Notes under the pieces: model-generated
What the model was told of the DNA's origin: nothing
Database searches by the model: none
What the model saw: only the letters and a program-made list of their open reading frames with translations
Program-made: the position numbers and the translations under genes
Source: Sphingorhabdus sp. Alg231-15
Lineage (GTDB): Bacteria > Pseudomonadota > Alphaproteobacteria > Sphingomonadales > Sphingomonadaceae
DNA: 64,000 bases
NCBI RefSeq assembly: GCF_900149705.1
Contig: NZ_LT703001.1
Coordinates: 2,356,001 to 2,420,000 of the forward strand
Reading direction: 5' to 3'
In this document: piece by piece, positions 1 to 64,000 of the stretch
Layout of the letters: every line of letters begins with the position of its first letter
How positions within the stretch are numbered: the stretch's first letter is position 1

Positions 1-290
1 AGGAAACCTATTTCGCGCGTCCAACCCTGCGCTTGGTTCTCAACCAGGTATTCGCGATTACCGAGCGTGAAGGTCAGTATGACGTTGACGTCACGGTCAA
101 GGGCGGCGGACTTTCCGGTCAGGCCGGCGCTGTGAAACATGGTATTTCACAGGCCCTGACGAAATATGAGCCAGCCTTGCGTTCCACGGTCAAAGCGGCA
201 GGCTTCCTGACCCGCGACAGCCGTAAGGTTGAGCGTAAGAAATATGGTAAAGCGAAAGCGCGTAAGAGCTTCCAGTTCTCCAAACGCTAA
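1..290 (+). CDS. rpsI: 30S ribosomal protein S9 (3' part)
   Basis: C-terminal 95 or so codons of ribosomal protein S9; the 5' end lies outside the window and the reading frame is open from base 3. The visible part carries the family core, with [20 protein letters not shown] followed by [17 protein letters not shown] and the basic tail [17 protein letters not shown], which reaches into the decoding centre of the small subunit. The tail is complete and ends in TAA. rplM would be expected just upstream, outside the window. A hairpin with a T-run follows 28 bases after the stop. Confidence 0.98.
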
Positions 291-318
291 ACCGCGATAC
301 CTATTCAAGTTTCGAAAG

Positions 319-343
319 AGGCGGCCTGCGGGTCGCCTTTTTT
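319..343 (+). terminator. Rho-independent terminator of rpsI
   Basis: Stem AGGCGGCC/GGTCGCCT (8 bp with one G:U pair), loop TGCG, then a run of six T. It lies 28 bases after the rpsI stop codon and on the same strand, so it closes the ribosomal operon. Confidence 0.85.
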
Positions 344-378
344 ATTGGGTGGAGCATGCGGGCCATATGGCGGACGCT

Positions 379-423
379 GACAGGCCAGTCTTCGATAGGC
401 CAGTCTTCGACAGGCTAGTCTTC
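379..423. repeat. Three tandem 15-bp repeats
   Basis: Three head-to-tail copies of a unit close to GACAGGCCAGTCTTC at 379-393, 394-408 and 409-423; copies two and three each differ from copy one by a single base. The last copy runs into the 3' end of the XRE regulator gene and supplies its final codons and stop codon, so the C-terminus of that protein may have been set by repeat expansion. Confidence 0.9.
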
Positions 424-630
424 TGTCCTGACGGGCTTCGCTTCGCGGATGAAAATCTGTTCGATTGTCAAACCAAAGGCATCAGCAATATCGAAAGCCA
501 GCGGCAGCGACGGGTCGAACCGGCCATTTTCTATCGAATTGATGGAGTTGCGCGAGACACCAACGCGCGTGGCCAACTCTGCCTGGCTCCAGCCCTGTTC
601 GGCGCGCAACACTCTGATCTTGTTGTTCAT
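415..630 (-). CDS. Small XRE-family transcriptional regulator
   Basis: A 71-residue DNA-binding protein made almost wholly of one Cro/CI-type helix-turn-helix: residues 5-58 include QGWSQAELATRVGVSRNSI (helices 2 and 3) and IENGRFDPSLPLAFDIADAF. It resembles the YozG-like group of minimal regulators found next to small membrane proteins. It starts seven bases after the stop of the upstream membrane protein gene, so the two are very probably one operon. The likely operator is the three-copy motif upstream of the operon (1165-1235). The last few residues (VRTED) are encoded within the 15-bp repeat array. Confidence 0.88.
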   Translation of the reverse strand: MNNKIRVLRAEQGWSQAELATRVGVSRNSINSIENGRFDPSLPLAFDIADAFGLTIEQIFIREAKPVRTED

Positions 631-636
631 GATGCG

Positions 637-1107
637 TTACGAACTCGGCCGCGACATCCGCGATCGCCACACGGCATTGAGCAACATCGTGCATGCGGAC
701 TGTGCGAGTACCGTGATCATGAAGCCAAAAGTAAAGATCATCAACACGAGCGTCCGGTCCGGCTCTTGACCTTCCGAAAAGGCCATGGACAGATTGAACA
801 GCAAGTCATGTACCGGAGGCAAAGCCAGGAGCAGAGCGACCAATCCGGCGCCGGTCAGCCAGCCCCATTGATTCGAAAATCGCACTGCTGTGCGGTGCCA
901 TTCATCAAGCTCGCGATCCTTGAAAATCGCTACGACCATGCTGCCAACCACCGTGATTGTCGCGGCAATTCCAGCGCAGAGATAAACCACGGCATCTGGC
1001 TGTTGCCGCAGCCATGGTATCGCCAGAAGAAATGAAATGGGCGCGACCAGAACGAGTATGCCTACCCATGTATAAGGGCTTCGGATCTTGGAGAGGGAGA
1101 ATGACAT
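637..1107 (-). CDS. Four-helix membrane protein in operon with XRE regulator
   Basis: An integral membrane protein of about 156 residues with four hydrophobic segments: near residues 12-30 (WVGILVLVAPISFLLAI), 36-58, 83-100 (WLTGAGLVALLLALP) and 122-146. A short charged stretch KDRELDEWHRTAVRFSNQ sits between segments two and three. The ATG at 1107 was chosen because AAGGA lies seven bases upstream; a TTG 21 bases further out is less likely. Family not recognised with certainty. Small membrane proteins paired with YozG-like XRE regulators are a recurrent arrangement, but their function is unknown. Confidence 0.8.
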   Translation of the reverse strand: MSFSLSKIRSPYTWVGILVLVAPISFLLAIPWLRQQPDAVVYLCAGIAATITVVGSMVVAIFKDRELDEWHRTAVRFSNQWGWLTGAGLVALLLALPPVHDLLFNLSMAFSEGQEPDRTLVLMIFTFGFMITVLAQSACTMLLNAVWRSRMSRPSS

Positions 1108-1164
1108 ATTGTTTCCTTCGGAACGCAACGAGCAGTTTCATGAAGAAGCACTCGGTGGCTGATT

Positions 1165-1235
1165 TGCAAAGTGTATTTGTTTTTATGACAAGTGTATTTG
1201 TCATAATTATTCTCAAATGACAAGTGTGCTTTGCA
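1165..1235. promoter_or_regulatory. Three-copy operator upstream of the membrane protein/XRE operon
   Basis: Three copies of an 18-bp element: TGCAAAGTGTATTTGTTT at 1165-1182, TGACAAGTGTATTTGTCA at 1186-1203 (a perfect 6-bp inverted repeat, TGACAA/TTGTCA) and TGACAAGTGTGCTTTGCA at 1218-1235. Starts are 21 and 32 bases apart, which is close to two and three helical turns, so all copies face the same side of the helix. They sit 58-128 bases upstream of the operon start. This is the expected design for an autoregulated XRE repressor; the link to the 415-630 protein is inferred. Confidence 0.65.
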
Positions 1236-1400
1236 AATAATATGTCAACAACACACGAAAAACGGGTTTTATGCGTTTGATGAGACTGATGCTGAACGAC
1301 GCGATAGCAGCAAAAGGGGCAGCAAAGGGCCCTTATTTGTGGCAGACTGTTCCTTGTATTGGTTGGCGTCCGCTTTGGGCGCAAAAGCGGTCATCTAGTT

Positions 1401-2339
1401 CTACAATACACTGCTCAGTAACGGCTTTTCGTTCAGAAAATTTTCTATGTTATCTTGCACCAGTTGGGCCTGAGCAAACAGTGTTTCATATGTGGACCCA
1501 CCTTGGTGGGGAGACAGAATCACATTGGGAACGTCTTTCCATCGTGAGCTGTTTGTTGGTTCGGGATCGAACACATCAAGACCTGCCCCGCCTATCGATC
1601 CCGATTTCAAAGCGGCGATCAATGCTGGTTCGTCGACCACACTGCCCCTTGAGACGTTGACGAGCATGCCATCGGAACCAAGCTGATTCAAAATTTCCTG
1701 ATCGATCAAATGGTAGGTTGATTGATCCGGCCTGCAGCAGACAATCAGGCTGCGGCATTGTTCAGCGAGCTCGCCAAGAGAATCAACGTAAGGAAATGTG
1801 ATTTCAGGTTTCGGCCTTGGTCCCCACCATTTTATGTCGACACCAAAGGGTTCAAGACGTTTGACAACCTCCATACCTATTGAACCTAACCCAACTATGC
1901 CGACTGGCATGCCGCGCAGCGAGTGACGAAGTGGACCCGCTTTGGTTACCCAACTGTCCGACATAATATAGTCATGGTTCAGAGGAATTTTCAAAAGCAG
2001 TGAGGTCATCATCGTAACGGCGACATCCGCAACATCGCCCGAATTCATCCCCGGAGCGTTGGTGACAGCAATCTTTCGCGCTTTGCATATATCGAGATCA
2101 ATATTGCTGAATCCCGCAGAAATCGAAGCGATCATCTTGAGGTTCGGAAAGCAGTCAAGCATCTCTTTATCGAGTTTTTCAATGCTCGCCGACAGTAGGA
2201 TTTCTACTCCATCCCCCTTTTCTGCAATGGTCTGATCCACATCTGCGCCGATGCCGATAAATTCCCAGTGATCAGGCTTGTTCGGGAAAAGCGTATGCAT
2301 ATCGGGATGCATTGCCAGAATTTTGGCGGAGTTTTTCAC
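1401..2339 (-). CDS. D-2-hydroxyacid dehydrogenase (NAD-binding)
   Basis: A 312-residue protein of the D-isomer-specific 2-hydroxyacid dehydrogenase family, which reduces a 2-oxoacid to the D-hydroxyacid with NAD(P)H in the cytosol. The dinucleotide-binding motif GLGSIG is at residues 150-155. The catalytic triad is present: Arg231 (VSRGSVVDE), Glu260 (DPEP) and His278 (SPHQGG). The substrate cannot be read from sequence; glyoxylate/hydroxypyruvate reductases look similar. The start is a GTG; ATG codons at residues 10 and 13 are alternatives. It follows the PhyH dioxygenase gene on the same strand, with 59 bases between the dioxygenase stop and this start. Confidence 0.9.
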   Translation of the reverse strand: MKNSAKILAMHPDMHTLFPNKPDHWEFIGIGADVDQTIAEKGDGVEILLSASIEKLDKEMLDCFPNLKMIASISAGFSNIDLDICKARKIAVTNAPGMNSGDVADVAVTMMTSLLLKIPLNHDYIMSDSWVTKAGPLRHSLRGMPVGIVGLGSIGMEVVKRLEPFGVDIKWWGPRPKPEITFPYVDSLGELAEQCRSLIVCCRPDQSTYHLIDQEILNQLGSDGMLVNVSRGSVVDEPALIAALKSGSIGGAGLDVFDPEPTNSSRWKDVPNVILSPHQGGSTYETLFAQAQLVQDNIENFLNEKPLLSSVL

Positions 2340-2398
2340 TGTGGCTTTATCCTATACTTCAGGTTTCTTGCGTTGAAAATGGGTAGAGGGACAATGGC

Positions 2399-3574
2399 CT
2401 AAATGCTGAGATCGAATATGTTGTAGTCTTTCAGACTGGCCTTCGCCTTAGGGCTCCAGACATATTTATCGCCCGATTCTGCAAATGGCTTATAATCATA
2501 AGGCTGTTCGCCGGGATATTTTTTCCGCCGCGCATCAATGGCATATCCAATGACCTTTGATCGCTCCTTGATCACATCCTGATCATAGACAGCAACGGGA
2601 CAGTGAATGCCAGCGCCTTCCACATCCAGAACAGATGAGCGTTTGTGAAACCCGAAATTGACCGTCAGGCGAGGTTCAAAGCCGGTATTTGCGAAGGAAC
2701 CATGAACCAGTTGTCTGTTGCATATGATGGCATCGCCGGGCGCGCAAACAATTGGAACAGCGTCCTTCAGCCGTTCGCTACCCGATTCAGCAACCATTTT
2801 CTTGATGTCCATCTTTCCGAGTTTGTGGGTGCCCGGCACAACCCAGACGCCATTGACCGGTGTGCTCCCATATAGCTGAACCATGAAGTTGAAGCCGTGG
2901 ACATTTTCGTCAAAGTCCGGGTGATCCCAATAAGTATCACCGTCCTGATGCCAGGAAACCGCTGCACCAACGCCAGCATCCTTGATGAACAGGGATTCGT
3001 TAAACGGCGTAAAATCTTCTCCGTTCACACAAGCCGCTACTTTGAGAAGTTCCGGATGGCCATAAGTGCGCAATGCAGCATCGGAAAACCGAAGGGAACC
3101 CAAAAGAATGAAGGGTGTAGCTTCAGGTGCATCGTCAGCTGCATCAAGTTCCTTCAGTTTGACCTGATGGCGGCCATTGGCAAGTTCGCTGCCACCGAGA
3201 GGATCGCTGAGAGGCTTGCTCCAGTTCAGACCTGGCGCCTTACTGTCAATCCCGATAGCAGGGCGCCCTTTTGAATCGACCTCCGAACCCGGATGTGTTG
3301 GAAAGCGGCTGCGCATGTCAGCGATATCTTCCTCGATATCCGCTAGCTCTTGCGTCCCGATCACGTCTTCGAAAACATAAAAGCCATATTTGGAGTAGGC
3401 ATCGATGATATCCTGATGCAGCGAGCCATCATCATTGAATCGGATAGAGCCGCGGTTCGGCAGATCAAGTGCTGCCTCCAATCCCCCATACATATAGCTT
3501 TTCACTGCAGGGGCCTCATCACCGTAGTAAGAAGCGCAGGCTTCAATGGACTTGCTGAAATCGAAACGGGACAT
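2399..3574 (-). CDS. Phytanoyl-CoA dioxygenase (PhyH) family protein
   Basis: Fe(II)/2-oxoglutarate-dependent oxygenase of about 391 residues. The iron-binding facial triad is visible: WHQDGD gives His209 and Asp211, and VHGSFANTG gives the distal His near residue 291. The Arg near 302 (EPRLTVNF) would hold 2-oxoglutarate. Relatives hydroxylate the alpha carbon of branched acyl-CoAs or other small molecules; the substrate here is unknown. The start at 3574 is preferred because GGAG and GAGG lie just upstream; ATG 3589 is possible. An upstream TTG would run through the palindromic operator. Divergent from the TetR gene at 3664. Confidence 0.85.
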   Translation of the reverse strand: MSRFDFSKSIEACASYYGDEAPAVKSYMYGGLEAALDLPNRGSIRFNDDGSLHQDIIDAYSKYGFYVFEDVIGTQELADIEEDIADMRSRFPTHPGSEVDSKGRPAIGIDSKAPGLNWSKPLSDPLGGSELANGRHQVKLKELDAADDAPEATPFILLGSLRFSDAALRTYGHPELLKVAACVNGEDFTPFNESLFIKDAGVGAAVSWHQDGDTYWDHPDFDENVHGFNFMVQLYGSTPVNGVWVVPGTHKLGKMDIKKMVAESGSERLKDAVPIVCAPGDAIICNRQLVHGSFANTGFEPRLTVNFGFHKRSSVLDVEGAGIHCPVAVYDQDVIKERSKVIGYAIDARRKKYPGEQPYDYKPFAESGDKYVWSPKAKASLKDYNIFDLSI

Positions 3575-3591
3575 CGCCTCATTCTCCATAT

Positions 3592-3626
3592 TTTTAACAG
3601 TGTTTAAATATTTAACAACGTTAAAA
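3592..3626. promoter_or_regulatory. Nested palindrome between dioxygenase and TetR genes
   Basis: Outer arms TTTTAAC (3592-3598) and GTTAAAA (3620-3626) and an inner near-palindrome GTTTAAATATTTAAC (3602-3616) share the same centre at 3609. The element lies in the 90-base divergent promoter region, which fits an operator for the adjacent TetR regulator controlling both genes. Confidence 0.65.
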
Positions 3627-3663
3627 TCTTGAGTCAAGATCGAATTGAACTTATAGACCCATT

Positions 3664-4326
3664 ATGAAAACCAACACGCTTAAAGAAAAACCTTCGGTTC
3701 GCGTCACAAACAAGCAGAAGCGAAAGGAACGCATACTTTCAGCCGCACGGCAAACCATCGCAAAAAACGGGTTCGATGCTCTAAAACTACGCGATCTGGC
3801 AATCAGCGCCGAGCTGACCGTTCCAACCATTTACAATCTGATCGGCGGGAAGTCCGATATTCTGGAGCTTGTGATCGGCGACTTGATGAAACAGATTGAG
3901 GCAACGCAGGCGAACGTCGATATTGACGATGTTGAAAAAGCATTTGAAGTGCAAATCGAAAATCTGGCTACACTATTCGGGAGTGATGAGGATTATTATC
4001 GGGCGGCATTCATAGCTGGTGACCGCAGCGGTTTGTTTGAACATAGCAACCAGACAGGAATATATGCAAAGTCTATTGCCCTGCCGATTGCTGTTTGTCG
4101 AAAGGCAAAAGAGGTCGGATTGTTGCTTGGGAATATTTCTTCAGAGCAACTGGGAGAACATATCTATGGAAGCTACCGGCTAGCTCGTCAGGATTGGTCG
4201 AACGGATATTTTGATTTGGCCCAGTTTCGCAAACAGTCATTGACTGGTGTTTACCTATGCCTTGCCGCCGATGCGGCAACCGACTTTCGAAAGAGATTAT
4301 CCCGAAAAATTTCAGCGTTGCAATAA
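3664..4326 (+). CDS. TetR/AcrR family transcriptional regulator
   Basis: A 220-residue one-component repressor. The N-terminal HTH covers about residues 18-65: RKERILSAARQTIAKNGFDA, then LKLRDLAISAELTVPTIYNLIGG, where the typical YYHF is replaced by IYNLIGG. The rest is an alpha-helical ligand-binding domain too divergent to assign a ligand. Basic N-terminal extension (MKTNTLKEKPSVRVTNKQKRK). It is transcribed away from the PhyH dioxygenase, with a nested palindrome centred at 3609 between them, so it most likely represses the dioxygenase gene and itself. Recognition is good at fold level only. Confidence 0.88.
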   Translation: MKTNTLKEKPSVRVTNKQKRKERILSAARQTIAKNGFDALKLRDLAISAELTVPTIYNLIGGKSDILELVIGDLMKQIEATQANVDIDDVEKAFEVQIENLATLFGSDEDYYRAAFIAGDRSGLFEHSNQTGIYAKSIALPIAVCRKAKEVGLLLGNISSEQLGEHIYGSYRLARQDWSNGYFDLAQFRKQSLTGVYLCLAADAATDFRKRLSRKISALQ

Positions 4327-4656
4327 TGCAATCCTCTATATGCCCGTGATAGTCAGGAAAAAATGGAATTGACGGAACTTTCTAATGTCCGCCTTCGGGA
4401 CAAACCGGTCGCCCATTGCTTTCCTACAGTCTCTCTTATGGGCTATGTTCAAGGTTGCTCTTTGACATTGGAGAATATGCGATGGTGTTACGGCTTGGAG
4501 GGGTTGCTTGTGAAAGGTCACACTCACCGGAGCCGAATCTGCTGTTAGTGGATTGAGATTAAACGGTTTCTAATCATCAAAACTGAAAACAAAACTGTCT
4601 TTGGATGTAAACACCCAGCGCGGGGTTAACTTCCACTTTCGGGGTTTAACGATCCC
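4327..4656. other. Gene-free stretch
   Basis: 330 bases between two convergent genes with no open frame of convincing coding character, no RNA gene and no clear terminator. It contains one imperfect palindrome, GATTAAACGGTTTCTAATC, at 4557-4575, which is not placed in front of any gene. Confidence 0.5.
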
Positions 4657-5421
4657 TCAAGGCGTCCCGGCAATCCTTATACATTGCCCCGTCACCCACT
4701 CCGAAGCCGGCGCGCAGAGATAAAGCGTTAGCGCACCGATATCCTGCGGTGTGCCCAATCGTCCAGAAGGCAGACCCAGCGTGTCTTCGAAACCGATAAA
4801 ATCCTCGTCCTTCATGTTCAGCGCTTTCTTGACCGTTTCGGTCGGGACAAAGCCGGGCAGGATTGCGTTTACGCGCGTCTTCGGACCGAGTTCATGGGCG
4901 AGGGTTTTGGTCAGCATCAGCACGCCCGCCTTGGCCGCGCTATAATGGCCGCTGCCGGGGAAGGGATCCTGGCCAGCCATTGAGCTGGTGTTGACGATCC
5001 GGCTACCTTCGCCAAAATGCTTACAGGCCGCTCGCACACCGTGGAAGACCGAGGTCAGGTTGACCGCCATGGTCTGGTCCCATTCCGCCTCCGGCAACTC
5101 GGTCAGCGGCGCGGAGACCAGCGATCCACCGGCATTGTTGACCCAGATGTCGAGCTTTCCAAATTCATCGACAGCGCGCTGGGCGAGCGCGTCCATCTGC
5201 TCGGCGCTGGTGACATCCGTGACCTGTGCAACCGCACGTCCGCCTGTATTGCTGGCGTTGATTTCATCAGCAACCGCCTGGATTTCATCGATGCTGCGCG
5301 AGGCGCACACCACATTGCAACCGGCATCGGCGAGCGTCTTTGCCATGCCTTCGCCAATGCCGCGACCGGCGCCAGTGATGACGGCGACTTCGCCGGTGAG
5401 ATCGAAAAGAGGATTGGTCAT
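4657..5421 (-). CDS. SDR family oxidoreductase
   Basis: Classical short-chain dehydrogenase/reductase of 254 residues. Motifs in order: TGAGRGIG (Rossmann glycine motif, about residues 14-21), NNAGG (about 94), catalytic Ser in IVNTSSMAG and YSAAK (Tyr/Lys), then PGFVPTET. The C-terminus WVTGQCIRIAGTP replaces the common VDGG. The start at 5421 is set by AAAGGAACAGAC immediately before ATG; an upstream in-frame extension would translate an extragenic repeat. It lies downstream of the molybdopterin oxidoreductase on the same strand, so it may oxidise or reduce an alcohol or ketone intermediate of the same pathway. Confidence 0.9.
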   Translation of the reverse strand: MTNPLFDLTGEVAVITGAGRGIGEGMAKTLADAGCNVVCASRSIDEIQAVADEINASNTGGRAVAQVTDVTSAEQMDALAQRAVDEFGKLDIWVNNAGGSLVSAPLTELPEAEWDQTMAVNLTSVFHGVRAACKHFGEGSRIVNTSSMAGQDPFPGSGHYSAAKAGVLMLTKTLAHELGPKTRVNAILPGFVPTETVKKALNMKDEDFIGFEDTLGLPSGRLGTPQDIGALTLYLCAPASEWVTGQCIRIAGTP

Positions 5422-5436
5422 GTCTGTTCCTTTGTG

Positions 5437-5495
5437 CGTCATCCCAGCACAAGCTGGGATCTCATTGAGGGTGGCGCCTTTGTCTTGGGATGACG
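5437..5495. repeat. Extragenic inverted-repeat element
   Basis: Outer arms CGTCATCCCA (5437-5446) and TGGGATGACG (5486-5495) form a perfect 10-bp inverted repeat. A second hairpin, CATCCCAGC-ACAA-GCTGGGATC, overlaps the left arm. When translated it gives the IPACAGMT signature of the dispersed extragenic repeat family common in alphaproteobacteria. It sits in the gap between the molybdopterin enzyme and SDR genes and could act as an mRNA processing or attenuation site. Confidence 0.8.
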
Positions 5496-5521
5496 AAGCC
5501 AGTCCGGGTGATCTCGCGCGA

Positions 5522-7738
5522 TTATTCCGCCGCCTCAAGGGCTGCTTCTTTTGCTCGCACACGGATGGGTATGCTGCTCATCAACGGTATACCGGTGCGC
5601 TTGTCAAAATCGCGGTCATTGAAAGACAGGCGTCCGGTATTGCCGCCTTCGCCCAGAGGGTCTTCTTTCTCGTCCGGATTGGTTCCCCAGCTATGGGGAA
5701 GTGAAACACAGCCCGGTTTCACCGTCTTGTCTGCCTTGGCTACGCAGCTGATAAAAGCCCGCGCGGATTCCACTTCCACCGGCTGGTCTTCGTTGAGGCC
5801 GAGGGCTTCCATGTCTTCGGGGTTCATAAAGGCCGGATGATGCGGCACACGTTTGCGCTGCACCGGGTCTTCATGCCAGTTGCTGTTATGAATTTCGGTC
5901 ATTCGCCGCCCAATCATCCGCATCGGGAAGGCGGTTTCTTCCACCGGCTCACCCAGACGCTGTGCATAGCCGGCCAGTTCTTCCATCATCGCCGCATTGC
6001 CGACCGACAATTTGCCTTCCCATTCGGCTGGTTTGGGCTGCACCATCAGCGCCTGCGCATCCATGATCTTGCCTTTGTGCGCATCCGGGTCAGCATAGAC
6101 GTCGGCGACGGGCACTGGCGATCCATTGAGTGCAGCGCTCCATGCGGTGATCGGATCTGGCGTTTCACCCGGTGCAAAGGTCGTGGCTTTTTCTTCCCGC
6201 TCATCGGGATGCGACACCAGGGCCCATGATTTGATTTTCAGTGGCTTGTCCATTTCACTGGCGAGCGTGTAGAGAAATTCATACTCTTCGCAAAGATCAG
6301 ACCCTTCCGGCGATTCCATGATCGGCGGACTGGCCTGCGCATAATTATTTTCGAAGCCCCAGCCGGCACCAAAGCCGCCATAGAGTTCCGCCGCGGCGGT
6401 ATTGCCATGCACTTCATAATGGAGTTTTGGTGCGATGACATAGTCCGCCAGTTCCGCTGTTTTCGACATGCGCGGGTCGAGGCAGACCAGCAGGTCGAGC
6501 GCTTTCATTGCTTCAAAAGTCTTGAGCTGATCCGGCCAGGCGAGCATCGGATTGCCGCCGAGACAGATGAGCGCCTTTACCTGCTTGTCGCCGGGGGTGA
6601 GAATTTCATCCGGCAGCGCCGCAGTCGGCATGCCGGAAATGCTTTGTTCGAGATCGCGGCTATGTAATTTGCGGCCAAAGCCCCAGGCCTCCATCGGGCC
6701 GGGTGATGCGGCAACCGGCGGCGCGGGTTTCATGAAGACACCGCTGCGCCGGTTGATATCGCCTTCGCGCAGCCAGTGGCCCATGATCGATGTCATCGAC
6801 AGGTTGAGATATTCGGTAATATTGCCGCCGCCCGCCATATTGGGACCGGTGCCGACGCTGATGCTGCCTTTTTTCCAACTGCCATACATGCGCGCAGCCT
6901 GAACGATTTCCTCCGCTGTCACGTCGGCGCGCTGGGCGGCCAAAGCGGGGTCGAATGGGGTGACTGCTTTTTTTAGCGCTTCAAAACCATCAACATCATT
7001 GGCAACGAAATCCTGGTCATAAAGCCCTTCTTCAATCACCACCTTGGCAATAGCACCGAGGATGATCGGGTCTTCACCGGGGCGGCATTGCAGGTGCAGA
7101 TCGGCCTGCCGCGCGCTGTCGGTCTTGCGCGGATCGATAACGATCAGCTGCATCCCGCGCTTCTTGGCATCATGCAATTTCTTCGCCGGATTCATGCCGA
7201 GACCGCCGTTCATCGATACGATCGGATTGGTGCCAACGAGCATCAGACCGTCCCAGTCACCGACACGCGGTGCACCGGCCAGCCACGGGCCAACCAGCGC
7301 GCGGGCAATACCCTTCCCCGGCTGATCAATCGTGACGCTGTCGTAAACCGAGGTCGAACCAATCGCATCCATCAGCGCGAGGATGAACGCATGGCCGTTG
7401 AGATTATTATAGCCGAAGGTGCCAACATAAGAGGCGACACTGTCCGGACCATGTTCTGTGACAATGGCTTCGATCTTTTCTGCAATTTCCTCGGCAGCGG
7501 TGCGCCAGTGGACCGCCTCTTTCTGGCCGTGTTTCATGCCCTTGTAGCTGGTCAGCAGGCGGGTATCGAAACTGTGATAATTGGCAAGCTGGCGCCCCTT
7601 GATACAGCTATAGCCTTCAAACTCTGGATTGTTCTTGTCGCCATGGGTCTTGATTGGAACACCGTCTTCAAAATCGACAATCAGGCCGCAATGGGCGTGA
7701 CAGGCCCGGCACATCACATGTTTCTGTTCAATTGCCAT
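5522..7738 (-). CDS. Molybdopterin-dependent oxidoreductase (DMSO reductase superfamily)
   Basis: A 738-residue molybdenum enzyme of the formate dehydrogenase/nitrate reductase type. The N-terminus binds a [4Fe-4S] cluster through Cys10, Cys13, Cys17 and Cys45 (CRACHAHC, then SCIKG). Molybdopterin-binding domains follow, including LMLVGTNPIVS and LIVIDPRKTDSA, then a C-terminal dinucleotide-binding domain with VEVESARAFI and SLPHSWGTNP. There is no Tat signal, so it acts in the cytosol. The start at 7738 has AGGAGAGCGACA before ATG. It is divergent from the first acyl-CoA dehydrogenase gene and shares a candidate operator with it. The substrate is unknown. Confidence 0.9.
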   Translation of the reverse strand: MAIEQKHVMCRACHAHCGLIVDFEDGVPIKTHGDKNNPEFEGYSCIKGRQLANYHSFDTRLLTSYKGMKHGQKEAVHWRTAAEEIAEKIEAIVTEHGPDSVASYVGTFGYNNLNGHAFILALMDAIGSTSVYDSVTIDQPGKGIARALVGPWLAGAPRVGDWDGLMLVGTNPIVSMNGGLGMNPAKKLHDAKKRGMQLIVIDPRKTDSARQADLHLQCRPGEDPIILGAIAKVVIEEGLYDQDFVANDVDGFEALKKAVTPFDPALAAQRADVTAEEIVQAARMYGSWKKGSISVGTGPNMAGGGNITEYLNLSMTSIMGHWLREGDINRRSGVFMKPAPPVAASPGPMEAWGFGRKLHSRDLEQSISGMPTAALPDEILTPGDKQVKALICLGGNPMLAWPDQLKTFEAMKALDLLVCLDPRMSKTAELADYVIAPKLHYEVHGNTAAAELYGGFGAGWGFENNYAQASPPIMESPEGSDLCEEYEFLYTLASEMDKPLKIKSWALVSHPDEREEKATTFAPGETPDPITAWSAALNGSPVPVADVYADPDAHKGKIMDAQALMVQPKPAEWEGKLSVGNAAMMEELAGYAQRLGEPVEETAFPMRMIGRRMTEIHNSNWHEDPVQRKRVPHHPAFMNPEDMEALGLNEDQPVEVESARAFISCVAKADKTVKPGCVSLPHSWGTNPDEKEDPLGEGGNTGRLSFNDRDFDKRTGIPLMSSIPIRVRAKEAALEAAE

Positions 7739-7782
7739 TGTCGCTCTCCTGACTGATATTCCAGACCATTGCTTTTTCAAAT

Positions 7783-7798
7783 TTAATCGTTCAATTAA
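7783..7798. promoter_or_regulatory. Candidate regulon operator, site 1
   Basis: TTAATCG-TT-CAATTAA, a 16-bp near-perfect palindrome. It lies 45 bases before the molybdopterin oxidoreductase start and 83 bases before the acyl-CoA dehydrogenase start, so it can serve both divergent units. Same pattern as the sites at 16830, 24605 and 29139. Confidence 0.7.
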
Positions 7799-7880
7799 CA
7801 AGGAACGATTCCAAAAATAGGGCATGGCGGTGTGCGCTGCCACTGACCCTATTGATAAGATATCTCAGGAGCAAAGCCCC

Positions 7881-9095
7881 ATGGCCAACAAGCCCGACGC
7901 AGCCGAATTAAAGGATTATAGCCAAGCCGCTGATGCGTGGTTCAAGGAGAATACGGTTCGTGACCCCGGGTTCATGCTGCCGTTGACCTTCATGGAGGTG
8001 TCAACTGATGAGCAGTTTGATTTCCTGCGTGAGTGGCAGCGTAAGGTCTATGAAGCGGGCTATCTGGGCGCGGCATGGCCGAAAGAATATGGCGGGGGCG
8101 GCCTGCACACGGATTTTCAGCGTGCGGCGACCCGGGCGATGAAAAAATATGACGCCCCGATCATGCTCAACGCGATTGGCAATGGCTGGGCTGGGCCGCT
8201 CATCCTTGATCTGGGATCGGAGGAGCAGAAACAGAAATATATTAAGGGCATGCTCAATGCAGAGGATATATGGTGCCAGGGCTTTTCCGAACCGGAACAT
8301 GGCAGTGACCTTGGCAATGCGCAGCTGAAAGCGGTCAAGGACGGCGATGACTATGTTCTCAACGGGTCGAAAATCTGGACCTCGCTGGGCGATCGGGCGA
8401 AATATATGATCCTGCTCGCACGCACCGATTTCGAGGCAGAGAATAAATATAAGGGTCTCAGCTTTTTCCTTAATCCGATGAAGATTGACGGGATCAGCAC
8501 CAGCCGGATCAAGAAGTTGACCGGTGAATATGGTTTTGTGCAGACCTTCTTTACCGACGCACGGATTTCTGCCGACTGCCTGTTTGGCGGGGAAGGCAAT
8601 GGCTGGTCAATGGCGATGAAGACGCTGGAATATGAGCGCGGCGCCAAGGTTAAACCGGTCGGCGGCTATTTCGTCAAGGAACTGGATGTCATGCAGATTG
8701 TCGAGCTGGCAAAAAACTCGACGCGCAATGGCAAGCCCTTGCTCGACGATCCGGTGATGCGCGACAAGATGACGCAATATATGATTGATATCCAGGCGCT
8801 CAATCTCAACAACACCCGCCGCCGGATGCCGCAGCTGATGCAAGACAAGCCAATGGGCCTGCCGCTGATGAACAAGCTGGCGCGGACCGAGTTGATCCGC
8901 GAGCTGACCGAATTTTCGCTCGGCTTTCAGGGGACCAAGGCGGGCTATTATGTCGGCGATGAAAATGCTGTGGATGACGGTTACTGGCACCGCAGCTATC
9001 TCAACAGTTTCTCCGCGACAATTGGCGGCGGGACGTCGGAGATCCAGCGCAATATTGTCGCCGAGCATGCGCTTGGCCTGCCGAAGACGCGCTAA
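7881..9095 (+). CDS. Acyl-CoA dehydrogenase, subunit A of a pair
   Basis: FAD-dependent acyl-CoA dehydrogenase of 404 residues that would introduce the alpha-beta double bond in an acyl-CoA. Visible motifs: WPKEYGGGG (about residues 54-62), WCQGFSEPEHGSDL (FAD and substrate contact), KIWTSLGDRA, and the C-terminal GGGTSEIQRNIVAEHALGLP that binds FAD. The neighbouring gene encodes a second, shorter paralogue that keeps the other FAD motif (QFHGGFGFT), an arrangement known for heterotetrameric FadE/ChsE-type enzymes acting on bulky substrates. The start at 7881 is supported by AGGAG upstream. First gene of a seven-gene run. Confidence 0.93.
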   Translation: MANKPDAAELKDYSQAADAWFKENTVRDPGFMLPLTFMEVSTDEQFDFLREWQRKVYEAGYLGAAWPKEYGGGGLHTDFQRAATRAMKKYDAPIMLNAIGNGWAGPLILDLGSEEQKQKYIKGMLNAEDIWCQGFSEPEHGSDLGNAQLKAVKDGDDYVLNGSKIWTSLGDRAKYMILLARTDFEAENKYKGLSFFLNPMKIDGISTSRIKKLTGEYGFVQTFFTDARISADCLFGGEGNGWSMAMKTLEYERGAKVKPVGGYFVKELDVMQIVELAKNSTRNGKPLLDDPVMRDKMTQYMIDIQALNLNNTRRRMPQLMQDKPMGLPLMNKLARTELIRELTEFSLGFQGTKAGYYVGDENAVDDGYWHRSYLNSFSATIGGGTSEIQRNIVAEHALGLPKTR

Positions 9096-9124
9096 GCCTC
9101 ATCACGAAAAATCAGGACGGAAAA

Positions 9125-10249
9125 ATGGATAATCTGGGCAATATCGGCACGACCGAAGAGCAAATTGAATTGATGGATGTCGCGACCAACTTCTGCCGCG
9201 ACAAGTCGCCTATCGACAAGGTTCGGGCTCTAATGGAGGACGAGTTGGGCTATGATCCGCAGGTTTGGAAAGAGATAGGTGAACTCGGCTGGCTGGCCAT
9301 CGCTATCCCCGAGAAACACGAGGGTGTAGGCTTGTCCATGGCCGAAGTTGTGCCGATTGCCGAGCAAATGGGCCGCAATTTAATGAATACGCCCTTTGCC
9401 AGCACAACAATCGCGGCACAGGCTTTGCTCGCTGGCGGCAGCGAGGCACAGCAGGCCGAGTGGTTGCCGAAAATCGCAGCAGGCAGTGCGGCTACTATGG
9501 CTCTTGCTGAAGAGAGTGGTGATTGGGATCTGAGCAATATCGCCTGTTCGGGTAAGCAAGAGGGTGGCAACCTCGTTCTATCCGGCAAGAAGCAACTGGT
9601 GCGTTGGGCGGATAGTTCAGAACTGACCATCGCTTCCATAAAGGTTGATGGAGATCTTCGCTTTGCATTGATCGAACGGAGTGCCGTGCCCGACGGTGCG
9701 CTGCGGCGGGAGTCGATTATTGATGAAACTGCACGCAGTTATGAGCTGACTCTGGACGGGGTGACGATTGCAGCAGATGCCCTGTTTGATGCCAGCCGGA
9801 TGCGCGAGACCATCGAGAAAGTTGAACTCGCGGCCGGGCTCATTCACGCGGCCGAAATGTGCGGCGGGTCGCAGGCGGTCATCGACTATACGCTGGAATA
9901 TCTGAAAACCCGCAAGCAGTTTGACAAGATTATCGGAAGCTACCAGGCGCTAAAACATCCCACGGTCGATAATTATGTCGAATATGAAAAAGCCCGGACG
10001 CATCTCTATAGCGCGGCGCATAGCTGGGGTGAGCAAGGCCGCGGCGAAGTTGCTGTTCGCATGGCGGCAGCGCAGGCCCATAGCAGCTACAGCCGTGCTG
10101 CGGATCGCTCAATCCAGTTCCATGGCGGCTTTGGCTTCACGCATGATTGCGACGCGCAATTGCACCGCCGCAAAGCTATATTTGACGGCGCGCTCATCGG
10201 CGACGCCGCTTATCAAAGGTCGAAACTGGCCGGCTTGCTATTCGATTAG
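9125..10249 (+). CDS. Acyl-CoA dehydrogenase, subunit B of a pair
   Basis: A 374-residue acyl-CoA dehydrogenase paralogue, 30 bases downstream of the first. N-terminal helical domain (FCRDKSPIDKVRALMEDE), WLAIAIPEKHEGVGLS, a weakened middle domain (MALAEESGDWD), then RKQFDKIIGSYQALKHPTVD and RSIQFHGGFGFTHDCDAQLH. The HGGFGFT motif is present here and absent in the partner, whereas the GGGTSEIQR tail is present in the partner and absent here, which supports a mixed alpha2beta2 enzyme. Middle-domain divergence suggests one subunit is not catalytic on its own; this is inference from family knowledge. Confidence 0.92.
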   Translation: MDNLGNIGTTEEQIELMDVATNFCRDKSPIDKVRALMEDELGYDPQVWKEIGELGWLAIAIPEKHEGVGLSMAEVVPIAEQMGRNLMNTPFASTTIAAQALLAGGSEAQQAEWLPKIAAGSAATMALAEESGDWDLSNIACSGKQEGGNLVLSGKKQLVRWADSSELTIASIKVDGDLRFALIERSAVPDGALRRESIIDETARSYELTLDGVTIAADALFDASRMRETIEKVELAAGLIHAAEMCGGSQAVIDYTLEYLKTRKQFDKIIGSYQALKHPTVDNYVEYEKARTHLYSAAHSWGEQGRGEVAVRMAAAQAHSSYSRAADRSIQFHGGFGFTHDCDAQLHRRKAIFDGALIGDAAYQRSKLAGLLFD

Positions 10250-10269
10250 GATTCAAAGGAGAGATCAAT

Positions 10270-11028
10270 ATGTCAGAAGTACTCACGGATATTCAGGACG
10301 GCTTTATCATCGTCACTATCAACCGGCCGGATGCGAAGAACGCCATGACCAAGGCAGCTGCCGAAGGTATCAGAGCCGCGATGGAGCAGCTCGACAATGA
10401 CAATAGCCTCAATGCTGGTATCATCACTGGCGCCGGCGGAACATTTTGTTCGGGCATGGATCTCAAAGGATTTCTGCGCGGTGAAACGCCATCGGTGAAA
10501 GGCTATGGTTTCGGTGGCATCACCGAAAAGGGCCCGGAAAAACCGATCATCGCAGCTGTCGAAGGCTATGCCCTCGCCGGCGGTCTGGAACTCGCGCTGG
10601 CCTGTGATTTATGCGTCGCCAATGACAAAGCGAAATTCGGTATTCCTGAGGTGAAGCGCTCACTCGTTGCTGCGGCAGGCGGCGTGATCAAGCTCCAGCA
10701 ATTGGTCGGCAAACGCATAGCGATGGAAATGGCTTTGACCGGAGATTTCTTCTCTGCCCAGCGGGCCTATGACGTCGGGTTCGTAAATCGCCTGACCGAT
10801 GGTCCTGCTCTGGATGCAGCGATTGAATTGGCTGCGACCGTTGCTGCCAACGGTCCGCTGGCACTCAAGGCGACCAAGAAAATCATCAACGAAAGCTATG
10901 ATTGGACCAGCGAAGAAGCTTGGAAAAAGCAGGCTGAGATTACCGGCCCTGTATTCACGTCCAAGGACGCACAGGAGGGATCGCTTGCTTTCGCACAGAA
11001 ACGCAAACCCGATTGGAAAGGTGAGTAA
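10270..11028 (+). CDS. Enoyl-CoA hydratase/isomerase family protein
   Basis: Crotonase-fold protein of 252 residues, likely hydrating or isomerising the enoyl-CoA made by the preceding dehydrogenase pair. The oxyanion-hole segments are FCSGMDLKGF (about residues 59-68) and VEGYALAGGLELALACD (about 96-112), the latter carrying Glu in the catalytic loop. The next loop is FGIPEVKRSLVAAAGG, which lacks the second Glu of the mitochondrial hydratase. Ends in KRKPDWKGE, a typical crotonase tail. Starts 21 bases after the dehydrogenase stop, in the same operon. Confidence 0.92.
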   Translation: MSEVLTDIQDGFIIVTINRPDAKNAMTKAAAEGIRAAMEQLDNDNSLNAGIITGAGGTFCSGMDLKGFLRGETPSVKGYGFGGITEKGPEKPIIAAVEGYALAGGLELALACDLCVANDKAKFGIPEVKRSLVAAAGGVIKLQQLVGKRIAMEMALTGDFFSAQRAYDVGFVNRLTDGPALDAAIELAATVAANGPLALKATKKIINESYDWTSEEAWKKQAEITGPVFTSKDAQEGSLAFAQKRKPDWKGE

Positions 11029-11030
11029 TC

Positions 11031-11429
11031 ATGCCTGATATTGAACGGATCAACCCCGATACTTTGCCGGACGCCGCTGCGATGGGCTATTCGCAGGTTA
11101 CGACTTGTACGCCAGGGAAGATGATTTTCATCTCTGGCCAGGTGGCCTGGACCCCGGGCGGCGATCCGGCCCCCGATAATCTGGCCGAACAGGCGAAGAT
11201 GGCGAGTAGCAATCTCGGTAAGGCACTGGCTTCGGCTGGAGCCGGGCCAGAGAATATCGTTTCCGCCCGCGCTTTCATCGTCGACTATACCGAAGAAAAA
11301 GGCGCGGAGGCCTTTCCCGAGATACTCGCCTCTCTTGGCGGGAATCAGGTCGCCTTCACTCTGATCGGCTGTGCAGCATTGGCGTCCCCTGACCTGATGA
11401 TTGAGATAGAGGCGATTGCGGTTGTCTGA
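11031..11429 (+). CDS. RidA family protein (non-canonical)
   Basis: A 132-residue YjgF/YER057c/UK114 protein. Trimeric RidA proteins release ammonia from reactive enamines/imines. Family segments seen here are MIFISGQVAW and VSARAFIVDY, with the closing strand MIEIEAIAVV. The region that normally carries the active-site Arg (RSCVEV in RidA) reads LIGCAALASPD and has no Arg, so this belongs to an Rid subgroup without the usual deaminase chemistry and may bind a different small molecule. It starts two bases after the hydratase stop and is translationally coupled to the hydrolase behind it. Confidence 0.88.
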   Translation: MPDIERINPDTLPDAAAMGYSQVTTCTPGKMIFISGQVAWTPGGDPAPDNLAEQAKMASSNLGKALASAGAGPENIVSARAFIVDYTEEKGAEAFPEILASLGGNQVAFTLIGCAALASPDLMIEIEAIAVV

Positions 11430-12390
11430 ACCTACAGCGACAGGCAGCGGAGATATTGTTGATCTCTGGTCTGCTGATCAAGAATTGCCATCCTGGTTCA
11501 CCGAGGCGCTTGATATGCCGCGTGAGGAAGCCTTTATCGAAGTGGATGGACATAAGGTCCATTATTTCCGCTGGGGCAAGCGCGGTAATCCCCCGCTGCT
11601 GCTGACGCACGGCTTTCTAGCCCATGCTCGGTGTTTTGCGTTTATCGCGCCGTTCCTCGCCGAGGATTATGACATTATCGTCTATGATCTGGCCGGCATG
11701 GGAGAAAGCGAAATTGGAGCAGTGTTTGAAGGGGCACAGCGCGCCGAAGATATGGTCGCTCTCGCCGATGCGCTGGATCTTTTTTCCGGCCCAGTGAAAC
11801 CGAAGATCATCGCTCACAGCTTTGGTTCGGGTGTAGCTCTGACGGCGATGGAATTGGCTGGAGAGCGATTTGGCGGATTGATTATCTGCGACTTGATGAT
11901 CATGCGGCCAAAGAGACTCATGGAGCATTTCAAGGGTGGCGGCGGTCCTCCAGGTTCAGGCAAGTCGGACCGGCCTACCAATGTCTATCCTGACTATGAG
12001 ACGGCGCGCGGACGCTTCGTACTCGCGCCTTTGCAAGATGTGCAGACGCCTTTTTTGTTGGAATATATGGCTTATCACAGCATGCGCCAGGTTGAAGGCG
12101 GTTGGACCTGGAAATTCAACCCCAAGGTTTTTCACCGCAGCGAAAATGATCAGGCCAAATGGATGCAGGCTCCGCAACGGATTGTTGATCTGCCGCACCG
12201 GCTAGCGATTATCTATGGCGAGAATAGCAGATTGTTCGATGATGACAGCGCGGCCTATTTGCGTGAGTTGGGGGGTGCACATATTCCGATGATTGCAGTG
12301 CCCAAGGCGGAACACCATCTTATGCTCGATCAGCCGCTTGCATTTGTGACGTCGCTGCGCTCTGTTCTGGCTTTGTGGGATGTTCCATAA
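11422..12390 (+). CDS. Alpha/beta hydrolase
   Basis: Alpha/beta-hydrolase of 322 residues. Seen: LLLTHGFLAHARCF (oxyanion region), YDLAGMGES, nucleophile elbow AHSFGSG with Ser near residue 133, acidic candidate in YGENSRLFDDDS and the base His in AEHHLML near the C-terminus. It could hydrolyse an ester, lactone, C-C bond or thioester. The start is a TTG overlapping the RidA stop codon; TTG 11422 is preferred over TTG 11416 because GAGGCG then has normal spacing. Part of the acyl-CoA operon. Confidence 0.88.
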   Translation: MSEPTATGSGDIVDLWSADQELPSWFTEALDMPREEAFIEVDGHKVHYFRWGKRGNPPLLLTHGFLAHARCFAFIAPFLAEDYDIIVYDLAGMGESEIGAVFEGAQRAEDMVALADALDLFSGPVKPKIIAHSFGSGVALTAMELAGERFGGLIICDLMIMRPKRLMEHFKGGGGPPGSGKSDRPTNVYPDYETARGRFVLAPLQDVQTPFLLEYMAYHSMRQVEGGWTWKFNPKVFHRSENDQAKWMQAPQRIVDLPHRLAIIYGENSRLFDDDSAAYLRELGGAHIPMIAVPKAEHHLMLDQPLAFVTSLRSVLALWDVP

Positions 12391-12409
12391 GCCAGAAAGA
12401 GGTCTAGTC

Positions 12410-13357
12410 ATGAGCGGCAATTCCAGAGCACGTATCGTTTCGGTGGTTCAAGCCGGATCCGATCCCTTCGATACACCATCGACGCTGAACAAATTTGCAG
12501 ACCTTTTGTCGGAGGCCAAAACTGGAAAGAGTGAACTGGCCGTGTTTCCGGAGGCCTTTGTTGGCGGCTATCCTAAAGGTGTTGATTTTGGAGTTCGCGT
12601 TGGGTCGCGGGATGATGCAGGGCGGGAATTGTTCCGGCTCTACTCTGACAATGCCATTGCACTGGGCTCCGCTGAATTTGAGGCTCTAAGTGAAACAGTT
12701 GCTGCCAATGATCTGGCTGTGGTTGTTGGCGCCATCGAACGCAAAGGCGCGACGCTTTATTGCTCGACTTTCAGCTTTGAAAGGGATGGAAGCCTGCTCG
12801 GTGTGCATCGCAAGCTGGTGCCGACCGCGATGGAGCGACTGATCTGGGGACAAGGTGACGGCAGCGATCTCCCCGTAATGGACAGCAGCGCCGGCCGGTT
12901 GGTCAGCGCTATCTGCTGGGAAAATTACATGCCGCTGCTGCGGAGCTATTATTACGACGCGCAGCCCGATTTCTACTGTGTCTCCACCGTTGATGACCGA
13001 CCGGTATGGGTGCCAACGATGCAAACCATCGCATTGGAAAGCCGCGCCTTTGTCTTGTCAGCCTGCCAGTATCTCGAGCGCGGGATGATCACCTTGGATG
13101 CAGAGCAATTTGACGCGATGCAAGGGAATGATTCTGATAGCCTGTTGATCAATGGTGGCAGCTGCATCATCGCTCCGACCGGAGAGGTAATCGCAGGACC
13201 GGTATTCGGTAAGGAAACAATCCTGACCGCTGAAATTGATCTGAATGACCGGACGAGGGGCAAATTCGATATGGATGTTGCTGGCCACTACGCACGACCA
13301 GATATTTTTGAATTGCAGGCCAATGTGGCACCGCAGAAAAATGTTCGTAAGAACTAA
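12410..13357 (+). CDS. Nitrilase (carbon-nitrogen hydrolase family)
   Basis: A 315-residue nitrilase-superfamily enzyme that converts a nitrile to a carboxylate and ammonia. The Glu-Lys-Cys triad is complete: Glu48 (FPEAFVGGYPKG), Lys135 (GVHRKLVPT) and Cys169 (ICWENYMPL). CWENYMP and RKLVPTAMERLIWGQGDGS are hallmarks of true aliphatic nitrilases rather than amidases or carbamoylases. The ATG at 12410 has GAGG upstream; an in-frame ATG 30 bases earlier overlaps the hydrolase gene. Presence inside a fatty-acyl-type operon is unusual. Confidence 0.92.
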   Translation: MSGNSRARIVSVVQAGSDPFDTPSTLNKFADLLSEAKTGKSELAVFPEAFVGGYPKGVDFGVRVGSRDDAGRELFRLYSDNAIALGSAEFEALSETVAANDLAVVVGAIERKGATLYCSTFSFERDGSLLGVHRKLVPTAMERLIWGQGDGSDLPVMDSSAGRLVSAICWENYMPLLRSYYYDAQPDFYCVSTVDDRPVWVPTMQTIALESRAFVLSACQYLERGMITLDAEQFDAMQGNDSDSLLINGGSCIIAPTGEVIAGPVFGKETILTAEIDLNDRTRGKFDMDVAGHYARPDIFELQANVAPQKNVRKN

Positions 13358-13436
13358 AACAACCCGGGATCGTCTGGGCCATCCATATGTGCTAATATTG
13401 GTTTCTCAAAAATGATAGATTTACTGGGAGGAACTG

Positions 13437-14111
13437 ATGGGAGAGTCAGCGCGACCGAAGATTGTTAGCCATGAAAAATGGCAGTCGGCGATCGAAGAGC
13501 TTCGTATTAAAGAAAAGGAACTGACCAGATCGCAAGACGCGATCAATGCGATGCGCCGGCAATTGCCGATGGTGAAGGTAGAGAAAGACTACGCGTTCGA
13601 GAGTGAACATGGCGAGGTCAGTTTGTTGGATCTATTTGAAGGCCGAAAACAGCTGATAGTTTACCATTTCATGTTTGCACCTGACGCTGATGCTGGTTGT
13701 CCGGGTTGTTCGTGGGTGACGGACGCCATGTCTCATCCCGCCCATCTGAATGCGCGAGACACGTCTATCGTGCTCGTAGCGCGCGCGCCGTTGGAGAAAC
13801 TCGTGCAATACAAGCAGCGCATGGGTTGGGATCTGCCATGGGTTTCATCCTTTGGCAGCGAGTTCAATTATGATTTCAACGCCACCAATGATGATGGTGA
13901 AAATCATGTCGCCAGCGTGTTCTTGCGCGATGGCGATGATATCTATCGCACCTATTATACCGATCAGCGCGGCGTAGAGCATTTGGGCAGCCACTGGACT
14001 TGGCTCGATCTGACGCCATTTGGCCGCCAGGAGCCCTGGGAAGATTCACCTGATGGCTGGCCCAAAGGAGAAATGTTTTGGGATAAGCGGCATGACGAAT
14101 ATGGCGAATGA
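13437..14111 (+). CDS. DUF899 family thioredoxin-like protein
   Basis: A 224-residue protein of the DUF899 family, which has a thioredoxin fold related to AhpC/TSA peroxidases. A helical N-terminus (EELRIKEKELTRSQDAINAMRRQLPMV) is followed by LIVYHFMFAPDAD and a CPGC motif at residues 88-91 in the position of the thioredoxin active site. The C-terminus is typical: HLGSHWTWLDLTPFGRQE and DGWPKG. Molecular role unproven; a redox or peroxidase role is inferred. GGGAGG lies before the ATG. Last gene of the rightward run, 79 bases after the nitrilase, and convergent with the CPBP protease gene. Confidence 0.88.
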   Translation: MGESARPKIVSHEKWQSAIEELRIKEKELTRSQDAINAMRRQLPMVKVEKDYAFESEHGEVSLLDLFEGRKQLIVYHFMFAPDADAGCPGCSWVTDAMSHPAHLNARDTSIVLVARAPLEKLVQYKQRMGWDLPWVSSFGSEFNYDFNATNDDGENHVASVFLRDGDDIYRTYYTDQRGVEHLGSHWTWLDLTPFGRQEPWEDSPDGWPKGEMFWDKRHDEYGE

Positions 14112-14119
14112 GATAGCAG

Positions 14120-14929
14120 TCATGCATGCGAACGGACCGAGTTTATTCGCCTTTGACCAAGGCGCAACAAATATAGTCCGGGAAGGGTTGCAACGCAGAA
14201 AATAATAATGATCGCTGCGATATATCCCGATGGATCACCGGCACTGTCGGCTATGACGGGGCCGAAGAAATTGTCGAGATCACCCATGGCGTTGATAAAG
14301 CTGTGAATCGCAATCGTCGGCCAGACAGATTGTGTGTAAACTGTGATTCCAGCGAACCCGATGCCCAAAAGGGTTGCATAAACCACTTGCGGCAACACAT
14401 CTCCGACAGGTGCATTTTGAAGGTTCGATAGATGGGCAATTCCAAAGATCAGAGCCTGCGCAAAAGCTGCCAGAAAAATGGCATTATCCCGCTCCTGCCA
14501 GCAACGATAGAGAAAATAGAAGCAGAAACCCCGCAGTAATATTTCTTCAAACAATCCGGTTGAAACGCTGTTGTAGATCCATCCTGTGACGCGAACGGCG
14601 TCGAAGCTAAGCGTATCCCAATTGACAGATAACAGGTTGATCAGCCCAATCAGTCCCATCGGTACGACCGCGAACGGCCAGTTTCGTGGCCAGTTGCGGA
14701 TGGGATTGTTTAGTCCGGTTGCGTCAAACAAGTTAAATCGTCTCAGCAATATGATGACCGCGATACAGAGTAAAATTTGCAGGCTGCTGTGCATCATGTC
14801 TTCGGCAAAACGCGATGAGAAAGGATAAAGACCAGCAAGCTTGAAGAGTGATATGCTTCCAATCACGAGAAAGATTGGCAGCAGTAGAGGGTAGCGAAGC
14901 AACGTGGAGGCGTTGGAAATATTGTTCAT
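14120..14929 (-). CDS. CPBP family intramembrane glutamic endopeptidase
   Basis: Membrane protein of 269 residues with about eight hydrophobic segments. The Abi/CAAX-protease-and-bacteriocin-processing (CPBP) motifs are clear: GLFEEILLRGF (Glu128, Glu129, Arg133), IFGIAHLSN (His166) and TIAIHSFINAMGD (His near 224). These place it in the inner membrane with an intramembrane active site. Bacterial members have roles in peptide processing or bacteriocin self-immunity; the substrate here is unknown. It stands alone between two operons. Confidence 0.88.
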   Translation of the reverse strand: MNNISNASTLLRYPLLLPIFLVIGSISLFKLAGLYPFSSRFAEDMMHSSLQILLCIAVIILLRRFNLFDATGLNNPIRNWPRNWPFAVVPMGLIGLINLLSVNWDTLSFDAVRVTGWIYNSVSTGLFEEILLRGFCFYFLYRCWQERDNAIFLAAFAQALIFGIAHLSNLQNAPVGDVLPQVVYATLLGIGFAGITVYTQSVWPTIAIHSFINAMGDLDNFFGPVIADSAGDPSGYIAAIIIIFCVATLPGLYLLRLGQRRINSVRSHA

Positions 14930-15003
14930 TTCGTGATGCTAGCGTTCCAATTTCTATCGCGATTTGGCAATTCGATGAAAATACGCGCTGCTTCGATCAG
15001 TAT

Positions 15004-15789
15004 TTACGCGTTTTTGATCGTAAGGCCGCCATCGACCGGAATGATTGCACCGGTCAGAAAGCTGGCGGCCGGTAGCACGCAGGACAAGGTCATGTGCGCA
15101 ACTTCTTCCGGGATGGCATAGCGGCGCAGTGCTACGCGGCGCTTGGCGTAGATGGTTTTATGCTCCTCCGAAATCGCATCGGTAATGCCCGTGCGTATCG
15201 GTCCGGGACAGATACAGTTGACCGTAATGCCCTCGCGGCCGAGATCAACGGCCAGGCCTTTCGTCAATCCAATCACGCCATGTTTGGCCGCGACATAAGG
15301 ACTGTTGCCCGGGGAAGCGCCCAAGCCTTCGGTTGATGCGATATTGACGATCCTTGGATGTTCGGCTTCTCTGAGGTGAGGTAACGTCGCGCGGATCATC
15401 CGCTGGTGGGCTGCCAGCATGACCGAGAGAGTTGGCTCCCAACTATCCTCATAGCTTTCTTCCGCCACATCAGCCGGAATCGCGAAACCGGCATTGTTGA
15501 CGAGAATATCAATAGCACCGAAGCTGTTGGCAATATCGGCAACAACCGCCTTGATGATGTCAGGGTTGCTGACATCCAGGGCCCAGGCCTCTGCCGAGCC
15601 GCTATAACCAGCCGCCGTTATTTCCTGGACAACTGCGTCGCAGCGCGCCTGATCGAGATCAGTAACTGCGACTGTCGCACCTTCAGACGCAAACAGATGC
15701 GCTGTGGCACGGCCCATGCCACTGGCCGCGCCGGTGACAATTGCTTTCTTGCCAGCGATGGAACGGCTCAGCGGTTGATAGGGTTCCAT
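15004..15789 (-). CDS. SDR family oxidoreductase
   Basis: Short-chain dehydrogenase of 261 residues. TGAASGMG (about residues 16-23) binds the cofactor, followed by VTDLD (Asp favouring NAD), NNAGF, catalytic IASTEG Ser, YVAAK Tyr/Lys, and the C-terminal FLTGAIIPVDGG. The ATG at 15789 follows the stop codon of the nitronate monooxygenase-type gene by one base, so the pair is translationally coupled. Last gene of the leftward catabolic operon; likely a 3-hydroxyacyl-CoA or alcohol dehydrogenase. Confidence 0.9.
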   Translation of the reverse strand: MEPYQPLSRSIAGKKAIVTGAASGMGRATAHLFASEGATVAVTDLDQARCDAVVQEITAAGYSGSAEAWALDVSNPDIIKAVVADIANSFGAIDILVNNAGFAIPADVAEESYEDSWEPTLSVMLAAHQRMIRATLPHLREAEHPRIVNIASTEGLGASPGNSPYVAAKHGVIGLTKGLAVDLGREGITVNCICPGPIRTGITDAISEEHKTIYAKRRVALRRYAIPEEVAHMTLSCVLPAASFLTGAIIPVDGGLTIKNA

Positions 15790-15790
15790 A

Positions 15791-16768
15791 TTAGGCTGCC
15801 AAATATCCTTCCAGCCGTCCGCGGATAATCTCATCCGCTTCGCTCATTATGCTGTCGATCAATTCCTTACAGGTTGGAATATCGTTGATCAGGCCGGCAA
15901 CCATACCGCAGCTCCAGGCACCTGCATCCATCGTACCTTCCATCATGATCTGCGGGTAGACCCCTGCAACTTGCTCTATAATGTCGGTAAATTGCAGCTC
16001 GCTGCCTTTTTCCTTTTCAATCTCCAGCAGCTTCTCGACCGCTGTATTGTTCAGTACACGCTCGGTATTGCGCAGCGGGCGCATGACGAGGCGGGTATCG
16101 AGTTCGCTGGCGGCAACAATCGCGTCTTTGACGTTCTGATGCACCGGCGCTTCTTTCGTGGCGATGAAGCGTGTGCCCATGTTCATGCCTTCTGCGCCCA
16201 TGGCGAGTGAGGCAACCAGCGACCGGGCATCGGCCTGTCCGCCTGAGCTGACGAATGGAATATCCAATTCATCCGCCGCGCGCGGGAGCAGGATCATGTT
16301 CGGGATATCATCTTCACCGGGATGGCCGCCGCATTCAAAACCGTCAACCGATACAGCGTCGCAACCAATGCTCTGCGCTTTTAGTGCATGACGCACGGCG
16401 GTGCATTTGTGGATGACTTTGACGCCGGCTTCTTTGAGGGACGGGAGATATTGGGCCGGATTATTGCCAGCGGTTTCGACCGCCTTGATATCATTGTCGA
16501 TAATCGCCTTGATATAACCGGGATAGTCAGGCGTGTTGACGATTGGCAGGAAGGTCAGGTTGACGCCAATCGGCTTGTCGGTCAGCGCCTTGGCTTTCTT
16601 GATTTCCTTGTCGAGATCTTCTGGTGTTTTTTGAGTCAGACCAGTGATGATGCCGAGACCGCCTGCTTCCGAAACCGCGGCCGCCAGTTCGGCAAAACCC
16701 ACATAGTGCATCCCGCCCTGAATGATCGGATGTTCGATGCCAAAAAGCTCTGTGATGCGTGTTTTCAT
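15791..16768 (-). CDS. Nitronate monooxygenase-like FMN protein
   Basis: TIM-barrel flavoprotein of 325 residues in the 2-nitropropane dioxygenase/nitronate monooxygenase family. FMN-binding segments include the N-terminal PIIQGGMHYVG, DAVSVDGFECGGHPGEDD and VSSGGQADARSLVASLAMGAEGMNMGTRF. Many members with this ECGGHPG sequence are NADH:quinone reductases or enoyl/dienoyl-CoA-linked flavoenzymes rather than true nitronate oxidases. The start at 16768 has AGAGGACC upstream. A candidate regulon operator lies about 60 bases upstream of it. Its place in an acyl-CoA dehydrogenase operon suggests a role in acyl-CoA catabolism. Confidence 0.88.
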   Translation of the reverse strand: MKTRITELFGIEHPIIQGGMHYVGFAELAAAVSEAGGLGIITGLTQKTPEDLDKEIKKAKALTDKPIGVNLTFLPIVNTPDYPGYIKAIIDNDIKAVETAGNNPAQYLPSLKEAGVKVIHKCTAVRHALKAQSIGCDAVSVDGFECGGHPGEDDIPNMILLPRAADELDIPFVSSGGQADARSLVASLAMGAEGMNMGTRFIATKEAPVHQNVKDAIVAASELDTRLVMRPLRNTERVLNNTAVEKLLEIEKEKGSELQFTDIIEQVAGVYPQIMMEGTMDAGAWSCGMVAGLINDIPTCKELIDSIMSEADEIIRGRLEGYLAA

Positions 16769-16829
16769 GGGATTTGGTCCTCTTGCGTTGGAATGATTGG
16801 AGACGGTACGACGCGTCTCGAGAATCGGT

Positions 16830-16845
16830 TTAATCGAGCAGTTAA
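16830..16845. promoter_or_regulatory. Candidate regulon operator, site 2
   Basis: TTAATCG-AG-CAGTTAA. It overlaps the stop codon of the upstream acyl-CoA dehydrogenase gene and ends 62 bases before the flavoprotein start, so it would control an internal promoter of the leftward operon. Same pattern as the sites at 7783, 24605 and 29139. Confidence 0.65.
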
Positions 16846-17867
16846 CTAGCAATCCAGGCGCCGGTTGTCACGCCTTTCCAGATCTGGTCCGGTGACGTTA
16901 CGGCAAGCTCTGCGCCCAGCAATTTGGACCAGCGATGCTCATTGCCAAGCGTATCGCGCCACGCCCACAGGCGACGCGTATAATGGTGCAGGTCATATTC
17001 TTGAGTATAGCCCATGGCGCCGTGCACCTGATGGAAGGGGACGGTGACGGCTTCGACGCTGTGACCGATCTGGACTTTGGCAATCACTGCTTCATGCCAT
17101 GCTTTTTCCGGGTCATCAGCGTTGCTGGCAAGCGCGCTTGCGGCCTGCGTGGCGGCCATGGTCGCGGCTGCGCTCTCTGACGCGGCGACGGCGAGCTGAT
17201 GCTGGATCGCTTGGAATTTCGACAATGGCCGGCCAAATTGTTCACGGTCGGAGACATAGGCGATGGAAAGGTTGAGCGCGGCCTCGATGGCGGAAGCCAT
17301 CTGCACTGCACGTACCGTCAGGATCAAAGCCTCAACCGCACGCTGGGTTAAGTTGGTCCCAGCGCTCGCAACAGGCGTCGCAATGGAGAAATCCAGGCGC
17401 GTATCGCCATCGGGTGACAATGCGTGCCCTTCAGCTGCCGAGGCGTCGGCGCTTTTGTAAAGAGAAATGGCGCTCTTGTTTGTGTCAAACACCGCCACAT
17501 GATCGGCTGCACCGGCGAAAGGAACGCTGGCTGTTTTGCCTTCCAGGATCGCGAACGTGGAAGCACCATCAGGAATTTCGATACCGGCCCGATCGAGCAA
17601 CCAGTTCCCGATCAAGGTCTCGGCAAAGGGTACTGGTGACGCAGCCTCTGCGGAGACCCAGATGGCTCCGAAGACTTCATCATAGTCGGCACCAAAGCCG
17701 CCATTATCTTCGCTAACCCACGCCAGCGGCAAACCATTTTCGGTCAGCGCATCCCACAAGGCTCGCGGATATTTTCCAGCTTCGGCTTCATGTGGGACAT
17801 CTCGTCCGCACAGATCGGTGTATATTTTTGCAGCCGTTTCAGCGACCATGCCTTCTGTATTGATCAT
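16842..17867 (-). CDS. Acyl-CoA dehydrogenase, short subunit of second pair
   Basis: A 341-residue acyl-CoA dehydrogenase-like protein, shorter than the usual 380 or so. N-terminal helices (LWDALTENGLPLAWVSEDNGGFG) are followed by a reduced middle domain, then REQFGRPLSKFQAIQHQLA and HQVHGAMGYTQEYDLHHYTRR. It keeps the HGAMGYT FAD/substrate motif but lacks the EIQR-type tail, mirroring the pair at 7881/9125. The partner is encoded 12 bases upstream at 17879-19033, so an alpha2beta2 enzyme is likely. The start at 17867 has AAGGG upstream. Confidence 0.92.
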   Translation of the reverse strand: MINTEGMVAETAAKIYTDLCGRDVPHEAEAGKYPRALWDALTENGLPLAWVSEDNGGFGADYDEVFGAIWVSAEAASPVPFAETLIGNWLLDRAGIEIPDGASTFAILEGKTASVPFAGAADHVAVFDTNKSAISLYKSADASAAEGHALSPDGDTRLDFSIATPVASAGTNLTQRAVEALILTVRAVQMASAIEAALNLSIAYVSDREQFGRPLSKFQAIQHQLAVAASESAAATMAATQAASALASNADDPEKAWHEAVIAKVQIGHSVEAVTVPFHQVHGAMGYTQEYDLHHYTRRLWAWRDTLGNEHRWSKLLGAELAVTSPDQIWKGVTTGAWIAS

Positions 17868-17878
17868 CGCCGCTACCC

Positions 17879-19033
17879 TTATCTCAGACCCAGTTGCCGT
17901 GCGGTTATGCCCCGCATGACTTCCGTTGTACCGCCGCGCAGTGTGTTGGGCGGCGACCGCAAGATGCCGATATTGAGGATACGTCGCATTTCATCGCTCC
18001 ACTCGTCCTCTGGCAGATCGTTAAGCAAAGCCCTCACTTGCAGAGTCAGATCATTTTCGAGGCGATTACCGAGATCCTTGACCAAGGCGGCTTCGGTTTC
18101 CGGCGACACACCCTGATGGAGCAGATTAGCGATGCCCCAGGACATACCGCGTAAGGTCCGCAAGTTAGCAATCAGCTTGCCGAGCCGTGCGTGAGAATCT
18201 GATCCCAACTTGCCGTGCAATTGGTGCAAGGCTGTTTCCAATGTGATGTAGCTGGACAGAAACCGTTCCGGGCCAGAGCGTTCCATGGCCAGTTCGCCCG
18301 TGACTTGTTTCCAGCCACCACCTTCTTCGCCCAAGAGGCAGTCGTCGGACACAATAACGTCTTCAAAATAGACTTCGTTAAAATGCGCGTCGCCCGACAG
18401 ATCCGTAATCGGCTTGATGGTCACACCGGGTAGGCTGAGATCAATCATGATTTGCGAGAGACCAACATGTCGGTTGCGGCCATCAGCTGGCGAGGTACGC
18501 AAGATGGCGACCATATAGTGCGAAATATGCGCTCCCGACGACCAGATTTTCTGGCCATTGATTTTCCAGCCGCCTTCGACTTTTTCTGCCTTGGTTTTGA
18601 CGTTGGCCAGGTCCGAACCCGCGCCTGGCTCCGAAAGGCCAATGGCAAAATAGCATTCCCCGGCAGCAATCCGCGGCAGGATATCCAGTTTCTGCTCTTC
18701 GGTCCCATGTTCGAGCAACATTGGTGCATGTTGCCGGTCCGCAATCCAATGGGCACCCACCGGAGCTCCCGCGCGCAAGGTTTCCTCTGTCACGATATAG
18801 CGTTCCAGTGCCGTTTTATCATGGCCGCCATATTGGCTCGACCAGGTCAGGCCGATCCAGCCATTTTCTCCCATTTTTTTGGAAAATTCGGTGTCGGAAG
18901 AGGCCATCCAGCATTCCGGCTCGGGGCGAAAATTGCCCGCTTCCCGCTCCTCTTTCAGAAACACCTGCAACTCAGAACGCAATTCTTCAAGCGCCGGTTC
19001 AGGCTGGACTACGGGAAAGTTGAATCGTTGCAT
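17879..19033 (-). CDS. Acyl-CoA dehydrogenase, long subunit of second pair
   Basis: A 384-residue FAD-dependent acyl-CoA dehydrogenase. Motifs: WIGLTWSSQYGG, CYFAIGLSEPGAGSDLANVKT, GQKIWSSGAH and the C-terminal LRGGTTEVMRGITARQLGLR. It is the long partner of the subunit at 16842. ATG 19033 is favoured by GAGG nine bases upstream; TTG 19039 is in frame. It follows the alkylsulfatase gene after about 24 bases, in one leftward operon with enoyl-CoA hydratase. Confidence 0.92.
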   Translation of the reverse strand: MQRFNFPVVQPEPALEELRSELQVFLKEEREAGNFRPEPECWMASSDTEFSKKMGENGWIGLTWSSQYGGHDKTALERYIVTEETLRAGAPVGAHWIADRQHAPMLLEHGTEEQKLDILPRIAAGECYFAIGLSEPGAGSDLANVKTKAEKVEGGWKINGQKIWSSGAHISHYMVAILRTSPADGRNRHVGLSQIMIDLSLPGVTIKPITDLSGDAHFNEVYFEDVIVSDDCLLGEEGGGWKQVTGELAMERSGPERFLSSYITLETALHQLHGKLGSDSHARLGKLIANLRTLRGMSWGIANLLHQGVSPETEAALVKDLGNRLENDLTLQVRALLNDLPEDEWSDEMRRILNIGILRSPPNTLRGGTTEVMRGITARQLGLR

Positions 19034-19057
19034 CGACAAATGCCTCAGGGTTAAAAT

Positions 19058-21016
19058 TCAGGGTGTTACGATGTTGAACTGCGGATCCACCGGATCAAGC
19101 GCTCCAAACATCGCCGCCATCAGTCCGACATTGCCTAGCACCCGCATATTGCCGGATACAATGAGCTCACGTGGTGTGATTTCCCGCATCAGCACCCGGG
19201 TAAAATCGCTCCGGCTGACGGTGATCTGCGCGACCGAACGATCAGTGGTGCCATCGCGTGGGAACATGACGCTTTTGCCGAGATCAACGCTGACTGCTTC
19301 GCCGCGATCCGGGAACGTGAATTGAATGATTCCACCAGCGCCCCTCATCCGTGCCGGATTAAAGCGCGCAGCCAAAGCATCGAACAAATCGACCGCCGGA
19401 ATGCTGTTTAACACCCGCGCATTGGTAGTGGCGACCACTTCACCCCGGTCATTACCCTCACGCAGCTCCTTGGCACCCGACAGATAGATATTGCGCCAGG
19501 TGCCAGCTTCGGCCTGGAAACCAAGCTGTTCATAGGTGGAGGCGAGCCATTTTTTGGCTGCTTCATTGACCGGGTCAGCAAAGACGACATGATTGAAGAC
19601 GGTGGCTGCCCAACGATAATCGCCGGTGGCAAAGGCCTGTTCGCCAACCGATAGCGCTTTGGCGGCACCGCCCATCGCCGCGACATATTTCCGTGATGCT
19701 GCAACCGGCGGTAACTCATGATAATGCGCCGGAACGCCGTCCCACCAACCGAAATAGCGCTGATATACTGCCTTTGAATTGTGATTGAGCGTGCCATAAT
19801 AATCGCGGACGCCAAAATCTGTTGCCGCAAAATCAGGTTCGCCGATATTCTCGGCTATCTCGTGCATCGTGGCACCCTGATTGGCCTGGCGCAATGTCTG
19901 GTCGTGGACATAGCGATATAGACCGCGCTGGTTCTTCAAAGCGGCCTCAACATTCTCGCTGCCCCAGATTGGCCAGTGATGGCTGGCGAGCAGCACGTCA
20001 GACTTTTCGCCATATTTCGCGAGCATGGCATCAATCACCTTGCTCCATTTCAGAGTATCGCGGACCAGAGCGCCGCGGGGTGTCAGCACATTGTGGAAAT
20101 TGCGGGTAGCCACTTCGGCACTATGCAGCGCTTTGAATTCGGGCAGATAAAAGACCAGTTCTGCTGGTGCTTCCGTCTCGCTGGCATCCATAAACTCAAA
20201 AGTGATGCCATCAATGGAGAGGGTCTCGCCATCCTTGCTCACCGTCTTGGTTGGCGGCAGCAGCGACAGGTCGCCTGTTGACAAATATTGCCCCAATCCA
20301 GTCCCAACATGGCCGGTCGGTCCGGCAGGCAGGTTGGTGCCGAACTGAAATTGTACCCGACGATTCATCGTGGTTCCGGCAAGCACATTCTCGCCAATGG
20401 ATTCTCTCAGAAAACCATGTGGAGCAATGATCTGTACCTTGCCATATTGGATTTCCTGCGGTGTAACAACACCGCTTACACCGCCAAAATGATCGCCATG
20501 GCTGTGCGTGAAAATTACCGCCTGCACCGGGCGCTGGCCCAGTGTTTCATTGGCAAGGGCGAGAGCCGCTTTGGCCGGGGCAGGTGTCGTCAGCGGGTCA
20601 ACCACAATCCAGCCGGTTTTGCCAGCAATCAGGGTCATTTGTGCGAGATCATAGCCGCGCAGTTGGTAGATGCCCTGTTGCACCTCGAACAGCCCATGGA
20701 TGCTGTTGAGCTTGCCCTGCCGCCAGAGGGATGGGTTGACGGTATCGGGGGCCGCGTCTTTGACAAAATCAAACTGGCCGACTTCCCATGCAACCGAGCC
20801 ATCTTCGTTCAGGATTTGCGCGTCCTCAATCTTCGCCAGAAAGCCGCGATTGGCATTGTCGAAATCCGTCTGATCAGCAATTGGCAAACGCGCTGCGACT
20901 CCTGCGTTGGCTGCTTTGGTTGACGCCGTAGCGACACCTTCCGGCGGCTCGCCTGCGGCCATGAGCAGCGGCGCTGCCATCAACGAAGCGGCGGTGAGAT
21001 ATCCTGGCGTCTTCAT
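19058..21016 (-). CDS. Alkyl sulfatase-type metallo-beta-lactamase protein, exported
   Basis: A 652-residue relative of SdsA1-type linear primary alkylsulfatases. An N-terminal signal peptide (KTPGYLTAASLMAAPLLMAAG) predicts the periplasm. The zinc motif THSHGDHFGG is near residues 170-179, followed by HSAEVATRNFHN and LLASHHWPIWG. Then come an alpha-helical dimerisation region (AFATGDYRWAATVFNHVVFADP) and an SCP2-like C-terminal domain, in the order known for the family. It would release sulfate from an alkyl ester. ATG 21016 has better ribosome-site spacing than ATG 21022, which overlaps the hydratase stop. Co-transcription with acyl-CoA genes suggests the freed alcohol is then oxidised. 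Confidence 0.9.
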   Translation of the reverse strand: MKTPGYLTAASLMAAPLLMAAGEPPEGVATASTKAANAGVAARLPIADQTDFDNANRGFLAKIEDAQILNEDGSVAWEVGQFDFVKDAAPDTVNPSLWRQGKLNSIHGLFEVQQGIYQLRGYDLAQMTLIAGKTGWIVVDPLTTPAPAKAALALANETLGQRPVQAVIFTHSHGDHFGGVSGVVTPQEIQYGKVQIIAPHGFLRESIGENVLAGTTMNRRVQFQFGTNLPAGPTGHVGTGLGQYLSTGDLSLLPPTKTVSKDGETLSIDGITFEFMDASETEAPAELVFYLPEFKALHSAEVATRNFHNVLTPRGALVRDTLKWSKVIDAMLAKYGEKSDVLLASHHWPIWGSENVEAALKNQRGLYRYVHDQTLRQANQGATMHEIAENIGEPDFAATDFGVRDYYGTLNHNSKAVYQRYFGWWDGVPAHYHELPPVAASRKYVAAMGGAAKALSVGEQAFATGDYRWAATVFNHVVFADPVNEAAKKWLASTYEQLGFQAEAGTWRNIYLSGAKELREGNDRGEVVATTNARVLNSIPAVDLFDALAARFNPARMRGAGGIIQFTFPDRGEAVSVDLGKSVMFPRDGTTDRSVAQITVSRSDFTRVLMREITPRELIVSGNMRVLGNVGLMAAMFGALDPVDPQFNIVTP

Positions 21017-21018
21017 GA

Positions 21019-21816
21019 TCATTCCCCCTTGAACACCGGTTTGCGCTTTTCAAGAATCGCATCGATCGCTTCCCGGTGGTCGTCGAGCTGTTGAAGAACG
21101 CCCTGAAAGAGAGCCGCCTGATCGAGATTTTCTTTCAATGTTACGCTTTGCGCCGTGCGGACCAATTCCTTGGTTTTGCGAATCGCCAGCGGGGGCAGGG
21201 CAACCACTTGCTCGGCCAGTTCATAGGCGCGTTTGAGCAAATCATCATTGGCCACTACCTCTGAGACCAAGCCATAATCGAGCGCCTTGTGGGCATCGAT
21301 AAACTCGCCGGTGAACAGCATCTGGTTGGCGCGCGCCTGACCAATGATGCGGGGCAGCAGCCATGCGCCGCCGTCTCCAGGAATGATGCCGACGCGCAAG
21401 AAGCTTTCGGCAAAAATCGCATCTTCACCGGCAATACGGATATCACACATGGTGGTCAGGTCATTGCCAGCGCCAATCGCGTGGCCATTGACGGCCGCAA
21501 TCACCGGAACCGAAATCCCGGCCATCGCCAACGGGATTTGTTGGATACCGGTTTTGTACCATTCTTCAATCTGCAGCGGTGTCATATTCTGCTCGGCGGT
21601 CATCGCCTTGATTTCATGCAGATTGCCGCCAGAGGAGAAGCTTTTCCCATTGGCTGCGAGCACCACGCAGCTCACACCCTTATCCGCATCGGCTTTTTTC
21701 ATCGCATTGACTAACGATTCGCAAAGATCGGTCGACAACGCATTGCGTGTCTCCGGCTTGTTCAATGTTATCGTGACCACACGGCCTTGTTTGTCATAAA
21801 GAACGACGTCGCTCAT
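21019..21816 (-). CDS. Enoyl-CoA hydratase/isomerase family protein
   Basis: Crotonase-fold protein of 265 residues. Oxyanion-hole segments are FSSGGNLHEIK (about residues 59-69) and VNGHAIGAGNDLTTMCD (about 109-125). The catalytic loop reads FLRVGIIPGDGGAWLLPR, with Asp at the position of the second catalytic Glu, a pattern seen in isomerase or dehalogenase-like members. C-terminus EKRKPVFKGE. It heads the leftward operon that continues with the alkylsulfatase. No copy of the TTAAYYG palindrome was found upstream. Confidence 0.92.
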   Translation of the reverse strand: MSDVVLYDKQGRVVTITLNKPETRNALSTDLCESLVNAMKKADADKGVSCVVLAANGKSFSSGGNLHEIKAMTAEQNMTPLQIEEWYKTGIQQIPLAMAGISVPVIAAVNGHAIGAGNDLTTMCDIRIAGEDAIFAESFLRVGIIPGDGGAWLLPRIIGQARANQMLFTGEFIDAHKALDYGLVSEVVANDDLLKRAYELAEQVVALPPLAIRKTKELVRTAQSVTLKENLDQAALFQGVLQQLDDHREAIDAILEKRKPVFKGE

Positions 21817-21927
21817 AATTTCCCCACCTGTTCGCTGGCTTGAATCACTTTCTACTGGCGTTCATCCATTGCAGGCCCGCCCCGCTTCTGCAAGAGAGGG
21901 ATCGGACTGAACCGATAAGCTGATGTT

Positions 21928-22413
21928 ATGCAATCCCGCCGAAACTCTGTTCGCAATTACCATGAAACCGGCTTTACGCTGGTGGAACTCATGATTGTAT
22001 TAGTGATTTTGGGCCTGATGGCTTCAATTGTGGTCTTGTCTTTTCCCGATGGTAGCAACGATCTGGAGCAGGATGCACAAAAATTTGCGGCACGAACGGC
22101 TGCGCTCCGAGACAATGCGATTTTGCAGTCCCGTCCCATGGCAGTGCAGGTGACACCTTCGGGTTATAGCTTTCTTGAGCGGCGCAAAGGTGGCTGGTCG
22201 GTGATCGAAGACAAGCCTTTTCGATCGACTAACTGGTCCAGCGGGGTGACAGCCGCTGTGGGTGATGCCGGGCCTTTGCTGATCAGTTTTGAAAGCACGG
22301 GGTTGCCCAGCGATCGGGCCGTCGTGCGTCTGGATTACAAGGATTTTGCGCGCAATATATTCATCGCCCCGATGGGAGATGTCCGGCTAGCTGGCGACGA
22401 GGAAACGCGGTGA
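21928..22413 (+). CDS. gspH: Type II secretion minor pseudopilin GspH
   Basis: A 161-residue prepilin-like protein. A 14- to 15-residue basic leader ends before the methylation site in ETGFTLVELMIVLVILGLMA, giving the G|FTLVE cleavage signature and Glu5, and the single N-terminal hydrophobic helix. The remainder is a small beta-rich domain (VQVTPSGYSFLERRKGGW, FRSTNWSSG) matching GspH/FimT proteins. It overlaps the next gene by four bases (GTGA). GspH forms part of the pseudopilus tip of a type II secretion system. Confidence 0.88.
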   Translation: MQSRRNSVRNYHETGFTLVELMIVLVILGLMASIVVLSFPDGSNDLEQDAQKFAARTAALRDNAILQSRPMAVQVTPSGYSFLERRKGGWSVIEDKPFRSTNWSSGVTAAVGDAGPLLISFESTGLPSDRAVVRLDYKDFARNIFIAPMGDVRLAGDEETR

Positions 22414-22829
22414 AGATTTCAAGAAAATATTCCGGTGAACGCGGCTTCACGCTGATCGAGATGCTGGTTGCACTGTCGATTTTCAGCCTTGCTGCGCTCG
22501 CGTTGATCCGATTGCAAGGCTATACGACCCGCAATGCAGCCGAACTGGAATTGCGCGTAGTGGCTCAATCTGTCGTTCGCAACCGGGCGGTGGAAATATT
22601 GACCGACCCGCGCCCACCAAGTCTTGGTGAAAGAAGCGGTGAGGAGGAAAATGGCGGACTCAAATGGACATGGACACAAAGTGCCCGCCTGACCGAAGAG
22701 GGTAATTTCATCCAAATCGATATCACGGCGCAGGAAAAGGTCAGCGGCGCCCCAGCGGCGCTGACGATCTTGCGTCCGGCGAATATAATACTCGATGCGC
22801 CTGACCCGGGCCCACCGACTGAAAACTGA
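22410..22829 (+). CDS. gspI: Type II secretion minor pseudopilin GspI
   Basis: A 139-residue pseudopilin with the GERGFTLIEMLVALSIFSLAALALIRLQ prepilin segment starting at residue 9 (given here by position: residues 9-36), then LELRVVAQSVVRNRAVEIL, which matches GspI. Start GTG overlaps gspH. The usual following genes gspJ and gspK are not present: the next gene is convergent purU, three bases after the gspI stop. The C-terminal tail is rich in Pro (DAPDPGPPTEN). Confidence 0.85.
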   Translation: MKISRKYSGERGFTLIEMLVALSIFSLAALALIRLQGYTTRNAAELELRVVAQSVVRNRAVEILTDPRPPSLGERSGEEENGGLKWTWTQSARLTEEGNFIQIDITAQEKVSGAPAALTILRPANIILDAPDPGPPTEN

Positions 22830-22831
22830 GC

Positions 22832-23692
22832 TTAGCGAAACACGACCGTCCTGTTGCCGTTCAGCAATATCCGGTGTTCACCGGCCCATTTCACCGCTTT
22901 GGCCAGAACCTGTGCCTCTATATCCCGGCCGATACGGATCATCTCCTCAACACTTGCCCGGTGGTCGACACGTTCTACTGCTTGCTCGATAATCGGCCCT
23001 TCATCAAGATCGGCGCTAACGAAGTGGGCGGTGGCACCGATAAGCTTTACCCCGCGTTCGTGAGCGCGGTGATAGGGTCTGGCGCCTTTGAAGCCGGGCA
23101 GAAAACTGTGATGGATGTTGATGCAGCGGCCAGCCAGTTTACCGCTCAGATCATCGGACAATATTTGCATATAGCGCGCGAGAATAAGATAATCGACCTG
23201 CTGTCTATCCATGATTTCCAATATCGCCTGCTCCTGCTCGGCTCGATTATCGTCAGTCACAGGGAGGTGATGGAACGCGACATCATGCCATTCGGTCAGG
23301 TCACGCAGGCTATCATGATTGCTGACTACACCGGCAATATTAACCGGCAGCCCCCCGGTTTTCCAGCGGTGAAGCAAGTCATTGAGGCAATGACTGCCCT
23401 TTGACACGGCAATGATGATGTTGGGTTTTTCGGCGCCGCTGACCAGTGTCCAGTTCAGCGCATAGCGCGTGCCGACGGCTGAAAACTTCTCGGTGAGGGC
23501 TTCCAGGCTAGACGGAAACTTGTCGCCGGCTCCTTTAAACTCGACTCGCATGAAAAAGCGCTCCAGTTCGAGATCGGCATATTGCTGACTGTCCAAAATA
23601 AAGCCGTCATGCTCGGCTAGAAAACCGGTCACGGCGGCCACCAGGCCCACCCGATCTTCAGCAGTCAGTGTGAGAATATAGTTTTCGATCAT
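22832..23692 (-). CDS. purU: Formyltetrahydrofolate deformylase
   Basis: A 286-residue enzyme that hydrolyses 10-formyl-THF to formate and THF, balancing one-carbon pools. N-terminal ACT domain (residues 1-80: ENYILTLTAEDRVGLVAAV) and C-terminal formyltransferase domain. Catalytic Asn/His and Asp are visible in INIHHSFLPGFKGARPYH and FVSADLDEGPII. Length fits PurU (about 280-290). Gene is monocistronic and convergent with gspI. Confidence 0.95.
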   Translation of the reverse strand: MIENYILTLTAEDRVGLVAAVTGFLAEHDGFILDSQQYADLELERFFMRVEFKGAGDKFPSSLEALTEKFSAVGTRYALNWTLVSGAEKPNIIIAVSKGSHCLNDLLHRWKTGGLPVNIAGVVSNHDSLRDLTEWHDVAFHHLPVTDDNRAEQEQAILEIMDRQQVDYLILARYMQILSDDLSGKLAGRCINIHHSFLPGFKGARPYHRAHERGVKLIGATAHFVSADLDEGPIIEQAVERVDHRASVEEMIRIGRDIEAQVLAKAVKWAGEHRILLNGNRTVVFR

Positions 23693-23818
23693 GAACCTAT
23701 CGCCTTTTCAGCTCCCAATTGACGCAAAGCAGACCATTTGAAAAGCGGGATTTACCCTTGTGCTGATTTCTGCAGCGATTAGAAGCCTCAGCAAGACATC
23801 CGAAGGACAGGACCGAAT

Positions 23819-24556
23819 ATGAGTGAAGATGAATCATGGGATCTCGATGATTTGCCGGAAGGCGAAGATTCTCAACTCGAGTGGTGGGATTTTGATGACC
23901 GGGCTGAAATGATCGAAGCCGTCGTCGGCGATATTGCATTCATCATCGAAAGCGCGCTTGATGCCCGCGGTGAAGCGTTGCTGGCACTGCCGGTGAGCGA
24001 AGACGCCATGCCGGTGCTAGAAGCCTTGGCAGCAAAGCAGATCAAGTGGAAATATGTCACGATCATCCCGACAGATGATTATCTCGTTCCAGTTGATGAT
24101 CCGCGCAGCCATGTCAAAACCCTCGCGCAACTATTTATGACGCGCGGTGCCCGGGTGCTGCCGATTGCGACCGAGAATGATGACTATCATCTCGCGGGCG
24201 GTGCCGCCGATGCGCGGCTTCAGGATACCAAATGGCCACCGGATCTCATCTGGCTCGGCATGGGTGAGGACGGTAGCACCGCTGGTCTGGTAGAAAGTGC
24301 TGATCTGGAAGAAGCGTTGGACGGCCCTAAGGAAAAGCGGGCGGCTGGAATCATGCCGGACAATGGCGACACGCCGCTGGTGACAATTACGAAGGCCGCC
24401 ATTTGCGAAGCGCGGACGGTTCTGGTGCTGCTCAATGGCGCCGGCTCCCAAATGTATCTGGAACAGGCCATAGGCGAAGGTGCGGGCAGCATGGCTTCCA
24501 TCGGCCGCGTCTTTGCTGACCTCACTGTGCCTGTGGATATCTATGTGGAGAATTAG
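23819..24556 (+). CDS. 6-phosphogluconolactonase-like protein with altered motif
   Basis: A 245-residue protein of the glucosamine-6-phosphate isomerase/6-phosphogluconolactonase fold. An acidic N-terminus (SEDESWDLDDLPEGEDSQ) precedes the domain. ALLALPVSEDAMPVLEAL and IIPTDDYLVPVDDPRSH match the sugar-phosphate binding core. The signature loop reads WLGMGEDGSTAGLVES instead of the usual GMGxDGHTASLFP, so the catalytic His is replaced by Ser and the following residues drift. It may be a weak or altered lactonase. No zwf or edd gene is nearby. Confidence 0.75.
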   Translation: MSEDESWDLDDLPEGEDSQLEWWDFDDRAEMIEAVVGDIAFIIESALDARGEALLALPVSEDAMPVLEALAAKQIKWKYVTIIPTDDYLVPVDDPRSHVKTLAQLFMTRGARVLPIATENDDYHLAGGAADARLQDTKWPPDLIWLGMGEDGSTAGLVESADLEEALDGPKEKRAAGIMPDNGDTPLVTITKAAICEARTVLVLLNGAGSQMYLEQAIGEGAGSMASIGRVFADLTVPVDIYVEN

Positions 24557-24604
24557 AGGATTATTCTTTTCCTCTATGGATAGACGGTCAGACAATCCAT
24601 TGAT

Positions 24605-24620
24605 TTAACTGCGCGCTTAA
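24605..24620. promoter_or_regulatory. Candidate regulon operator, site 3
   Basis: TTAACTG-CG-CGCTTAA, a 16-bp palindrome of the form TTAAYYG-NN-CRRTTAA, 78 bases upstream of the acyl-CoA ligase start. Left arm is the exact complement of the right arm of the sites at 16830 and 29139. Confidence 0.6.
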
Positions 24621-24697
24621 ACCATGATGGGAAAAACGCGAATCGCCATGCTCAAACAAGGCATAGGCGGTCGCCCCCAAATGGAGAGACGCAACCG

Positions 24698-26233
24698 ATG
24701 CATCCTTATCTGCATGCTCAGGAAAATCCCGATAAGCCAGCGATCATCATGGCCAGTACTGGCGCCGTTGAAACTTACGGTGAGCTGGACAAAGCGTCCA
24801 ATCGCATGGCGCATCTCTTCCGCAAGGAGGGTTTGCAAATTGGCGACACGGTAGCGGTGTTGCTGGACAACCACCCCAATTTCTTTGACTTTGCTTGGGC
24901 CGCACAGCGCGCGGGCCTTTATTATGTTGCGATCCCAAGTCGTCTGACGGCTGCTGAAGTATCCTATATTTTGGGAGATAGCGGCGCAACGCTACTGATC
25001 AGCTCTGATACAAAACAAGGTGTCGTCGATGAATTGCACAAGCTCAACCCCGATGTGAAACAATTTCTCTATGGTGTGGAAGATAACCGCGCCATCGAGC
25101 AGGCGCTGGCCGAAATGCCGGACGACCCGATTGATGATCAGCGCCATGGTACAGATATGCTTTACAGTTCCGGTACAACGGGCCGGCCCAAGGGCGTGCG
25201 AATTCCGTTCCCCGAGGATGAAAATATTGCTGCGCCCAATGCACTGGTCATGATGGCGCAAGGTGCATTTGGTTTTCAACCAGGCTGTACCTATTTGTCG
25301 CCCGCTCCGCTTTATCATGCGGCCCCGCTGCGCTGGTGCATGACTGTCCACAAGATGGGCGGCACGGTCATCGTAATGGAAAAATTCGATCCGGAGCAGG
25401 CGCTGGCGCTGATTGAAAAATACAAAGTCGATGTCAGCCAATGGGTGCCGACGCATTTCAGTCGGATGCTCAAACTTCCCGAAGAGACGCGGATGAAATA
25501 TGATGTGTCCAGCCTGACTTGTGCGGTTCACGCCGCGGCCCCGTGCCCCGTTCCGGTAAAGGAAAAGATGATCGAATGGTGGGGCCCCATAATCCGCGAA
25601 TATTATGCGGGATCAGAGGGCAATGGCTTTACCTTTATCAACTCGGAAGATTGGCTGGGACATAAAGGCTCAGTCGGCAAGGCTCTTCTAGGCATTGTCC
25701 ATATTTGTGATGAAAATGACGAAGAAGTGCCCGTAGGTGAAGAAGGGCAGATCTATTTCGAAGGCGGTGCGCCAGTAAAATATCATAATGACCCCGAAAA
25801 AACCAAAGCCGCACACAATAAGCATGGCTGGACCTCGCTCGGCGATGTCGGAAAAGTCGACGAGGACGGCTTTCTCTATCTGACCGATCGCAAGAGCTTC
25901 ATGATCATTTCAGGCGGTGTAAATATCTATCCGCAAGAGATTGAAAACCTATTGGTGACGCATCCGAAAGTGGCGGATGCCGCCGTTATCGGCGCACCGG
26001 ACGATGATATGGGAGAAAAGGTCGTCGCGGTGATTCAGCCGATGGATATGGCCGATGCCAATGACGATTTCTCCCAGGAGCTGGAAGCCTATTTGCGCCA
26101 AACTTTGTCGGGCGTGAAGGTCCCCCGGCAGATTGATTTTCGCGACGAATTGCCACGAGTGGCGACTGGTAAACTCTATAAACGCCTGCTCCGCGATGAA
26201 TATTGGGGCAAGTCCGGTAGCCGAATCGTATAA
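24698..26233 (+). CDS. AMP-dependent acyl-CoA synthetase/ligase
   Basis: A 511-residue ANL-superfamily ligase that activates a carboxylic acid to its CoA thioester via an acyl-adenylate. Core motif A3 YSSGTTGRPKG (about residues 156-166), then REYYAGSEGNGFTFI (A5 region), LGDVGKVDEDGFLYLTDRKSFMIISGG (A7-A8; residues about 389-415) and the catalytic Lys in PRVATGKLYKR. Length and sequence fit the medium/long-chain or cyclic-acid FadD-like group. It is the first gene of a unit with P450 and aldehyde dehydrogenase. GGAGAG precedes the ATG. Confidence 0.93.
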   Translation: MHPYLHAQENPDKPAIIMASTGAVETYGELDKASNRMAHLFRKEGLQIGDTVAVLLDNHPNFFDFAWAAQRAGLYYVAIPSRLTAAEVSYILGDSGATLLISSDTKQGVVDELHKLNPDVKQFLYGVEDNRAIEQALAEMPDDPIDDQRHGTDMLYSSGTTGRPKGVRIPFPEDENIAAPNALVMMAQGAFGFQPGCTYLSPAPLYHAAPLRWCMTVHKMGGTVIVMEKFDPEQALALIEKYKVDVSQWVPTHFSRMLKLPEETRMKYDVSSLTCAVHAAAPCPVPVKEKMIEWWGPIIREYYAGSEGNGFTFINSEDWLGHKGSVGKALLGIVHICDENDEEVPVGEEGQIYFEGGAPVKYHNDPEKTKAAHNKHGWTSLGDVGKVDEDGFLYLTDRKSFMIISGGVNIYPQEIENLLVTHPKVADAAVIGAPDDDMGEKVVAVIQPMDMADANDDFSQELEAYLRQTLSGVKVPRQIDFRDELPRVATGKLYKRLLRDEYWGKSGSRIV

Positions 26234-26245
26234 GCGGAGGATGAT

Positions 26246-27538
26246 ATGAGCGCAGCACCACAAGCACCGGCATCGGTAGCATCAACAGTTATTGATCCTG
26301 TTGCCTATGCGGAATGGGACGGTCTGCTCGACACCTTTGATTGGTTGCGCGAAAACATGCCCGTCGCGCGCGTGGAAAATGGTGATCTGCACGATCCGTT
26401 CTGGCTGGTCACGGGCTATGATGATGTGATGCGGATCAGCAAGGACAACAAGACGTTTCTCAATAGTCCGCGCGGCGTGGTGTTTGGATTTCGCGAAGGC
26501 GAAGAGATTGTGAAAGCGGTGACGGGTGGCAGCCCGCATCTGGTCAATTCACTGGTTGCTTTGGATGCACCAATTCATCCGAAATATCGCCGACTGACCC
26601 AGGAATGGTTCATGCCAAAAAACCTGAAGCAGCTGGAAGCGGAAATTGGTGCACTCGCTAAAACAACGGTGGATCGACTGGTGGAGGCCGGAACCGAAGC
26701 GGACTTTGTTCCGCTGGTGTCCTCGCCCTATCCCCTGCATGTGATCATGCAAATATTGGGCGTGCCCGAGGAAGACGAGCAGCGTATGCTGTTCCTGACC
26801 CAGCAAATGTTTGGCGGGCAGGATGAGGATCTTAACAAGACCGGCATGGCAAATATGACGGCGGAACAGATCACCCAATTGGTCATCGGAGCGGTCGCCG
26901 ATTTCGAAACCTATTTCACCAAAATCACCGAAGAAAAGCGTGCCAATCCGACCGAGGACGTCGCCAGCGTGATTGCCAATGCCAAGGTTGATGGCGAATA
27001 TCTTAGCGACCGCGATATGGCGGGCTATTATATCATCGTGGCATCGGCCGGACATGATACGACATCGGCTTCGACAGCCGGCGCGATGATGGCACTGGCC
27101 CAGGACCCGGAACAGTTTCAGCGGCTCAAAGCCGATCGTGATCTCCTGCCCGGCATTGTTGAGGAAGCAATCCGCTGGACCTCGCCAGTACAGCATTTCA
27201 TGCGCACCGCTGCTGAAGATGTTGACGTTGGCGGGGTGCCAGTTGAAAAGGGTGATTGGCTGATGATCAACTATGTCGCGGCTAATCATGATAATCGGAT
27301 TTTTGACAATCCGCGCAAATTTGACGCGGCCCGTTCGCCTAATCGCCATCTGGCATTCGGTGCCGGGGCACATCAATGTCTTGGATTGCACATGGCGCGG
27401 ATGGAGATGAAAATATTATTCAATGAACTACTCGACCGGATCGAAACGGTGGAGCTGGCGGGAGAACCCAGGCGGGCAAAATCCAGTTTTGTTGGTGGCC
27501 TCAAAACGCTACCACTTAGATATACTCTATCAAAATGA
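26246..27538 (+). CDS. Cytochrome P450
   Basis: Soluble bacterial P450 of 430 residues. I-helix oxygen-activation motif AGHDTTS at about residues 268-274, ExxR in EEAIRW, and the heme-ligand loop FGAGAHQCLG with Cys378. No membrane anchor, as expected for class I bacterial P450s, which need a ferredoxin and reductase; none is encoded in the window. Sequence style resembles terpenoid- or steroid-hydroxylating P450s of sphingomonads, but the substrate cannot be assigned. It starts 12 bases after the ligase stop, in the same operon. Confidence 0.95.
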   Translation: MSAAPQAPASVASTVIDPVAYAEWDGLLDTFDWLRENMPVARVENGDLHDPFWLVTGYDDVMRISKDNKTFLNSPRGVVFGFREGEEIVKAVTGGSPHLVNSLVALDAPIHPKYRRLTQEWFMPKNLKQLEAEIGALAKTTVDRLVEAGTEADFVPLVSSPYPLHVIMQILGVPEEDEQRMLFLTQQMFGGQDEDLNKTGMANMTAEQITQLVIGAVADFETYFTKITEEKRANPTEDVASVIANAKVDGEYLSDRDMAGYYIIVASAGHDTTSASTAGAMMALAQDPEQFQRLKADRDLLPGIVEEAIRWTSPVQHFMRTAAEDVDVGGVPVEKGDWLMINYVAANHDNRIFDNPRKFDAARSPNRHLAFGAGAHQCLGLHMARMEMKILFNELLDRIETVELAGEPRRAKSSFVGGLKTLPLRYTLSK

Positions 27539-27616
27539 CAGGCGGCGATAGTCTTGTAATAGTTTATAAGAAACCAAAATAGAAACGATACGGCAGAAAT
27601 TCCAAAGGAGAGCGAC

Positions 27617-29044
27617 ATGATTACCCAATATAAGAATCTCATCAATGGCCAGATGATCGGCACGGACGATATGCTGGACGTGGTCAATCCCGCCAACGAA
27701 GAGGTAATCGGACAGGTGCCGTCCTGCGGCGAAGCTGAGTTGAACGAAGCGGTCGCCGCTGCGCGCGCGGCTTTCCCGGCCTGGAGCAAGAAATCAATCG
27801 ACGACCGCCGTGCGGTGGTGCAGGCGATTTCCGCAACGATTAAAGAGAATAGCGACGAGCTTTTCCGCCTGCTGACCGCAGAGCAGGGCAAGCCGCATGC
27901 ACAGGCACAAGGCGAAATTATCGGTGCGTCGATGATGGCTGGCGCGCAATCGACGCTCGACCTCGATGACGAGATTAACGAAGATACAGACGAACGCCTA
28001 AGCCGTACCCGCCGGGTTCCGGTTGGTGTGGTTGGCGGCATCGTGCCGTGGAACTTCCCGGTCATGATGGCGGTGCAGAAAATCGCGCCAGCGCTCTTGT
28101 CCGGTTGCACCATCGTCCTGAAGCCATCACCGTTCACGCCGCTGACAACATTGCGGCTGGCGGAGCTGATTAAAGATGTCGCCCCTGCTGGTGTGGTGAA
28201 CATTCTTACCGGCGAAGATAGCCTCGGCCCGTTGATTACTGGCCATCCCGATATCGACAAGATTACCTTCACCGGCTCTACTGCGACTGGCAAGAAGATC
28301 ATGGAAGGCGCTTCCAAGGATCTCAAACGGATCACCTTGGAACTGGGCGGAAATGACGCGTCCATCGTTCTGCCAGACGCCAATGTTGAAAAAGTGGCCG
28401 AGCAGCTATTCTGGTCCAGCTTCACCAATGCGGGCCAGATCTGCGTTGCAGCGAAACGCATCTATATCCACGAAGATATTTATGACGAATTGAGCGCTGC
28501 CATTGCCGAATATGCCAAGCATGTGAAGGTTGGAGACGGCGCGCAGCAAGGCACAGCGGTTGGTCCGATCCAGAACAAGAAGCAATATGACCGTGTGCTG
28601 GAGCTGGTTCAGGATGCCAAGGATAATGGCTATAAGTTCCTCGTCGGCGGCGACCATGATCCCGATGTGCCTGGCTATTATATGCCAATCACTATCCTCG
28701 ACAATCCGCCGGAAGATGCACGAATTGTGGCTGAGGAACAATTTGGTCCGGTCATGCCGCTGATGAAATTCAGCACAGAAGACGAAGTGATCCAGCGTGC
28801 CAATGACAGCGAATATGGTCTGGCTGGCGCAGTCTGGACCGCCAATCCCGACAAGGGCGTTGAGATTGCAGAGAAGCTCGAAACCGGGACCGTGTGGGTA
28901 AACGAATTCCTGCACCTGTCACCATTCGCCCCGTTCGGTGGCCACAAACAATCCGGCTTTGGCGCGGAATATGGCAAGGAAGGCCTTCTCGAATTCACCT
29001 ATCCGCAGGTGATCACAGTTAAGAAGAATAATGTGCCCGCTTAA
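27617..29044 (+). CDS. Aldehyde dehydrogenase family protein
   Basis: A 475-residue NAD(P)-dependent aldehyde dehydrogenase. VPWNFPVMMAVQKIAPALLSG and KPSPFTPL bind the cofactor; FTGSTATGKK; Glu242 in LELGGNDASIV is the general base and Cys276 in NAGQICVAAKRIY the nucleophile. The C-terminus PFGGHKQSGFGAEYGKEGL is typical. It would oxidise an aldehyde made after P450 hydroxylation to the acid used by the upstream ligase. GGAGAG precedes the ATG. A strong terminator follows. Confidence 0.94.
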   Translation: MITQYKNLINGQMIGTDDMLDVVNPANEEVIGQVPSCGEAELNEAVAAARAAFPAWSKKSIDDRRAVVQAISATIKENSDELFRLLTAEQGKPHAQAQGEIIGASMMAGAQSTLDLDDEINEDTDERLSRTRRVPVGVVGGIVPWNFPVMMAVQKIAPALLSGCTIVLKPSPFTPLTTLRLAELIKDVAPAGVVNILTGEDSLGPLITGHPDIDKITFTGSTATGKKIMEGASKDLKRITLELGGNDASIVLPDANVEKVAEQLFWSSFTNAGQICVAAKRIYIHEDIYDELSAAIAEYAKHVKVGDGAQQGTAVGPIQNKKQYDRVLELVQDAKDNGYKFLVGGDHDPDVPGYYMPITILDNPPEDARIVAEEQFGPVMPLMKFSTEDEVIQRANDSEYGLAGAVWTANPDKGVEIAEKLETGTVWVNEFLHLSPFAPFGGHKQSGFGAEYGKEGLLEFTYPQVITVKKNNVPA

Positions 29045-29077
29045 GGCACTTGCCTAAAATGTGGGTTATGTTGGAAC

Positions 29078-29113
29078 AAAGCCGGTTATCACTATTGTGA
29101 TGATCGGCTTTTT
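29078..29113 (+). terminator. Rho-independent terminator after aldehyde dehydrogenase
   Basis: A 15-bp stem (left arm 29078-29092 beginning AAAGCCGG, right arm 29097-29111 ending CGGCTTT, with G:U pairs), loop TATT, then T-rich bases. It closes the ligase-P450-aldehyde dehydrogenase unit and separates it from the thiolase promoter. Confidence 0.88.
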
Positions 29114-29138
29114 CATTTGACGCTAGGGCAGCGCAGGT

Positions 29139-29154
29139 TTAATCGTTCAGTTAA
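29139..29154. promoter_or_regulatory. Candidate regulon operator, site 4
   Basis: TTAATCG-TT-CAGTTAA, 37 bases before the thiolase start and 25 bases after the terminator of the preceding unit. It is thus in a true promoter region. It differs from site 1 by one base. Confidence 0.7.
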
Positions 29155-29191
29155 ATTTTGGATTCTCACGCAGTTTTTAAGGAGCAGGAAG

Positions 29192-30364
29192 ATGGCAGAA
29201 GCCTATATTGTAGATGCAGTACGGACCGCAGGTGGCCGACGTGGTGGCCGATTGGCCGGCGTGCACCCGGTCGATCTTGGCGCAGCGACTCTGGACGCGA
29301 TTGCCGACCGCAACGATTTTGATGCGGCGGCAATTGAGGACGTGATCACCGGCTGCGTCATGCAAGGCGGCGAGCAGTCCGGCGATGTCGGCCGCAACAG
29401 CGTATTGGCATCCAAGCTGCCTGACAGCATCCCTTCCGTTTCTATCGACCGTCAGTGCGGATCATCGCAGCAGTCAATCCAGTTCGCAGCCCAGGGCATT
29501 ATGTCCGGCACGCAGGACATGGTTCTGGCGCACGGCATTGAAAGCATGACGCGCGTGCCTATGGGGTCAACGTTCAAGCTGTTCAAAGATGCTGGTTTGG
29601 GCATCAACAAAAGTGAACGTCTCGAACAAGCCTATCCCGGCGTCCAGTTCAGCCAGTTCATGGGTGCTGAAATGCTGGTGAAAAAACATGGTTTCAACCG
29701 AGACGACCTTGATGCTTTCGCATTGGAAAGCCACCAAAAAGCGATTTCCGCGACTGAATCTGGTGCTTTTGAAAATGAGATTGTCGCCGTAAAAGTGGAA
29801 ACTCCTGAAGGCGATGAAATGCACAAGGTGGATGAGGGCATTCGCTTTGATGCCAGCATGGAAAGCATCGGCGGCGTGAAAGTCCTGCAAGAAGGTGGCG
29901 CGATCACGGCGGCGAATGCTAGTCAGATTTGCGATGGCTCCAGCGCTGTTTTGGTTTGTTCGGAACAGGCCCTGAAAGACCATGGTCTGACGCCCCGTGC
30001 GAAGATCGTCAATCTGACAGTGACGGCAGGTGATCCAGTGATCATGCTGGAAGAACCGCTATTCGCAACCGACCGGGCGCTGAAACGTGCGGGCATGAAT
30101 ATCGGCGATATTGATCTCTATGAGGTCAACGAAGCATTCGCTCCTGTGCCGCTCGCTTGGCTGAAGCATACCGGTGCAGACCGCAGCAAGATCAACGTCC
30201 ATGGTGGCGCGATTGCTTTGGGCCATCCACTCGGCGCTTCCGGTACCAAGCTGATGGCAACACTGCTCAACGCAATGGAGAATCGCGGTTCCAAATTTGG
30301 TCTACAGACCATGTGCGAAGGCGGTGGTCAGGCTAATGTCACGATTATCGAACGTTTGAATTAA
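29192..30364 (+). CDS. Acetyl-CoA C-acyltransferase (thiolase)
   Basis: A 390-residue type II thiolase that splits 3-ketoacyl-CoA with CoA. Nucleophile Cys89 (SIDRQCGSSQQS), VNEAFAPVP, His in GGAIALGHPLGASG (about residue 345) and the second catalytic Cys in TMCEGGGQAN (about 376). The start at 29192 follows AAGGAGCAGGAAG; an upstream in-frame start would run through the operator. It is the first gene of a unit with SDR (30387) and probably enoyl-CoA hydratase and TetR. Confidence 0.95.
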   Translation: MAEAYIVDAVRTAGGRRGGRLAGVHPVDLGAATLDAIADRNDFDAAAIEDVITGCVMQGGEQSGDVGRNSVLASKLPDSIPSVSIDRQCGSSQQSIQFAAQGIMSGTQDMVLAHGIESMTRVPMGSTFKLFKDAGLGINKSERLEQAYPGVQFSQFMGAEMLVKKHGFNRDDLDAFALESHQKAISATESGAFENEIVAVKVETPEGDEMHKVDEGIRFDASMESIGGVKVLQEGGAITAANASQICDGSSAVLVCSEQALKDHGLTPRAKIVNLTVTAGDPVIMLEEPLFATDRALKRAGMNIGDIDLYEVNEAFAPVPLAWLKHTGADRSKINVHGGAIALGHPLGASGTKLMATLLNAMENRGSKFGLQTMCEGGGQANVTIIERLN

Positions 30365-30386
30365 GTTTAAAACAGAAAGAAAATTC

Positions 30387-31172
30387 ATGGAACTCAACAA
30401 CACAATGTCGGCGGTAGTTACAGGCGGTGCCTCTGGCCTCGGTGCAGCGACAGCGCGGCGCTTGGCTGAAAAAGGCGTAAAAGTTGCCTTGTTCGATTTG
30501 AACGAAGAAAAGGGTGAAGCGCTCGCGGCCGAACTGGGCGGCGTTTTTTGCAAGGTCAATGTGACCGATGATGAAAGCGTCGATGCCGGCTTTGAAAAAG
30601 CGCGGGCCGCTATTGGTCAGGAGCGTATCCTGGTCAACTGTGCCGGTATTGGTAACGCAATCAAGACTGCGAAACGCAGCCGTGAAGATGGCTCGATTAG
30701 CCATTTTCCCTTGGATGCGTTTAACTTTGTCATCCAGGTAAACCTGGTCGGCACCTTCCGTTGTATCGCAAAATCGGCGGCTGGTATGCTGACGCTTGAT
30801 CCTCTCGACGACAATGGCGAGCGCGGTGCGATGGTCAACACCGCTTCTGTTGCGGCGGAAGACGGTCAAATGGGTCAGGCTGCTTATTCAGCATCCAAAG
30901 GCGGCGTGGTTGGTATGACCCTTCCAATCGCACGCGATCTGATGGCTGAAGGCATTCGTGTAAACACGATCCTGCCAGGTATTTTCGACACGCCGTTGCT
31001 CGCTGGCGCACCCGACAAAGTTCGCGATGCTCTGTCCGCATCAGTTCCTTTTCCGAAACGCCTCGGCCAGCCTGACGAATATGCCAAATTGGCCATGTGC
31101 ATGATCGAAACCGGTTATTTCAACGGCGAAGATGTGCGGCTGGATGGCGCGATCCGTATGGCACCACGGTAA
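30387..31172 (+). CDS. SDR, 3-hydroxyacyl-CoA dehydrogenase type 2 (HSD17B10-like)
   Basis: A 261-residue short-chain dehydrogenase. TGGASGLG (about residues 11-18), VALFDLNEEKG, NCAGIGNAIKT, catalytic NTASVAAEDGQMGQAAYSASK (Ser then Tyr-x-x-x-Lys, residues about 150-170) and PGIFDTPLL. The long insert KRSREDGSISHFPLDAFNFVI and overall match fit the type II hydroxyacyl-CoA dehydrogenase group, which oxidises L-3-hydroxyacyl-CoA and some hydroxysteroids. It lies 22 bases after the thiolase, consistent with consecutive beta-oxidation steps. Confidence 0.92.
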   Translation: MELNNTMSAVVTGGASGLGAATARRLAEKGVKVALFDLNEEKGEALAAELGGVFCKVNVTDDESVDAGFEKARAAIGQERILVNCAGIGNAIKTAKRSREDGSISHFPLDAFNFVIQVNLVGTFRCIAKSAAGMLTLDPLDDNGERGAMVNTASVAAEDGQMGQAAYSASKGGVVGMTLPIARDLMAEGIRVNTILPGIFDTPLLAGAPDKVRDALSASVPFPKRLGQPDEYAKLAMCMIETGYFNGEDVRLDGAIRMAPR

Positions 31173-31177
31173 TCTCG

Positions 31178-31207
31178 AAACCCCTCCCGCTTCGGTGGGA
31201 GGGGTTT
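31178..31207 (+). terminator. Strong hairpin between SDR and enoyl-CoA hydratase
   Basis: 13-bp stem AAACCCCTCCCGC/GTGGGAGGGGTTT (one G:U pair) with a TTCG tetraloop, and TTT at its 3' end. It begins six bases after the SDR stop. It lacks a long T-run, so it may be a partial terminator or an mRNA-stabilising element between thiolase-SDR and the downstream hydratase-TetR genes. Confidence 0.75.
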
Positions 31208-31226
31208 GATACACAGGACCCTCCCC

Positions 31227-32096
31227 ATGACCTATACCCAGATCCAATATGACGTCGCCGACAATATCGCGACCATCACGATCAACCGTCCGGAAAAAAT
31301 GAATGCCTTCACCAACACCATGTTGAAGGAAATGTGCGACGCCTTTGATCAAATTGATGCCGATGATGATGTGCGAGCAGTAGTCGTTACGGGAGCGGGT
31401 GATCGCGCCTTTTGTGCCGGTGCTGATCTGACACCAGAGGGCGGCGGCAAGCCATTTGCTAGCAGCGATCCGGTGGAGGATTATTCAGACCCACGGGTGC
31501 GTGATGGCGGCGGCAAGCTGACTTTGCGTATCTATCAATGCCTTAAACCGGTCATTGCCGCGGTCAATGGCGCCGCCGTTGGTGTTGGTGCAACGTTGCA
31601 ACTACCGATGGACATTCGCCTCGCCAGCGAAACAGCGCGGTTCGGATTTGTCTTTGCCCGGCGCGGCATTGCCCCCGATGGCGCGGCGAGCTGGTTTCTG
31701 CCGCATATAGTTGGCCGGCCACAGGCATTGGAATGGTGTATGACCGGGCGGGTGTTCAATGCGCAGGAAGCATTGGATGGTGGACTAATCCGCTCGATCC
31801 ACAAGCCCGATGAACTGCTCCCCGCCGCCTATGCGCTAGCGCGAGAAATTGTCGACAATACCGCCCCTGTTTCGATTGCGCTGACGCGGCAGATGCTATG
31901 GCAGATACCCTGCGCCGATCATCCGATGGAAGCGCACAAGATTGACAGCCGGATCATCTATAATCGCGCAAAATCTGGTGATGCTGCAGAAGGGATAGCG
32001 AGTTTCCTGGAAAAACGCGATCCTGTCTATCCGGACAAAGTGTCGACCAATATGCCAGACACCTTCCCTTGGTGGGACGAACCTGTTTATAAGTAA
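31227..32096 (+). CDS. Enoyl-CoA hydratase/isomerase family protein
   Basis: Crotonase-superfamily protein of 289 residues, longer than the usual 255-265 because of a C-terminal extension (YPDKVSTNMPDTFPWWDEPVYK region). Oxyanion-hole segments RAFCAGADLTPEGG and VNGAAVGVGATLQLPMD; catalytic loop FGFVFARRGIAPDGAASWFLP, where Glu is replaced by Asp/Ala-type residues. The substrate is unknown. AGGA precedes ATG 31227. It sits directly upstream of the TetR gene, 53 bases apart. Confidence 0.92.
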   Translation: MTYTQIQYDVADNIATITINRPEKMNAFTNTMLKEMCDAFDQIDADDDVRAVVVTGAGDRAFCAGADLTPEGGGKPFASSDPVEDYSDPRVRDGGGKLTLRIYQCLKPVIAAVNGAAVGVGATLQLPMDIRLASETARFGFVFARRGIAPDGAASWFLPHIVGRPQALEWCMTGRVFNAQEALDGGLIRSIHKPDELLPAAYALAREIVDNTAPVSIALTRQMLWQIPCADHPMEAHKIDSRIIYNRAKSGDAAEGIASFLEKRDPVYPDKVSTNMPDTFPWWDEPVYK

Positions 32097-32149
32097 TTGC
32101 TTGAGGCGGACCTGCTTTGGTAAAGGCCTGCCGATTGAGGGGAAATATA

Positions 32150-32788
32150 ATGAGCGCCGAAAAACAGGCTGAAAAAAACGGGGATATTGACGGGGCGAGC
32201 GCGCGCGGAAAACTGATCGAGACAGCCAGTCAGATCATGCGTGAGGGCGACACGATTGATATTTCCTTTAGCGAACTGTCGGTGCGGTCTGGTCTTAACA
32301 GTGCGCTGGTCAAATATTATTTCGGCAACAAAGATGGCTTGTTGGAAGCGATCCTCGAGCGCGACATGACCAAGATTGTCGAGGATGTCGGGCTTTTAAT
32401 CGCAAAGGATATGCCGCCTGAGGACAAGTTGCGCCACCATATTGGCGCGGTGATAGATACCTATTATCAATATCCTTATATTCACCGCCTGACGATGCGG
32501 CTGATCCGTGATCTGCCACCTGAAGGCGCGCGCGCTATTGCTGAAAAATATCTCAAACCCTTGTCGGAAGCCTATAGTATTTTCGTTGGCGACGGCATTA
32601 AAACAGGTGTCTTCCGTAATCTTGACCCGCAGCTCTTTTATTCTGCGGTTACGGGTGCGGCAGATCGGTTTTTCACCGGCAAGCTGGTTTGGAAATATTG
32701 CTATGGCCGCGATGATTTTCACGAGAAGATGCGTGACGCATATCGCGAACAGACAGTGGATCTGATCATGGCCGGAATTCTGGCCTGA
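32150..32788 (+). CDS. TetR/AcrR family regulator of the catabolic cluster (candidate)
   Basis: A 212-residue repressor. HTH at about residues 18-65: GKLIETASQIMREGD, then ISFSELSVRSGLNSALVKYYFGNKDGL. The C-terminal domain (IHRLTMRLIRDLPPEGARAIAEKYLKPL) resembles TetR_C proteins of fatty-acid-type regulators. The start at 32150 has GAGGGG upstream. As the only regulator at the end of the thiolase-SDR-hydratase unit, it is the best local candidate for the protein that reads the TTAAYYG-NN-CRRTTAA sites, though none lies directly in front of it. Confidence 0.9.
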   Translation: MSAEKQAEKNGDIDGASARGKLIETASQIMREGDTIDISFSELSVRSGLNSALVKYYFGNKDGLLEAILERDMTKIVEDVGLLIAKDMPPEDKLRHHIGAVIDTYYQYPYIHRLTMRLIRDLPPEGARAIAEKYLKPLSEAYSIFVGDGIKTGVFRNLDPQLFYSAVTGAADRFFTGKLVWKYCYGRDDFHEKMRDAYREQTVDLIMAGILA

Positions 32789-32859
32789 TATAATCGGCAA
32801 GAGGCCGCGCTGGTTACCGATATTTGCAAAGGCTCGCAATCGTCGATAGTTGAATAAAT

Positions 32860-33699
32860 ATGCAGATAATAAGAAAGCTCAGCCCGCTTCGAGAAGCGCT
32901 GGGTACCATCAGGCAAAGCAAATCCACACTCGGCCTGGTGCCGACAATGGGGGCTTTGCATTCTGGTCATATGCAGTTGGTCGAGACTGCACGAGCGCAA
33001 TGTGATGCGGTTGTGGTATCGATATTCGTCAATCCGACGCAATTTGGTGAAGGCGAAGACCTTGACGCCTATCCTCGCCAGGAAGCCGCTGATGCGGCGC
33101 TTCTGGAAACAGCGGAGGTTGATCTTATCTGGGCTCCAACCGTCGATCAGGTCTATCCGGATGGCTTCGCCACCAATATTGGTGTCAGCGGGGTCAGCAC
33201 CGGCCTTTGTGGTGGATCGCGTCCTGGGCATTTTGACGGGGTTGCAACGATAGTTGCAAAATTATTCAATCAGATCAGGCCTGATGCAGCCTTTTTTGGC
33301 GAGAAAGATTATCAGCAGCTTGCGGTTATCCGGCGAATGGCTCGCGATCTTGATTTTACGCATGATATCGTCGGTGTGCCGACCGTTCGCGATCATGATG
33401 GCCTGGCCTTGTCGTCGCGTAATGCCTATTTGACACCCACGCAACGTGATCAGGCCGTTGCTTTGCCGGACACCATGCGAGAGGCCGCCAGCACCATCTC
33501 GAACGGTGGTGATGTTGCTTCTATTTTGGATGGCGCAAAAGCGAAATTGCTCGCTTCGGGCTTTCAAAACGTCGATTATTTCGAACTCAGAAATGCCGAA
33601 ACACTTGAAAATATGACTGTTTTTGACAAACCCGCCCGTTTGTTGGCCGCAGCGCATATTGGCAGCACAAGATTGATCGATAATATCGCTGTAGCTTAG
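32860..33699 (+). CDS. panC: Pantothenate synthetase
   Basis: Pantoate-beta-alanine ligase of 279 residues, which joins pantoate to beta-alanine with ATP in coenzyme A synthesis. Nucleotidyltransferase motif HSGH at residues 34-37 (PTMGALHSGH), FVNPTQFGEGEDLDAYPR, FFGEKDYQQLAVIRRM and LSSRNAYL, all diagnostic. Monocistronic here; panB and panD are not nearby. Its vicinity to CoA-dependent catabolic genes is probably chance. Confidence 0.97.
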   Translation: MQIIRKLSPLREALGTIRQSKSTLGLVPTMGALHSGHMQLVETARAQCDAVVVSIFVNPTQFGEGEDLDAYPRQEAADAALLETAEVDLIWAPTVDQVYPDGFATNIGVSGVSTGLCGGSRPGHFDGVATIVAKLFNQIRPDAAFFGEKDYQQLAVIRRMARDLDFTHDIVGVPTVRDHDGLALSSRNAYLTPTQRDQAVALPDTMREAASTISNGGDVASILDGAKAKLLASGFQNVDYFELRNAETLENMTVFDKPARLLAAAHIGSTRLIDNIAVA

Positions 33700-33793
33700 C
33701 TTTCGGGCGGGATGCGTTAACCTTGCAAAAACATGTAAAATGTCGTTTTTTCGAGGTTTTAGTGACCCATCCGGCAAGTTTTTGCCGATCCCG

Positions 33794-33809
33794 TTAACCA
33801 TTCTTTTAA
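33794..33809. promoter_or_regulatory. Possible CtrA site
   Basis: TTAACCAT followed by TTAA eight bases after the first TTAA (consensus is TTAA-N7-TTAA). It lies 65-80 bases upstream of the Sel1-like gene. TTAACCAT also occurs at 38326 and 43432 in promoter regions. Confidence 0.35.
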
Positions 33810-33873
33810 GAAATTGCTGTGAAAGTCCACCTGTCGCCAAAAGAGGCGCATTAGGAACAGGGACTTGAAGACT

Positions 33874-34170
33874 ATGGGCAACAGCATGAAAAGCGCAGCC
33901 TTTTTGATTGAAAGCCGGCTCGCAGAAGCCGCACAGGGTAGCAGCAATGCTTATTTTGATCTCGGAGTGATTTATTCAACCGGTTCAGAAGGTGTGGATG
34001 TTGATCTGGTCGAGGCACATAAGTGGTTTAACCTGGCGTCGCTATCCGGCCATGATGAGAGCAAAGTCTGCCGCGCAGAAATTTCACTCGAAATGACCGC
34101 TAGAGAAATTGCCGAAGCACAGCGCGAAGCACGCAGCTGGTTGCAGGAAACCTCTCGCCGCGCTGCCTAA
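33874..34170 (+). CDS. Sel1-like repeat (TPR-like) small protein
   Basis: A protein of 98 residues. The segment SNAYFDLGVIYSTGSEGVDVDLVEAHKWFNLASLSGHDESK (by position about residues 25-66) is one and a half Sel1-like helical repeats, with the AHKWFNLAS signature. The C-terminus AREIAEAQREARSWLQ is a further amphipathic helix. Sel1 repeats mediate protein-protein contacts; the partner is unknown. ATG 33874 chosen; TTG 33865 and ATG 33886 are in frame. Isolated gene with its own promoter region. Confidence 0.8.
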   Translation: MGNSMKSAAFLIESRLAEAAQGSSNAYFDLGVIYSTGSEGVDVDLVEAHKWFNLASLSGHDESKVCRAEISLEMTAREIAEAQREARSWLQETSRRAA

Positions 34171-34176
34171 TCCTGC

Positions 34177-35343
34177 TTAGCCGGATTTCTTAAACGGCCC
34201 CATATCGGCCAGAAATTCGATATCAGCGGCGACCGCCTGCCGCTCTCGGTCCAGATAATCGGCTATAGCTGAACGAAACCCAGGATCGACAATATAATGA
34301 GCCGACCAGGTCGGTACGGGTTGATAACCACGCGCCAGTTTATGACTACCTTGCGCACCTGCCTCCACATATTTCAGACGCCGCAGGATCGCGGCATCAA
34401 TGGCCTGATAGTAGCAAAGCTCGAAATGCAGGAACGGGATGTCGCGAGTACAGCCCCAATAGCGGCCATATAAAGTCTCTTCCCCGATAACATTCAACGC
34501 ACCGGCAATTGGAACACCATCTTGCAGTGCCAAAATCAGCAGTAATTTGTCGCTCATCTTCTCATGAAGCAGGTCGAACGCCGCACGTGTCAGGTAAGGT
34601 GTGCCCCATTTTCGGGCGCCGGTATCTTGATAGAATATCCAGAAATAGTCCCAATATTCGCTGGTAATATCAGCCCCGGAGACATGGATGATGTCTACCG
34701 CCTCTTTGGCTCTGCGCCGCTCTTTCCTAATCGCTTTACGTTTGCGGGACGATAGAGCGGCGAGAAATTGCTCAAAATCAGCATAGCCATCATTGCGCCA
34801 ATGAAATTGGCTGTCTGATCGGATCATCCATCCGGCTTCGCGGAAATAATCAAGCTGGTTCTCGGCAACAAAGGTCGCGTGAACGGATGAAATCCGGTTA
34901 TTGGCAGCCAGCTGTTCGGCTGCACGCAAAAGTGGCACAGCCATGGCTTCATCGCGCAACAACAGGCGGGGCCCGGGCACTGGAGAAAACGGAGAAGCAA
35001 CCTGGATCTTTGGATAATATTGCCCGCCAGCATTTTCAAACGCATGCGCCCACTGCTGATCAAAAATATACTCACCTTGACTGTGGGATTTCAGATAGCT
35101 GGGCAGGCAAGCCGCGATTTTCCCTGCTGTATCTTCGATCAAGATTGGCAGTGACTTCCATCCAGTCCCTGGTCCGACACTGCCAGACTCTTCCATGGCG
35201 GATAAAAAGGCATGGGAAACGAAAGGGTTATTGATTCCCGCACAGTTATCCCATTCATCCTGCGGCAGGCTTGCAATATCATCTGCTACGCGTGCGATGA
35301 TCTCGCCGGGTTTTTCGGTTGATGTTGGGGGAGAATCAGACAT
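34177..35343 (-). CDS. GNAT-fold acyltransferase, FemAB-like (DUF482)
   Basis: A 388-residue protein of the FemAB-like DUF482 group. Typical segments: NPFVSHAFLSAMEESGSVGPGTGW near the N-terminus (residues about 38-61), PSYLKSHSQGEYIFDQQWAHAF, SSRKRKAIRKERRRAKE (basic, about 196-212), GYYW-like LYGRYWGCTRDIPFLHFELCYYQ and GAQGSHKLARGYQPVPTWSAH. The biochemical function of the family is unproven; an aminoacyl or peptidyl transfer role is inferred from fold. Convergent with the Sel1 gene. Confidence 0.88.
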   Translation of the reverse strand: MSDSPPTSTEKPGEIIARVADDIASLPQDEWDNCAGINNPFVSHAFLSAMEESGSVGPGTGWKSLPILIEDTAGKIAACLPSYLKSHSQGEYIFDQQWAHAFENAGGQYYPKIQVASPFSPVPGPRLLLRDEAMAVPLLRAAEQLAANNRISSVHATFVAENQLDYFREAGWMIRSDSQFHWRNDGYADFEQFLAALSSRKRKAIRKERRRAKEAVDIIHVSGADITSEYWDYFWIFYQDTGARKWGTPYLTRAAFDLLHEKMSDKLLLILALQDGVPIAGALNVIGEETLYGRYWGCTRDIPFLHFELCYYQAIDAAILRRLKYVEAGAQGSHKLARGYQPVPTWSAHYIVDPGFRSAIADYLDRERQAVAADIEFLADMGPFKKSG

Positions 35344-35357
35344 GAACCGTTATGCTA

Positions 35358-36119
35358 TCAGGTCTGCGGTAACTCATAAACCGGTTCATCAGCATGAATC
35401 TTTGCAATTTTTTCCTGACTTGCCGTGCGAACGGTCCAGGTAACGACCGGTAGACCACGTGCCCGGTTGGACGCGGCGAATGAGGAAGGAAAGTCCCGGA
35501 CATCATAGGCGAGAAAATCAGGCTTTGCCGTCCACAGGCTTTGATGCCGTGCAATCTGTCCTTTGAGGTTTTTACTATCTTCCTCCGTGACAACCAATCC
35601 ACGCACGATATGCGCCGCATTTTTGCGAAACCATGCGGAGACAAGTGGATTGAATGACATAATCGCTGCCTTGCCGGAATAGCCTTCCAATGCCCGGCGG
35701 ACCGATAAGCATAGCGGACCGACGCGCCTGTCCTTGGATTTAATCTCGATCAGTATCGGCACCTGCCCGCCAATCTGTGTAAGTACGGCACGGAGGCGCG
35801 GGATCTTCCCATGGCCATCCTTGAGGTCAATCTTGTCAATATCGGACGCGCGCAAATTGGCCAGCATGCCTTGTTGTGCCGTTAACCGATCGAGCTCAAA
35901 ATCGTGAAAGACGAACGCGGTGCCGTCTTCGGCAGCCTGGACATCACATTCGATACCATGACCAAGCTTTATCGCAGCTTCAAAAGCGGTCGGACTATTC
36001 TCTAAGACGCCGTTTCCATGCAACCCACGATGGGCATAAGGTTGTCCTTTGAGAAACGCGACCCGGGCTGGATCCGGCGCCGGTGCCAGCATCGCATCAA
36101 GCTGGCTTGATAGCGACAA
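35358..36119 (-). CDS. Glycerophosphodiester phosphodiesterase family protein
   Basis: A 253-residue GDPD-type TIM-barrel enzyme releasing an alcohol and glycerol-3-phosphate. AHRGLHGNGVLENSP holds the first catalytic His and Glu; GIECDVQAAEDGTAFVFHDFELDRLT holds the Glu-x-Asp and second His (residues about 54-79). IEIKSKD gives another metal ligand. There is no signal peptide, so it is cytosolic. TTG at 36119 is the likely start, as GAGG lies nine bases upstream; this makes a 23-base overlap with the upstream RidA gene. ATG 36092 is the alternative. Confidence 0.9.
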   Translation of the reverse strand: MSLSSQLDAMLAPAPDPARVAFLKGQPYAHRGLHGNGVLENSPTAFEAAIKLGHGIECDVQAAEDGTAFVFHDFELDRLTAQQGMLANLRASDIDKIDLKDGHGKIPRLRAVLTQIGGQVPILIEIKSKDRRVGPLCLSVRRALEGYSGKAAIMSFNPLVSAWFRKNAAHIVRGLVVTEEDSKNLKGQIARHQSLWTAKPDFLAYDVRDFPSSFAASNRARGLPVVTWTVRTASQEKIAKIHADEPVYELPQT

Positions 36120-36564
36120 TTGCGTCTACCTCTACCGCCACGCCAAGCGGCAGGGCGGCAACGCCAACTGCACTGCGGGCATGTTGTCCGGCCGCGCCAA
36201 AAATGACCTCCATCATGTCGGAGCATCCATTGGCGACTTTCGGATGATCGGTATATTCAGCCGTACTGTTCACGAACACACCGAGCTTTACGATCCGGTC
36301 TACCCGGTCCAGTGATCCAGCCGCTTGTTTGATCTGTGCAGCAATCATCAGGGCACAGGCTTTCGCGGCATCCTGGCCCTCTTCGAGGGTCATGCCATCG
36401 CCCAATCGGCCGGTGATCAGCTTGCCGTCCGCCATCGAGACCTGTCCGCTAATATGGAGCAAGCCGTTTATTTCGACTGCCGGGACATAGGATGCGACCG
36501 GTGCCGCCGCTTTGGGCAGCTCGATACCTTTGGCGTTCAATGCTTTTTCAACATTATCTATCAT
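36097..36564 (-). CDS. RidA family protein
   Basis: A 155-residue YjgF/RidA-like protein of the longer subgroup. LHISGQVSMADGKLITGRLG and VDRIVKLGVFVNSTAEYTD are family segments, and HARSAVGVAALPLGVAVEVDAIVAI keeps an Arg at the active-site position, unlike the shorter RidA-type protein at 11031. It is likely an imine/enamine deaminase or related. Its 3' end overlaps the GDPD gene. Confidence 0.9.
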   Translation of the reverse strand: MIDNVEKALNAKGIELPKAAAPVASYVPAVEINGLLHISGQVSMADGKLITGRLGDGMTLEEGQDAAKACALMIAAQIKQAAGSLDRVDRIVKLGVFVNSTAEYTDHPKVANGCSDMMEVIFGAAGQHARSAVGVAALPLGVAVEVDAIVAIKPA

Positions 36565-36577
36565 AGCTTAGAATCAA

Positions 36578-37252
36578 TCACGTCTTTGCAAACTGGTCAA
36601 GCTCTTCTGGCGGCAAATTGATAACCGGAGCTGCTTGACCGTCTTCGAATTTATCGGTGATCCAATCCAGTGCTTCGGACCACAGATCGATCCGGTCATG
36701 AGCTGCGGGATTGGTGTTGATATGTTTAGCAAGGATTGGTTCGCCAACCATTTGAAGGCGCCAGACGTCTGGAGCATATTTGGCGACGCTGCCATGTTGA
36801 TGGCCGAGATCATCAACAAAGACAGTTACACTGGGATTATGATCGGCGACAATTTGCGCCAATGGTTCACCTTTACCACCTTGATTGCAATAGACTGGGA
36901 AATCGATCCCGACGGCGCGAAGTTGCTCAGCGCGCGCTTCTCGGCGATCATCTAGCAGGTTGGTCAGGATTACGACATCGGCGCTTTCCGCCAGCTTGTT
37001 TATGGCATCAACAGCACCATCAATCGCGCCTTGTCGGTGCATCTCGCCGTCAAAAAATTCCTTGAGCATCGGCCAGACGGCATCCTGAGGCACCAATGTG
37101 CCATCATGCTTGTGGCGCAGCGCGTCAACAAAACTTCCGGATTCCAGGTCGAAATGGATATGCTTGTCGGCATCCAGCCATTCACGGAACGGAACGACCA
37201 TATGCAACAAGACTTCATCGCAGTCGCTTATCAAAAGCGGCTTTTGACTCAT
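36578..37252 (-). CDS. HAD family hydrolase
   Basis: A 224-residue HAD-superfamily protein, probably a phosphatase. Motif I SDCDEVL (Asp nucleophile and acid, residues 9-15), motif II ILTNLLDD with Thr/Asn (about 95), Lys in NQGGKGEPL (about 127) and motif IV FVDDLGHQH (about 145). The cap region lies between motifs I and II. It overlaps the DUF3572 gene by four bases (ATGA), indicating translational coupling. Substrate unknown. Confidence 0.87.
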   Translation of the reverse strand: MSQKPLLISDCDEVLLHMVVPFREWLDADKHIHFDLESGSFVDALRHKHDGTLVPQDAVWPMLKEFFDGEMHRQGAIDGAVDAINKLAESADVVILTNLLDDRREARAEQLRAVGIDFPVYCNQGGKGEPLAQIVADHNPSVTVFVDDLGHQHGSVAKYAPDVWRLQMVGEPILAKHINTNPAAHDRIDLWSEALDWITDKFEDGQAAPVINLPPEELDQFAKT

Positions 37253-37536
37253 AAAACATCTCCTGAATTGTTCAGATATTGGGCGGCTGCCGCAAGTTTT
37301 TCGGGCGGAACGCCAATCGATTCTGCGCAGGAGACGAGATCGGGTTCATGATTGGCGAGAAAACCCAGGAGCGAGGACAGCATTGCGGGATCTTCCAACC
37401 CTGACCTTAATTCTCTGGGATCCAGCCCGGTCAACGCCAGCAAACGCTGGGCACGATCTTCATCCTGCAACACCCAGCCCAGCGCCTGCAGCGCCAAAAT
37501 TTCAGATTCTGCGGAGATATTGCTGTTTGTTTCCAT
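37249..37536 (-). CDS. DUF3572 domain protein
   Basis: A 95-residue protein with the DUF3572 pattern: AESEILALQALGWVLQDEDRAQRLLALTGLDP, then AMLSSLLGFLANHEPDLVSCAESIGVPPEKL (residues about 51-81). Mostly helical and acidic. Function unknown. It is divergent from the DivK-like gene with only 53 bases between start codons, a neighbour relation that recurs in alphaproteobacteria. Confidence 0.88.
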   Translation of the reverse strand: METNSNISAESEILALQALGWVLQDEDRAQRLLALTGLDPRELRSGLEDPAMLSSLLGFLANHEPDLVSCAESIGVPPEKLAAAAQYLNNSGDVL

Positions 37537-37589
37537 TTCGGCTTTCGCCTAAAGGGTTAACAGGGCGTTTGGAAGGGGCAAGTCATCTC

Positions 37590-37958
37590 GTGGCGAAAAG
37601 AGTTTTAGTTGTTGAGGATAACGAGCTGAACCTGAAACTGTTCTGCGACCTGCTGCGCGCGCATGGTTTTGTCGTCGAACCGGTCAAGGATGGACGGGAA
37701 GTACTGGAAAAAGCGCGCAGTTTTGTGCCCAATCTCGTGATCATGGACATTCAGCTGCCTCATGTCAGTGGGTTGGAGCTGATCGAGCAAATCAAGAAAG
37801 ATGTTCAGCTCAAGATCATCCCGATCATGGCTGTAACGGCCTATGCGGGCAAGGGCGATGAAGACCGGATTTTAAGCGCCGGAGCAGAAGCCTATGTTTC
37901 AAAGCCAATATCGGTGGCGAAGTTTATCGAATCGGTACAGGGTGTCCTGCAACGCTAA
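37590..37958 (+). CDS. divK: DivK-like single-domain response regulator
   Basis: A 122-residue receiver domain without an output domain. Acidic pocket VVEDNELN (Glu/Asp near residues 9-10), phospho-acceptor Asp53 in VIMDIQLPHVSGLEL, Thr in MAVTAYAGKGDEDRI and Lys in AYVSKPISVAKFIE. Sequence closely follows Caulobacter DivK, which controls the CckA-CtrA phosphorelay through DivL and so sets cell-cycle progression and polarity. The start is GTG 37590 with GGAAGGGG upstream. pleD, its usual partner, is absent: the next gene is convergent rpmG. Confidence 0.9.
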   Translation: MAKRVLVVEDNELNLKLFCDLLRAHGFVVEPVKDGREVLEKARSFVPNLVIMDIQLPHVSGLELIEQIKKDVQLKIIPIMAVTAYAGKGDEDRILSAGAEAYVSKPISVAKFIESVQGVLQR

Positions 37959-37997
37959 GATCGCATCAAATTCTCGATTTTTCGATGAAAAAGCGGT

Positions 37998-38165
37998 TTA
38001 CTTGATTTTCGCTTCTTTGAACTCGACATGCTTGCGCACAATCGGATCATATTTGCGCTGCACCATTTTTTCGGTGAGATTGCGCGGGTTTTTACGGGTT
38101 ACGTAAAAAAAGCCGGTATCCGCCGTGCTGACGAGTTTGATTTTTACATTGGCTGGTTTCGCCAT
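37998..38165 (-). CDS. rpmG: 50S ribosomal protein L33
   Basis: A 55-residue ribosomal protein: [20 protein letters not shown] then [14 protein letters not shown] and [19 protein letters not shown]. There are no Cys residues, so this is the zinc-independent (C-) form. It is convergent with divK; 39 bases separate the stops. Confidence 0.97.
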
Positions 38166-38325
38166 GGCGCATTCCTTAAAAGCGATTTTCTGAAATAGCG
38201 GCCTGGCCAATAATCCGGCGCAATCCGCTGTAATTGAGCGCGCTAATGCTGAAAACGACGACGATTGTCAAGAAAAAGCGAAGACATCTCGCGACCGCAA
38301 TTGCCGATCGACCATTTACGGCCCT

Positions 38326-38333
38326 TTAACCAT
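38326..38333. promoter_or_regulatory. TTAACCAT motif (possible CtrA half-site)
   Basis: TTAACCAT lies 39 bases before the start of the following hypothetical gene. It matches the alphaproteobacterial CtrA half-site, and the same octamer is at 33794 and 43432. Confidence 0.3.
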
Positions 38334-38371
38334 ATTTTTGCATGGTGATCCGGTAATTTGGGACTTTGTCT

Positions 38372-38707
38372 ATGGATCACGATCAAAATATGTTGGTACA
38401 GGCCGAAATGCTGGCTCTGCTCGAAGGCATGCCGGCTTCTCTGGTGGAAACGCATCCGGTACAATTCTTGATGCATCTTGATCAGGTGCGGCAAAAGGCT
38501 GCTCAACACCATCTGACCGCACTGCATGATCTCAGTTGCGCTTGCGAGGCCACGCTGCAACAGGCGCTGCAAAGAGGTTCTGGTGTGGTTGTAGCAGATT
38601 CCTATATCGCGGCGATGGAGGAAGCCCTGACATGCGGTCCGATTAACAGCGCCATGTCTGAGGCTCTACTGGCCAGCGTGGCTTTGCGGCTCGGTGGTCA
38701 GCCCTAA
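38372..38707 (+). CDS. Hypothetical protein, helical
   Basis: A protein of 111 residues I do not recognise. It is predicted mostly alpha-helical (MLVQAEMLALLEGM, LMHLDQVRQKAAQHHLTALHDLSCACEATLQQALQRG by position about residues 33-69), with no signal peptide and no membrane segment. ATG 38372 is used; TTG 38366 is an alternative. It ends 11 bases before the TMEM165-like gene on the same strand, so the two may be co-transcribed. Sequence character is coding, with normal codon use. Confidence 0.6.
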   Translation: MDHDQNMLVQAEMLALLEGMPASLVETHPVQFLMHLDQVRQKAAQHHLTALHDLSCACEATLQQALQRGSGVVVADSYIAAMEEALTCGPINSAMSEALLASVALRLGGQP

Positions 38708-38718
38708 CGGCCGCCCTT

Positions 38719-39285
38719 GTGGATGCATTTCTAACCTCCTTATTCGCGTTGCTTCTGGCGGAAATTGGCGATCGCCCACAGATATTATGTGCCGCTCTTG
38801 CCATTCGTTATGGCCGAGTTGTCCCGATTATCTGGGGATTGGGCTTGGCAACATTGCTCAATTGCCTGATCTCCGCGCTCGGCGGATCGGTTGTGAACGA
38901 CTGGATCAGCGAGGAGCCATTGCGGCTCTTCTACGCCCTGTCCTTGCTTTTCGCAGGTATCGGCATGGTAGCATGGCGGCGGCCGGTTGATTTGCTAGAG
39001 AAGTGGACATTGGGGCCGTTCTGGACGTCGTTTCTGGGGCTCTTCATCCTGCAATTTGGAGACAAGGGGCAGTTCATATTGGCGGCAACCGCAGCACGCA
39101 CCGACGCCTGGGCCTTCGCCGCAGCAGGCGGCTGGATAGGGGTGATGGCGGCTTGCGTTCCCGCATTGATATTACATGAAAAACTGGCCGAGATGCTTCC
39201 GATTAAGGCTATTCGTAACACGGGAGGCGGGATATTCCTCATCATTGGCACTGTGATGGCCTTGAGTGCGTGGGGAATTATCTAA
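38719..39285 (+). CDS. TMEM165/GDT1 family cation transporter
   Basis: Inner-membrane protein of 188 residues with six hydrophobic segments in two homologous halves. Each half holds the family motif in modified form: LAEIGDRPQ at residues 13-21 and LQFGDKGQF at about 111-119 (consensus E-x-G-D-K/R-S/T). UPF0016 proteins move Mn2+ or Ca2+, often in exchange for protons; MneA in Vibrio is a characterised member. In the second motif Glu is replaced by Gln, and Ser/Thr by Gly or Pro, so activity may differ. GTG start. Confidence 0.82.
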   Translation: MDAFLTSLFALLLAEIGDRPQILCAALAIRYGRVVPIIWGLGLATLLNCLISALGGSVVNDWISEEPLRLFYALSLLFAGIGMVAWRRPVDLLEKWTLGPFWTSFLGLFILQFGDKGQFILAATAARTDAWAFAAAGGWIGVMAACVPALILHEKLAEMLPIKAIRNTGGGIFLIIGTVMALSAWGII

Positions 39286-39286
39286 A

Positions 39287-39340
39287 TTCGAATAATCGAT
39301 CTTTAGGTAAATTAAATATCGATAAAAGCGATTATTCAAA
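39287..39340. promoter_or_regulatory. Inverted repeat upstream of Dps
   Basis: Left arm TTCGAATAATCG (39287-39298) and right arm CGATTATTCAAA (39329-39340) match at 11 of 12 positions around a 30-base A/T-rich spacer. It may be an operator or redox-responsive site for the downstream Dps gene, or a transcript end for the transporter gene. Confidence 0.5.
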
Positions 39341-39418
39341 CCCGTGTTTTGCGTTGGCTTTGTCCCGGTCGGCTCCCTATTTCTTTCTCATAACGCAGAC
39401 AAAGCGATGGAGATTGAT

Positions 39419-39883
39419 ATGACAACTGGTGACAATGCAAGAAAAGCGCTCGCCGAAGCCCTGAATGTGGTTTTGGCTGATAGTTTTGCCCTTTATTTCA
39501 AGACAAAAAACTTCCACTGGCACGTTTCGGGCCCCCACTTTCGTGAGTATCATTTGTTGTTTGACGAGCAAGCAGCTCAGATATTGTTGACGACAGATGC
39601 AATTGCCGAGCGAGTCCGCAAAAATGGTCAACGGACACTGACATCCATTGGTGACATATCAAAGCGACAGAATATCGCCGACAATGACGCCGAGAAACTG
39701 TCCGCGACACAGATGCTCATCGAGTTACGTCAAGATAATTTGACGCTGATCGCCAATTTGCGGGTAGCAAAGGAGTTGGCGGGAGATGCCGGCGATAATG
39801 CCACTGACGGAATAATTGATGATTGGACGGATCAGGCGGAACAACGGGCATGGTTTCTGCTCGAAACTGTTCAAAACGACTGA
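39419..39883 (+). CDS. Dps family ferritin-like DNA-protecting protein
   Basis: A 154-residue Dps/starvation protein that stores iron as ferric oxide using H2O2 and shields DNA. The dinuclear ferroxidase ligands are visible: FHWHVSGPHFREYHLLFDEQ gives His and, across the dimer interface, Asp/Glu (residues about 32-51). A four-helix bundle follows. There is no long Lys-rich N-terminal tail, so DNA binding may be weak. ATG 39419 has GGAG nine bases upstream; ATG 39407 is in frame. Confidence 0.93.
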   Translation: MTTGDNARKALAEALNVVLADSFALYFKTKNFHWHVSGPHFREYHLLFDEQAAQILLTTDAIAERVRKNGQRTLTSIGDISKRQNIADNDAEKLSATQMLIELRQDNLTLIANLRVAKELAGDAGDNATDGIIDDWTDQAEQRAWFLLETVQND

Positions 39884-39906
39884 ACCGGTTGGAACTGAGT
39901 TGCGAA

Positions 39907-39937
39907 AGAGCCGATAGGATTTCCGCCTGTCGGCTCT
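39907..39937 (+). terminator. Hairpin after Dps
   Basis: 12-bp stem AGAGCCGATAGG/CCTGTCGGCTCT (one wobble pair), loop ATTTCCG, 24 bases after the Dps stop. No T-run follows, so termination may be Rho-assisted. Confidence 0.65.
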
Positions 39938-39961
39938 ATCGCGATGGCATGATCAATAGGC

Positions 39962-39989
39962 AAAAAAATAGCGGACTTTCGCCCGCTAT
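39962..39989 (-). terminator. Rho-independent terminator of cold-shock gene
   Basis: Read on the minus strand: ATAGCGG/CCGCTAT 7-bp stem, 8-base loop, then a run of seven T. It lies 32-59 bases downstream of the cold-shock protein stop codon. Confidence 0.8.
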
Positions 39990-40020
39990 CTTCATGTCTG
40001 ATCTCTGAAAGTAGAATTTG

Positions 40021-40698
40021 TTATTTGGAAACCAAATTCACAGCGGCGGTTTTACCGCGGCGATCCACTTCCAGTTCAAATTCCAATTTGTCGCCTTCTT
40101 CCAAGCCTCGCATACCCGCGCGTTCTACCGCTGAGATATGCACAAAGGCATCGGGTTGACCGTCATCGCGCTGGATGAAACCAAAGCCCTTCATGCTATT
40201 GAAAAACTTGACCGTGCCAGATGCTTTTTCACCTGTCAGTTCACGCTGAGGTGGACCGCCGCGATCTTCGCGGGCGGCTGGTTCGGCCACTTCAATGAGG
40301 TCACCGTCAATTTGAATGTCCGACGCTGATACTTTGCCACCACGATCAACCAAAGAGAACCGCAGGCCCTGGCCCTCGGCAAGACCTTTCAGTCCGGCCC
40401 GTTCCACCTGGCTGATATGCACAAACACATCTTCGCCGCCAGCATCCTGGACAATGAAGCCAAAGCCTTTTTGGGCATTGAAGAATTTTACCTTGCCGCT
40501 GCTTTCACCAACGACTTGGTCGGGCATTCCGCTGCCGCCACCTCCGCCGCCACGCTGTCCGCCGCTATAACCTGTATCTGGCCGTGTATATCTTTCTACC
40601 GGAGGTCCGCTATCGCCTTGATATCCGTCAAAATTCTCATCACCAAAGCTATCACGCTTGTCCCGGCCTCTGCCACGCCGGTTTCTATCAAAACCCAT
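40021..40698 (-). CDS. Two-domain cold-shock protein
   Basis: A 225-residue RNA chaperone-type protein. A basic, Gly-rich N-terminus (MGFDRNRRGRGRDKRD, then GGQRGGGGGGSG) precedes two CSD folds. Domain one has GKVKFFNAQKGFGFI and DVFVHISQVERAGL (about residues 67-112); domain two has GTVKFFNSMKGFGFI and DAFVHISAVERAGM (about 160-205). RNP1 and RNP2 are intact in both. ATG 40698 is preferred to GTG 40716 because relatives begin MGFD. It binds single-stranded RNA/DNA; expression control not visible. Confidence 0.93.
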   Translation of the reverse strand: MGFDRNRRGRGRDKRDSFGDENFDGYQGDSGPPVERYTRPDTGYSGGQRGGGGGGSGMPDQVVGESSGKVKFFNAQKGFGFIVQDAGGEDVFVHISQVERAGLKGLAEGQGLRFSLVDRGGKVSASDIQIDGDLIEVAEPAAREDRGGPPQRELTGEKASGTVKFFNSMKGFGFIQRDDGQPDAFVHISAVERAGMRGLEEGDKLEFELEVDRRGKTAAVNLVSK

Positions 40699-40886
40699 TC
40701 TTGAATCGTCTTTCACTTCGTCCGATAAATCAAATCCAATGTCGTAGCGGACGATGGCACGAGCATTTTCTTACGCGAATCCCGATATTGCGCGGTGTAA
40801 CCATATAGAAAAACCAAAGCTTATGCGAATAAAAATCCGCACAAGGTTAATTTCTGCCATATTCTGACTGCGCTGGATAAGCCTTA

Positions 40887-41249
40887 TCAGAAGAGCCAGG
40901 TCTTGGGATCGGCGATAGGTTCCTGTCTCTGGGCCTTCAACAGTGCCATTATTGAACGCACCAGAACCCAGACAGCCAACGCGATTAACAATGGTATACC
41001 AATAAGAACAATCGACAGAATTACACCGATTACACTGCCGATCAGCCCGATAACAAATGTCATGATATGAAACTGTAAGTGACTCTCTTCCCACGTACCG
41101 GCGACCTCATCCTTCCAGACAAAGGCCAAGATAACGCCTACGATTCCGGTAACGCCAACAAAGAAGCTGGCAATATACAATAACGATATAATCGTGGCCT
41201 TGTTCATGTCGAAACCGCTTGATGTCGGTTGTGGTGCTTGATCTGCCAT
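40887..41249 (-). CDS. DUF4870 family membrane protein
   Basis: A 120-residue inner-membrane protein with a short soluble N-terminus and three hydrophobic segments: ISLLYIASFFVGVTGIVGVIL (about residues 21-41), FHIMTFVIGLIGSVIGVILS and IVLIGIPLLIALAVWVLVRSI. The motif WKDEVAGTWEESHLQFHI, between segments one and two, is typical of DUF4870/Tic20-like proteins. Function unknown. Monocistronic. Confidence 0.85.
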   Translation of the reverse strand: MADQAPQPTSSGFDMNKATIISLLYIASFFVGVTGIVGVILAFVWKDEVAGTWEESHLQFHIMTFVIGLIGSVIGVILSIVLIGIPLLIALAVWVLVRSIMALLKAQRQEPIADPKTWLF

Positions 41250-41395
41250 CTGACTCTTCCCCTTTTTACCCTCGTCTAATCTGCACTTGGACTGTAATCT
41301 AATTCTTGCTGTTTAACCGATGCTGCGGCACATACCACAGCTATGAACAGTTTTATTGAAAAATTTTCAAATGCATCAGCGCGGAGCGATAGGTA

Positions 41396-42013
41396 ATGGC
41401 AGTATTTTTCCACGAAGAAGATTTGCCCGCAGATGTATTGGCAGACGGGCCTGTTGCGGTGGATACGGAAACCATGGGCCTTCAAACCTTGCGTGATCGG
41501 TTATGCCTTCTCCAGATATCGGACGGCAATGGTGATGAACATTTGGTCCGTTTCAATCCCGGTAGTGATTTTGCCGCGCCAAATTTAAAGCAAGTTTTGG
41601 CAGACCCGGCACGGATCAAGCTTTACCATTTTGCGCGGTTCGATCTTGCTGCTATCGAATATTATATGGGTGTAATGGCGGAGCCGGTATTCTGTACAAA
41701 AATCGCATCCCGTCTGATCCGCACCTATACAGATCGCCACGGATTGAAGGAGCTGGTTCGTGAACTGCTTGGTCAGGATATTTCCAAACAGCAGCAGTCA
41801 AGTGACTGGGGCGGCCCTGATCTGAGCGAGGCACAACGAGACTATGCCGCATCCGATGTTCGTTTTCTGCACCGCCTGAAGGACGAGCTGGAAGTACGCC
41901 TGGAACGGGAAGGACGCACCGCAATGGCGCAGGCTTGTTTCGATTTTCTTCCCCACCGCGCACGGCTGGATATCGCTGGCTGGCCGGAAACAGACATTTT
42001 TGCGCATGCCTGA
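41396..42013 (+). CDS. Ribonuclease D family 3'-5' exonuclease
   Basis: A 205-residue DEDD exonuclease. ExoI motif VAVDTETMGL (Asp23, Glu25), ExoII HFARFDLAAIE, ExoIII YAASDVRFLHRL with Tyr and Asp. The HRDC domains of full-length RNase D are missing, as is usual for the short alphaproteobacterial form. Role: trimming of tRNA or other RNA 3' ends in the cytosol. It precedes the lpt genes on the same strand, a conserved order in sphingomonads. Confidence 0.93.
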   Translation: MAVFFHEEDLPADVLADGPVAVDTETMGLQTLRDRLCLLQISDGNGDEHLVRFNPGSDFAAPNLKQVLADPARIKLYHFARFDLAAIEYYMGVMAEPVFCTKIASRLIRTYTDRHGLKELVRELLGQDISKQQQSSDWGGPDLSEAQRDYAASDVRFLHRLKDELEVRLEREGRTAMAQACFDFLPHRARLDIAGWPETDIFAHA

Positions 42014-42070
42014 AACGGGTTCCAATTCAGCGATGATAAACTTTAACTGGTGCTTTGCATTTACACATAA

Positions 42071-42715
42071 ATGACCGTTACAACTGAACATATAAAGAGC
42101 AAAAGACAGCAATTTGCATCCCCAGGCGGCAGTCATGATCGCAACATCCGGCTATTGCGGGTTATATTACCACTGGGCGTTGGGGCCTTGGGTGCCGTGC
42201 TGGCACTTGCGCCATTTACAACCAGTGGTGAAATCAGTTTTGTTCTCGATAAGAATAGCGTCGATGTCGCGAAGGAACGCATGCGCGTCACCGAGGCTCT
42301 GTATCGAGGTGAGGACAGCCAGGGACGACCATTCTCGATCAAGGCCGGTTCGGCAGTTCAGAAGAGTTCACGTGAAGCGGTTGTCGAACTGAAAGACCTT
42401 TCGGCCCGCATATTGCTGGGCGATGGTCCTGCACAAATCCGCGCGGGTGAAGGCCGCTATGACATGGATCGTGAGGACGTCATGGTGCCGGGCACGGTGC
42501 AATTGGAAAGTGCGGGCGGTTACCGACTGACAACCAATAATGTAACCGTGGATCTAAAGAGCCGGACATTGAAAAGTGATGCTCCGGTCGAAGGTCGCAC
42601 GAATATCGGGACATTCCGCGCTGATAACCTGATGGCGGATATGGCAAATCGGACCGTCACATTGGATGGCAATGCAAAGTTGCGCATCGTCCAAAATGGA
42701 TTAAGAGGACGATAG
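42071..42715 (+). CDS. lptC: LPS export protein LptC
   Basis: A 214-residue bitopic inner-membrane protein. One transmembrane helix at about residues 28-50 (LRVILPLGVGALGAVLALAPF), then a periplasmic beta-jellyroll (RVTEALYRGEDSQGRPFSI, GEGRYDMDREDVMVPG). It passes lipopolysaccharide from the LptB2FG transporter to LptA. The stop codon touches the lptA ATG, so translation is coupled. Confidence 0.92.
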   Translation: MTVTTEHIKSKRQQFASPGGSHDRNIRLLRVILPLGVGALGAVLALAPFTTSGEISFVLDKNSVDVAKERMRVTEALYRGEDSQGRPFSIKAGSAVQKSSREAVVELKDLSARILLGDGPAQIRAGEGRYDMDREDVMVPGTVQLESAGGYRLTTNNVTVDLKSRTLKSDAPVEGRTNIGTFRADNLMADMANRTVTLDGNAKLRIVQNGLRGR

Positions 42716-43264
42716 ATGATCAAAGGTTCTTTTCTTGCTGCCTCTGTTGGGGCGTTGATAGCCACAACGGCCGTACTGACATTTGCCGGTCCTGCGCCGG
42801 CTCAGGTTTTTGGCGGTCATAACAGCAATGCGCCGGTTAATTTCGATGCCGGACGCATTGAAGTACAAGACCGGGCAGACCGCGTTGTACTGTCTGGCGC
42901 TGTTCGGGTGGAACAGGCAGGGCTCGTCCTGAATTCCTCACGCATGACGGTAGCCTATCGGAATACGAGCGGTATTGAAGTGGACCGGATTGATGCCTCC
43001 GGAGGAGTGACCATCCGCAAGGGCAGCGACACGGCTAGCGGCGATGTTGCAATTTATGATCTGAATCGGCGTCTCATTACATTGGTCGGTGGTGTTACAT
43101 TGACCCAGGGAACCAACCGGTTGTCGGGTGGTCGTGTGATTATCGATCTGGCCTCCGGGCGCTCCACCATCGATGGCAGGGCCGCAGGCGGATCCACACC
43201 CGGAACGCAAAATTCCAATGGCCGAGTATCCGGGACTTTTACCGTGCCGCAGCGCACCAACTAG
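42716..43264 (+). CDS. lptA: LPS transport periplasmic protein LptA
   Basis: A 182-residue periplasmic OstA-like protein. Signal peptide with SFLAASVGALIATTAVLTFAG up to PAPAQ (cleavage near residue 31). The beta-jellyroll core includes VNFDAGRIEVQDRADRVVLSG and LVLNSSRMTVAYR, then DLNRRLITLVGGVTLTQGTNRLSGGRVIIDL (by position about residues 115-146). Forms the oligomeric bridge carrying LPS across the periplasm. Confidence 0.92.
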   Translation: MIKGSFLAASVGALIATTAVLTFAGPAPAQVFGGHNSNAPVNFDAGRIEVQDRADRVVLSGAVRVEQAGLVLNSSRMTVAYRNTSGIEVDRIDASGGVTIRKGSDTASGDVAIYDLNRRLITLVGGVTLTQGTNRLSGGRVIIDLASGRSTIDGRAAGGSTPGTQNSNGRVSGTFTVPQRTN

Positions 43265-43431
43265 GTTTCTGGCGATTTCATAATATTAATTTTTGGCGAG
43301 CATATTGCGGTGCATGTTTGATATGTTGCTGGCAGATCAGCGTTAAAACACGTCTCTATCGCGCTCAAAAGAAGCATTTTCGAACAATCATGCATAAAGC
43401 TTGCCAATTTCGAGTAAATTGGGCCATGTTG

Positions 43432-43439
43432 TTAACCAT
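43432..43439. promoter_or_regulatory. TTAACCAT motif upstream of lptB
   Basis: TTAACCAT lies 48 bases before the lptB start, in a 222-base gap that separates lptB-rpoN from lptCA and so probably holds their promoter. It matches a CtrA half-site. Confidence 0.35.
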
Positions 43440-43486
43440 TATACAATCTAATCGGGTTCAAACAGGACCTGAGCTGAAGGAACAAG

Positions 43487-44281
43487 ATGAACGACGCGAC
43501 CACTTTTGAGACCCCAGCCATGGCCCAGACCGGTTCTGCGATGGCCAGTGATGCCATGGAACATGGCCTCGCGGTTGTGTCCATTGCCAAAAGCTATGAC
43601 AAACGTTCCGTTCTATCGGATGTGTCCCTCTCGGTTGGCCGGGGCGAAGTGGTTGGACTGCTCGGTCCCAACGGCGCCGGCAAGACAACATGCTTTTATT
43701 CCGTTATGGGACTGGTGCGCCCGGATGCAGGCCGGATCATGCTTGATGGCGAAGATATCACGCCGCTTCCTATGTATCGTCGTGCGATATTAGGCCTGGG
43801 TTACTTGCCACAGGAAACATCAATATTTCGCGGAATGACTGTGGAGCAGAATATCCTTGCTGTGCTTGAGATGGTCGAAAATGACAAAGCCGTGCGAGCA
43901 GAAACGCTGGACCGGTTGCTCGATGAATTCGGGCTGACGGGCTTGCGCGGTTCTCCGGCCATGGCTCTGTCCGGCGGGGAACGGCGACGCTGTGAAATCG
44001 CGCGAGCCTTGGCTGCCGACCCGTCGATCATCTTGCTGGATGAGCCCTTTGCCGGGATCGATCCGATTTCAATCTCGGATATTCGGGACCTTGTGGTCCA
44101 ATTGAAAAACCGCGGTATTGGGGTTCTGATCACCGACCATAATGTGCGCGAAACTCTCGATATCGTCGACCGAGCCTGCATCATTTATGACGGTCAGGTT
44201 TTATTTGCCGGTAGCCCGGAAGCACTGGTCAAAGATGAAAATGTCCGGCGGCTCTATCTCGGTGAGGGTTTTGCCCTATGA
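43487..44281 (+). CDS. lptB: LPS export ABC transporter ATP-binding protein
   Basis: A 264-residue ABC ATPase powering LPS extraction with LptF/LptG. An extra N-terminal segment of about 28 residues precedes the domain. Walker A LLGPNGAGKTT (residues 58-68), Q-loop GYLPQETSIFRGMT, signature LSGGERRRCEIARAL (161-175), Walker B IILLDEPFAG (181-190) and H-loop ITDHNVRET. These match LptB closely. lptF and lptG are elsewhere. rpoN begins 20 bases after its stop, a conserved arrangement. Confidence 0.97.
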   Translation: MNDATTFETPAMAQTGSAMASDAMEHGLAVVSIAKSYDKRSVLSDVSLSVGRGEVVGLLGPNGAGKTTCFYSVMGLVRPDAGRIMLDGEDITPLPMYRRAILGLGYLPQETSIFRGMTVEQNILAVLEMVENDKAVRAETLDRLLDEFGLTGLRGSPAMALSGGERRRCEIARALAADPSIILLDEPFAGIDPISISDIRDLVVQLKNRGIGVLITDHNVRETLDIVDRACIIYDGQVLFAGSPEALVKDENVRRLYLGEGFAL

Positions 44282-44300
44282 CTAGGCGGGATTCCGCATA

Positions 44301-45824
44301 ATGGCGTTGGGGCCGCGTCTTGATTTAAGGCAGAGCCAGTCGCTGGTGATGACGCCGCAGTTGCAGCAGGCGATCAAACTATTGGCGCTGTCCAACCTCG
44401 AGCTTGAAACCTATATTGCCGAAGAGATCGAAAAAAACCCATTGCTCGAAACCGGCGATCTCGGTGCTGAGGCGAAGAGCGACGAAGTTGGGGAAGCTGG
44501 GGCTGACCTTCCTCCCGAACCGGGGATGCAGGGTAGCGATGAGATATTATCCTCGGGCCCGGCCGAGGCCGAATCCACGCTGGATATGGCAGGCGATGCT
44601 GATCAGTTTTCCAATAACAGCTTGAGTGAAAGTGACGGCGCGCTGGACGGTACACTTGGCTTGAACGGGGCCAGCAGTTCGGGCAGCGGCGCTGTGGGCG
44701 GTGAAGCGCCTGACTTTGAAAATATGCTGGTCGCTGAAACGACGCTGGCCGAACATCTGATGGAACAGGCGGGCGCGATCCTTTCAGGCAAGGACCTGTT
44801 TATTGCCCAGCATCTGATCGACCAGATTGACGAATGCGGCTATTTACAGGCGGATTTGCTAGAATTTGCGCACCGGTTAGGCGTACAGCTGGATGATGTG
44901 AAGCGCATATTGGCCGAGGTTCAAACCCTTGAGCCCGTCGGCGTGGGTGCGCGCGATCTGGCGGAATGTCTGGCGCTACAGGCGAAGGAAGCGGATCGTT
45001 ATGATCCGGCGATGGCACGGCTGATCGACAATCTTGACCTGCTAGCCAAAGGTGCCCTGCCACAATTGAAACGCATGTGCGGTGTCGACGATGAAGATCT
45101 GATGGACATGATATCGGAAATTCGAGCCTATGATCCCAAGCCGGGATGCAAGATTGGCGGCGGCGATGTGCAGGCGGTGGTGCCTGATATCTTCATCGCG
45201 GAACGCGGCGGCAAATGGCTGATCGAAGTGAATAGCGCGACGCTGCCCAAGGTGCTGGTAAACCGAACCTATTTCACCGAACTCAAAGACGGAGCGCAGG
45301 ACAAGGCTTCGAAAGAATGGCTCAACGACTGCCTCGCCGATGCCAGTTGGCTGGTCAAAGCGCTTGATCAGCGGCAACGGACGATTGTCAAGGTGGCCAC
45401 TGAAATTGTGAAGCAGCAGGAGAATTTCTTCCGCGAAGGGGTGGAGCATTTGCGCCCGTTGACGCTGAAAAATGTCGCCGACAAAATCGAAATGCATGAA
45501 TCGACCGTGAGCCGGGTGACGTCGAATAAATATCTCTCCTGCTCGCGCGGAACGTTTGAGCTCAAATATTTCTTCACCAGCGGCATCCAGTCCTCAACCG
45601 GTGGAGAAGCGGCTTCGGCGGAAGCGGTGAAGAGTCATATCAAGGCGCTGATCGACAATGAGGACCCGAAGAAGATTCTCTCCGACGACAAGCTGGTCGC
45701 GCTGCTCAAAGAAAAAGGCTTCGATATTGCGCGGCGGACGGTTGCCAAATATCGGGAAGCCCTGGGGCTCGGCAGTTCGGTGCAGCGCCGTCGGCAAAAA
45801 GCGCTTGAGGGCAAGGCGGCCTAA
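44301..45824 (+). CDS. rpoN: RNA polymerase sigma-54 factor
   Basis: A 507-residue sigma-54. Region I is LRQSQSLVMTPQLQQAIKLLALSNLELE (residues about 8-35), Gln- and Leu-rich for activator response; region II is an acidic linker (about 50-145). The core-binding domain and HTH follow, with the RpoN box ARRTVAKYRE at 477-486. Directs transcription at -24/-12 promoters with enhancer-binding proteins. Its TAA overlaps the stop codon of the convergent GNAT gene. Confidence 0.97.
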   Translation: MALGPRLDLRQSQSLVMTPQLQQAIKLLALSNLELETYIAEEIEKNPLLETGDLGAEAKSDEVGEAGADLPPEPGMQGSDEILSSGPAEAESTLDMAGDADQFSNNSLSESDGALDGTLGLNGASSSGSGAVGGEAPDFENMLVAETTLAEHLMEQAGAILSGKDLFIAQHLIDQIDECGYLQADLLEFAHRLGVQLDDVKRILAEVQTLEPVGVGARDLAECLALQAKEADRYDPAMARLIDNLDLLAKGALPQLKRMCGVDDEDLMDMISEIRAYDPKPGCKIGGGDVQAVVPDIFIAERGGKWLIEVNSATLPKVLVNRTYFTELKDGAQDKASKEWLNDCLADASWLVKALDQRQRTIVKVATEIVKQQENFFREGVEHLRPLTLKNVADKIEMHESTVSRVTSNKYLSCSRGTFELKYFFTSGIQSSTGGEAASAEAVKSHIKALIDNEDPKKILSDDKLVALLKEKGFDIARRTVAKYREALGLGSSVQRRRQKALEGKAA

Positions 45825-46348
45825 CCTGCTCTTATCTCTTTGCGCAGGACCACAAATTCCAGTTCCTGTGTCTTTGGCAAACCATAGCGCGGATCATCGA
45901 GCGGGAACGGACGCCGCTCGCCGGTCAAGGCATAGCCTCGCCTTTCATAATAGGCGATCAGGTCGTCGCGCTGGCGGATAACGGTCATTTCAATTGCCCG
46001 GGCTTGCCAGTTTTCGGCAACATAATGTTCCGATCCATCCAGCAATTTCTTGCCTAGCCCGCCCGCTTGGCGGTCGGGATCGACAGTTAACAGGCCCAGA
46101 TAAGCGAGCCCTTCGCTGACGCGCATCAATTGCACGCAACCGGCAATGTCTGGACCATCCATAGCGAGCAGAATGACCTGATTCTGATCCACCATAATTT
46201 CCTGCAGCGATTCCAAATCGGTTCTCTGCCCACCGAGCAGATCCGCCTCATGCGTCCAGCCGCGCTTGGCGCTGTCGCCGCGATAGGCGCTTTCCACCAG
46301 CTTATGCAGTGCGGCAACATCCTGTTCTCCGGCCGGCCGGATCATCAT
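45821..46348 (-). CDS. GNAT family N-acetyltransferase
   Basis: A 175-residue acetyl-CoA-dependent acyltransferase. AYLGLLTVDPDRQAGGLGKKLLDGSE (by position about residues 93-118) contains the acetyl-CoA binding motif A (Q-x-x-G-x-G/A). ARAIEMTVIRQRDDLIAYYERRGYALTGE gives the C-terminal motif B. ATG 46348 follows GGAGGGGGAAG. Substrate unknown. It converges on rpoN, with stop codons overlapping. Confidence 0.88.
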   Translation of the reverse strand: MMIRPAGEQDVAALHKLVESAYRGDSAKRGWTHEADLLGGQRTDLESLQEIMVDQNQVILLAMDGPDIAGCVQLMRVSEGLAYLGLLTVDPDRQAGGLGKKLLDGSEHYVAENWQARAIEMTVIRQRDDLIAYYERRGYALTGERRPFPLDDPRYGLPKTQELEFVVLRKEIRAG

Positions 46349-46366
46349 GTCTTCCCCCTCCACCGT

Positions 46367-46579
46367 TCAGCTTCCATCCGCTAGTCGCACGCCTTCGGCC
46401 TCGATCTGATCATCACCGATCAAAAGTCCTGTAACGATCACGCGTTTTTCCACTTCATCAATTGGTGTGCGCAGCAATTCGAGACGATAGCGCCGACCAT
46501 CGTCAGATTGCAGAACGAAACCGGCGCCGTCGCGAACCAACAGCCCAGCATATTCGCTGTCATTCGAATTGTCTTTCAT
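46367..46579 (-). CDS. Small conserved protein (DUF5818-like)
   Basis: A 70-residue protein with a compact beta-rich pattern: GLLVRDGAGFVLQSDDGRRYRLELL, then VEKRVIVTGLLIGDDQIEAEGVRL (residues about 12-66). It resembles the DUF5818 small OB-like family; function unknown. Its ATG overlaps the SDR stop codon by one base (TGATG), so it is coupled to the SDR gene. Confidence 0.75.
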   Translation of the reverse strand: MKDNSNDSEYAGLLVRDGAGFVLQSDDGRRYRLELLRTPIDEVEKRVIVTGLLIGDDQIEAEGVRLADGS

Positions 46580-47550
46580 CAGACTTCTGCGAGCAATCCT
46601 TCACTCAATTCCCACAGGCGTTCGGCTCCATCTTCATCGCAGGCATGCGGCGCGACACAGCTATATGGTGGCGAATTTTCATCCATCAGCTGGGCAACAT
46701 CGCAATCTTCGCAATAGAGGCCGTGCTTGTCGTTCAGCAGCGGTGATGTTGCGGCCCACAGGCTAGTGGTGCAACCTTGCGCCGGTGATTTAAACCCGTT
46801 TTTGGCCATTTCCGATGGCTCACCATCTTTATCCAGCCACCCAAGTTCGATCTGTTCTTCGACCGGCAAATGGCGTTGCAGCGGCGTGAAAATACCGCCC
46901 GGATGCACCGAAAATGCGCGTCCGCCAAAGCCTGCCATCCGCCGACTCAGCGCATTGGCGAATAAGGCATTGGCGCTCTTGGCCTGGGCATAAGATGTCC
47001 ATTTATTATATTCACCCTTCTCGAACTGAATATCGTCCCACAAAATGCCATTGCGTTTATGGGCGATCGAGGACAGCGCAACAACGCGCGGCGCATCGGC
47101 TTTTTCGAGCAATGGCATCAAGCCTTTGGTCAGGGCAAAATGGCCCATGTGATTCACGCCAAATTGGCTTTCCCAACCGGGACCGACACGATCAAGCGGG
47201 CAAGCCATGATGCCGGCATTGTTGATCAGCAGGTCAAGCTGGCTCAGACTGCCACACATTGCATCAGCAAATTTGCGGACCGAAGCAATGTCCGACAAAT
47301 CCATCGTCGCCGATGTGACATCACCTTCGACACCCGCCAAATTGTCGGCAGCCTTGGCCTCATCGCGCACCGGCACAATCACTTTTGCACCTTTGGCCGC
47401 CAGGGCTCTTGTCGTTTCCAGACCGATGCCGGAATAGCCGCCGGTGACAATCGCGGTCTTGCCGGTCAGGTCAATGTCAGCCAGCACTTCATGGGGCTCG
47501 CTCTTTGCTCGAAATCCTGAGCCTAGCGGTTTCTGATCTGCTGCTGCCAT
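46579..47550 (-). CDS. SDR family oxidoreductase (retinol dehydrogenase-like)
   Basis: A 323-residue SDR, longer than classical members, of the RDH/protochlorophyllide reductase-like group. TGGYSGIG (about residues 36-43), NNAGIMACP, LSSIAHKRNGILWDD with catalytic Ser, and YAQAKSANALFANAL with Tyr/Lys. PLQRHLPVEEQIELGWLDKDG is a group-typical lid. Follows the ald gene by 14 bases on the same strand, so an ald-SDR-DUF5818 operon is likely. Confidence 0.9.
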   Translation of the reverse strand: MAAADQKPLGSGFRAKSEPHEVLADIDLTGKTAIVTGGYSGIGLETTRALAAKGAKVIVPVRDEAKAADNLAGVEGDVTSATMDLSDIASVRKFADAMCGSLSQLDLLINNAGIMACPLDRVGPGWESQFGVNHMGHFALTKGLMPLLEKADAPRVVALSSIAHKRNGILWDDIQFEKGEYNKWTSYAQAKSANALFANALSRRMAGFGGRAFSVHPGGIFTPLQRHLPVEEQIELGWLDKDGEPSEMAKNGFKSPAQGCTTSLWAATSPLLNDKHGLYCEDCDVAQLMDENSPPYSCVAPHACDEDGAERLWELSEGLLAEV

Positions 47551-47564
47551 ATCGTGATGTCCTT

Positions 47565-48689
47565 CTATTCGGGTTTATGTCCCACTATCTCTGACACCGG
47601 CATATATTCATAGTCCAAATCTTCGGCCACCGCGCGATAGGTGACATGCCCGTTCCATACGTTCAGTCCCTCGGCGAGATGGACGTCGTCACGCAGTGCC
47701 GCTTCCCAGCCCTTGTTCGCAATCGCCAGCGCATGGGGCAGGGTGACATTGTTCAGCGCATAAGTGGAAGTCCGCGACACCGCGCCTGGCATATTGGCTA
47801 CACAATAATGCACGACATCATCAACTACATAGGTGGGGTCCTGATGGGTGGTCGCTTTAGACGTTTCAAAACAGCCGCCCTGGTCAATCGCGACATCGGC
47901 CAGTACCGAACCGGGCCGCATGGTCGACAGCATTTCGCGGGTCACCAGCTTGGGGGCTTCTGCACCGGGGATCAGAACTGCACCGATGACCAGATCAGCC
48001 TCGGCGACACATTCAGCGAGATTGGCCTTGTTCGAAAAACGGGTCTTGGCGCGCGCCTCGAAATAGTTGCCGAGCGTTTCCAGCACTTCGGGATTGCGGT
48101 CGAGAATAGTCACATCCGCCCCCAGACCAGCGGCCATTTGCGCGGCATTAAATCCGACCACGCCGCCGCCGATGACGGTTACCTTGCCAGGAGACACGCC
48201 CGGTACACCGCCCAGCAAAATGCCACGCCCGCCATGGGCTTTTTCCAGTGCCGTCGCGCCAGCCTGGATCGACATGCGTCCGGCGACCTGACTCATCGGT
48301 TTGAGAAGTGGCAGTCCGCCAGAACCGGTTACGGTTTCATAGGCAATACAGATCGCTTTGGATTTGACCAGATCGGCAGTTTGTTCCGGATCGGGTGCAA
48401 GATGGAGATAGGTGAACAAAATCTGTCCTTCGCGCAACATCGCCCGTTCGGCCGCTTGCGGTTCTTTCACCTTCACCACCATGTCGCATTTTTCGAAGAT
48501 GTCCGATGCGACAGGAACAATGGTTGCGCCTGCAATGATATACTCGTTATCATCAGCGCCGATACCCAGACCAGCGCCCGTTTCGACCAGTACATCATGG
48601 CCGTGAGCGGATAATTCCCGCACCGATTCCGGCGTCAGTCCGACGCGATATTCATGGTTTTTCACTTCTTTCGGGGTACCGACACGCAT
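47565..48689 (-). CDS. ald: Alanine dehydrogenase
   Basis: A 374-residue NAD-dependent enzyme that converts L-alanine and pyruvate/ammonia. [18 protein letters not shown] at the N-terminus binds substrate; Lys75 (VKVKEPQ) and His96 (YLHLAPD) are catalytic. [17 protein letters not shown] (about residues 169-185) is the Rossmann motif, and [13 protein letters not shown] completes the site. Length equals the family norm. It gives a catabolic route for alanine and may recycle NADH under low oxygen. Confidence 0.97.
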
Positions 48690-48777
48690 GGGGAGGCTCC
48701 TGTTTTTGCCGAGTCTTATCCGCGTTCAATATCAGCAAAATATGACATGCGCGAGTGGCTTGCGTAATAAAATTACA

Positions 48778-49743
48778 TCACTCCGCAACTTTCCTTATCG
48801 GCACCGGCACCGTGCAAATATTGCCATAGCCGCCATGGGCTTCAATATATTGCAGCAAGGACGGGCTGTAGCTGGCGAGATATTCATAGCGCGGCTGCTG
48901 TGCTACCGGCAGTTCGCTAGCCAGGCGGATCGATGTAATTTTTATATGCTGAGACTTGTCGGCATAGAATCCGCCTGCTGCGGTACCGAGCGGCAGGTTG
49001 GTGACATGTTCCAGCCCGTCAATCACCCTTCCGACCATGCCGAATGTCATATCGAGACTGCGCGCTGCTTCCCCCGTAACGATGGATATTTCCGCGCCCG
49101 TGCCCGCATCTGGCGGATCATAATGGGCCGGGGATAGCGCCCCGCGACAGGTTAGCGGAAATGCTTTGCCATCCTTGATACCAATCGGCCAGCCCGCGCC
49201 AAAGCCGACTTTGCTGCCATAGCTTTCGTAGATTATCTTCATCAGTGGCCGGATCTCTGTGCCCTGATATTCATTGCTATAGGCAACTGCGGCATCAAGC
49301 GCGGCTATATCGGTATCGCGTTTTGTGCCGAGCGCGGCGTTGAAATAGTCGCTTTCCGGCACCGTCGCGAGATTGTTCGGGAGCTTCTTGTTGTCAGGGT
49401 TACCGCCAAATTGCGTGACAAACTCCTTGGCCACGCGATAGATTTTCGTGCCATCCCACCAGCGTTGAGCGGCGAATTTGCGAACATTGCGCACATGCGC
49501 GCCGGACATTTCGGTCGGGATCAGCTGGATGACCGCCTGCCGCTTATGGCCCTCTTCATCATCGGGCAGAGTGAAAATCATCAGGTCGCTAACCGGGATG
49601 GGCAGCCAATGGTCGGCGGGCGCGGCGTTGAGAACGTCTTCCGGTGTTGGTGCCGGGGCCTCGTCCTGCGCCTGCGCCGGAGCGGCGATCAGCGCGCATA
49701 AAATCAATGACGGCACAATAGATTTGATGCTGCGAAATACCAT
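48778..49743 (-). CDS. Periplasmic peptidyl-prolyl isomerase (cyclophilin), paralogue 1
   Basis: A 321-residue exported cyclophilin-type isomerase. Signal peptide SIVPSLILCALIAAPAQA (cleavage near residue 27). WWDGTKIYRVAKEFVTQFGGNP carries the active-site Arg and Gln of the FHR/QGG region. A long insertion follows before GWPIGI. DAGTGAEISIVTGEA and VGRVIDGLEHVTNLPLG close the barrel. C-terminus ICTVPVPIRKVAE is shared with the next gene. ATG 49743 follows GGAG; a TTG 24 bases earlier is in frame. Confidence 0.88.
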   Translation of the reverse strand: MVFRSIKSIVPSLILCALIAAPAQAQDEAPAPTPEDVLNAAPADHWLPIPVSDLMIFTLPDDEEGHKRQAVIQLIPTEMSGAHVRNVRKFAAQRWWDGTKIYRVAKEFVTQFGGNPDNKKLPNNLATVPESDYFNAALGTKRDTDIAALDAAVAYSNEYQGTEIRPLMKIIYESYGSKVGFGAGWPIGIKDGKAFPLTCRGALSPAHYDPPDAGTGAEISIVTGEAARSLDMTFGMVGRVIDGLEHVTNLPLGTAAGGFYADKSQHIKITSIRLASELPVAQQPRYEYLASYSPSLLQYIEAHGGYGNICTVPVPIRKVAE

Positions 49744-49760
49744 GATTTCAAGATGCTCCG

Positions 49761-49898
49761 TTTTCAAAGTTCACACAATTCACAGCCCGATGGCTTGCCC
49801 GTGCAACAGCTTGTCTGTCCGCGGCAATGACAAGGATTTTGATTGCACAGGCGTCATGAATGATTGCTTTGTGTTTTTCAAAGTTCACACAATTCACA
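49761..49898. repeat. Two direct copies of a 24-base sequence
   Basis: Copies at 49761-49784 and 49875-49898 are identical over 24 bases, starting TTTTCAAAGTTCACAC and ending AATTCACA, with starts 114 bases apart. Both lie in the gap between the two cyclophilin genes. Sequences of this type look like a dispersed sphingomonad intergenic repeat. Confidence 0.88.
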
Positions 49899-49937
49899 TG
49901 GTGTTGTTTCTGTTGCAGAAGATCAAACATCGTTAGA

Positions 49938-49974
49938 AATTAGCGCTTTTTGCCTATGTAGGAAAGCGCTAATT
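49938..49974. other. Perfect 12-bp inverted repeat
   Basis: AATTAGCGCTTT (49938-49949) and AAAGCGCTAATT (49963-49974) with a 13-base loop, 40 bases downstream of the second cyclophilin stop on the minus strand. There is no T-run on the minus strand after it. It could be a terminator of unusual type or a protein-binding palindrome. Confidence 0.7.
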
Positions 49975-50014
49975 ATTCAGCTCGTTTCCCTGCAAAAGAA
50001 AAGAAACAAGCGCC

Positions 50015-51124
50015 CTAGTCCGCCTTCACGCGTCGCACCGGCACCGGGATATTACAGATATCCGCACCGCCTGCTGGCTTGATAAAAAACGGGTCGCGGC
50101 GATTGGCGCGGGCGTCAGCATATTGGACAAAGGTTTTGCTGCCCGTGTCGAGATATTCAAACTTTATCTGTTCGGCTTTGGTCACATCAGTGCCCAGCCG
50201 GATCGACCGGATCGGCACGCGTTTTTTCGGATCGGCATAAAAGCCCAACTGTCCCTTGCCGCGTGGCAGGCTGGAGAGATGGTCTACGCCCTCGATGATC
50301 CGCCCGACCACTGCGATATTCCGGTCGAGATGGCGCGGGGCATGGCCGATGACGGTATAGAGCTCTGCGCCCGTGCCAGTGTCGGGAGAGAGGTTGCGGC
50401 CTACGCCGACGGCGCCGTAGCAATGGACGGGCCAGAAGCTATTAAATTCATATCTTTCGAACGATTCTTTATCAGATGAAAGCTTGTGTTCGTTGCCTAG
50501 TGGCCAGCCCTTGTGAAACTGGACGAATTGTTCATAAGAATCACGTTGATGCCATCCTTCAGGAAACTTGTCAGATCGGGTGTTTGCAATATCTACCGAA
50601 TCGGTGCTTGGCATCGACCCAGCAAACTCAGCCTCCAGTGCCGCATCTGGATCCGTTCTCCACAACTTTTCATGAACTTCATGTATGGCTTCTTCGGATG
50701 TGATATACTCACTCTCCGGCACTTCCACCAAACCATCCGGCAAAGCCTTTTGCTCGGTCTCGCCCGATTCCGGATTGTCGTATCCCGCATCGCCCCATTG
50801 GACGACATAATTATCCTGCACCCGGTTGATGCTGGTGCCGTCCCAGAATTTCGCGGCGGCGAGCTTGCGGATATTGCCGATCCAGCCTTGCGAGAAAGGC
50901 GGCGGCATCAGCTGGATGACCACGCGGCGCGCTTCACCCTTTGCATCAGGGGTCAGATCCATGACCAGCAGGTCGCTGGGGGCAATGGCTTTCCAGTCGC
51001 TCGCCGGGGCCGCATCCACTATCGCATTCGGACTGGGATATTCCTTTTTTTCAAGCTCTTGCGCTGAAACAGGCGACAGCGCGAGCAGCGCGGCGAGGGG
51101 TGTCATCAGGATGTTTTTTCTCAT
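50015..51124 (-). CDS. Periplasmic peptidyl-prolyl isomerase (cyclophilin), paralogue 2
   Basis: A 369-residue paralogue of the adjacent gene. Signal peptide KNILMTPLAALLALSPVSAQ. FWDGTSINRVQDNYVVQWGDAG keeps the catalytic Arg. The insertion (about residues 115-225) is longer and charged, including EEAIHEVHEKLWRTDPDAAL. DTGTGAELYTVIGHAPRHLDRN and VGRIIEGVDHLSSLPRG match paralogue 1, as does the ending ICNIPVPVRRVKAD. Probably folds outer-membrane or secreted proteins. It is an old tandem duplication given low identity in the insert. Confidence 0.88.
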   Translation of the reverse strand: MRKNILMTPLAALLALSPVSAQELEKKEYPSPNAIVDAAPASDWKAIAPSDLLVMDLTPDAKGEARRVVIQLMPPPFSQGWIGNIRKLAAAKFWDGTSINRVQDNYVVQWGDAGYDNPESGETEQKALPDGLVEVPESEYITSEEAIHEVHEKLWRTDPDAALEAEFAGSMPSTDSVDIANTRSDKFPEGWHQRDSYEQFVQFHKGWPLGNEHKLSSDKESFERYEFNSFWPVHCYGAVGVGRNLSPDTGTGAELYTVIGHAPRHLDRNIAVVGRIIEGVDHLSSLPRGKGQLGFYADPKKRVPIRSIRLGTDVTKAEQIKFEYLDTGSKTFVQYADARANRRDPFFIKPAGGADICNIPVPVRRVKAD

Positions 51125-51230
51125 CTGGGCACCCTAACCATCATCAAGCTCTTGCGAAAGAGCGTTTCGCGCACTAGGGGAAGCGGCGCTGTCAGAGTTT
51201 CGAACCACTTATGATTCTGAATAGCAATGC

Positions 51231-51320
51231 GGAGTCGTGGCAGAGTGGTCGATCGCGCACGCTTGGAAAGCGTGTATAGGGTTAAACCTATCGAGGGTTC
51301 GAATCCCTCCGACTCCGCCA
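51231..51320 (+). tRNA. tRNA-Ser (anticodon GGA)
   Basis: A 90-base class II tRNA. Acceptor stem GGAGTCG/CGACTCC, discriminator G, encoded CCA (51318-51320). Anticodon stem CACGC/GCGTG with loop TTGGAAA, giving GGA, which reads UCC and UCU serine codons. A long variable arm (TATAGGGTTAAACCTA) and T loop TTCGAAT are present. No promoter is obvious in the 100 bases upstream. Confidence 0.98.
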
Positions 51321-51366
51321 TTTCAGTTTGGCAACATGAATAGCGCCAAGGCTTGAAATCCCTTTA

Positions 51367-51479
51367 TCATCGTTCGACAATGGCGATCGCGTCAATTTCT
51401 GCGCCACTTGCCAAGCGGATTGGCTCTCATTCGTGACAAACAGCCGGAGTCTCTCGGCCAATTTGTGCCTTGCCCAATG
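51367..51479 (-). pseudogene. Decayed RidA-like 3' fragment
   Basis: Reading the minus strand gives IRLASGAEIDAIAIVER and a stop, which matches the closing strand of RidA/YjgF proteins (RLAxGAxIEIDAIA). Directly upstream in the same frame is KAQIGRETPAVCHE, again RidA-like, interrupted by a TGA at about 51422. No start or N-terminal domain is visible. It lies 47 bases after tRNA-Ser, a common place for gene remnants. Short length limits certainty. Confidence 0.5.
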
Positions 51480-51572
51480 ATAGGGACAATTACGGATTAC
51501 CGTGCTGCGCGCGCGAGGTCATATGTGCCGGACCATCAAGATCGGGAAGAATAGCCCAAGAGGAAATTCAAC

Positions 51573-52160
51573 ATGTCCGTTTCGACAAAAGGCCCCGCAG
51601 CACCCGCCCCCAAAGAGAGTCACGATTTGATCGTGAGCAAGAGCATTCCAATGACCACCCGCACTGGTTTTGAATTTCATGTGCGGCCGGTTGCACCATC
51701 CGATGAAGAGGCTCTGGCCGAATTTTTCAATCATGTGACCAGAGATGACCTGCGCTTCCGCTTTCTCTCTCCGATCCCGGAAGTGGGCAAGGAGTTGCTA
51801 TCTTATCTGATCAATGTGGATCACGATCATAAAGAAGATTTTCTGGCACTCGACATTGATGACAAGACCATCATCGCCAGTGCAATGATTGGCGCCAACG
51901 AGGACAAGTCGGTTGCTGAAGTCGCGATTGTTGTACGCAGCGACTACAAGCATCGCGGGATGAGCTGGACCTTCCTGGAATATGTCATCAGCGAAGCCAG
52001 GCGCAGCGGCATCAAGAAACTGCAATCGATTGAAAGCCGCGAAAATCACGCGGCAATCGAGCTGGAACGCGAAATGGGGTTTACCGCAAAAAGCTATCCT
52101 GGAGATGCGACGCTGATGCTGCTGGAATTTGACCTTACGTCCAGCAGGCCTGAAGCCTGA
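51573..52160 (+). CDS. GNAT family N-acetyltransferase
   Basis: A 195-residue acetyltransferase. FEFHVRPVAPSDEEALAEFFNHVTRDDLRFRFLSPIPE (by position about residues 29-66) is typical of the domain found attached to acyl-CoA synthetase/Pat proteins. VAIVVRSDYKHRGMSWTFLEYVISEARRSG carries the acetyl-CoA motif, with RGMS replacing RGxG. GFEx-like LEREMGFTAKSYPGD closes it. ATG follows AGGAAATTCAAC. It may acetylate protein lysines, but this is inference. Followed by the stress block. Confidence 0.88.
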   Translation: MSVSTKGPAAPAPKESHDLIVSKSIPMTTRTGFEFHVRPVAPSDEEALAEFFNHVTRDDLRFRFLSPIPEVGKELLSYLINVDHDHKEDFLALDIDDKTIIASAMIGANEDKSVAEVAIVVRSDYKHRGMSWTFLEYVISEARRSGIKKLQSIESRENHAAIELEREMGFTAKSYPGDATLMLLEFDLTSSRPEA

Positions 52161-52246
52161 TAAACGGCCAAGGGCGCGATCGGCGTCGGCGCGCGGCAAC
52201 CGGGGCTTAGTCTACGGATATCGATCCGGTTGCTTCGCAAGCCCCT

Positions 52247-52690
52247 TCACTCATCATGTTTTTCTAGCATTTTGGCCAGTGGTTCTGCCTCGTGCGGTCC
52301 AAAGGCCTTGGCGATTTCTGCGCGTAGTTTCTGGCTTGTTTCAGTCCTCAGATTTTGACGGATAACGCCCAGGGCTCGCGGTGCGGCGACCAGCACCAGA
52401 TCGATTTTGGCGTCGCGGGCGATCTGATCCATGCGCTCCGCCACCTCCCGCGCAAAACGGTCCTCCGCCTGCTGATGCAGGTCGGTCTGTTCATAGGCGC
52501 CCTTGCGCGGACTTGTGCTTTGCGAACTGCGGCCTGGCCGATCTGTACCCAGCTCGGATGACCGGGGAGACGGATTCTGATGCTCTTCCAGAAGCTCAAG
52601 GGCGGGCTTGAAAGCCTCACCGATATTGCGGAAAATAGACATGCGCGATCCATCGACCGCCACGATCAAACTACCATTGCGTATCAGCAC
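52247..52690 (-). CDS. Host attachment protein family (baeRF-like)
   Basis: A 147-residue protein matching the family annotated as 'protein required for attachment to host cells', first noted in Agrobacterium. Seen: LIVAVDGSRMSIFRN at the N-terminus, then a disordered middle (EEHQNPSPRSSELGTDRPGRSS), then RFAREVAERMDQIARDAKIDLVLVAAPRALGVIRQNL (about residues 77-113), the signature helix-strand of the family, which is related to eRF1 domain folds. The molecular role is unknown. It often lies near stress genes, as here. Confidence 0.85.
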   Translation of the reverse strand: MLIRNGSLIVAVDGSRMSIFRNIGEAFKPALELLEEHQNPSPRSSELGTDRPGRSSQSTSPRKGAYEQTDLHQQAEDRFAREVAERMDQIARDAKIDLVLVAAPRALGVIRQNLRTETSQKLRAEIAKAFGPHEAEPLAKMLEKHDE

Positions 52691-52962
52691 TTCTGTTTCC
52701 TGTATTTGAGTTTAGGCCCTATGCTGCGTTCAAGATACAGCATGTTACAAGCTACGTCACGATAACATATAATTACGACGACCGGGGCCGCTACTGCGAT
52801 AGGTATTGTTACGGATGAAGCTCTTGAAAGTGCAGGATATCAAAACAGTTCAGACGGCCTGACGGCCATGCTCCGAACAAATACGTAAAGACAAATCACA
52901 TCGGCTTCTGGAATTTGGGTCATCTCGTTTCAATCCACAACGTGATCCGATGGGAGTAAATC
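52691..52962. other. Divergent promoter region
   Basis: 272 bases between divergent genes with no ORF of coding character. It includes TACGTA at 52882-52887 and GCTACGTCAC near 52751. Confidence 0.5.
52882..52887. promoter_or_regulatory. TACGTA motif upstream of lipoprotein gene (FixJ-like box)
   Basis: TACGTA within AATACGTAAAG, 76 bases upstream of the lipoprotein start. The known FixJ core is GTAMGTAG. Same hexamer at 53585 and twice at 56651. Confidence 0.4.
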
Positions 52963-53556
52963 ATGCCCCTCTTGCCTGACCTTTGTAAACGCACCATCAG
53001 GACTGTAGCGCTGATGCTCACTTTTGTGCTTGTCGCCTGCGCAACTGCCACGCCTTATCAACCGAATATTTCGGGGCAAAGAGTATCTGGCGGCTATTCC
53101 GATACCCGCATCGCCGATGACCATTATCGGGTGGACTTCGCCGGGAATTTTTTTACCTCGCGTGATCGTGTCGAAGGCTATTTGCTTTACCGAGCAGCAG
53201 AACTCACCGATCAGAATGGCTATGACTGGTTCATGCTAATTGATCACCGGACCGAACGCGACCGCCGTACCTATGTTGATCGCTCTCCGCGCTATGACCC
53301 CTGGTACGGGACCGGTTATCTCTATTGGCAACCGCATTGGCGCTATTATCGCGGCAATGGCTGGACCACCTGGCATCCGCATTTTGGCCGTCGGTTCTGG
53401 ACCTATGATGTTGATGTGCGAACCGTCGAAAAATTTGAAGCCCATGCCGAGATAAAAATGGGCCGCGGGCCGATGCCGGAAGATGGCCAGAAGATATTTA
53501 ACGCTCGTCAGGTTCTGGTTGATCTGGCGCCGACGATCGAGTGGCCGAAAAGCTAG
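52963..53556 (+). CDS. CC0125/CC1285-type lipoprotein
   Basis: A 197-residue lipoprotein. Signal peptide with lipobox FVLVAC; Cys26 would be lipidated, and it is followed by ATATPYQPN, the characteristic opening of this alphaproteobacterial family. The mature part holds GGYSDTRIADDHYRVDFAGNFFTSRDRVEGYLLYRAAELT (by position about residues 43-82). A Trp/Tyr/His-rich stretch (YLYWQPHWRYYRGNGWTTWH) comes next. It is likely anchored in the outer membrane. Function unknown. Confidence 0.87.
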   Translation: MPLLPDLCKRTIRTVALMLTFVLVACATATPYQPNISGQRVSGGYSDTRIADDHYRVDFAGNFFTSRDRVEGYLLYRAAELTDQNGYDWFMLIDHRTERDRRTYVDRSPRYDPWYGTGYLYWQPHWRYYRGNGWTTWHPHFGRRFWTYDVDVRTVEKFEAHAEIKMGRGPMPEDGQKIFNARQVLVDLAPTIEWPKS

Positions 53557-53584
53557 TTGCAGATCGATTCAGCCTAGTGACAAT

Positions 53585-53590
53585 TACGTA
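53585..53590. promoter_or_regulatory. TACGTA motif upstream of DUF883 gene (FixJ-like box)
   Basis: The palindrome ATTACGTAAT surrounds it, 61 bases before the start of the DUF883 gene. Confidence 0.4.
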
Positions 53591-53650
53591 ATGACCATGG
53601 ATCTCGAGAGGCATATTTTCGCTGGCAACACTAAAAAAGGAGTGAGAAAA

Positions 53651-54013
53651 ATGAACAAAGAAGCAACCCTGAGCCATCCTCAGCATGACCATGATTATGG
53701 CAGTCAGATCGCAGTTATCCGCAGCGATCTGGAACGTCTGCAAGGTGATATTCGCAAGTTGAAGGACGATGTCGCTGAAGATGCCTCGGAACGGATGAAG
53801 CAATTCACTGAACAGGCAACCGAAACGCTCAAGGAAAAGGGCGAAGAGCTGCGAGAGCGTGGTGCAGAATTGCGCGAAGCAAGCGAACAAAGAAAAGAGG
53901 CAATTGCCAACGAGGTTCAGCAACATCCTTTTGCCAGCGTGCTGGCGGCAACGGGTGCGGGCCTGGCGATTGGTGCGCTGGCCATGTGGGCACAAAATGG
54001 GGTTAAACCCTGA
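53651..54013 (+). CDS. DUF883/ElaB-like inner-membrane anchored protein
   Basis: A 120-residue protein. A hydrophilic coiled coil (about residues 18-88: RSDLERLQGDIRKLKDDV and ERMKQFTEQATETLKEKGEEL) is followed by the DUF883 signature VQQHPFASVLAATGAGLAIGALA and a short C-terminal membrane helix. E. coli relatives (ElaB, YqjD) anchor ribosomes or the cytoplasm to the membrane in stationary phase. AAGGAGTGAG precedes ATG 53651. Confidence 0.88.
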   Translation: MNKEATLSHPQHDHDYGSQIAVIRSDLERLQGDIRKLKDDVAEDASERMKQFTEQATETLKEKGEELRERGAELREASEQRKEAIANEVQQHPFASVLAATGAGLAIGALAMWAQNGVKP

Positions 54014-54106
54014 CTTCCTAAACCCAGGCTTCCGAAACCCTGAATGCTACGTCGAATCAAAGTCTGACAGCCGATAGATATGTCGGGGCCGCAATAGCGC
54101 GGCAAG

Positions 54107-54295
54107 CTAGGCGATATCTTCGTTGGGTATAGGATATTCCGGTGGACGTTCGCCCGGCTGCTCAGGTTTAGGGGCCGGTGTTTCCGGTGATCCCGGGTCG
54201 CTAATCCGATCTGGATCAAGCGGCGGTGTCTCCGATGGCTGAGGGGTAGGGAATTCGTCCGGTCGTCCGGGCTCTTGTTGCGCATGATTGGTCAT
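54107..54295 (-). CDS. Small Pro-rich protein
   Basis: A 62-residue protein with about one-quarter Pro and many acidic residues (RPDEFPTPQPSETPPLDPDR, GERPPEYPIPNEDIA). No signal peptide or membrane segment. Start supported by AAGGAGCTCCCA before ATG 54295. Family not recognised; such proteins are common in sphingomonads and are probably disordered. It lies downstream of fixJ-fixL on the same strand, 73 bases from fixJ. Confidence 0.65.
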   Translation of the reverse strand: MTNHAQQEPGRPDEFPTPQPSETPPLDPDRISDPGSPETPAPKPEQPGERPPEYPIPNEDIA

Positions 54296-54367
54296 TGGGA
54301 GCTCCTTCCATTGCCGCGCCAATGTCTCTCGCGGTCCCAATGAGCGCTATCCGCAGATATACCTAAG

Positions 54368-55009
54368 TCAGTGCTGCGTCGGCTTGGCAGCCAATGTGTC
54401 ACCAGCCTCGGCTGCAAACCCTATCCTTAGCGCTTCAGCCAGACTCCGCACGCGCAGCTTCTCCATCATGTTGGCGCGATAAATCTCGACCGTACGGGGC
54501 GATATACCAAGATCATAGGCAATGGTCTTATTGGGATAACCGGTCATAAGGCCATCCAGTACATCGCGTTCGCGTCCGGTCAGACAGGCCAAGCGAACCT
54601 GCGCTTCCGATGATGCCATTTCCTTCAGTTCGTCATTTTCCAGACGTTCAAAAGCCTCTTCCATGGCGGCCAAAAGCGCTTCTTTCTCATAGGGCTTTTC
54701 AAGAAAATTGATCGCGCCTGCACGCATCGCTTGCACCGCAATTTCGACATCGCCATGACCGGTCAGGATGACGACCGGCATGTCAATGCCTTGCTTGACC
54801 ATCTCCTGCTGAACTTCCAGCCCGCTCATCTCGGGCATCCGGACATCCAGCAATACGCAGCCACGCTCCGCATTTTTTGCAAGCTTCAGAAAGGCGACAC
54901 CCGATTCCACCGGCCGGACCTGAAATCCGGCATGGCGCAGCATGAACGCAGCGGAACGGCGTACGGCATCATCATCATCCACAACATAGACCAGGCGTTC
55001 ATTCGACAT
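54368..55009 (-). CDS. fixJ: FixJ-family response regulator
   Basis: A 213-residue NarL/FixJ-type regulator. Receiver domain 1-120: VVDDDDAVRRSA, phospho-acceptor Asp55 (LLDVRMPEMSGLE), Thr in ILTGHGD, Lys in FLEKPYEKE. LuxR-type HTH at about residues 143-200: LTGRERDVLDGLMTGYPNKTIA and LGISPRTVEIYRANMMEKL. It overlaps the kinase gene by 11 bases. In rhizobia FixJ activates fixK and other microoxic genes; local FixJ-like boxes are proposed. Confidence 0.92.
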   Translation of the reverse strand: MSNERLVYVVDDDDAVRRSAAFMLRHAGFQVRPVESGVAFLKLAKNAERGCVLLDVRMPEMSGLEVQQEMVKQGIDMPVVILTGHGDVEIAVQAMRAGAINFLEKPYEKEALLAAMEEAFERLENDELKEMASSEAQVRLACLTGRERDVLDGLMTGYPNKTIAYDLGISPRTVEIYRANMMEKLRVRSLAEALRIGFAAEAGDTLAAKPTQH

Positions 55010-56531
55010 TAAATTGCTCCTCGGCTGCTTTTAACAGGAATATGCGGAAAATCGTGCCCCCTTTCGGATTGGGTTCGGCGTATATCTTGCCTTCATGTGC
55101 CTCGACAATGGTGCGGCAAATGGACAGACCCAGTCCCATGCCGCCGCCCTTTGTCGTGGCAAAGGGCTGGAAAAGCTGGTCGGCCATTTCCGGATCAATG
55201 CCGCTTCCGGTATCGGAAATTGCGATTTCAACTCGGTTATTGGGCGCAGATTGGACACTGATGCCAAGCTGTTTGACGGGACTGTCGACCATGGCCTCAA
55301 TCGCGTTGCGCATCAGGTTGACCATTACCTGTTGTATCTGCACGCGGTCTGCAAAAACATGATTGGTATCAGGATCGATGTTGGTCTTGCATTCAATACC
55401 TTTGTCATAGGCGCCAACCAGGCCCAACGTCATGGCATCTTCAACCATTTGGGCGATCGACAATATCTGCCGGTTGATCTCGCCCTTGGCGACAAACTCG
55501 CGCAGTCGCCTGACAATGGTTCCTGCGCGCAGGCTCTCTGACACACTTTCCTGCAATGCCTCATATAGCAGTGCCTTGTTGGCATCCGCGCCTTGATCAA
55601 GCAAATCGCGTGCCGCCGAAAGATAGTTGGCAATCGCGGTGAGAGGTTGATTCACCTCATGGGCGAGCGCGGAGGCCAGGGATCCAACCGCGCTGAGCCG
55701 GGATGCATGCATGAGATCCTCTTGCAGCGCCTGTAACTCCGCCTCGGTTGTTTTCTGTTTTGTCAAATCAACAATGAAACCGGTGAATAGGCAATGATCA
55801 GCGGTTTTTGCTTCTCCGACTTCCAGCCTTATGGGAAATATCGTGCCATCCTTCTTTTGAGCTTCAACCGTTCGGCCGATGCCGATAATTTGTTTTTCAC
55901 CTGTGCGCAGATAGCGTTCCAGATAACCGTCATGCGCGTCGCGGTGAGGGGAGGGCATCAACATGCTGACATTTTTGTCCAGCATTTCTGATTCCTGATA
56001 CCCGAACAGATCTTCGGCTGCGATATTGAAAGACTTGATCAGGCCACGCTCATTAATGACCACCATGGCATCGGGAACGGTGGCGAGCGTTGATTCCAAT
56101 ATTGCATTGGATCGTTCAGCGGAATCCAGTGCGCTTTGCCATTCAGAAACATCGCGCGAGGTTATCACTGCCGCGTTGATCGTCCCATCCTCGTCTGAAA
56201 GCGCCGCCAGCCGGCATTCCATAAGATGGATGGTGCCATTGACTCCATTCAGCTCTACGCGAAAAGGTTCGCTAATCTCACCCCCATTGCCGCTGAGCAA
56301 TTTTTTGAAGGCTTCCCTGTATATGCGCTGATAGGGGCGGGAAATCAGGGTCAGCGGAGCGCCTTCCGGAAGGTCTTCAAGGCGCGCAACTCCGATTTTC
56401 GCCAGACCGGCCTGATTCATGTCTATAAGTTTGAGATTGCGATCAACAATTGCAATGCATTCAGGAAGAGTGGCCAGCACAGCTTCGAGATAATCCTGAC
56501 GGTCGGCCGTGACAGTCATGTCTTCGCGCAT
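54999..56531 (-). CDS. fixL: FixL-type heme PAS sensor histidine kinase
   Basis: A 510-residue soluble kinase: PAS1 (about 15-130), PAS2 (about 140-260), HisKA with His291 in LASALAHEVNQPLTAI, and HATPase with N-box LMRNAIEAM and G-boxes DTGSGIDP and GGGMGLGLSI. PAS2 matches the heme domain of FixL: LMPSPHRDAHDGYLERY and QIIGIGRTVEAQKKDGTIFP. The heme ligand His200 and distal Arg206 and Arg220 fall at the same numbers as in Bradyrhizobium FixL, so oxygen sensing is expected. AAGGA precedes the ATG. There are no membrane segments. Confidence 0.92.
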   Translation of the reverse strand: MREDMTVTADRQDYLEAVLATLPECIAIVDRNLKLIDMNQAGLAKIGVARLEDLPEGAPLTLISRPYQRIYREAFKKLLSGNGGEISEPFRVELNGVNGTIHLMECRLAALSDEDGTINAAVITSRDVSEWQSALDSAERSNAILESTLATVPDAMVVINERGLIKSFNIAAEDLFGYQESEMLDKNVSMLMPSPHRDAHDGYLERYLRTGEKQIIGIGRTVEAQKKDGTIFPIRLEVGEAKTADHCLFTGFIVDLTKQKTTEAELQALQEDLMHASRLSAVGSLASALAHEVNQPLTAIANYLSAARDLLDQGADANKALLYEALQESVSESLRAGTIVRRLREFVAKGEINRQILSIAQMVEDAMTLGLVGAYDKGIECKTNIDPDTNHVFADRVQIQQVMVNLMRNAIEAMVDSPVKQLGISVQSAPNNRVEIAISDTGSGIDPEMADQLFQPFATTKGGGMGLGLSICRTIVEAHEGKIYAEPNPKGGTIFRIFLLKAAEEQFNVE

Positions 56532-56650
56532 TGCGCAACATCCTTATGAAATTCATGCTCCCGTACAGGCTCAATAGTACATGATTTTCTGATCATTCCG
56601 AACTCCAAAAATCTTGAGAAAGCTACGCGCCAGAAAGCAAAAGCTGGAAA

Positions 56651-56666
56651 TACGTAAAACTACGTA
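56651..56666. promoter_or_regulatory. Double TACGTA box upstream of hsp20 (FixJ-like)
   Basis: TACGTA-AAAC-TACGTA, two palindromic hexamers with starts exactly 10 bases apart (one helical turn), in the divergent region between fixL and hsp20. The second is followed by G, giving TACGTAG, seven of eight bases of the reported FixJ core GTAMGTAG. Confidence 0.5.
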
Positions 56667-56758
56667 GGGAACACCACTGATTTTGCCTCCCGGATAAAGA
56701 TAATATTTCTTGTGATTGAAACGGACAGAGAGATTCGAGACAAAGCGAGGACGAGCAG

Positions 56759-57286
56759 ATGACCAAGAAAAAATCGAAATTACCAGCCCAATCAAGCGGC
56801 TCAGCCAGCAGCACCCGGCGCATCAATGTGCCGGTTCAGGCGAGCAATGTCTGGGAACCGCTCAACCGGTTGCGTGACGAGTTTGACCGGATGTTTGACG
56901 AAACACCAGGCAATGCTTTCGGCTCCAGAATGTTGCAGAAATTTTATGATACGGCCGATCCGGTGGTCGAATTGCGCGACAAAAAGGACGAATATGAGTT
57001 GGTCGCCGAAGTGCCGGGCATGAGCAGTGAAGACATTGAAGTAAAGCTCTCCGACGGCATACTCCGTTTGTCCGGTGAAAAATCCGAAGGCCATGAAGAG
57101 GAAGGTGAAAGTTTCATGTTTTCCGAACGGCACTACGGTATGTTTGAACGGGCAATCAAACTGCCGGATGGTATTGATCATAAAAAAATCAGCGCGGACG
57201 CCAAAGATGGCCTGTTGACGGTCCATCTTCCCAAAAGTGTCGAAGCGCTGAAGAAGGAACGCAAGATCCCGATCAACGCCGCTTAG
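56759..57286 (+). CDS. Hsp20/alpha-crystallin small heat-shock protein
   Basis: A 175-residue ATP-independent chaperone that holds unfolding proteins. N-terminal region WEPLNRLRDEFDRMFDETPGN, alpha-crystallin domain from about residue 65 (VVELRDKKDEYELVAEVPGM), LRLSGEKSEGHEEEGESFMFSERHYGMFERAIKLP region, and the conserved AXXXDGLLTV-like ISADAKDGLLTVHLPK near residues 146-161. It ends in KKERKIPINAA, with the I-x-I motif. Promoter holds two TACGTA boxes. Confidence 0.94.
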   Translation: MTKKKSKLPAQSSGSASSTRRINVPVQASNVWEPLNRLRDEFDRMFDETPGNAFGSRMLQKFYDTADPVVELRDKKDEYELVAEVPGMSSEDIEVKLSDGILRLSGEKSEGHEEEGESFMFSERHYGMFERAIKLPDGIDHKKISADAKDGLLTVHLPKSVEALKKERKIPINAA

Positions 57287-57340
57287 CTAGCGGGTTGAGG
57301 AGGTACGCAGGTCGCCTTTCCATCCCTTCAAGCGCCCTTT

Positions 57341-57362
57341 CCCCCCCCCACCCCCCCCGGGG
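57341..57362. repeat. C-rich homopolymer tract
   Basis: Nine C, one A, eight C and then four G between hsp20 and the Usp gene. Such tracts are prone to slippage in replication and to sequencing error. The Usp ATG is about 60 bases further on, so tract length could alter the spacing of upstream control elements. Confidence 0.85.
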
Positions 57363-57424
57363 CGCAATAAGCAGGGAGGGCGGCCTGCACCCGTTTTTCT
57401 AACCTGATGGGATAGTTTCTAAAT

Positions 57425-58267
57425 ATGGCTGACACAAAAATGACTAGTAAACCCATCCTTCTGGCGACTGATATGACAGCGCGCTGTGATCGGGCCTTTG
57501 ATCGCGCGCTGATGCTGGCGAAGACATGGGGTACGCGCCTGATCGTGGTCCACGTACTAGACCCCAAACAAGCGAAGAAAAAAGGACTGGTGCCGAAAGA
57601 GGCGCGAATCCAGCTGGAAGAGGAATTGCCCGAAACAGATGTGGATGTGGAATTCGTCATCCAAATGGGAAATGTCGGGGAGCTGGTGATAGAGACCGCC
57701 AAGCGGGAACGCTGCGGCATGATCGTAACCGGTGTTGCTCATTATGATGGGTTCACTGATGTCTTCCTGGGATCACCGGTGGACCATATTGTTCGTCACG
57801 CCGATGTTCCGGTGCTGATCATCAAGCGCAAGCCGGTCAAACCCTATAGCAGCATATTGATCGCGACCGACTTTTCCGATTGTTCAATGACGGCTCTCAA
57901 TAGCGCTGCGGAACTATTTCCGCAGGTGCCGCTCCATCTCGTTCACGCCTATAACCTGCCCTATAGTGGCTGGCTGAAATCCGATCAGGTCGCACAGGAT
58001 ATCGGTTCTGAAGAAGCCAAATCAATGGAGCGGTTTTTGGCTCAGACAACAATCGATAATGCCACGTTCAACCGCCTCGAGGCTTCCAATGAAAAAGGTG
58101 AACTAGGGGTTGTGCTGTTCAAAAAGATCAAGGAAGTGAAATCTGATCTGGTGGTACTGGGAACGCACGGCAAAAGCGGTTTCATGCGCGCCAGCATGGG
58201 CAATAATGCACGGGTTTTGTTGGGATGGTTGAAACAGGATGTGATGATGGTGCGCGACCCGCAATAA
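57425..58267 (+). CDS. Universal stress protein, two tandem UspA domains
   Basis: A 280-residue cytosolic protein. Domain one (residues 7-137) has ILLATDMTARCDRAFDRA and TGVAHYDGFTDVFLGSPVDHIVRHADVPVLII; domain two (142-278) has ILIATDFSDCSMTALNSA and LGTHGKSGFMRASMGNNARVLL. The ATP-binding G-2x-G-9x-G motif is recognisable in domain two but altered in domain one. It is typical of stress or low-oxygen regulons, and follows hsp20 on the same strand. Confidence 0.92.
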   Translation: MADTKMTSKPILLATDMTARCDRAFDRALMLAKTWGTRLIVVHVLDPKQAKKKGLVPKEARIQLEEELPETDVDVEFVIQMGNVGELVIETAKRERCGMIVTGVAHYDGFTDVFLGSPVDHIVRHADVPVLIIKRKPVKPYSSILIATDFSDCSMTALNSAAELFPQVPLHLVHAYNLPYSGWLKSDQVAQDIGSEEAKSMERFLAQTTIDNATFNRLEASNEKGELGVVLFKKIKEVKSDLVVLGTHGKSGFMRASMGNNARVLLGWLKQDVMMVRDPQ

Positions 58268-58287
58268 TGCGAAGCCAGCGATCCGCT

Positions 58288-58902
58288 TCAGCCTTTATCA
58301 GCATATAAAAGCCGCCCGCTACCGAGCCGGCGGAGAATCTGGTCAAGGTCGGTTTGCGAAAAAGCAAAGCAGCCCTGGCTGCGGCCTATCTTCCCGTGTT
58401 TACTCACCATCTTGTCATCGACATACCATGCGCCGTGGATGACTATAGCCCGCTGATAAGCCATGTTGTTGCTTGGTTCGAGCCCATCCAGGCGGCGGGA
58501 CCGTCCGTGTTTCCCGACATAGGCCGCCGCCGTCCTGTAGCTGCCACCAGAGGAGGCTTCGGAGCCCGGCACATTGGAAAATTCTTGCAACCATCCGGTA
58601 TGCTTCTTGTCCGACCCCTTGCCATGGGCCACCAGCAAAGAGGTCGTACGGCCATTCATCATATCAACAAGGTGGAAGCGGGGTTTGGCTGAATGCTGAC
58701 CATAGTCGGCAATTCCGATAACATCTTTATGTTTGATAGATGTGTCATGCGTTGCCAGCGCCGCTTTTGCCTTTGCAAGCAATTTGGGATCAAGCAAGGA
58801 CGGGGTCTTGGCTATTGCAGGCAGAGTTGGCGACAATAATGTGCCCACACTGGTACCGAGTCCAATCAGGCCCGTTTTTAATATCGTTCTGCGTTTCATC
58901 AT
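58288..58902 (-). CDS. Murein L,D-transpeptidase catalytic domain protein (YkuD_2 type)
   Basis: A 204-residue exported protein. The N-terminus MMKRRTILKTGLIGLGTSVG has a twin Arg and hydrophobic core. Catalytic region: VIHGAWYVDD, then KIGRSQGCFAFS, giving His...Ser-x-Gly-Cys as in L,D-transpeptidases; Cys is the nucleophile. DVIGIADYGQHSAKPRFHLVDM fits the PF13645 group. It would act on peptidoglycan in the periplasm. Divergent from the second L,D-transpeptidase, 83 bases away. Confidence 0.85.
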   Translation of the reverse strand: MMKRRTILKTGLIGLGTSVGTLLSPTLPAIAKTPSLLDPKLLAKAKAALATHDTSIKHKDVIGIADYGQHSAKPRFHLVDMMNGRTTSLLVAHGKGSDKKHTGWLQEFSNVPGSEASSGGSYRTAAAYVGKHGRSRRLDGLEPSNNMAYQRAIVIHGAWYVDDKMVSKHGKIGRSQGCFAFSQTDLDQILRRLGSGRLLYADKG

Positions 58903-58985
58903 CAAGATCTAACAGAATCCGCGGTTTTTGCGATTATGTAGATATACTTATTGTGGGAAGGAACCGCTGACGAAACAAGGGATGG

Positions 58986-60167
58986 ATGAGAAAATTCCTG
59001 ATTTCCATGGCCATGATGCTGATGTTCGGAACGGCTTCGGCACAGCCGGTAAGCCCGCCACAATCGCCGCCGCCACTGCCTTGGACTCCGGCACAGGTGG
59101 TTCATTTACAGGCACTGATTGATGATATGCCAGCCGAGGGGCTTGCTGACTGCCAGATTTCCAGCCGCTTTGGCCTTACGGATGCAAAAGCCGCAACGGC
59201 AGCCGCAAAGCAGCTTGCACAGGCCTATCTTCAGGGATGTCTCAAAGGCCTGGGTCGTGCGCGCTGGCATATCAAAAGCCGCGACAATTTGATCGACAAT
59301 GACCGGCTGTTGCGATTGGCCCTGAGCCGCAACGAGCTAGGGCCGTTGTTCGAAGCCTATAAGCCGCAAAACCCGCATTATGAGATGCTTCGCCAAGCGT
59401 TGGCCAATGAAGTCGATCCTCAAAAGCGTGCGGCAATCGAGCTGAACATGGAGCGCTGGCGCTGGATGCCGCTTTATCTTGGTAAGACCTATCTGATCGT
59501 CAACGCTGCGAGCTTTGAAGTGACCCTGTGGAAGAACCACAAAAAATTTGGCACCTGGCCAGTGATCGTAGGCAAGACCAAAACGCCGACGCCCATTTTT
59601 GATACAAGAGTGGAAGGCGTTGTCCTGAACCCCTGGTGGGAAATTCCTTCCTCGATCGTCGCCGAAGGGATCGGTGCGATGGTACGCAATCGACCAGCGA
59701 CCGCTCGCCGCAAAGGTTATGTGTTTCAAAATGGCCGCTATCGCCAGCGTCCGGGCCCCGGCAATGCCTTGGGATTGATGAAGCTTATCATGCCGAACGC
59801 CTATTCGGTTTACCTGCATGATACATCAAACAGAAAGCTGTTTGGGAACGAAGTCAGAACTTATAGCCATGGCTGTGTACGGGTGGGCGATGCGATTGGT
59901 TTTGCCAAGACGCTATTGGCCAATGATCACTCGGGCGAAGCCGTGGATATGATCCTGGATGAAGGCAAGACGGAGAGGCTGAAAATGAAGCAAGCCATCC
60001 CGATCTACATCGCCTATTTTACCGCCGAGGGTGACGGTGATGGCGGCGTTTCTTTCTATCCAGATATTTATCGGCGCGATGGGCCAGACATTTATCGGCG
60101 CGACGGGAAAGCCGCTGTCGTGGCAGCATCCGAAATCCGATCTGGAGAAGACGTCTGCTATTCGTAA
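58986..60167 (+). CDS. L,D-transpeptidase, YcbB/LdtD-like
   Basis: A 393-residue exported protein. Signal peptide KFLISMAMMLMFGTASAQ. A scaffold domain (about 40-180: DDMPAEGLADCQISSRFGL and ERWRWMPLYLGKTYLIVN) leads into the YkuD domain with VIVGKTKTPTPIF, NPWWEIP and YLHDTSNRKLF. The active site TYSHGCVRV holds His and Cys (about 294-302). It forms 3-3 peptidoglycan cross-links or attaches proteins. An eight-residue repeat (PDIYRRDG twice) lies near the C-terminus, from a 24-bp tandem duplication at 60060-60107. Confidence 0.9.
   Translation: MRKFLISMAMMLMFGTASAQPVSPPQSPPPLPWTPAQVVHLQALIDDMPAEGLADCQISSRFGLTDAKAATAAAKQLAQAYLQGCLKGLGRARWHIKSRDNLIDNDRLLRLALSRNELGPLFEAYKPQNPHYEMLRQALANEVDPQKRAAIELNMERWRWMPLYLGKTYLIVNAASFEVTLWKNHKKFGTWPVIVGKTKTPTPIFDTRVEGVVLNPWWEIPSSIVAEGIGAMVRNRPATARRKGYVFQNGRYRQRPGPGNALGLMKLIMPNAYSVYLHDTSNRKLFGNEVRTYSHGCVRVGDAIGFAKTLLANDHSGEAVDMILDEGKTERLKMKQAIPIYIAYFTAEGDGDGGVSFYPDIYRRDGPDIYRRDGKAAVVAASEIRSGEDVCYS
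60060..60107 (+). repeat. In-frame 24-bp tandem duplication
   Basis: Two copies at 60060-60083 and 60084-60107, differing at two positions, encode PDIYRRDG twice in the C-terminal tail of the L,D-transpeptidase. Confidence 0.9.
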
Positions 60168-60174
60168 ACGCGGC

Positions 60175-61743
60175 TCAACGTAATTTTTCTTGCTGATAGC
60201 TTTCCAGGGCTCGTTCAAGAGACTTCAGCATTTTTTCGCGATCCTGATCAGATGGCAACGCACGAACCTTCTGCTGTACCGAGGACCGCAATGCTGCGAG
60301 CCGCGAGGTCCAGTCTTGCGGTGCGATGAGCTGGTCGGCATCGCTGCGCGCAGCTGATTGCAATCGCGCCTGTTGATGCGCCTCCAACGTCCATTGTTCG
60401 CCGAGCGCTGGCAGTACCGGCTGACTATACTGACCTGTGGCGGTGAGGTCTTTCGACAGAGCGTGCAGGCCTGCTTCTTCGCCATGGACCAGAAATATGG
60501 TTCCCGAGATCGGACTATGTTCCTTGATCCATTGGGCCAGTCCTTTGCGGTCGGCATGATTGGAATAGCCATGAAGGACGGCGATATCGGCGTTGACGTT
60601 AACATCATTGCCCGAGATGCGGACCAATTTGGCACCGTCCATCAGGACAGACCCCAATGTTCCGGCGACCTGAAAGCCCGTAAACAGGACCCTGGATTGC
60701 CGCTTGGGCAAATTGCGGATGAGATGATGACGAATCCGCCCGCCCTCACACATTCCCGATCCGGCAATGATAACAGCACCGGTAATCCGGTTTAGCTGCT
60801 TGGATTCGGCGACCGACTGGATGAATCGGATGTTGGTACGTTTGAGCAATTCCGCTCCGTTATCGCGATATTTCAGCACCGCCATCGTCACTTTTTGTGC
60901 GAGCGGAGCATCGAGAAAAACATTAACCGCCGATAGTCGCCCTGAGTCAAAAAGGGCGAGAAAATCCTCCAGAATGATCTGGGTGCGTTCCACCGCAAAG
61001 GCAGGAATCAGCAGGTTTCCACCGGCTTTGAGCGTATCCTCGACGAACTGTGCCAGCGCTTCCCGGCGTTCGCTGATCAGCGTTTCCTCCCGTTCGCGCG
61101 CGCCATAGGTTGCCTCACAGACAATATGATCATATCCGCCAAGCTGCAGTCCGGCGCAGTTAATTGCACTTCCCGAACCAATGTCTCCCGAAATCATCAA
61201 CCGTTGACCACCGATGTTTATCTCCGCCGAGGCGGAGCCGACAATATGCCGCGCGTCCCATAGTCGGAACGATACACCATTGCCCAGATCAACCTCTTCG
61301 CAATACTCGACTGTTTCGATGCTTTTCATCAATTTGGTGACGTCCGATCCGCTGTAAAGCGGTATGAAGGGCGGCAGGCCTGCGCGGTCTGCGCGCCGGT
61401 TGCGGCGCTCGACCGATGCAGCTTGCAGCTTCGCCGAGTCGAGCAGCAGCGGCTTCAATATGTCAGCGGTAGGACTACTGCAGTAAGTCGGCGCCTTGCA
61501 GCCATGAGCATGTAAACACGGCAATTTCCCGCTGTGATCGAGATGAGCATGGGTGAGAATGATCGCATCGATTTTTACGGGATCAAACGGTAGCGGTTCA
61601 TAGTTAAGCCGTTCGAGTGAACGGGTACCTTGAAACAGGCCGCAATCAACCAGGATGGTTTTGCCGGCACCACTGATTTCAAAACAGGAGCCCGTAACCG
61701 TGCCAGCTGCACCGTGAAATTTGATATTGGTGGTTTCGGTCAT
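60175..61743 (-). CDS. Beta-CASP metallo-beta-lactamase RNA-processing protein
   Basis: A 522-residue CPSF/Ysh1-type protein. MBL zinc motif ILTHAHLDHSGKLP (HxHxDH at 65-70), then DARHIVGSASAEI and ISGDIGS. Beta-CASP motifs follow: NLLIPAFAVERTQIIL, FLDAPLAQKVT and VIIAGSGMCEGGRIRHHL. A C-terminal RMMBL segment includes IAVLHGYSNHADRKGLAQWI and FLVHGEEAGLHAL. The final 80 residues are an added helical tail. Expected to be a nuclease acting on RNA. Prokaryotic members often lie in stress operons with Usp proteins. Confidence 0.92.
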   Translation of the reverse strand: MTETTNIKFHGAAGTVTGSCFEISGAGKTILVDCGLFQGTRSLERLNYEPLPFDPVKIDAIILTHAHLDHSGKLPCLHAHGCKAPTYCSSPTADILKPLLLDSAKLQAASVERRNRRADRAGLPPFIPLYSGSDVTKLMKSIETVEYCEEVDLGNGVSFRLWDARHIVGSASAEINIGGQRLMISGDIGSGSAINCAGLQLGGYDHIVCEATYGAREREETLISERREALAQFVEDTLKAGGNLLIPAFAVERTQIILEDFLALFDSGRLSAVNVFLDAPLAQKVTMAVLKYRDNGAELLKRTNIRFIQSVAESKQLNRITGAVIIAGSGMCEGGRIRHHLIRNLPKRQSRVLFTGFQVAGTLGSVLMDGAKLVRISGNDVNVNADIAVLHGYSNHADRKGLAQWIKEHSPISGTIFLVHGEEAGLHALSKDLTATGQYSQPVLPALGEQWTLEAHQQARLQSAARSDADQLIAPQDWTSRLAALRSSVQQKVRALPSDQDREKMLKSLERALESYQQEKLR

Positions 61744-61761
61744 TACTCAACCCCGAAAAAC

Positions 61762-62574
61762 CTAATGGGAAACAATAAGCGGCACCGGGCAATCTCTAAA
61801 CAAACTTCGTGTAACGCCGCCAAAGAGAAATTCGCGCGCTCGGCTGTGACCATAGGCACCCATCACCATATAGCTGCCATGCAAGGCTTCGACGGTGGAT
61901 AGCAACACGGCCTCGACAGACGGTTTCTTGGCGGACATGCTATGTATTTCCGAAGTGATGCCGTGACGCGAGAGATATTCTGACGCGGCCAGTGGAGGCA
62001 GATCGTGATCCTTATCTTCATCCACTGTCAGGATGTGCACAGCGCTCGCCAGATGCAGCAATGGCACTGCAGCACGCAGGGCGTTCCCGGCTTCAAAGCT
62101 GCCATTCCAGGCTACCACGGCAACGCCTGCGGCATCGAATTTCTTGACGCTATCGGGCTGCACTAGTGCCGGGACATTTGTGTTGAACAGGACATCGCCC
62201 AATATGCCCATGGGCAAAACATTATCCTTGTCGCCGCTTGCGGAACTCAAAACCATAATATCGGCCAGCGCCGAGTTGCGGGCCAGGCCGCGCGCCGGAC
62301 TGGCATTGACCTCCTGATAGTCCCAGGGGACATCTTCATCCGCCATGCGGCTCTCAATTTCGGCGCGCAGTTTTTCGTCGGCATCCCGTGTCAGCTTCGC
62401 AACATCATAAACCACCGACATGCCGGTTACACCATCAAAGGCCATCTGCGGATTGTAGGGATTGGCGCGCAAGCAATGGAGATGACCATGAGTTGCGCGA
62501 GTGACATCCAGCGCCGCCTGCAGTCTCGCCTCCAAACCAGTGTCATCATTGACGTAGAGCAGCACGGATTTCAT
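61762..62574 (-). CDS. Universal stress protein (UspA family)
   Basis: A 270-residue protein with an UspA fold. MKSVLLYVNDDTGLEARLQAAL opens a first divergent domain; AVVAWNGSFEAGNALRAAVP opens the second, which ends in YMVMGAYGHSRAREFLFGGVTRSLFRDCPVPLIVSH (by position about residues 234-269). The G-2x-G-9x-G/S-like motif is partly kept in the second domain. The start at 62574 is set by AGGAGAAAAATC. It precedes the beta-CASP gene on the same strand by 18 bases, so they are co-transcribed. Confidence 0.9.
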   Translation of the reverse strand: MKSVLLYVNDDTGLEARLQAALDVTRATHGHLHCLRANPYNPQMAFDGVTGMSVVYDVAKLTRDADEKLRAEIESRMADEDVPWDYQEVNASPARGLARNSALADIMVLSSASGDKDNVLPMGILGDVLFNTNVPALVQPDSVKKFDAAGVAVVAWNGSFEAGNALRAAVPLLHLASAVHILTVDEDKDHDLPPLAASEYLSRHGITSEIHSMSAKKPSVEAVLLSTVEALHGSYMVMGAYGHSRAREFLFGGVTRSLFRDCPVPLIVSH

Positions 62575-62687
62575 GATTTTTCTCCTATTTTTGATGACCT
62601 TCTGCTTGGAAAGCATCAGTTGAAGAAGTGTATCCCCATCGTTTTTGGCTCTGTATAAGGGATAATACGGAGCCGCAGACGGCGGTC

Positions 62688-63275
62688 TCAATCGCCATTG
62701 GCGCCATGATCGATCATCTTTTTCAGCCAGCGTTCGCGATGCTTGGCGCTGCCATCGACATTACCGATCAAGGAGGTCGCAACCGGGTCGACACCGGTCA
62801 GAGCGAGAATATTGCGTTTGAAACTCCGCACGCTATGCGAAGCAAAATAGGCTCGATAAAAAATCGCCGGCATCCCCATGGTGACAACCAGGCGAGCGGA
62901 TCTTCCGGTAAGCAGTTTTTTGGGCATTTTTCGATCGCCCTCCTCGCCATAATCGAGCGCGAAGCCCGGGCGATAGGCCTGTTCAATAAAGGCTTTCAGC
63001 AGGGCCGGCATATCACCCATCCAAAGCGGGTAGAAAAATACGATATGCTGTGCCCATTTTATCGCGTCCTGCCCTGGTTTGACGCTGGCTGGCAGGTCTT
63101 CTTCCATCCATTGTCTGCGGCTTTGCAATATCGGAATATCCTGTCCAGCGAGGCGGATTTCGCGGACCTGGTGACCTGCCTCTTTGGCTCCATGGGCATA
63201 AGCGGAGACAAGGGCATGGCCGAACCGGGCCGGATCGGGGTCAGGATGACCGTCAATAATCGCGATGCGTTTCAT
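62688..63275 (-). CDS. NAD(P)H-dependent oxidoreductase (flavodoxin-like fold)
   Basis: A 195-residue flavoprotein of the Flavodoxin_2/NQO family. IIDGHPDPDPARFGHALVSAY binds the FMN/FAD phosphate, and VFFYPLWMGDMPALLKAFIEQAYRPGFAL is the characteristic isoalloxazine loop (by position about residues 78-106). VVTMGMPAIFYRAYF completes the fold. It is predicted to reduce quinones with NAD(P)H by two electrons. It shares the strand of the Usp/beta-CASP genes, 114 bases upstream of the Usp start. Confidence 0.9.
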   Translation of the reverse strand: MKRIAIIDGHPDPDPARFGHALVSAYAHGAKEAGHQVREIRLAGQDIPILQSRRQWMEEDLPASVKPGQDAIKWAQHIVFFYPLWMGDMPALLKAFIEQAYRPGFALDYGEEGDRKMPKKLLTGRSARLVVTMGMPAIFYRAYFASHSVRSFKRNILALTGVDPVATSLIGNVDGSAKHRERWLKKMIDHGANGD

Positions 63276-63287
63276 GGTGTTTCTCCG

Positions 63288-63920
63288 CTATTCGTCTGCG
63301 TCCTTCTCTTGATCGGCGGGGCTTTGCCATTGGAAGGCCGCGACCAGCTCCATCAGCGCTTCTTGTGCGGGCACATCAAGTTGGTGCGGATAGGATGCGA
63401 TCAGACGCGCGTCCCAATAGCCATAGTCAATCGCGGTTAGACTGACATGCCAAGGAACCTTATCTCTTTGCCCGTCAAATATGCCTTGATAGGCGGACAG
63501 GTCTTCCCGTCCTGAAACGAAATAGTCGCCTTCTGACTCAATGGACGCGCTGGCATAGTGCGACATAACCGTGGGCTTGATAATCTGATAGTGATCGCGC
63601 GCGGTCAGGTCTTCGAGATGGACGACCGCGATATCGACGGCCACCAGCTGCTCGCCAAACACGCGCTCATAGCGGATCTGGAAATTGTCGCCGGAAAAAT
63701 CGGTGGTCATTTCACACAGCCGTCTGAACCCAGCTGATTCGGCCGGGAACACAAAACCGCTGTCTTTATGGACGATGGCAGAGCCGCCCTTATAAGGCGC
63801 AAACGGATCGAACAGCGGCTCTGAACCGATCACACATTCGGCTGCGGCGGGTGTGCCGACGAGGCAGAGCAGCGCTGCGCCAACCAGAAGGCTGCGCGAA
63901 TATCGTGCACGATAAATCAT
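63288..63920 (-). CDS. Hypothetical exported protein
   Basis: A 210-residue protein with a signal peptide (RSLLVGAALLCLVGTPAAA, cleavage near residue 27) and two Cys in the mature part (ECVIGSE and RRLCEMT) that could form a disulfide. FAPYKGGSAIVHKDSGFVFPAESAGFRR and the beta-rich middle do not match a family I recognise. The C-terminus is acidic (DQEKDADE). It lies 12 bases upstream of the oxidoreductase gene and is likely co-transcribed. Confidence 0.7.
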   Translation of the reverse strand: MIYRARYSRSLLVGAALLCLVGTPAAAECVIGSEPLFDPFAPYKGGSAIVHKDSGFVFPAESAGFRRLCEMTTDFSGDNFQIRYERVFGEQLVAVDIAVVHLEDLTARDHYQIIKPTVMSHYASASIESEGDYFVSGREDLSAYQGIFDGQRDKVPWHVSLTAIDYGYWDARLIASYPHQLDVPAQEALMELVAAFQWQSPADQEKDADE

Positions 63921-63959
63921 GGTGACTCCTCCATTTTAACCCCCTTTATCGATCCGCTC

Positions 63960-64000
63960 TTATTCGTGGCTGCGGATCACTCTGAATGGCAGTTCGCTGC
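63960..64000 (-). CDS. C-terminal fragment of a gene continuing past the window
   Basis: On the minus strand the frame reads SELPFRVIRSHE followed by TAA at 63960-63962 and is open to the window edge. It is probably the end of the next upstream gene. The product cannot be identified from 12 residues. Confidence 0.35.
   Translation of the reverse strand, partial: SELPFRVIRSHE

Follow-up and report, generated by a model that had tools for sequence, protein, structure and literature searches.

A palindromic putative operator of acyl-CoA catabolic genes and its candidate TetR-family regulator in Sphingorhabdus sp. Alg231-15 and related sphingomonads

Comparative analysis of a 64,000-nucleotide stretch of the Sphingorhabdus sp. 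Alg231-15 genome (the window) indicates that a recurrent palindrome, TTAAYYG-NN-CRRTTAA, is very probably the operator of an autoregulated TetR repressor of acyl-CoA catabolism encoded at 32150-32788 (TetR 32150), which an acyl-CoA would probably release. This reading draws on quantities that were computed directly, namely motif enrichment, placement before gene starts, recurrence ahead of orthologues, shared distribution with the TetR gene, operon linkage and, at one operon, promoter overlap. Sphingomonads are known degraders of hydrocarbons, steroids and other pollutants, and the sequence comparisons point to a probable switch for acyl-CoA catabolism that is common to several of their genera, with an exact DNA site and a likely protein.

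TetR-family proteins bind palindromic operators as dimers, and we infer such binding here, with repression rather than activation as its effect. At or close to the promoters of acyl-CoA catabolic operons, a TetR 32150 dimer would occupy an 18-bp palindrome, tTTAAYYG-NN-CRRTTAAa, and so keep these operons silent. A ligand, most likely an acyl-CoA derived from the incoming substrate, would then release the dimer. The functions of the target genes suggest an acyl-CoA in this role. The protein would also repress itself via the operator of the thiolase-short-chain dehydrogenase (SDR)-hydratase operon, a mode of action that can be likened to that of FadR or PsrA.

Enrichment, targets and conservation of the palindrome

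An earlier note on this DNA had described four palindromes, all said to fit TTAAYYG-NN-CRRTTAA, as linking catabolic units into a candidate regulon. All four sequences are present at 7783, 16830, 24605 and 29139 (Table 1); those at 7783, 16830 and 29139 fit exactly, whereas the copy at 24605 carries one mismatch. Distances to gene starts agree with that description, at 37 bases for the thiolase, 61 for the nitronate-monooxygenase (NMO)-family enzyme and 77 for the acyl-CoA ligase (FadD). With orthologue-supported starts, the 7783 site lies about 82 bases from the acyl-CoA dehydrogenase and about 44 from the molybdopterin oxidoreductase, the first possible start codons being nearer (25 and 2 bases, respectively).

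Table 1. Positions of the putative operators, promoter elements and genes in the window.
Feature	Position	Strand	Remarks
Putative operator, exact, TTAATCGTTCAATTAA	7783..7798	.	Between divergent Mo-oxidoreductase and acyl-CoA dehydrogenase genes
Putative operator, exact, TTAATCGAGCAGTTAA	16830..16845	.	61 bases before NMO-family FMN enzyme
Putative operator, one mismatch, TTAACTGCGCGCTTAA (TTAACTG-CG-CGCTTAA)	24605..24620	.	77 bases before acyl-CoA ligase
Putative operator, exact, TTAATCGTTCAGTTAA	29139..29154	.	Over likely -10 region of thiolase-SDR-ECH-TetR operon
Likely -35 box TTGACG, TetR operon	29117..29122	+	TTGAC invariant in 29 promoters
Terminator-like 15-pair stem and T run	29078..29111	+	Directly upstream of -35 box
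Thiolase (acetyl-CoA C-acyltransferase), TetR operon gene 1	29192..30364	+	NF005077 680.9 bits, cut-off 590
Short-chain dehydrogenase, operon gene 2	30387..31172	+	adh_short 152.4 bits
Enoyl-CoA hydratase family, operon gene 3	31206..32096	+	ECH_1 190.1 bits
TetR-family regulator, last operon gene	32150..32788	+	TetR_C_9 169.2 bits; close homologue of 2qtq/2rha (Saro_1072)
Molybdopterin oxidoreductase, candidate target	5522..7738	-	Site conserved
Acyl-CoA dehydrogenase, candidate target	7881..9095	+	Heads same-strand gene row to ~13357; site conserved
Nitronate-monooxygenase-family FMN enzyme, candidate target	15791..16768	-	Domain match, site position
Acyl-CoA ligase, candidate target	24698..26233	+	Followed by P450 gene 26246-27538
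Second motif TGACGTTACGGCA	16893..16905	+	Beside 16830 operator
Second motif, one mismatch, TGACGCTAGGGCA	29118..29130	+	Overlaps -35 box

The exact pattern matched three times in the window and not once across 100 dinucleotide shuffles. When up to two mismatches were allowed, the four matches in the window compared with a shuffle mean of 1.79, and 16 of the 100 shuffles reached four, so the degenerate form alone is not significant. The organism's own genome (3.62 Mb, two contigs) holds 13 exact sites against none for a reversed-pattern control and 0.135 predicted from base composition; with one mismatch allowed, there were 23 places, several of them within open reading frames (ORFs), against six for the reversed pattern. 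On these figures, almost every exact site is genuine, and the ten one-mismatch places are mixed. Because the one-mismatch control reaches six and the two-mismatch window count is no higher than in shuffles, our counts rest on exact sites only. A genus-wide search of 32 genomes recovered 7-15 exact sites in each, with a total of 365 against 4 control matches. The preferred outer flanking T (62% of 93 sites) extends the pattern to the 18-bp form.

It is vanishingly improbable that the palindrome is a chance AT-rich run or a plain promoter element. Such an explanation could appeal to the resemblance of TTTAAT to a -10 box and to the two-mismatch window count, but it is refuted by the exact counts (13 versus 0 at home and 365 versus 4 in the genus, roughly ninety-fold over controls across the 32 genomes) and by the absence of any site from 259 of 298 family genomes; in aligned thiolase promoters, moreover, the two arms do not differ in strictness. 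Occurrence at chance frequency, which the earlier note had named as grounds for abandoning the motif, is thus contradicted by both the own-genome and the genus-wide counts.

The 13 exact home sites lie 6-87 bases upstream of the nearest likely start (for 7783, by orthologue-supported starts), and target families were assigned by Pfam and NCBIfam. In the window, the exact sites precede the Mo-oxidoreductase/acyl-CoA dehydrogenase pair, the NMO-family enzyme and the thiolase operon. Elsewhere they adjoin genes for a PccB/MmdA-like carboxyltransferase, two enoyl-CoA hydratase-family proteins, a thiolase, an acyl-CoA dehydrogenase divergent from an SDR, another acyl-CoA dehydrogenase, a metallo-beta-lactamase-fold protein and a flavin monooxygenase, as well as locus L022, where an acyl-CoA dehydrogenase divergent from an FMN reductase is followed by thiolase and FadB. 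At locus L017, an APH-type phosphotransferase (472 aa) starts 9 bases from the exact site and the divergent FabD 120 bases from it. Since the ORF on the phosphotransferase side is also close to the site in two genus members (3 bases in G004 and 10 in G006), we favour the phosphotransferase as the target and regard FabD as doubtful. The one-mismatch places, which are less certain, adjoin a Mo-oxidoreductase, a TonB receptor, a CoA-transferase and an acyl-CoA dehydrogenase.

A core beta-oxidation set, consisting of the L022 acyl-CoA dehydrogenase-thiolase-FadB group and the further acyl-CoA dehydrogenase, thiolase and enoyl-CoA hydratase genes behind exact sites, therefore belongs to the candidate regulon. 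As the targets are mostly acyl-CoA enzymes genome-wide, the regulon would concern general acyl-CoA catabolism beyond the local cluster. The proposal of a regulon of catabolic units is supported, with a motif above chance and conserved before orthologues; its extent had been drawn too narrowly, for the local units are joined by core beta-oxidation genes elsewhere in the genome.

To assess conservation, we compared 80 exact sites from nine other genomes with the home targets by tblastn: all 40 sites of the genus members G003, G004 and G006, and, from outside the genus, all those of G162 (9), G161 (8), G198 (7) and G057 (7), 7 of 11 from G118 and 2 of 5 from G138. Sixty-three of the 80 are followed within 350 bases by a gene that matches a home target or a paralogue, some of these matches being weak (24-40% identity), and the remaining 17 had no home-target match within that distance. 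Identity to the home target was at least 60% for 39 of the 80 sites (30 of 40 within the genus and 9 of 40 outside it). The motif is thus conserved upstream of orthologues, as the earlier note had required of a genuine operator. Site distances are often kept; the L019-type dehydrogenase, for one, has its site 14 bases upstream in G003, G004 and the home genome alike. Between orthologous sites the Y/R letters vary while the motif frame stays.

In G004 (L194) and G006 (L207), the counterpart of the 7783 site again separates the Mo-oxidoreductase and acyl-CoA dehydrogenase genes. The 16830 operator and the end of the acyl-CoA dehydrogenase gene upstream of it overlap, and NMO homologues (48-68% identity) in G003, G004 and G006 are also preceded by sites. 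At 24605, the mismatched site gains independent support from exact matches at the orthologous position before FadD in G006 (L205), L162 and L165.

Co-distribution of the palindrome and TetR 32150

Across 298 family genomes, the motif is distributed bimodally: 34 genomes, belonging to 9 of 96 genera, carry 3-21 sites, five carry one and 259 carry none, while the reversed-pattern control never exceeds two per genome. An orthologue of TetR 32150 (at least 53% identity, E <1e-67) was found in 39 of the 298, comprising all 34 genomes with three or more sites and 5 of the 264 others, all five from genus g70. In nine further family genomes, the only homologues were weaker ones (25-38%) and exact sites were absent, and in an order-wide sample of 296 genomes the matches of at least 53% identity were confined to the same family.

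This co-occurrence gives a Fisher p of 9e-40, a statistic that ignores kinship. To allow for kinship, we placed both traits on an rpoB tree covering 60 genera; the TetR gene required 7 changes and the motif 6, and 5-6 of 6 independent contrasts pointed in the same direction, with none opposite. With p 0.03-0.06, the tree test stands at the edge of significance. Because motif and gene appear to be gained and lost together, the palindrome is very probably the docking site of the TetR 32150 protein, which contains both a TetR_N helix-turn-helix and a TetR-type C-terminal domain. The choice of this protein as the best local candidate is borne out by the near-perfect phyletic match, the rpoB tree and the operon linkage.

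An alternative, which we consider unlikely, is that the palindrome is a real operator bound by another regulator and that TetR 32150 is merely a linked target. The genome encodes 23 TetR-domain genes, the survey covered the TetR family, and a conserved TetR gene under the control of some other factor could mimic every line of evidence but that from the helix residues described below. One other TetR gene, L071, has a two-mismatch site about 42 bases before its start; it has a high-identity match in only 2 of the 298 family genomes, yet 34 carry three or more sites, and we rejected it as a candidate. More generally, the alternative is at odds with the way in which the 32150 orthologue follows the motif across several independent changes, and with its altered helix residues where the motif itself is altered.

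The latter point comes from genus g70, in which the TetR orthologue is present and the five sampled genomes hold at most one exact site each. The arms at the g70 TetR operon are of the TTAGCCG/TTAAGCG type, and the helix-turn-helix reads AQLS[RK] in g70 versus SELS[LV] in the motif-bearing genera (4 g70 sequences among 28 rows). With two mismatches allowed, the five g70 genomes gave 13-26 matches against 18-46 for controls, so their genome-wide matches are background, the site at the TetR operon excepted. Among 15 genomes searched with the g70-type pattern TTARSCGNNCGSYTAA, it occurred at the TetR operon in four of the five g70 genomes, the fifth (G297) having a two-mismatch form of the main pattern there; elsewhere it occurred at 0-2 places per genome, the same as the control. 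No home-target gene lies within roughly 2 kb of twelve further near-motif places in g70 outside the TetR operon. The g70 regulon could be gone, reduced to the TetR operon, or reading a motif form that our patterns do not recognise, and a contracted regulon fits the g70 pattern. This altered site, combined with repeated co-loss elsewhere, offers a usable case of regulator-operator co-evolution.

Promoter architecture and mode of regulation

In the window, the terminator-like stem, the TTGACG hexamer (29117) and the palindrome (29139) precede, in that order, the thiolase, SDR, hydratase and TetR genes. The motif, with no more than two mismatches, lies upstream of TetR in all 20 loci fetched (nine other genera, including five loci from g70): ten are exact, seven have one mismatch and three have two, the last all from g70. 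In several of these loci (L151, L167, L168 and others) the ORF calls are antisense, and the operon genes were assigned there from spacing. Genus g88 has a further one-mismatch copy directly before tetR in three of three genomes. Autoregulation is common, though not obligatory, in the TetR family, and we propose autorepression of TetR 32150 because its gene closes an operon with the operator in its promoter.

We aligned 29 distinct thiolase promoters, one from the window and the others from 28 of the 34 loci L116-L149, and found no variation in TTGAC, in the outer arms TTTAA and TTAAA, in one further column of the palindrome or in the ATG. The motif is exact in 24 of them and has one mismatch in five, both arms are equally strict, and the terminator-like stem is recognisable in many. 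The left arm occupies the position expected of a -10 box, which suggests that occupation of the operator may exclude RNA polymerase from the thiolase promoter. This spacing of TTGAC and operator recurred in 7 of 141 oriented site flanks, all seven of them thiolase-operon promoters, and was absent at the other targets.

It is quite unlikely that TetR 32150 acts mainly as an activator, or as both activator and repressor. The variable distances between sites and starts would suit such a role, as would a second motif with a -35-like core that adjoins several sites, but the left arm at the -10 position of the best-resolved promoter fits occlusion, and activation is rare among TetR regulators. Repression thus remains our preferred account.

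The second motif, TGACGYTACGGCA, is part of a longer inverted repeat that contains the -35-like core. Three of its four exact copies in the own genome lie within 50 bases of a palindrome. With one mismatch there is no excess (totals of 8 and 9 versus 7 and 8 for the reversed control), and 5 of these 17 places have a palindrome no more than 100 bases away. Of ten TGACGYTACGGCA matches with up to one mismatch in the 80 foreign loci, nine were within 150 bases of the palindrome, versus none of five for the reversed pattern. The motif may be bound by an activator of the MerR type, for example LiuR.

Relation to known regulators

The closest solved relative of TetR 32150 is Saro_1072 of Novosphingobium aromaticivorans (PDB 2qtq/2rha), which was deposited as a predicted regulator with no function given; in the open PMC literature on 2QTQ/saro_1072, the sole relevant mention is one structural-methods list. 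The present sequence analysis would provide this subfamily with a probable function and operator, and since it also has a solved structure, binding and ligand are directly testable. The predicted fold of TetR 32150 (pLDDT 88.6) has 2qtq and 2rha as its nearest neighbours by a clear distance, followed by 6azh (a putative fatty-acid regulator), KstR2, AibR with isovaleryl-CoA and FadR, tied with QacR, DarR and others. Because QacR chains score within 1 of the acyl-CoA regulators, the fold alone says little and indicates no ligand.

The scores of TetR 32150 fall far below the cut-offs of the NCBIfam models for PsrA (Vibrio-type; 22.8 bits versus 300), the TetR-type FadR of Bacillus (23.1 versus 200; 18% identity) and BetI (36.6 versus 201.3). 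Identity to mycobacterial KstR/KstR2 and to the isovaleryl-CoA regulator AibR is 16-17%, and the 32117 protein did not match the KstR model at E 0.001.

A search of the open PMC literature, as far as its text was accessible, yielded no description of this operator or this regulator, and neither is described in the accessible portions of PMC5343134, PMC8700777, PMC12882949, PMC12239570, PMC2685735 and PMC10725011. EdcR of Caenibius tardaugens, according to the available text of PMC8700777, is likewise a sphingomonad TetR repressor of a catabolic cluster, but its proposed operator, TnnCnnTACnAnTnGTAnnGnnA, is unrelated to the TTAAYYG-NN-CRRTTAA palindrome.

The arrangement proposed here, with scattered beta-oxidation operons under a dedicated regulator, resembles those of PsrA, FadP and the GntR-type FadR as presented in the accessible part of PMC5343134. 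There, the TetR proteins PsrA and FadP are assigned about 11 and 18 genes per genome, FadP and LiuQ are unique to betaproteobacteria within that study, and Sphingomonadales are named once, for another regulator. Tentatively, the TetR subfamily that includes Saro_1072 may be the sphingomonad counterpart of FadR: a master repressor of acyl-CoA breakdown (acyl-CoA dehydrogenase-thiolase-FadB together with branched and ring acyl-CoA units), possibly accompanied at some promoters by a second regulator that reads TGACGYTACGGCA, lost several times in related genera, and shrunk in one genus to its own operon with changed operator and helix residues.

Second motif and the TetR operon promoter

Beside the 16-bp palindrome, a second motif, TGACGYTACGGCA, recurs in the window and in further fetched loci (see table). 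Across the 80 foreign loci, which comprise exact palindrome sites and their flanks from nine other genomes, nine of its ten matches lie within 150 bases of a palindrome. When one mismatch was allowed, its genome-wide total was no higher than that of the reversed-pattern control. This motif may represent the site of a co-regulator, perhaps of the MerR type. At the TetR operon promoter, a terminator-like stem is discernible in many aligned relatives.

Features in the window and in fetched loci
Feature	Position	Remark
Second motif	window 16893-16905, 29118-29130
Second motif, further places	L016, L020, L021, L171, L178, L179, L188, L191, L193, L197, L206, L209
15-pair terminator-like stem	window 29078-29111	abuts likely -35 box of TetR operon
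Genus g70	L151-L155	TetR present; operator and helix residues altered
FabD; divergent APH/DUF6285 phosphotransferase	L017 3945-4880; 5026-6444	one exact site in common
Alkyl-sulfatase-like metallo-beta-lactamase	window 19058-21022	within acyl-CoA dehydrogenase cluster
Another TetR	window 3664-4326	adjoins cluster

Possible regulon variation across genera

In genus g70, the TetR's own operon is apparently the sole target. The highest exact-site counts in the family sample occur in two genomes of genus g96 (G246, 20; G282, 21), indicating a possible regulon expansion.

Associated genes and shared sites

The exact site in L017 lies 120 bases from FabD and 9 bases from the phosphotransferase, the latter being the likelier target; the same pair surrounds a site in G004 and G006. 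Within the window, the metallo-beta-lactamase also carries an SCP2-like sterol-carrier match. The additional TetR shows weak KstR likeness (28.9 bits versus a cut-off of 280), with no palindrome nearby even at up to two mismatches.

At C1:695166 (L014/L026), a one-mismatch palindrome lies ~13 bases before the start of a second Mo-oxidoreductase gene, an arrangement paralleling the window pair at 7783, where divergent Mo-oxidoreductase and acyl-CoA dehydrogenase genes share one exact palindrome.
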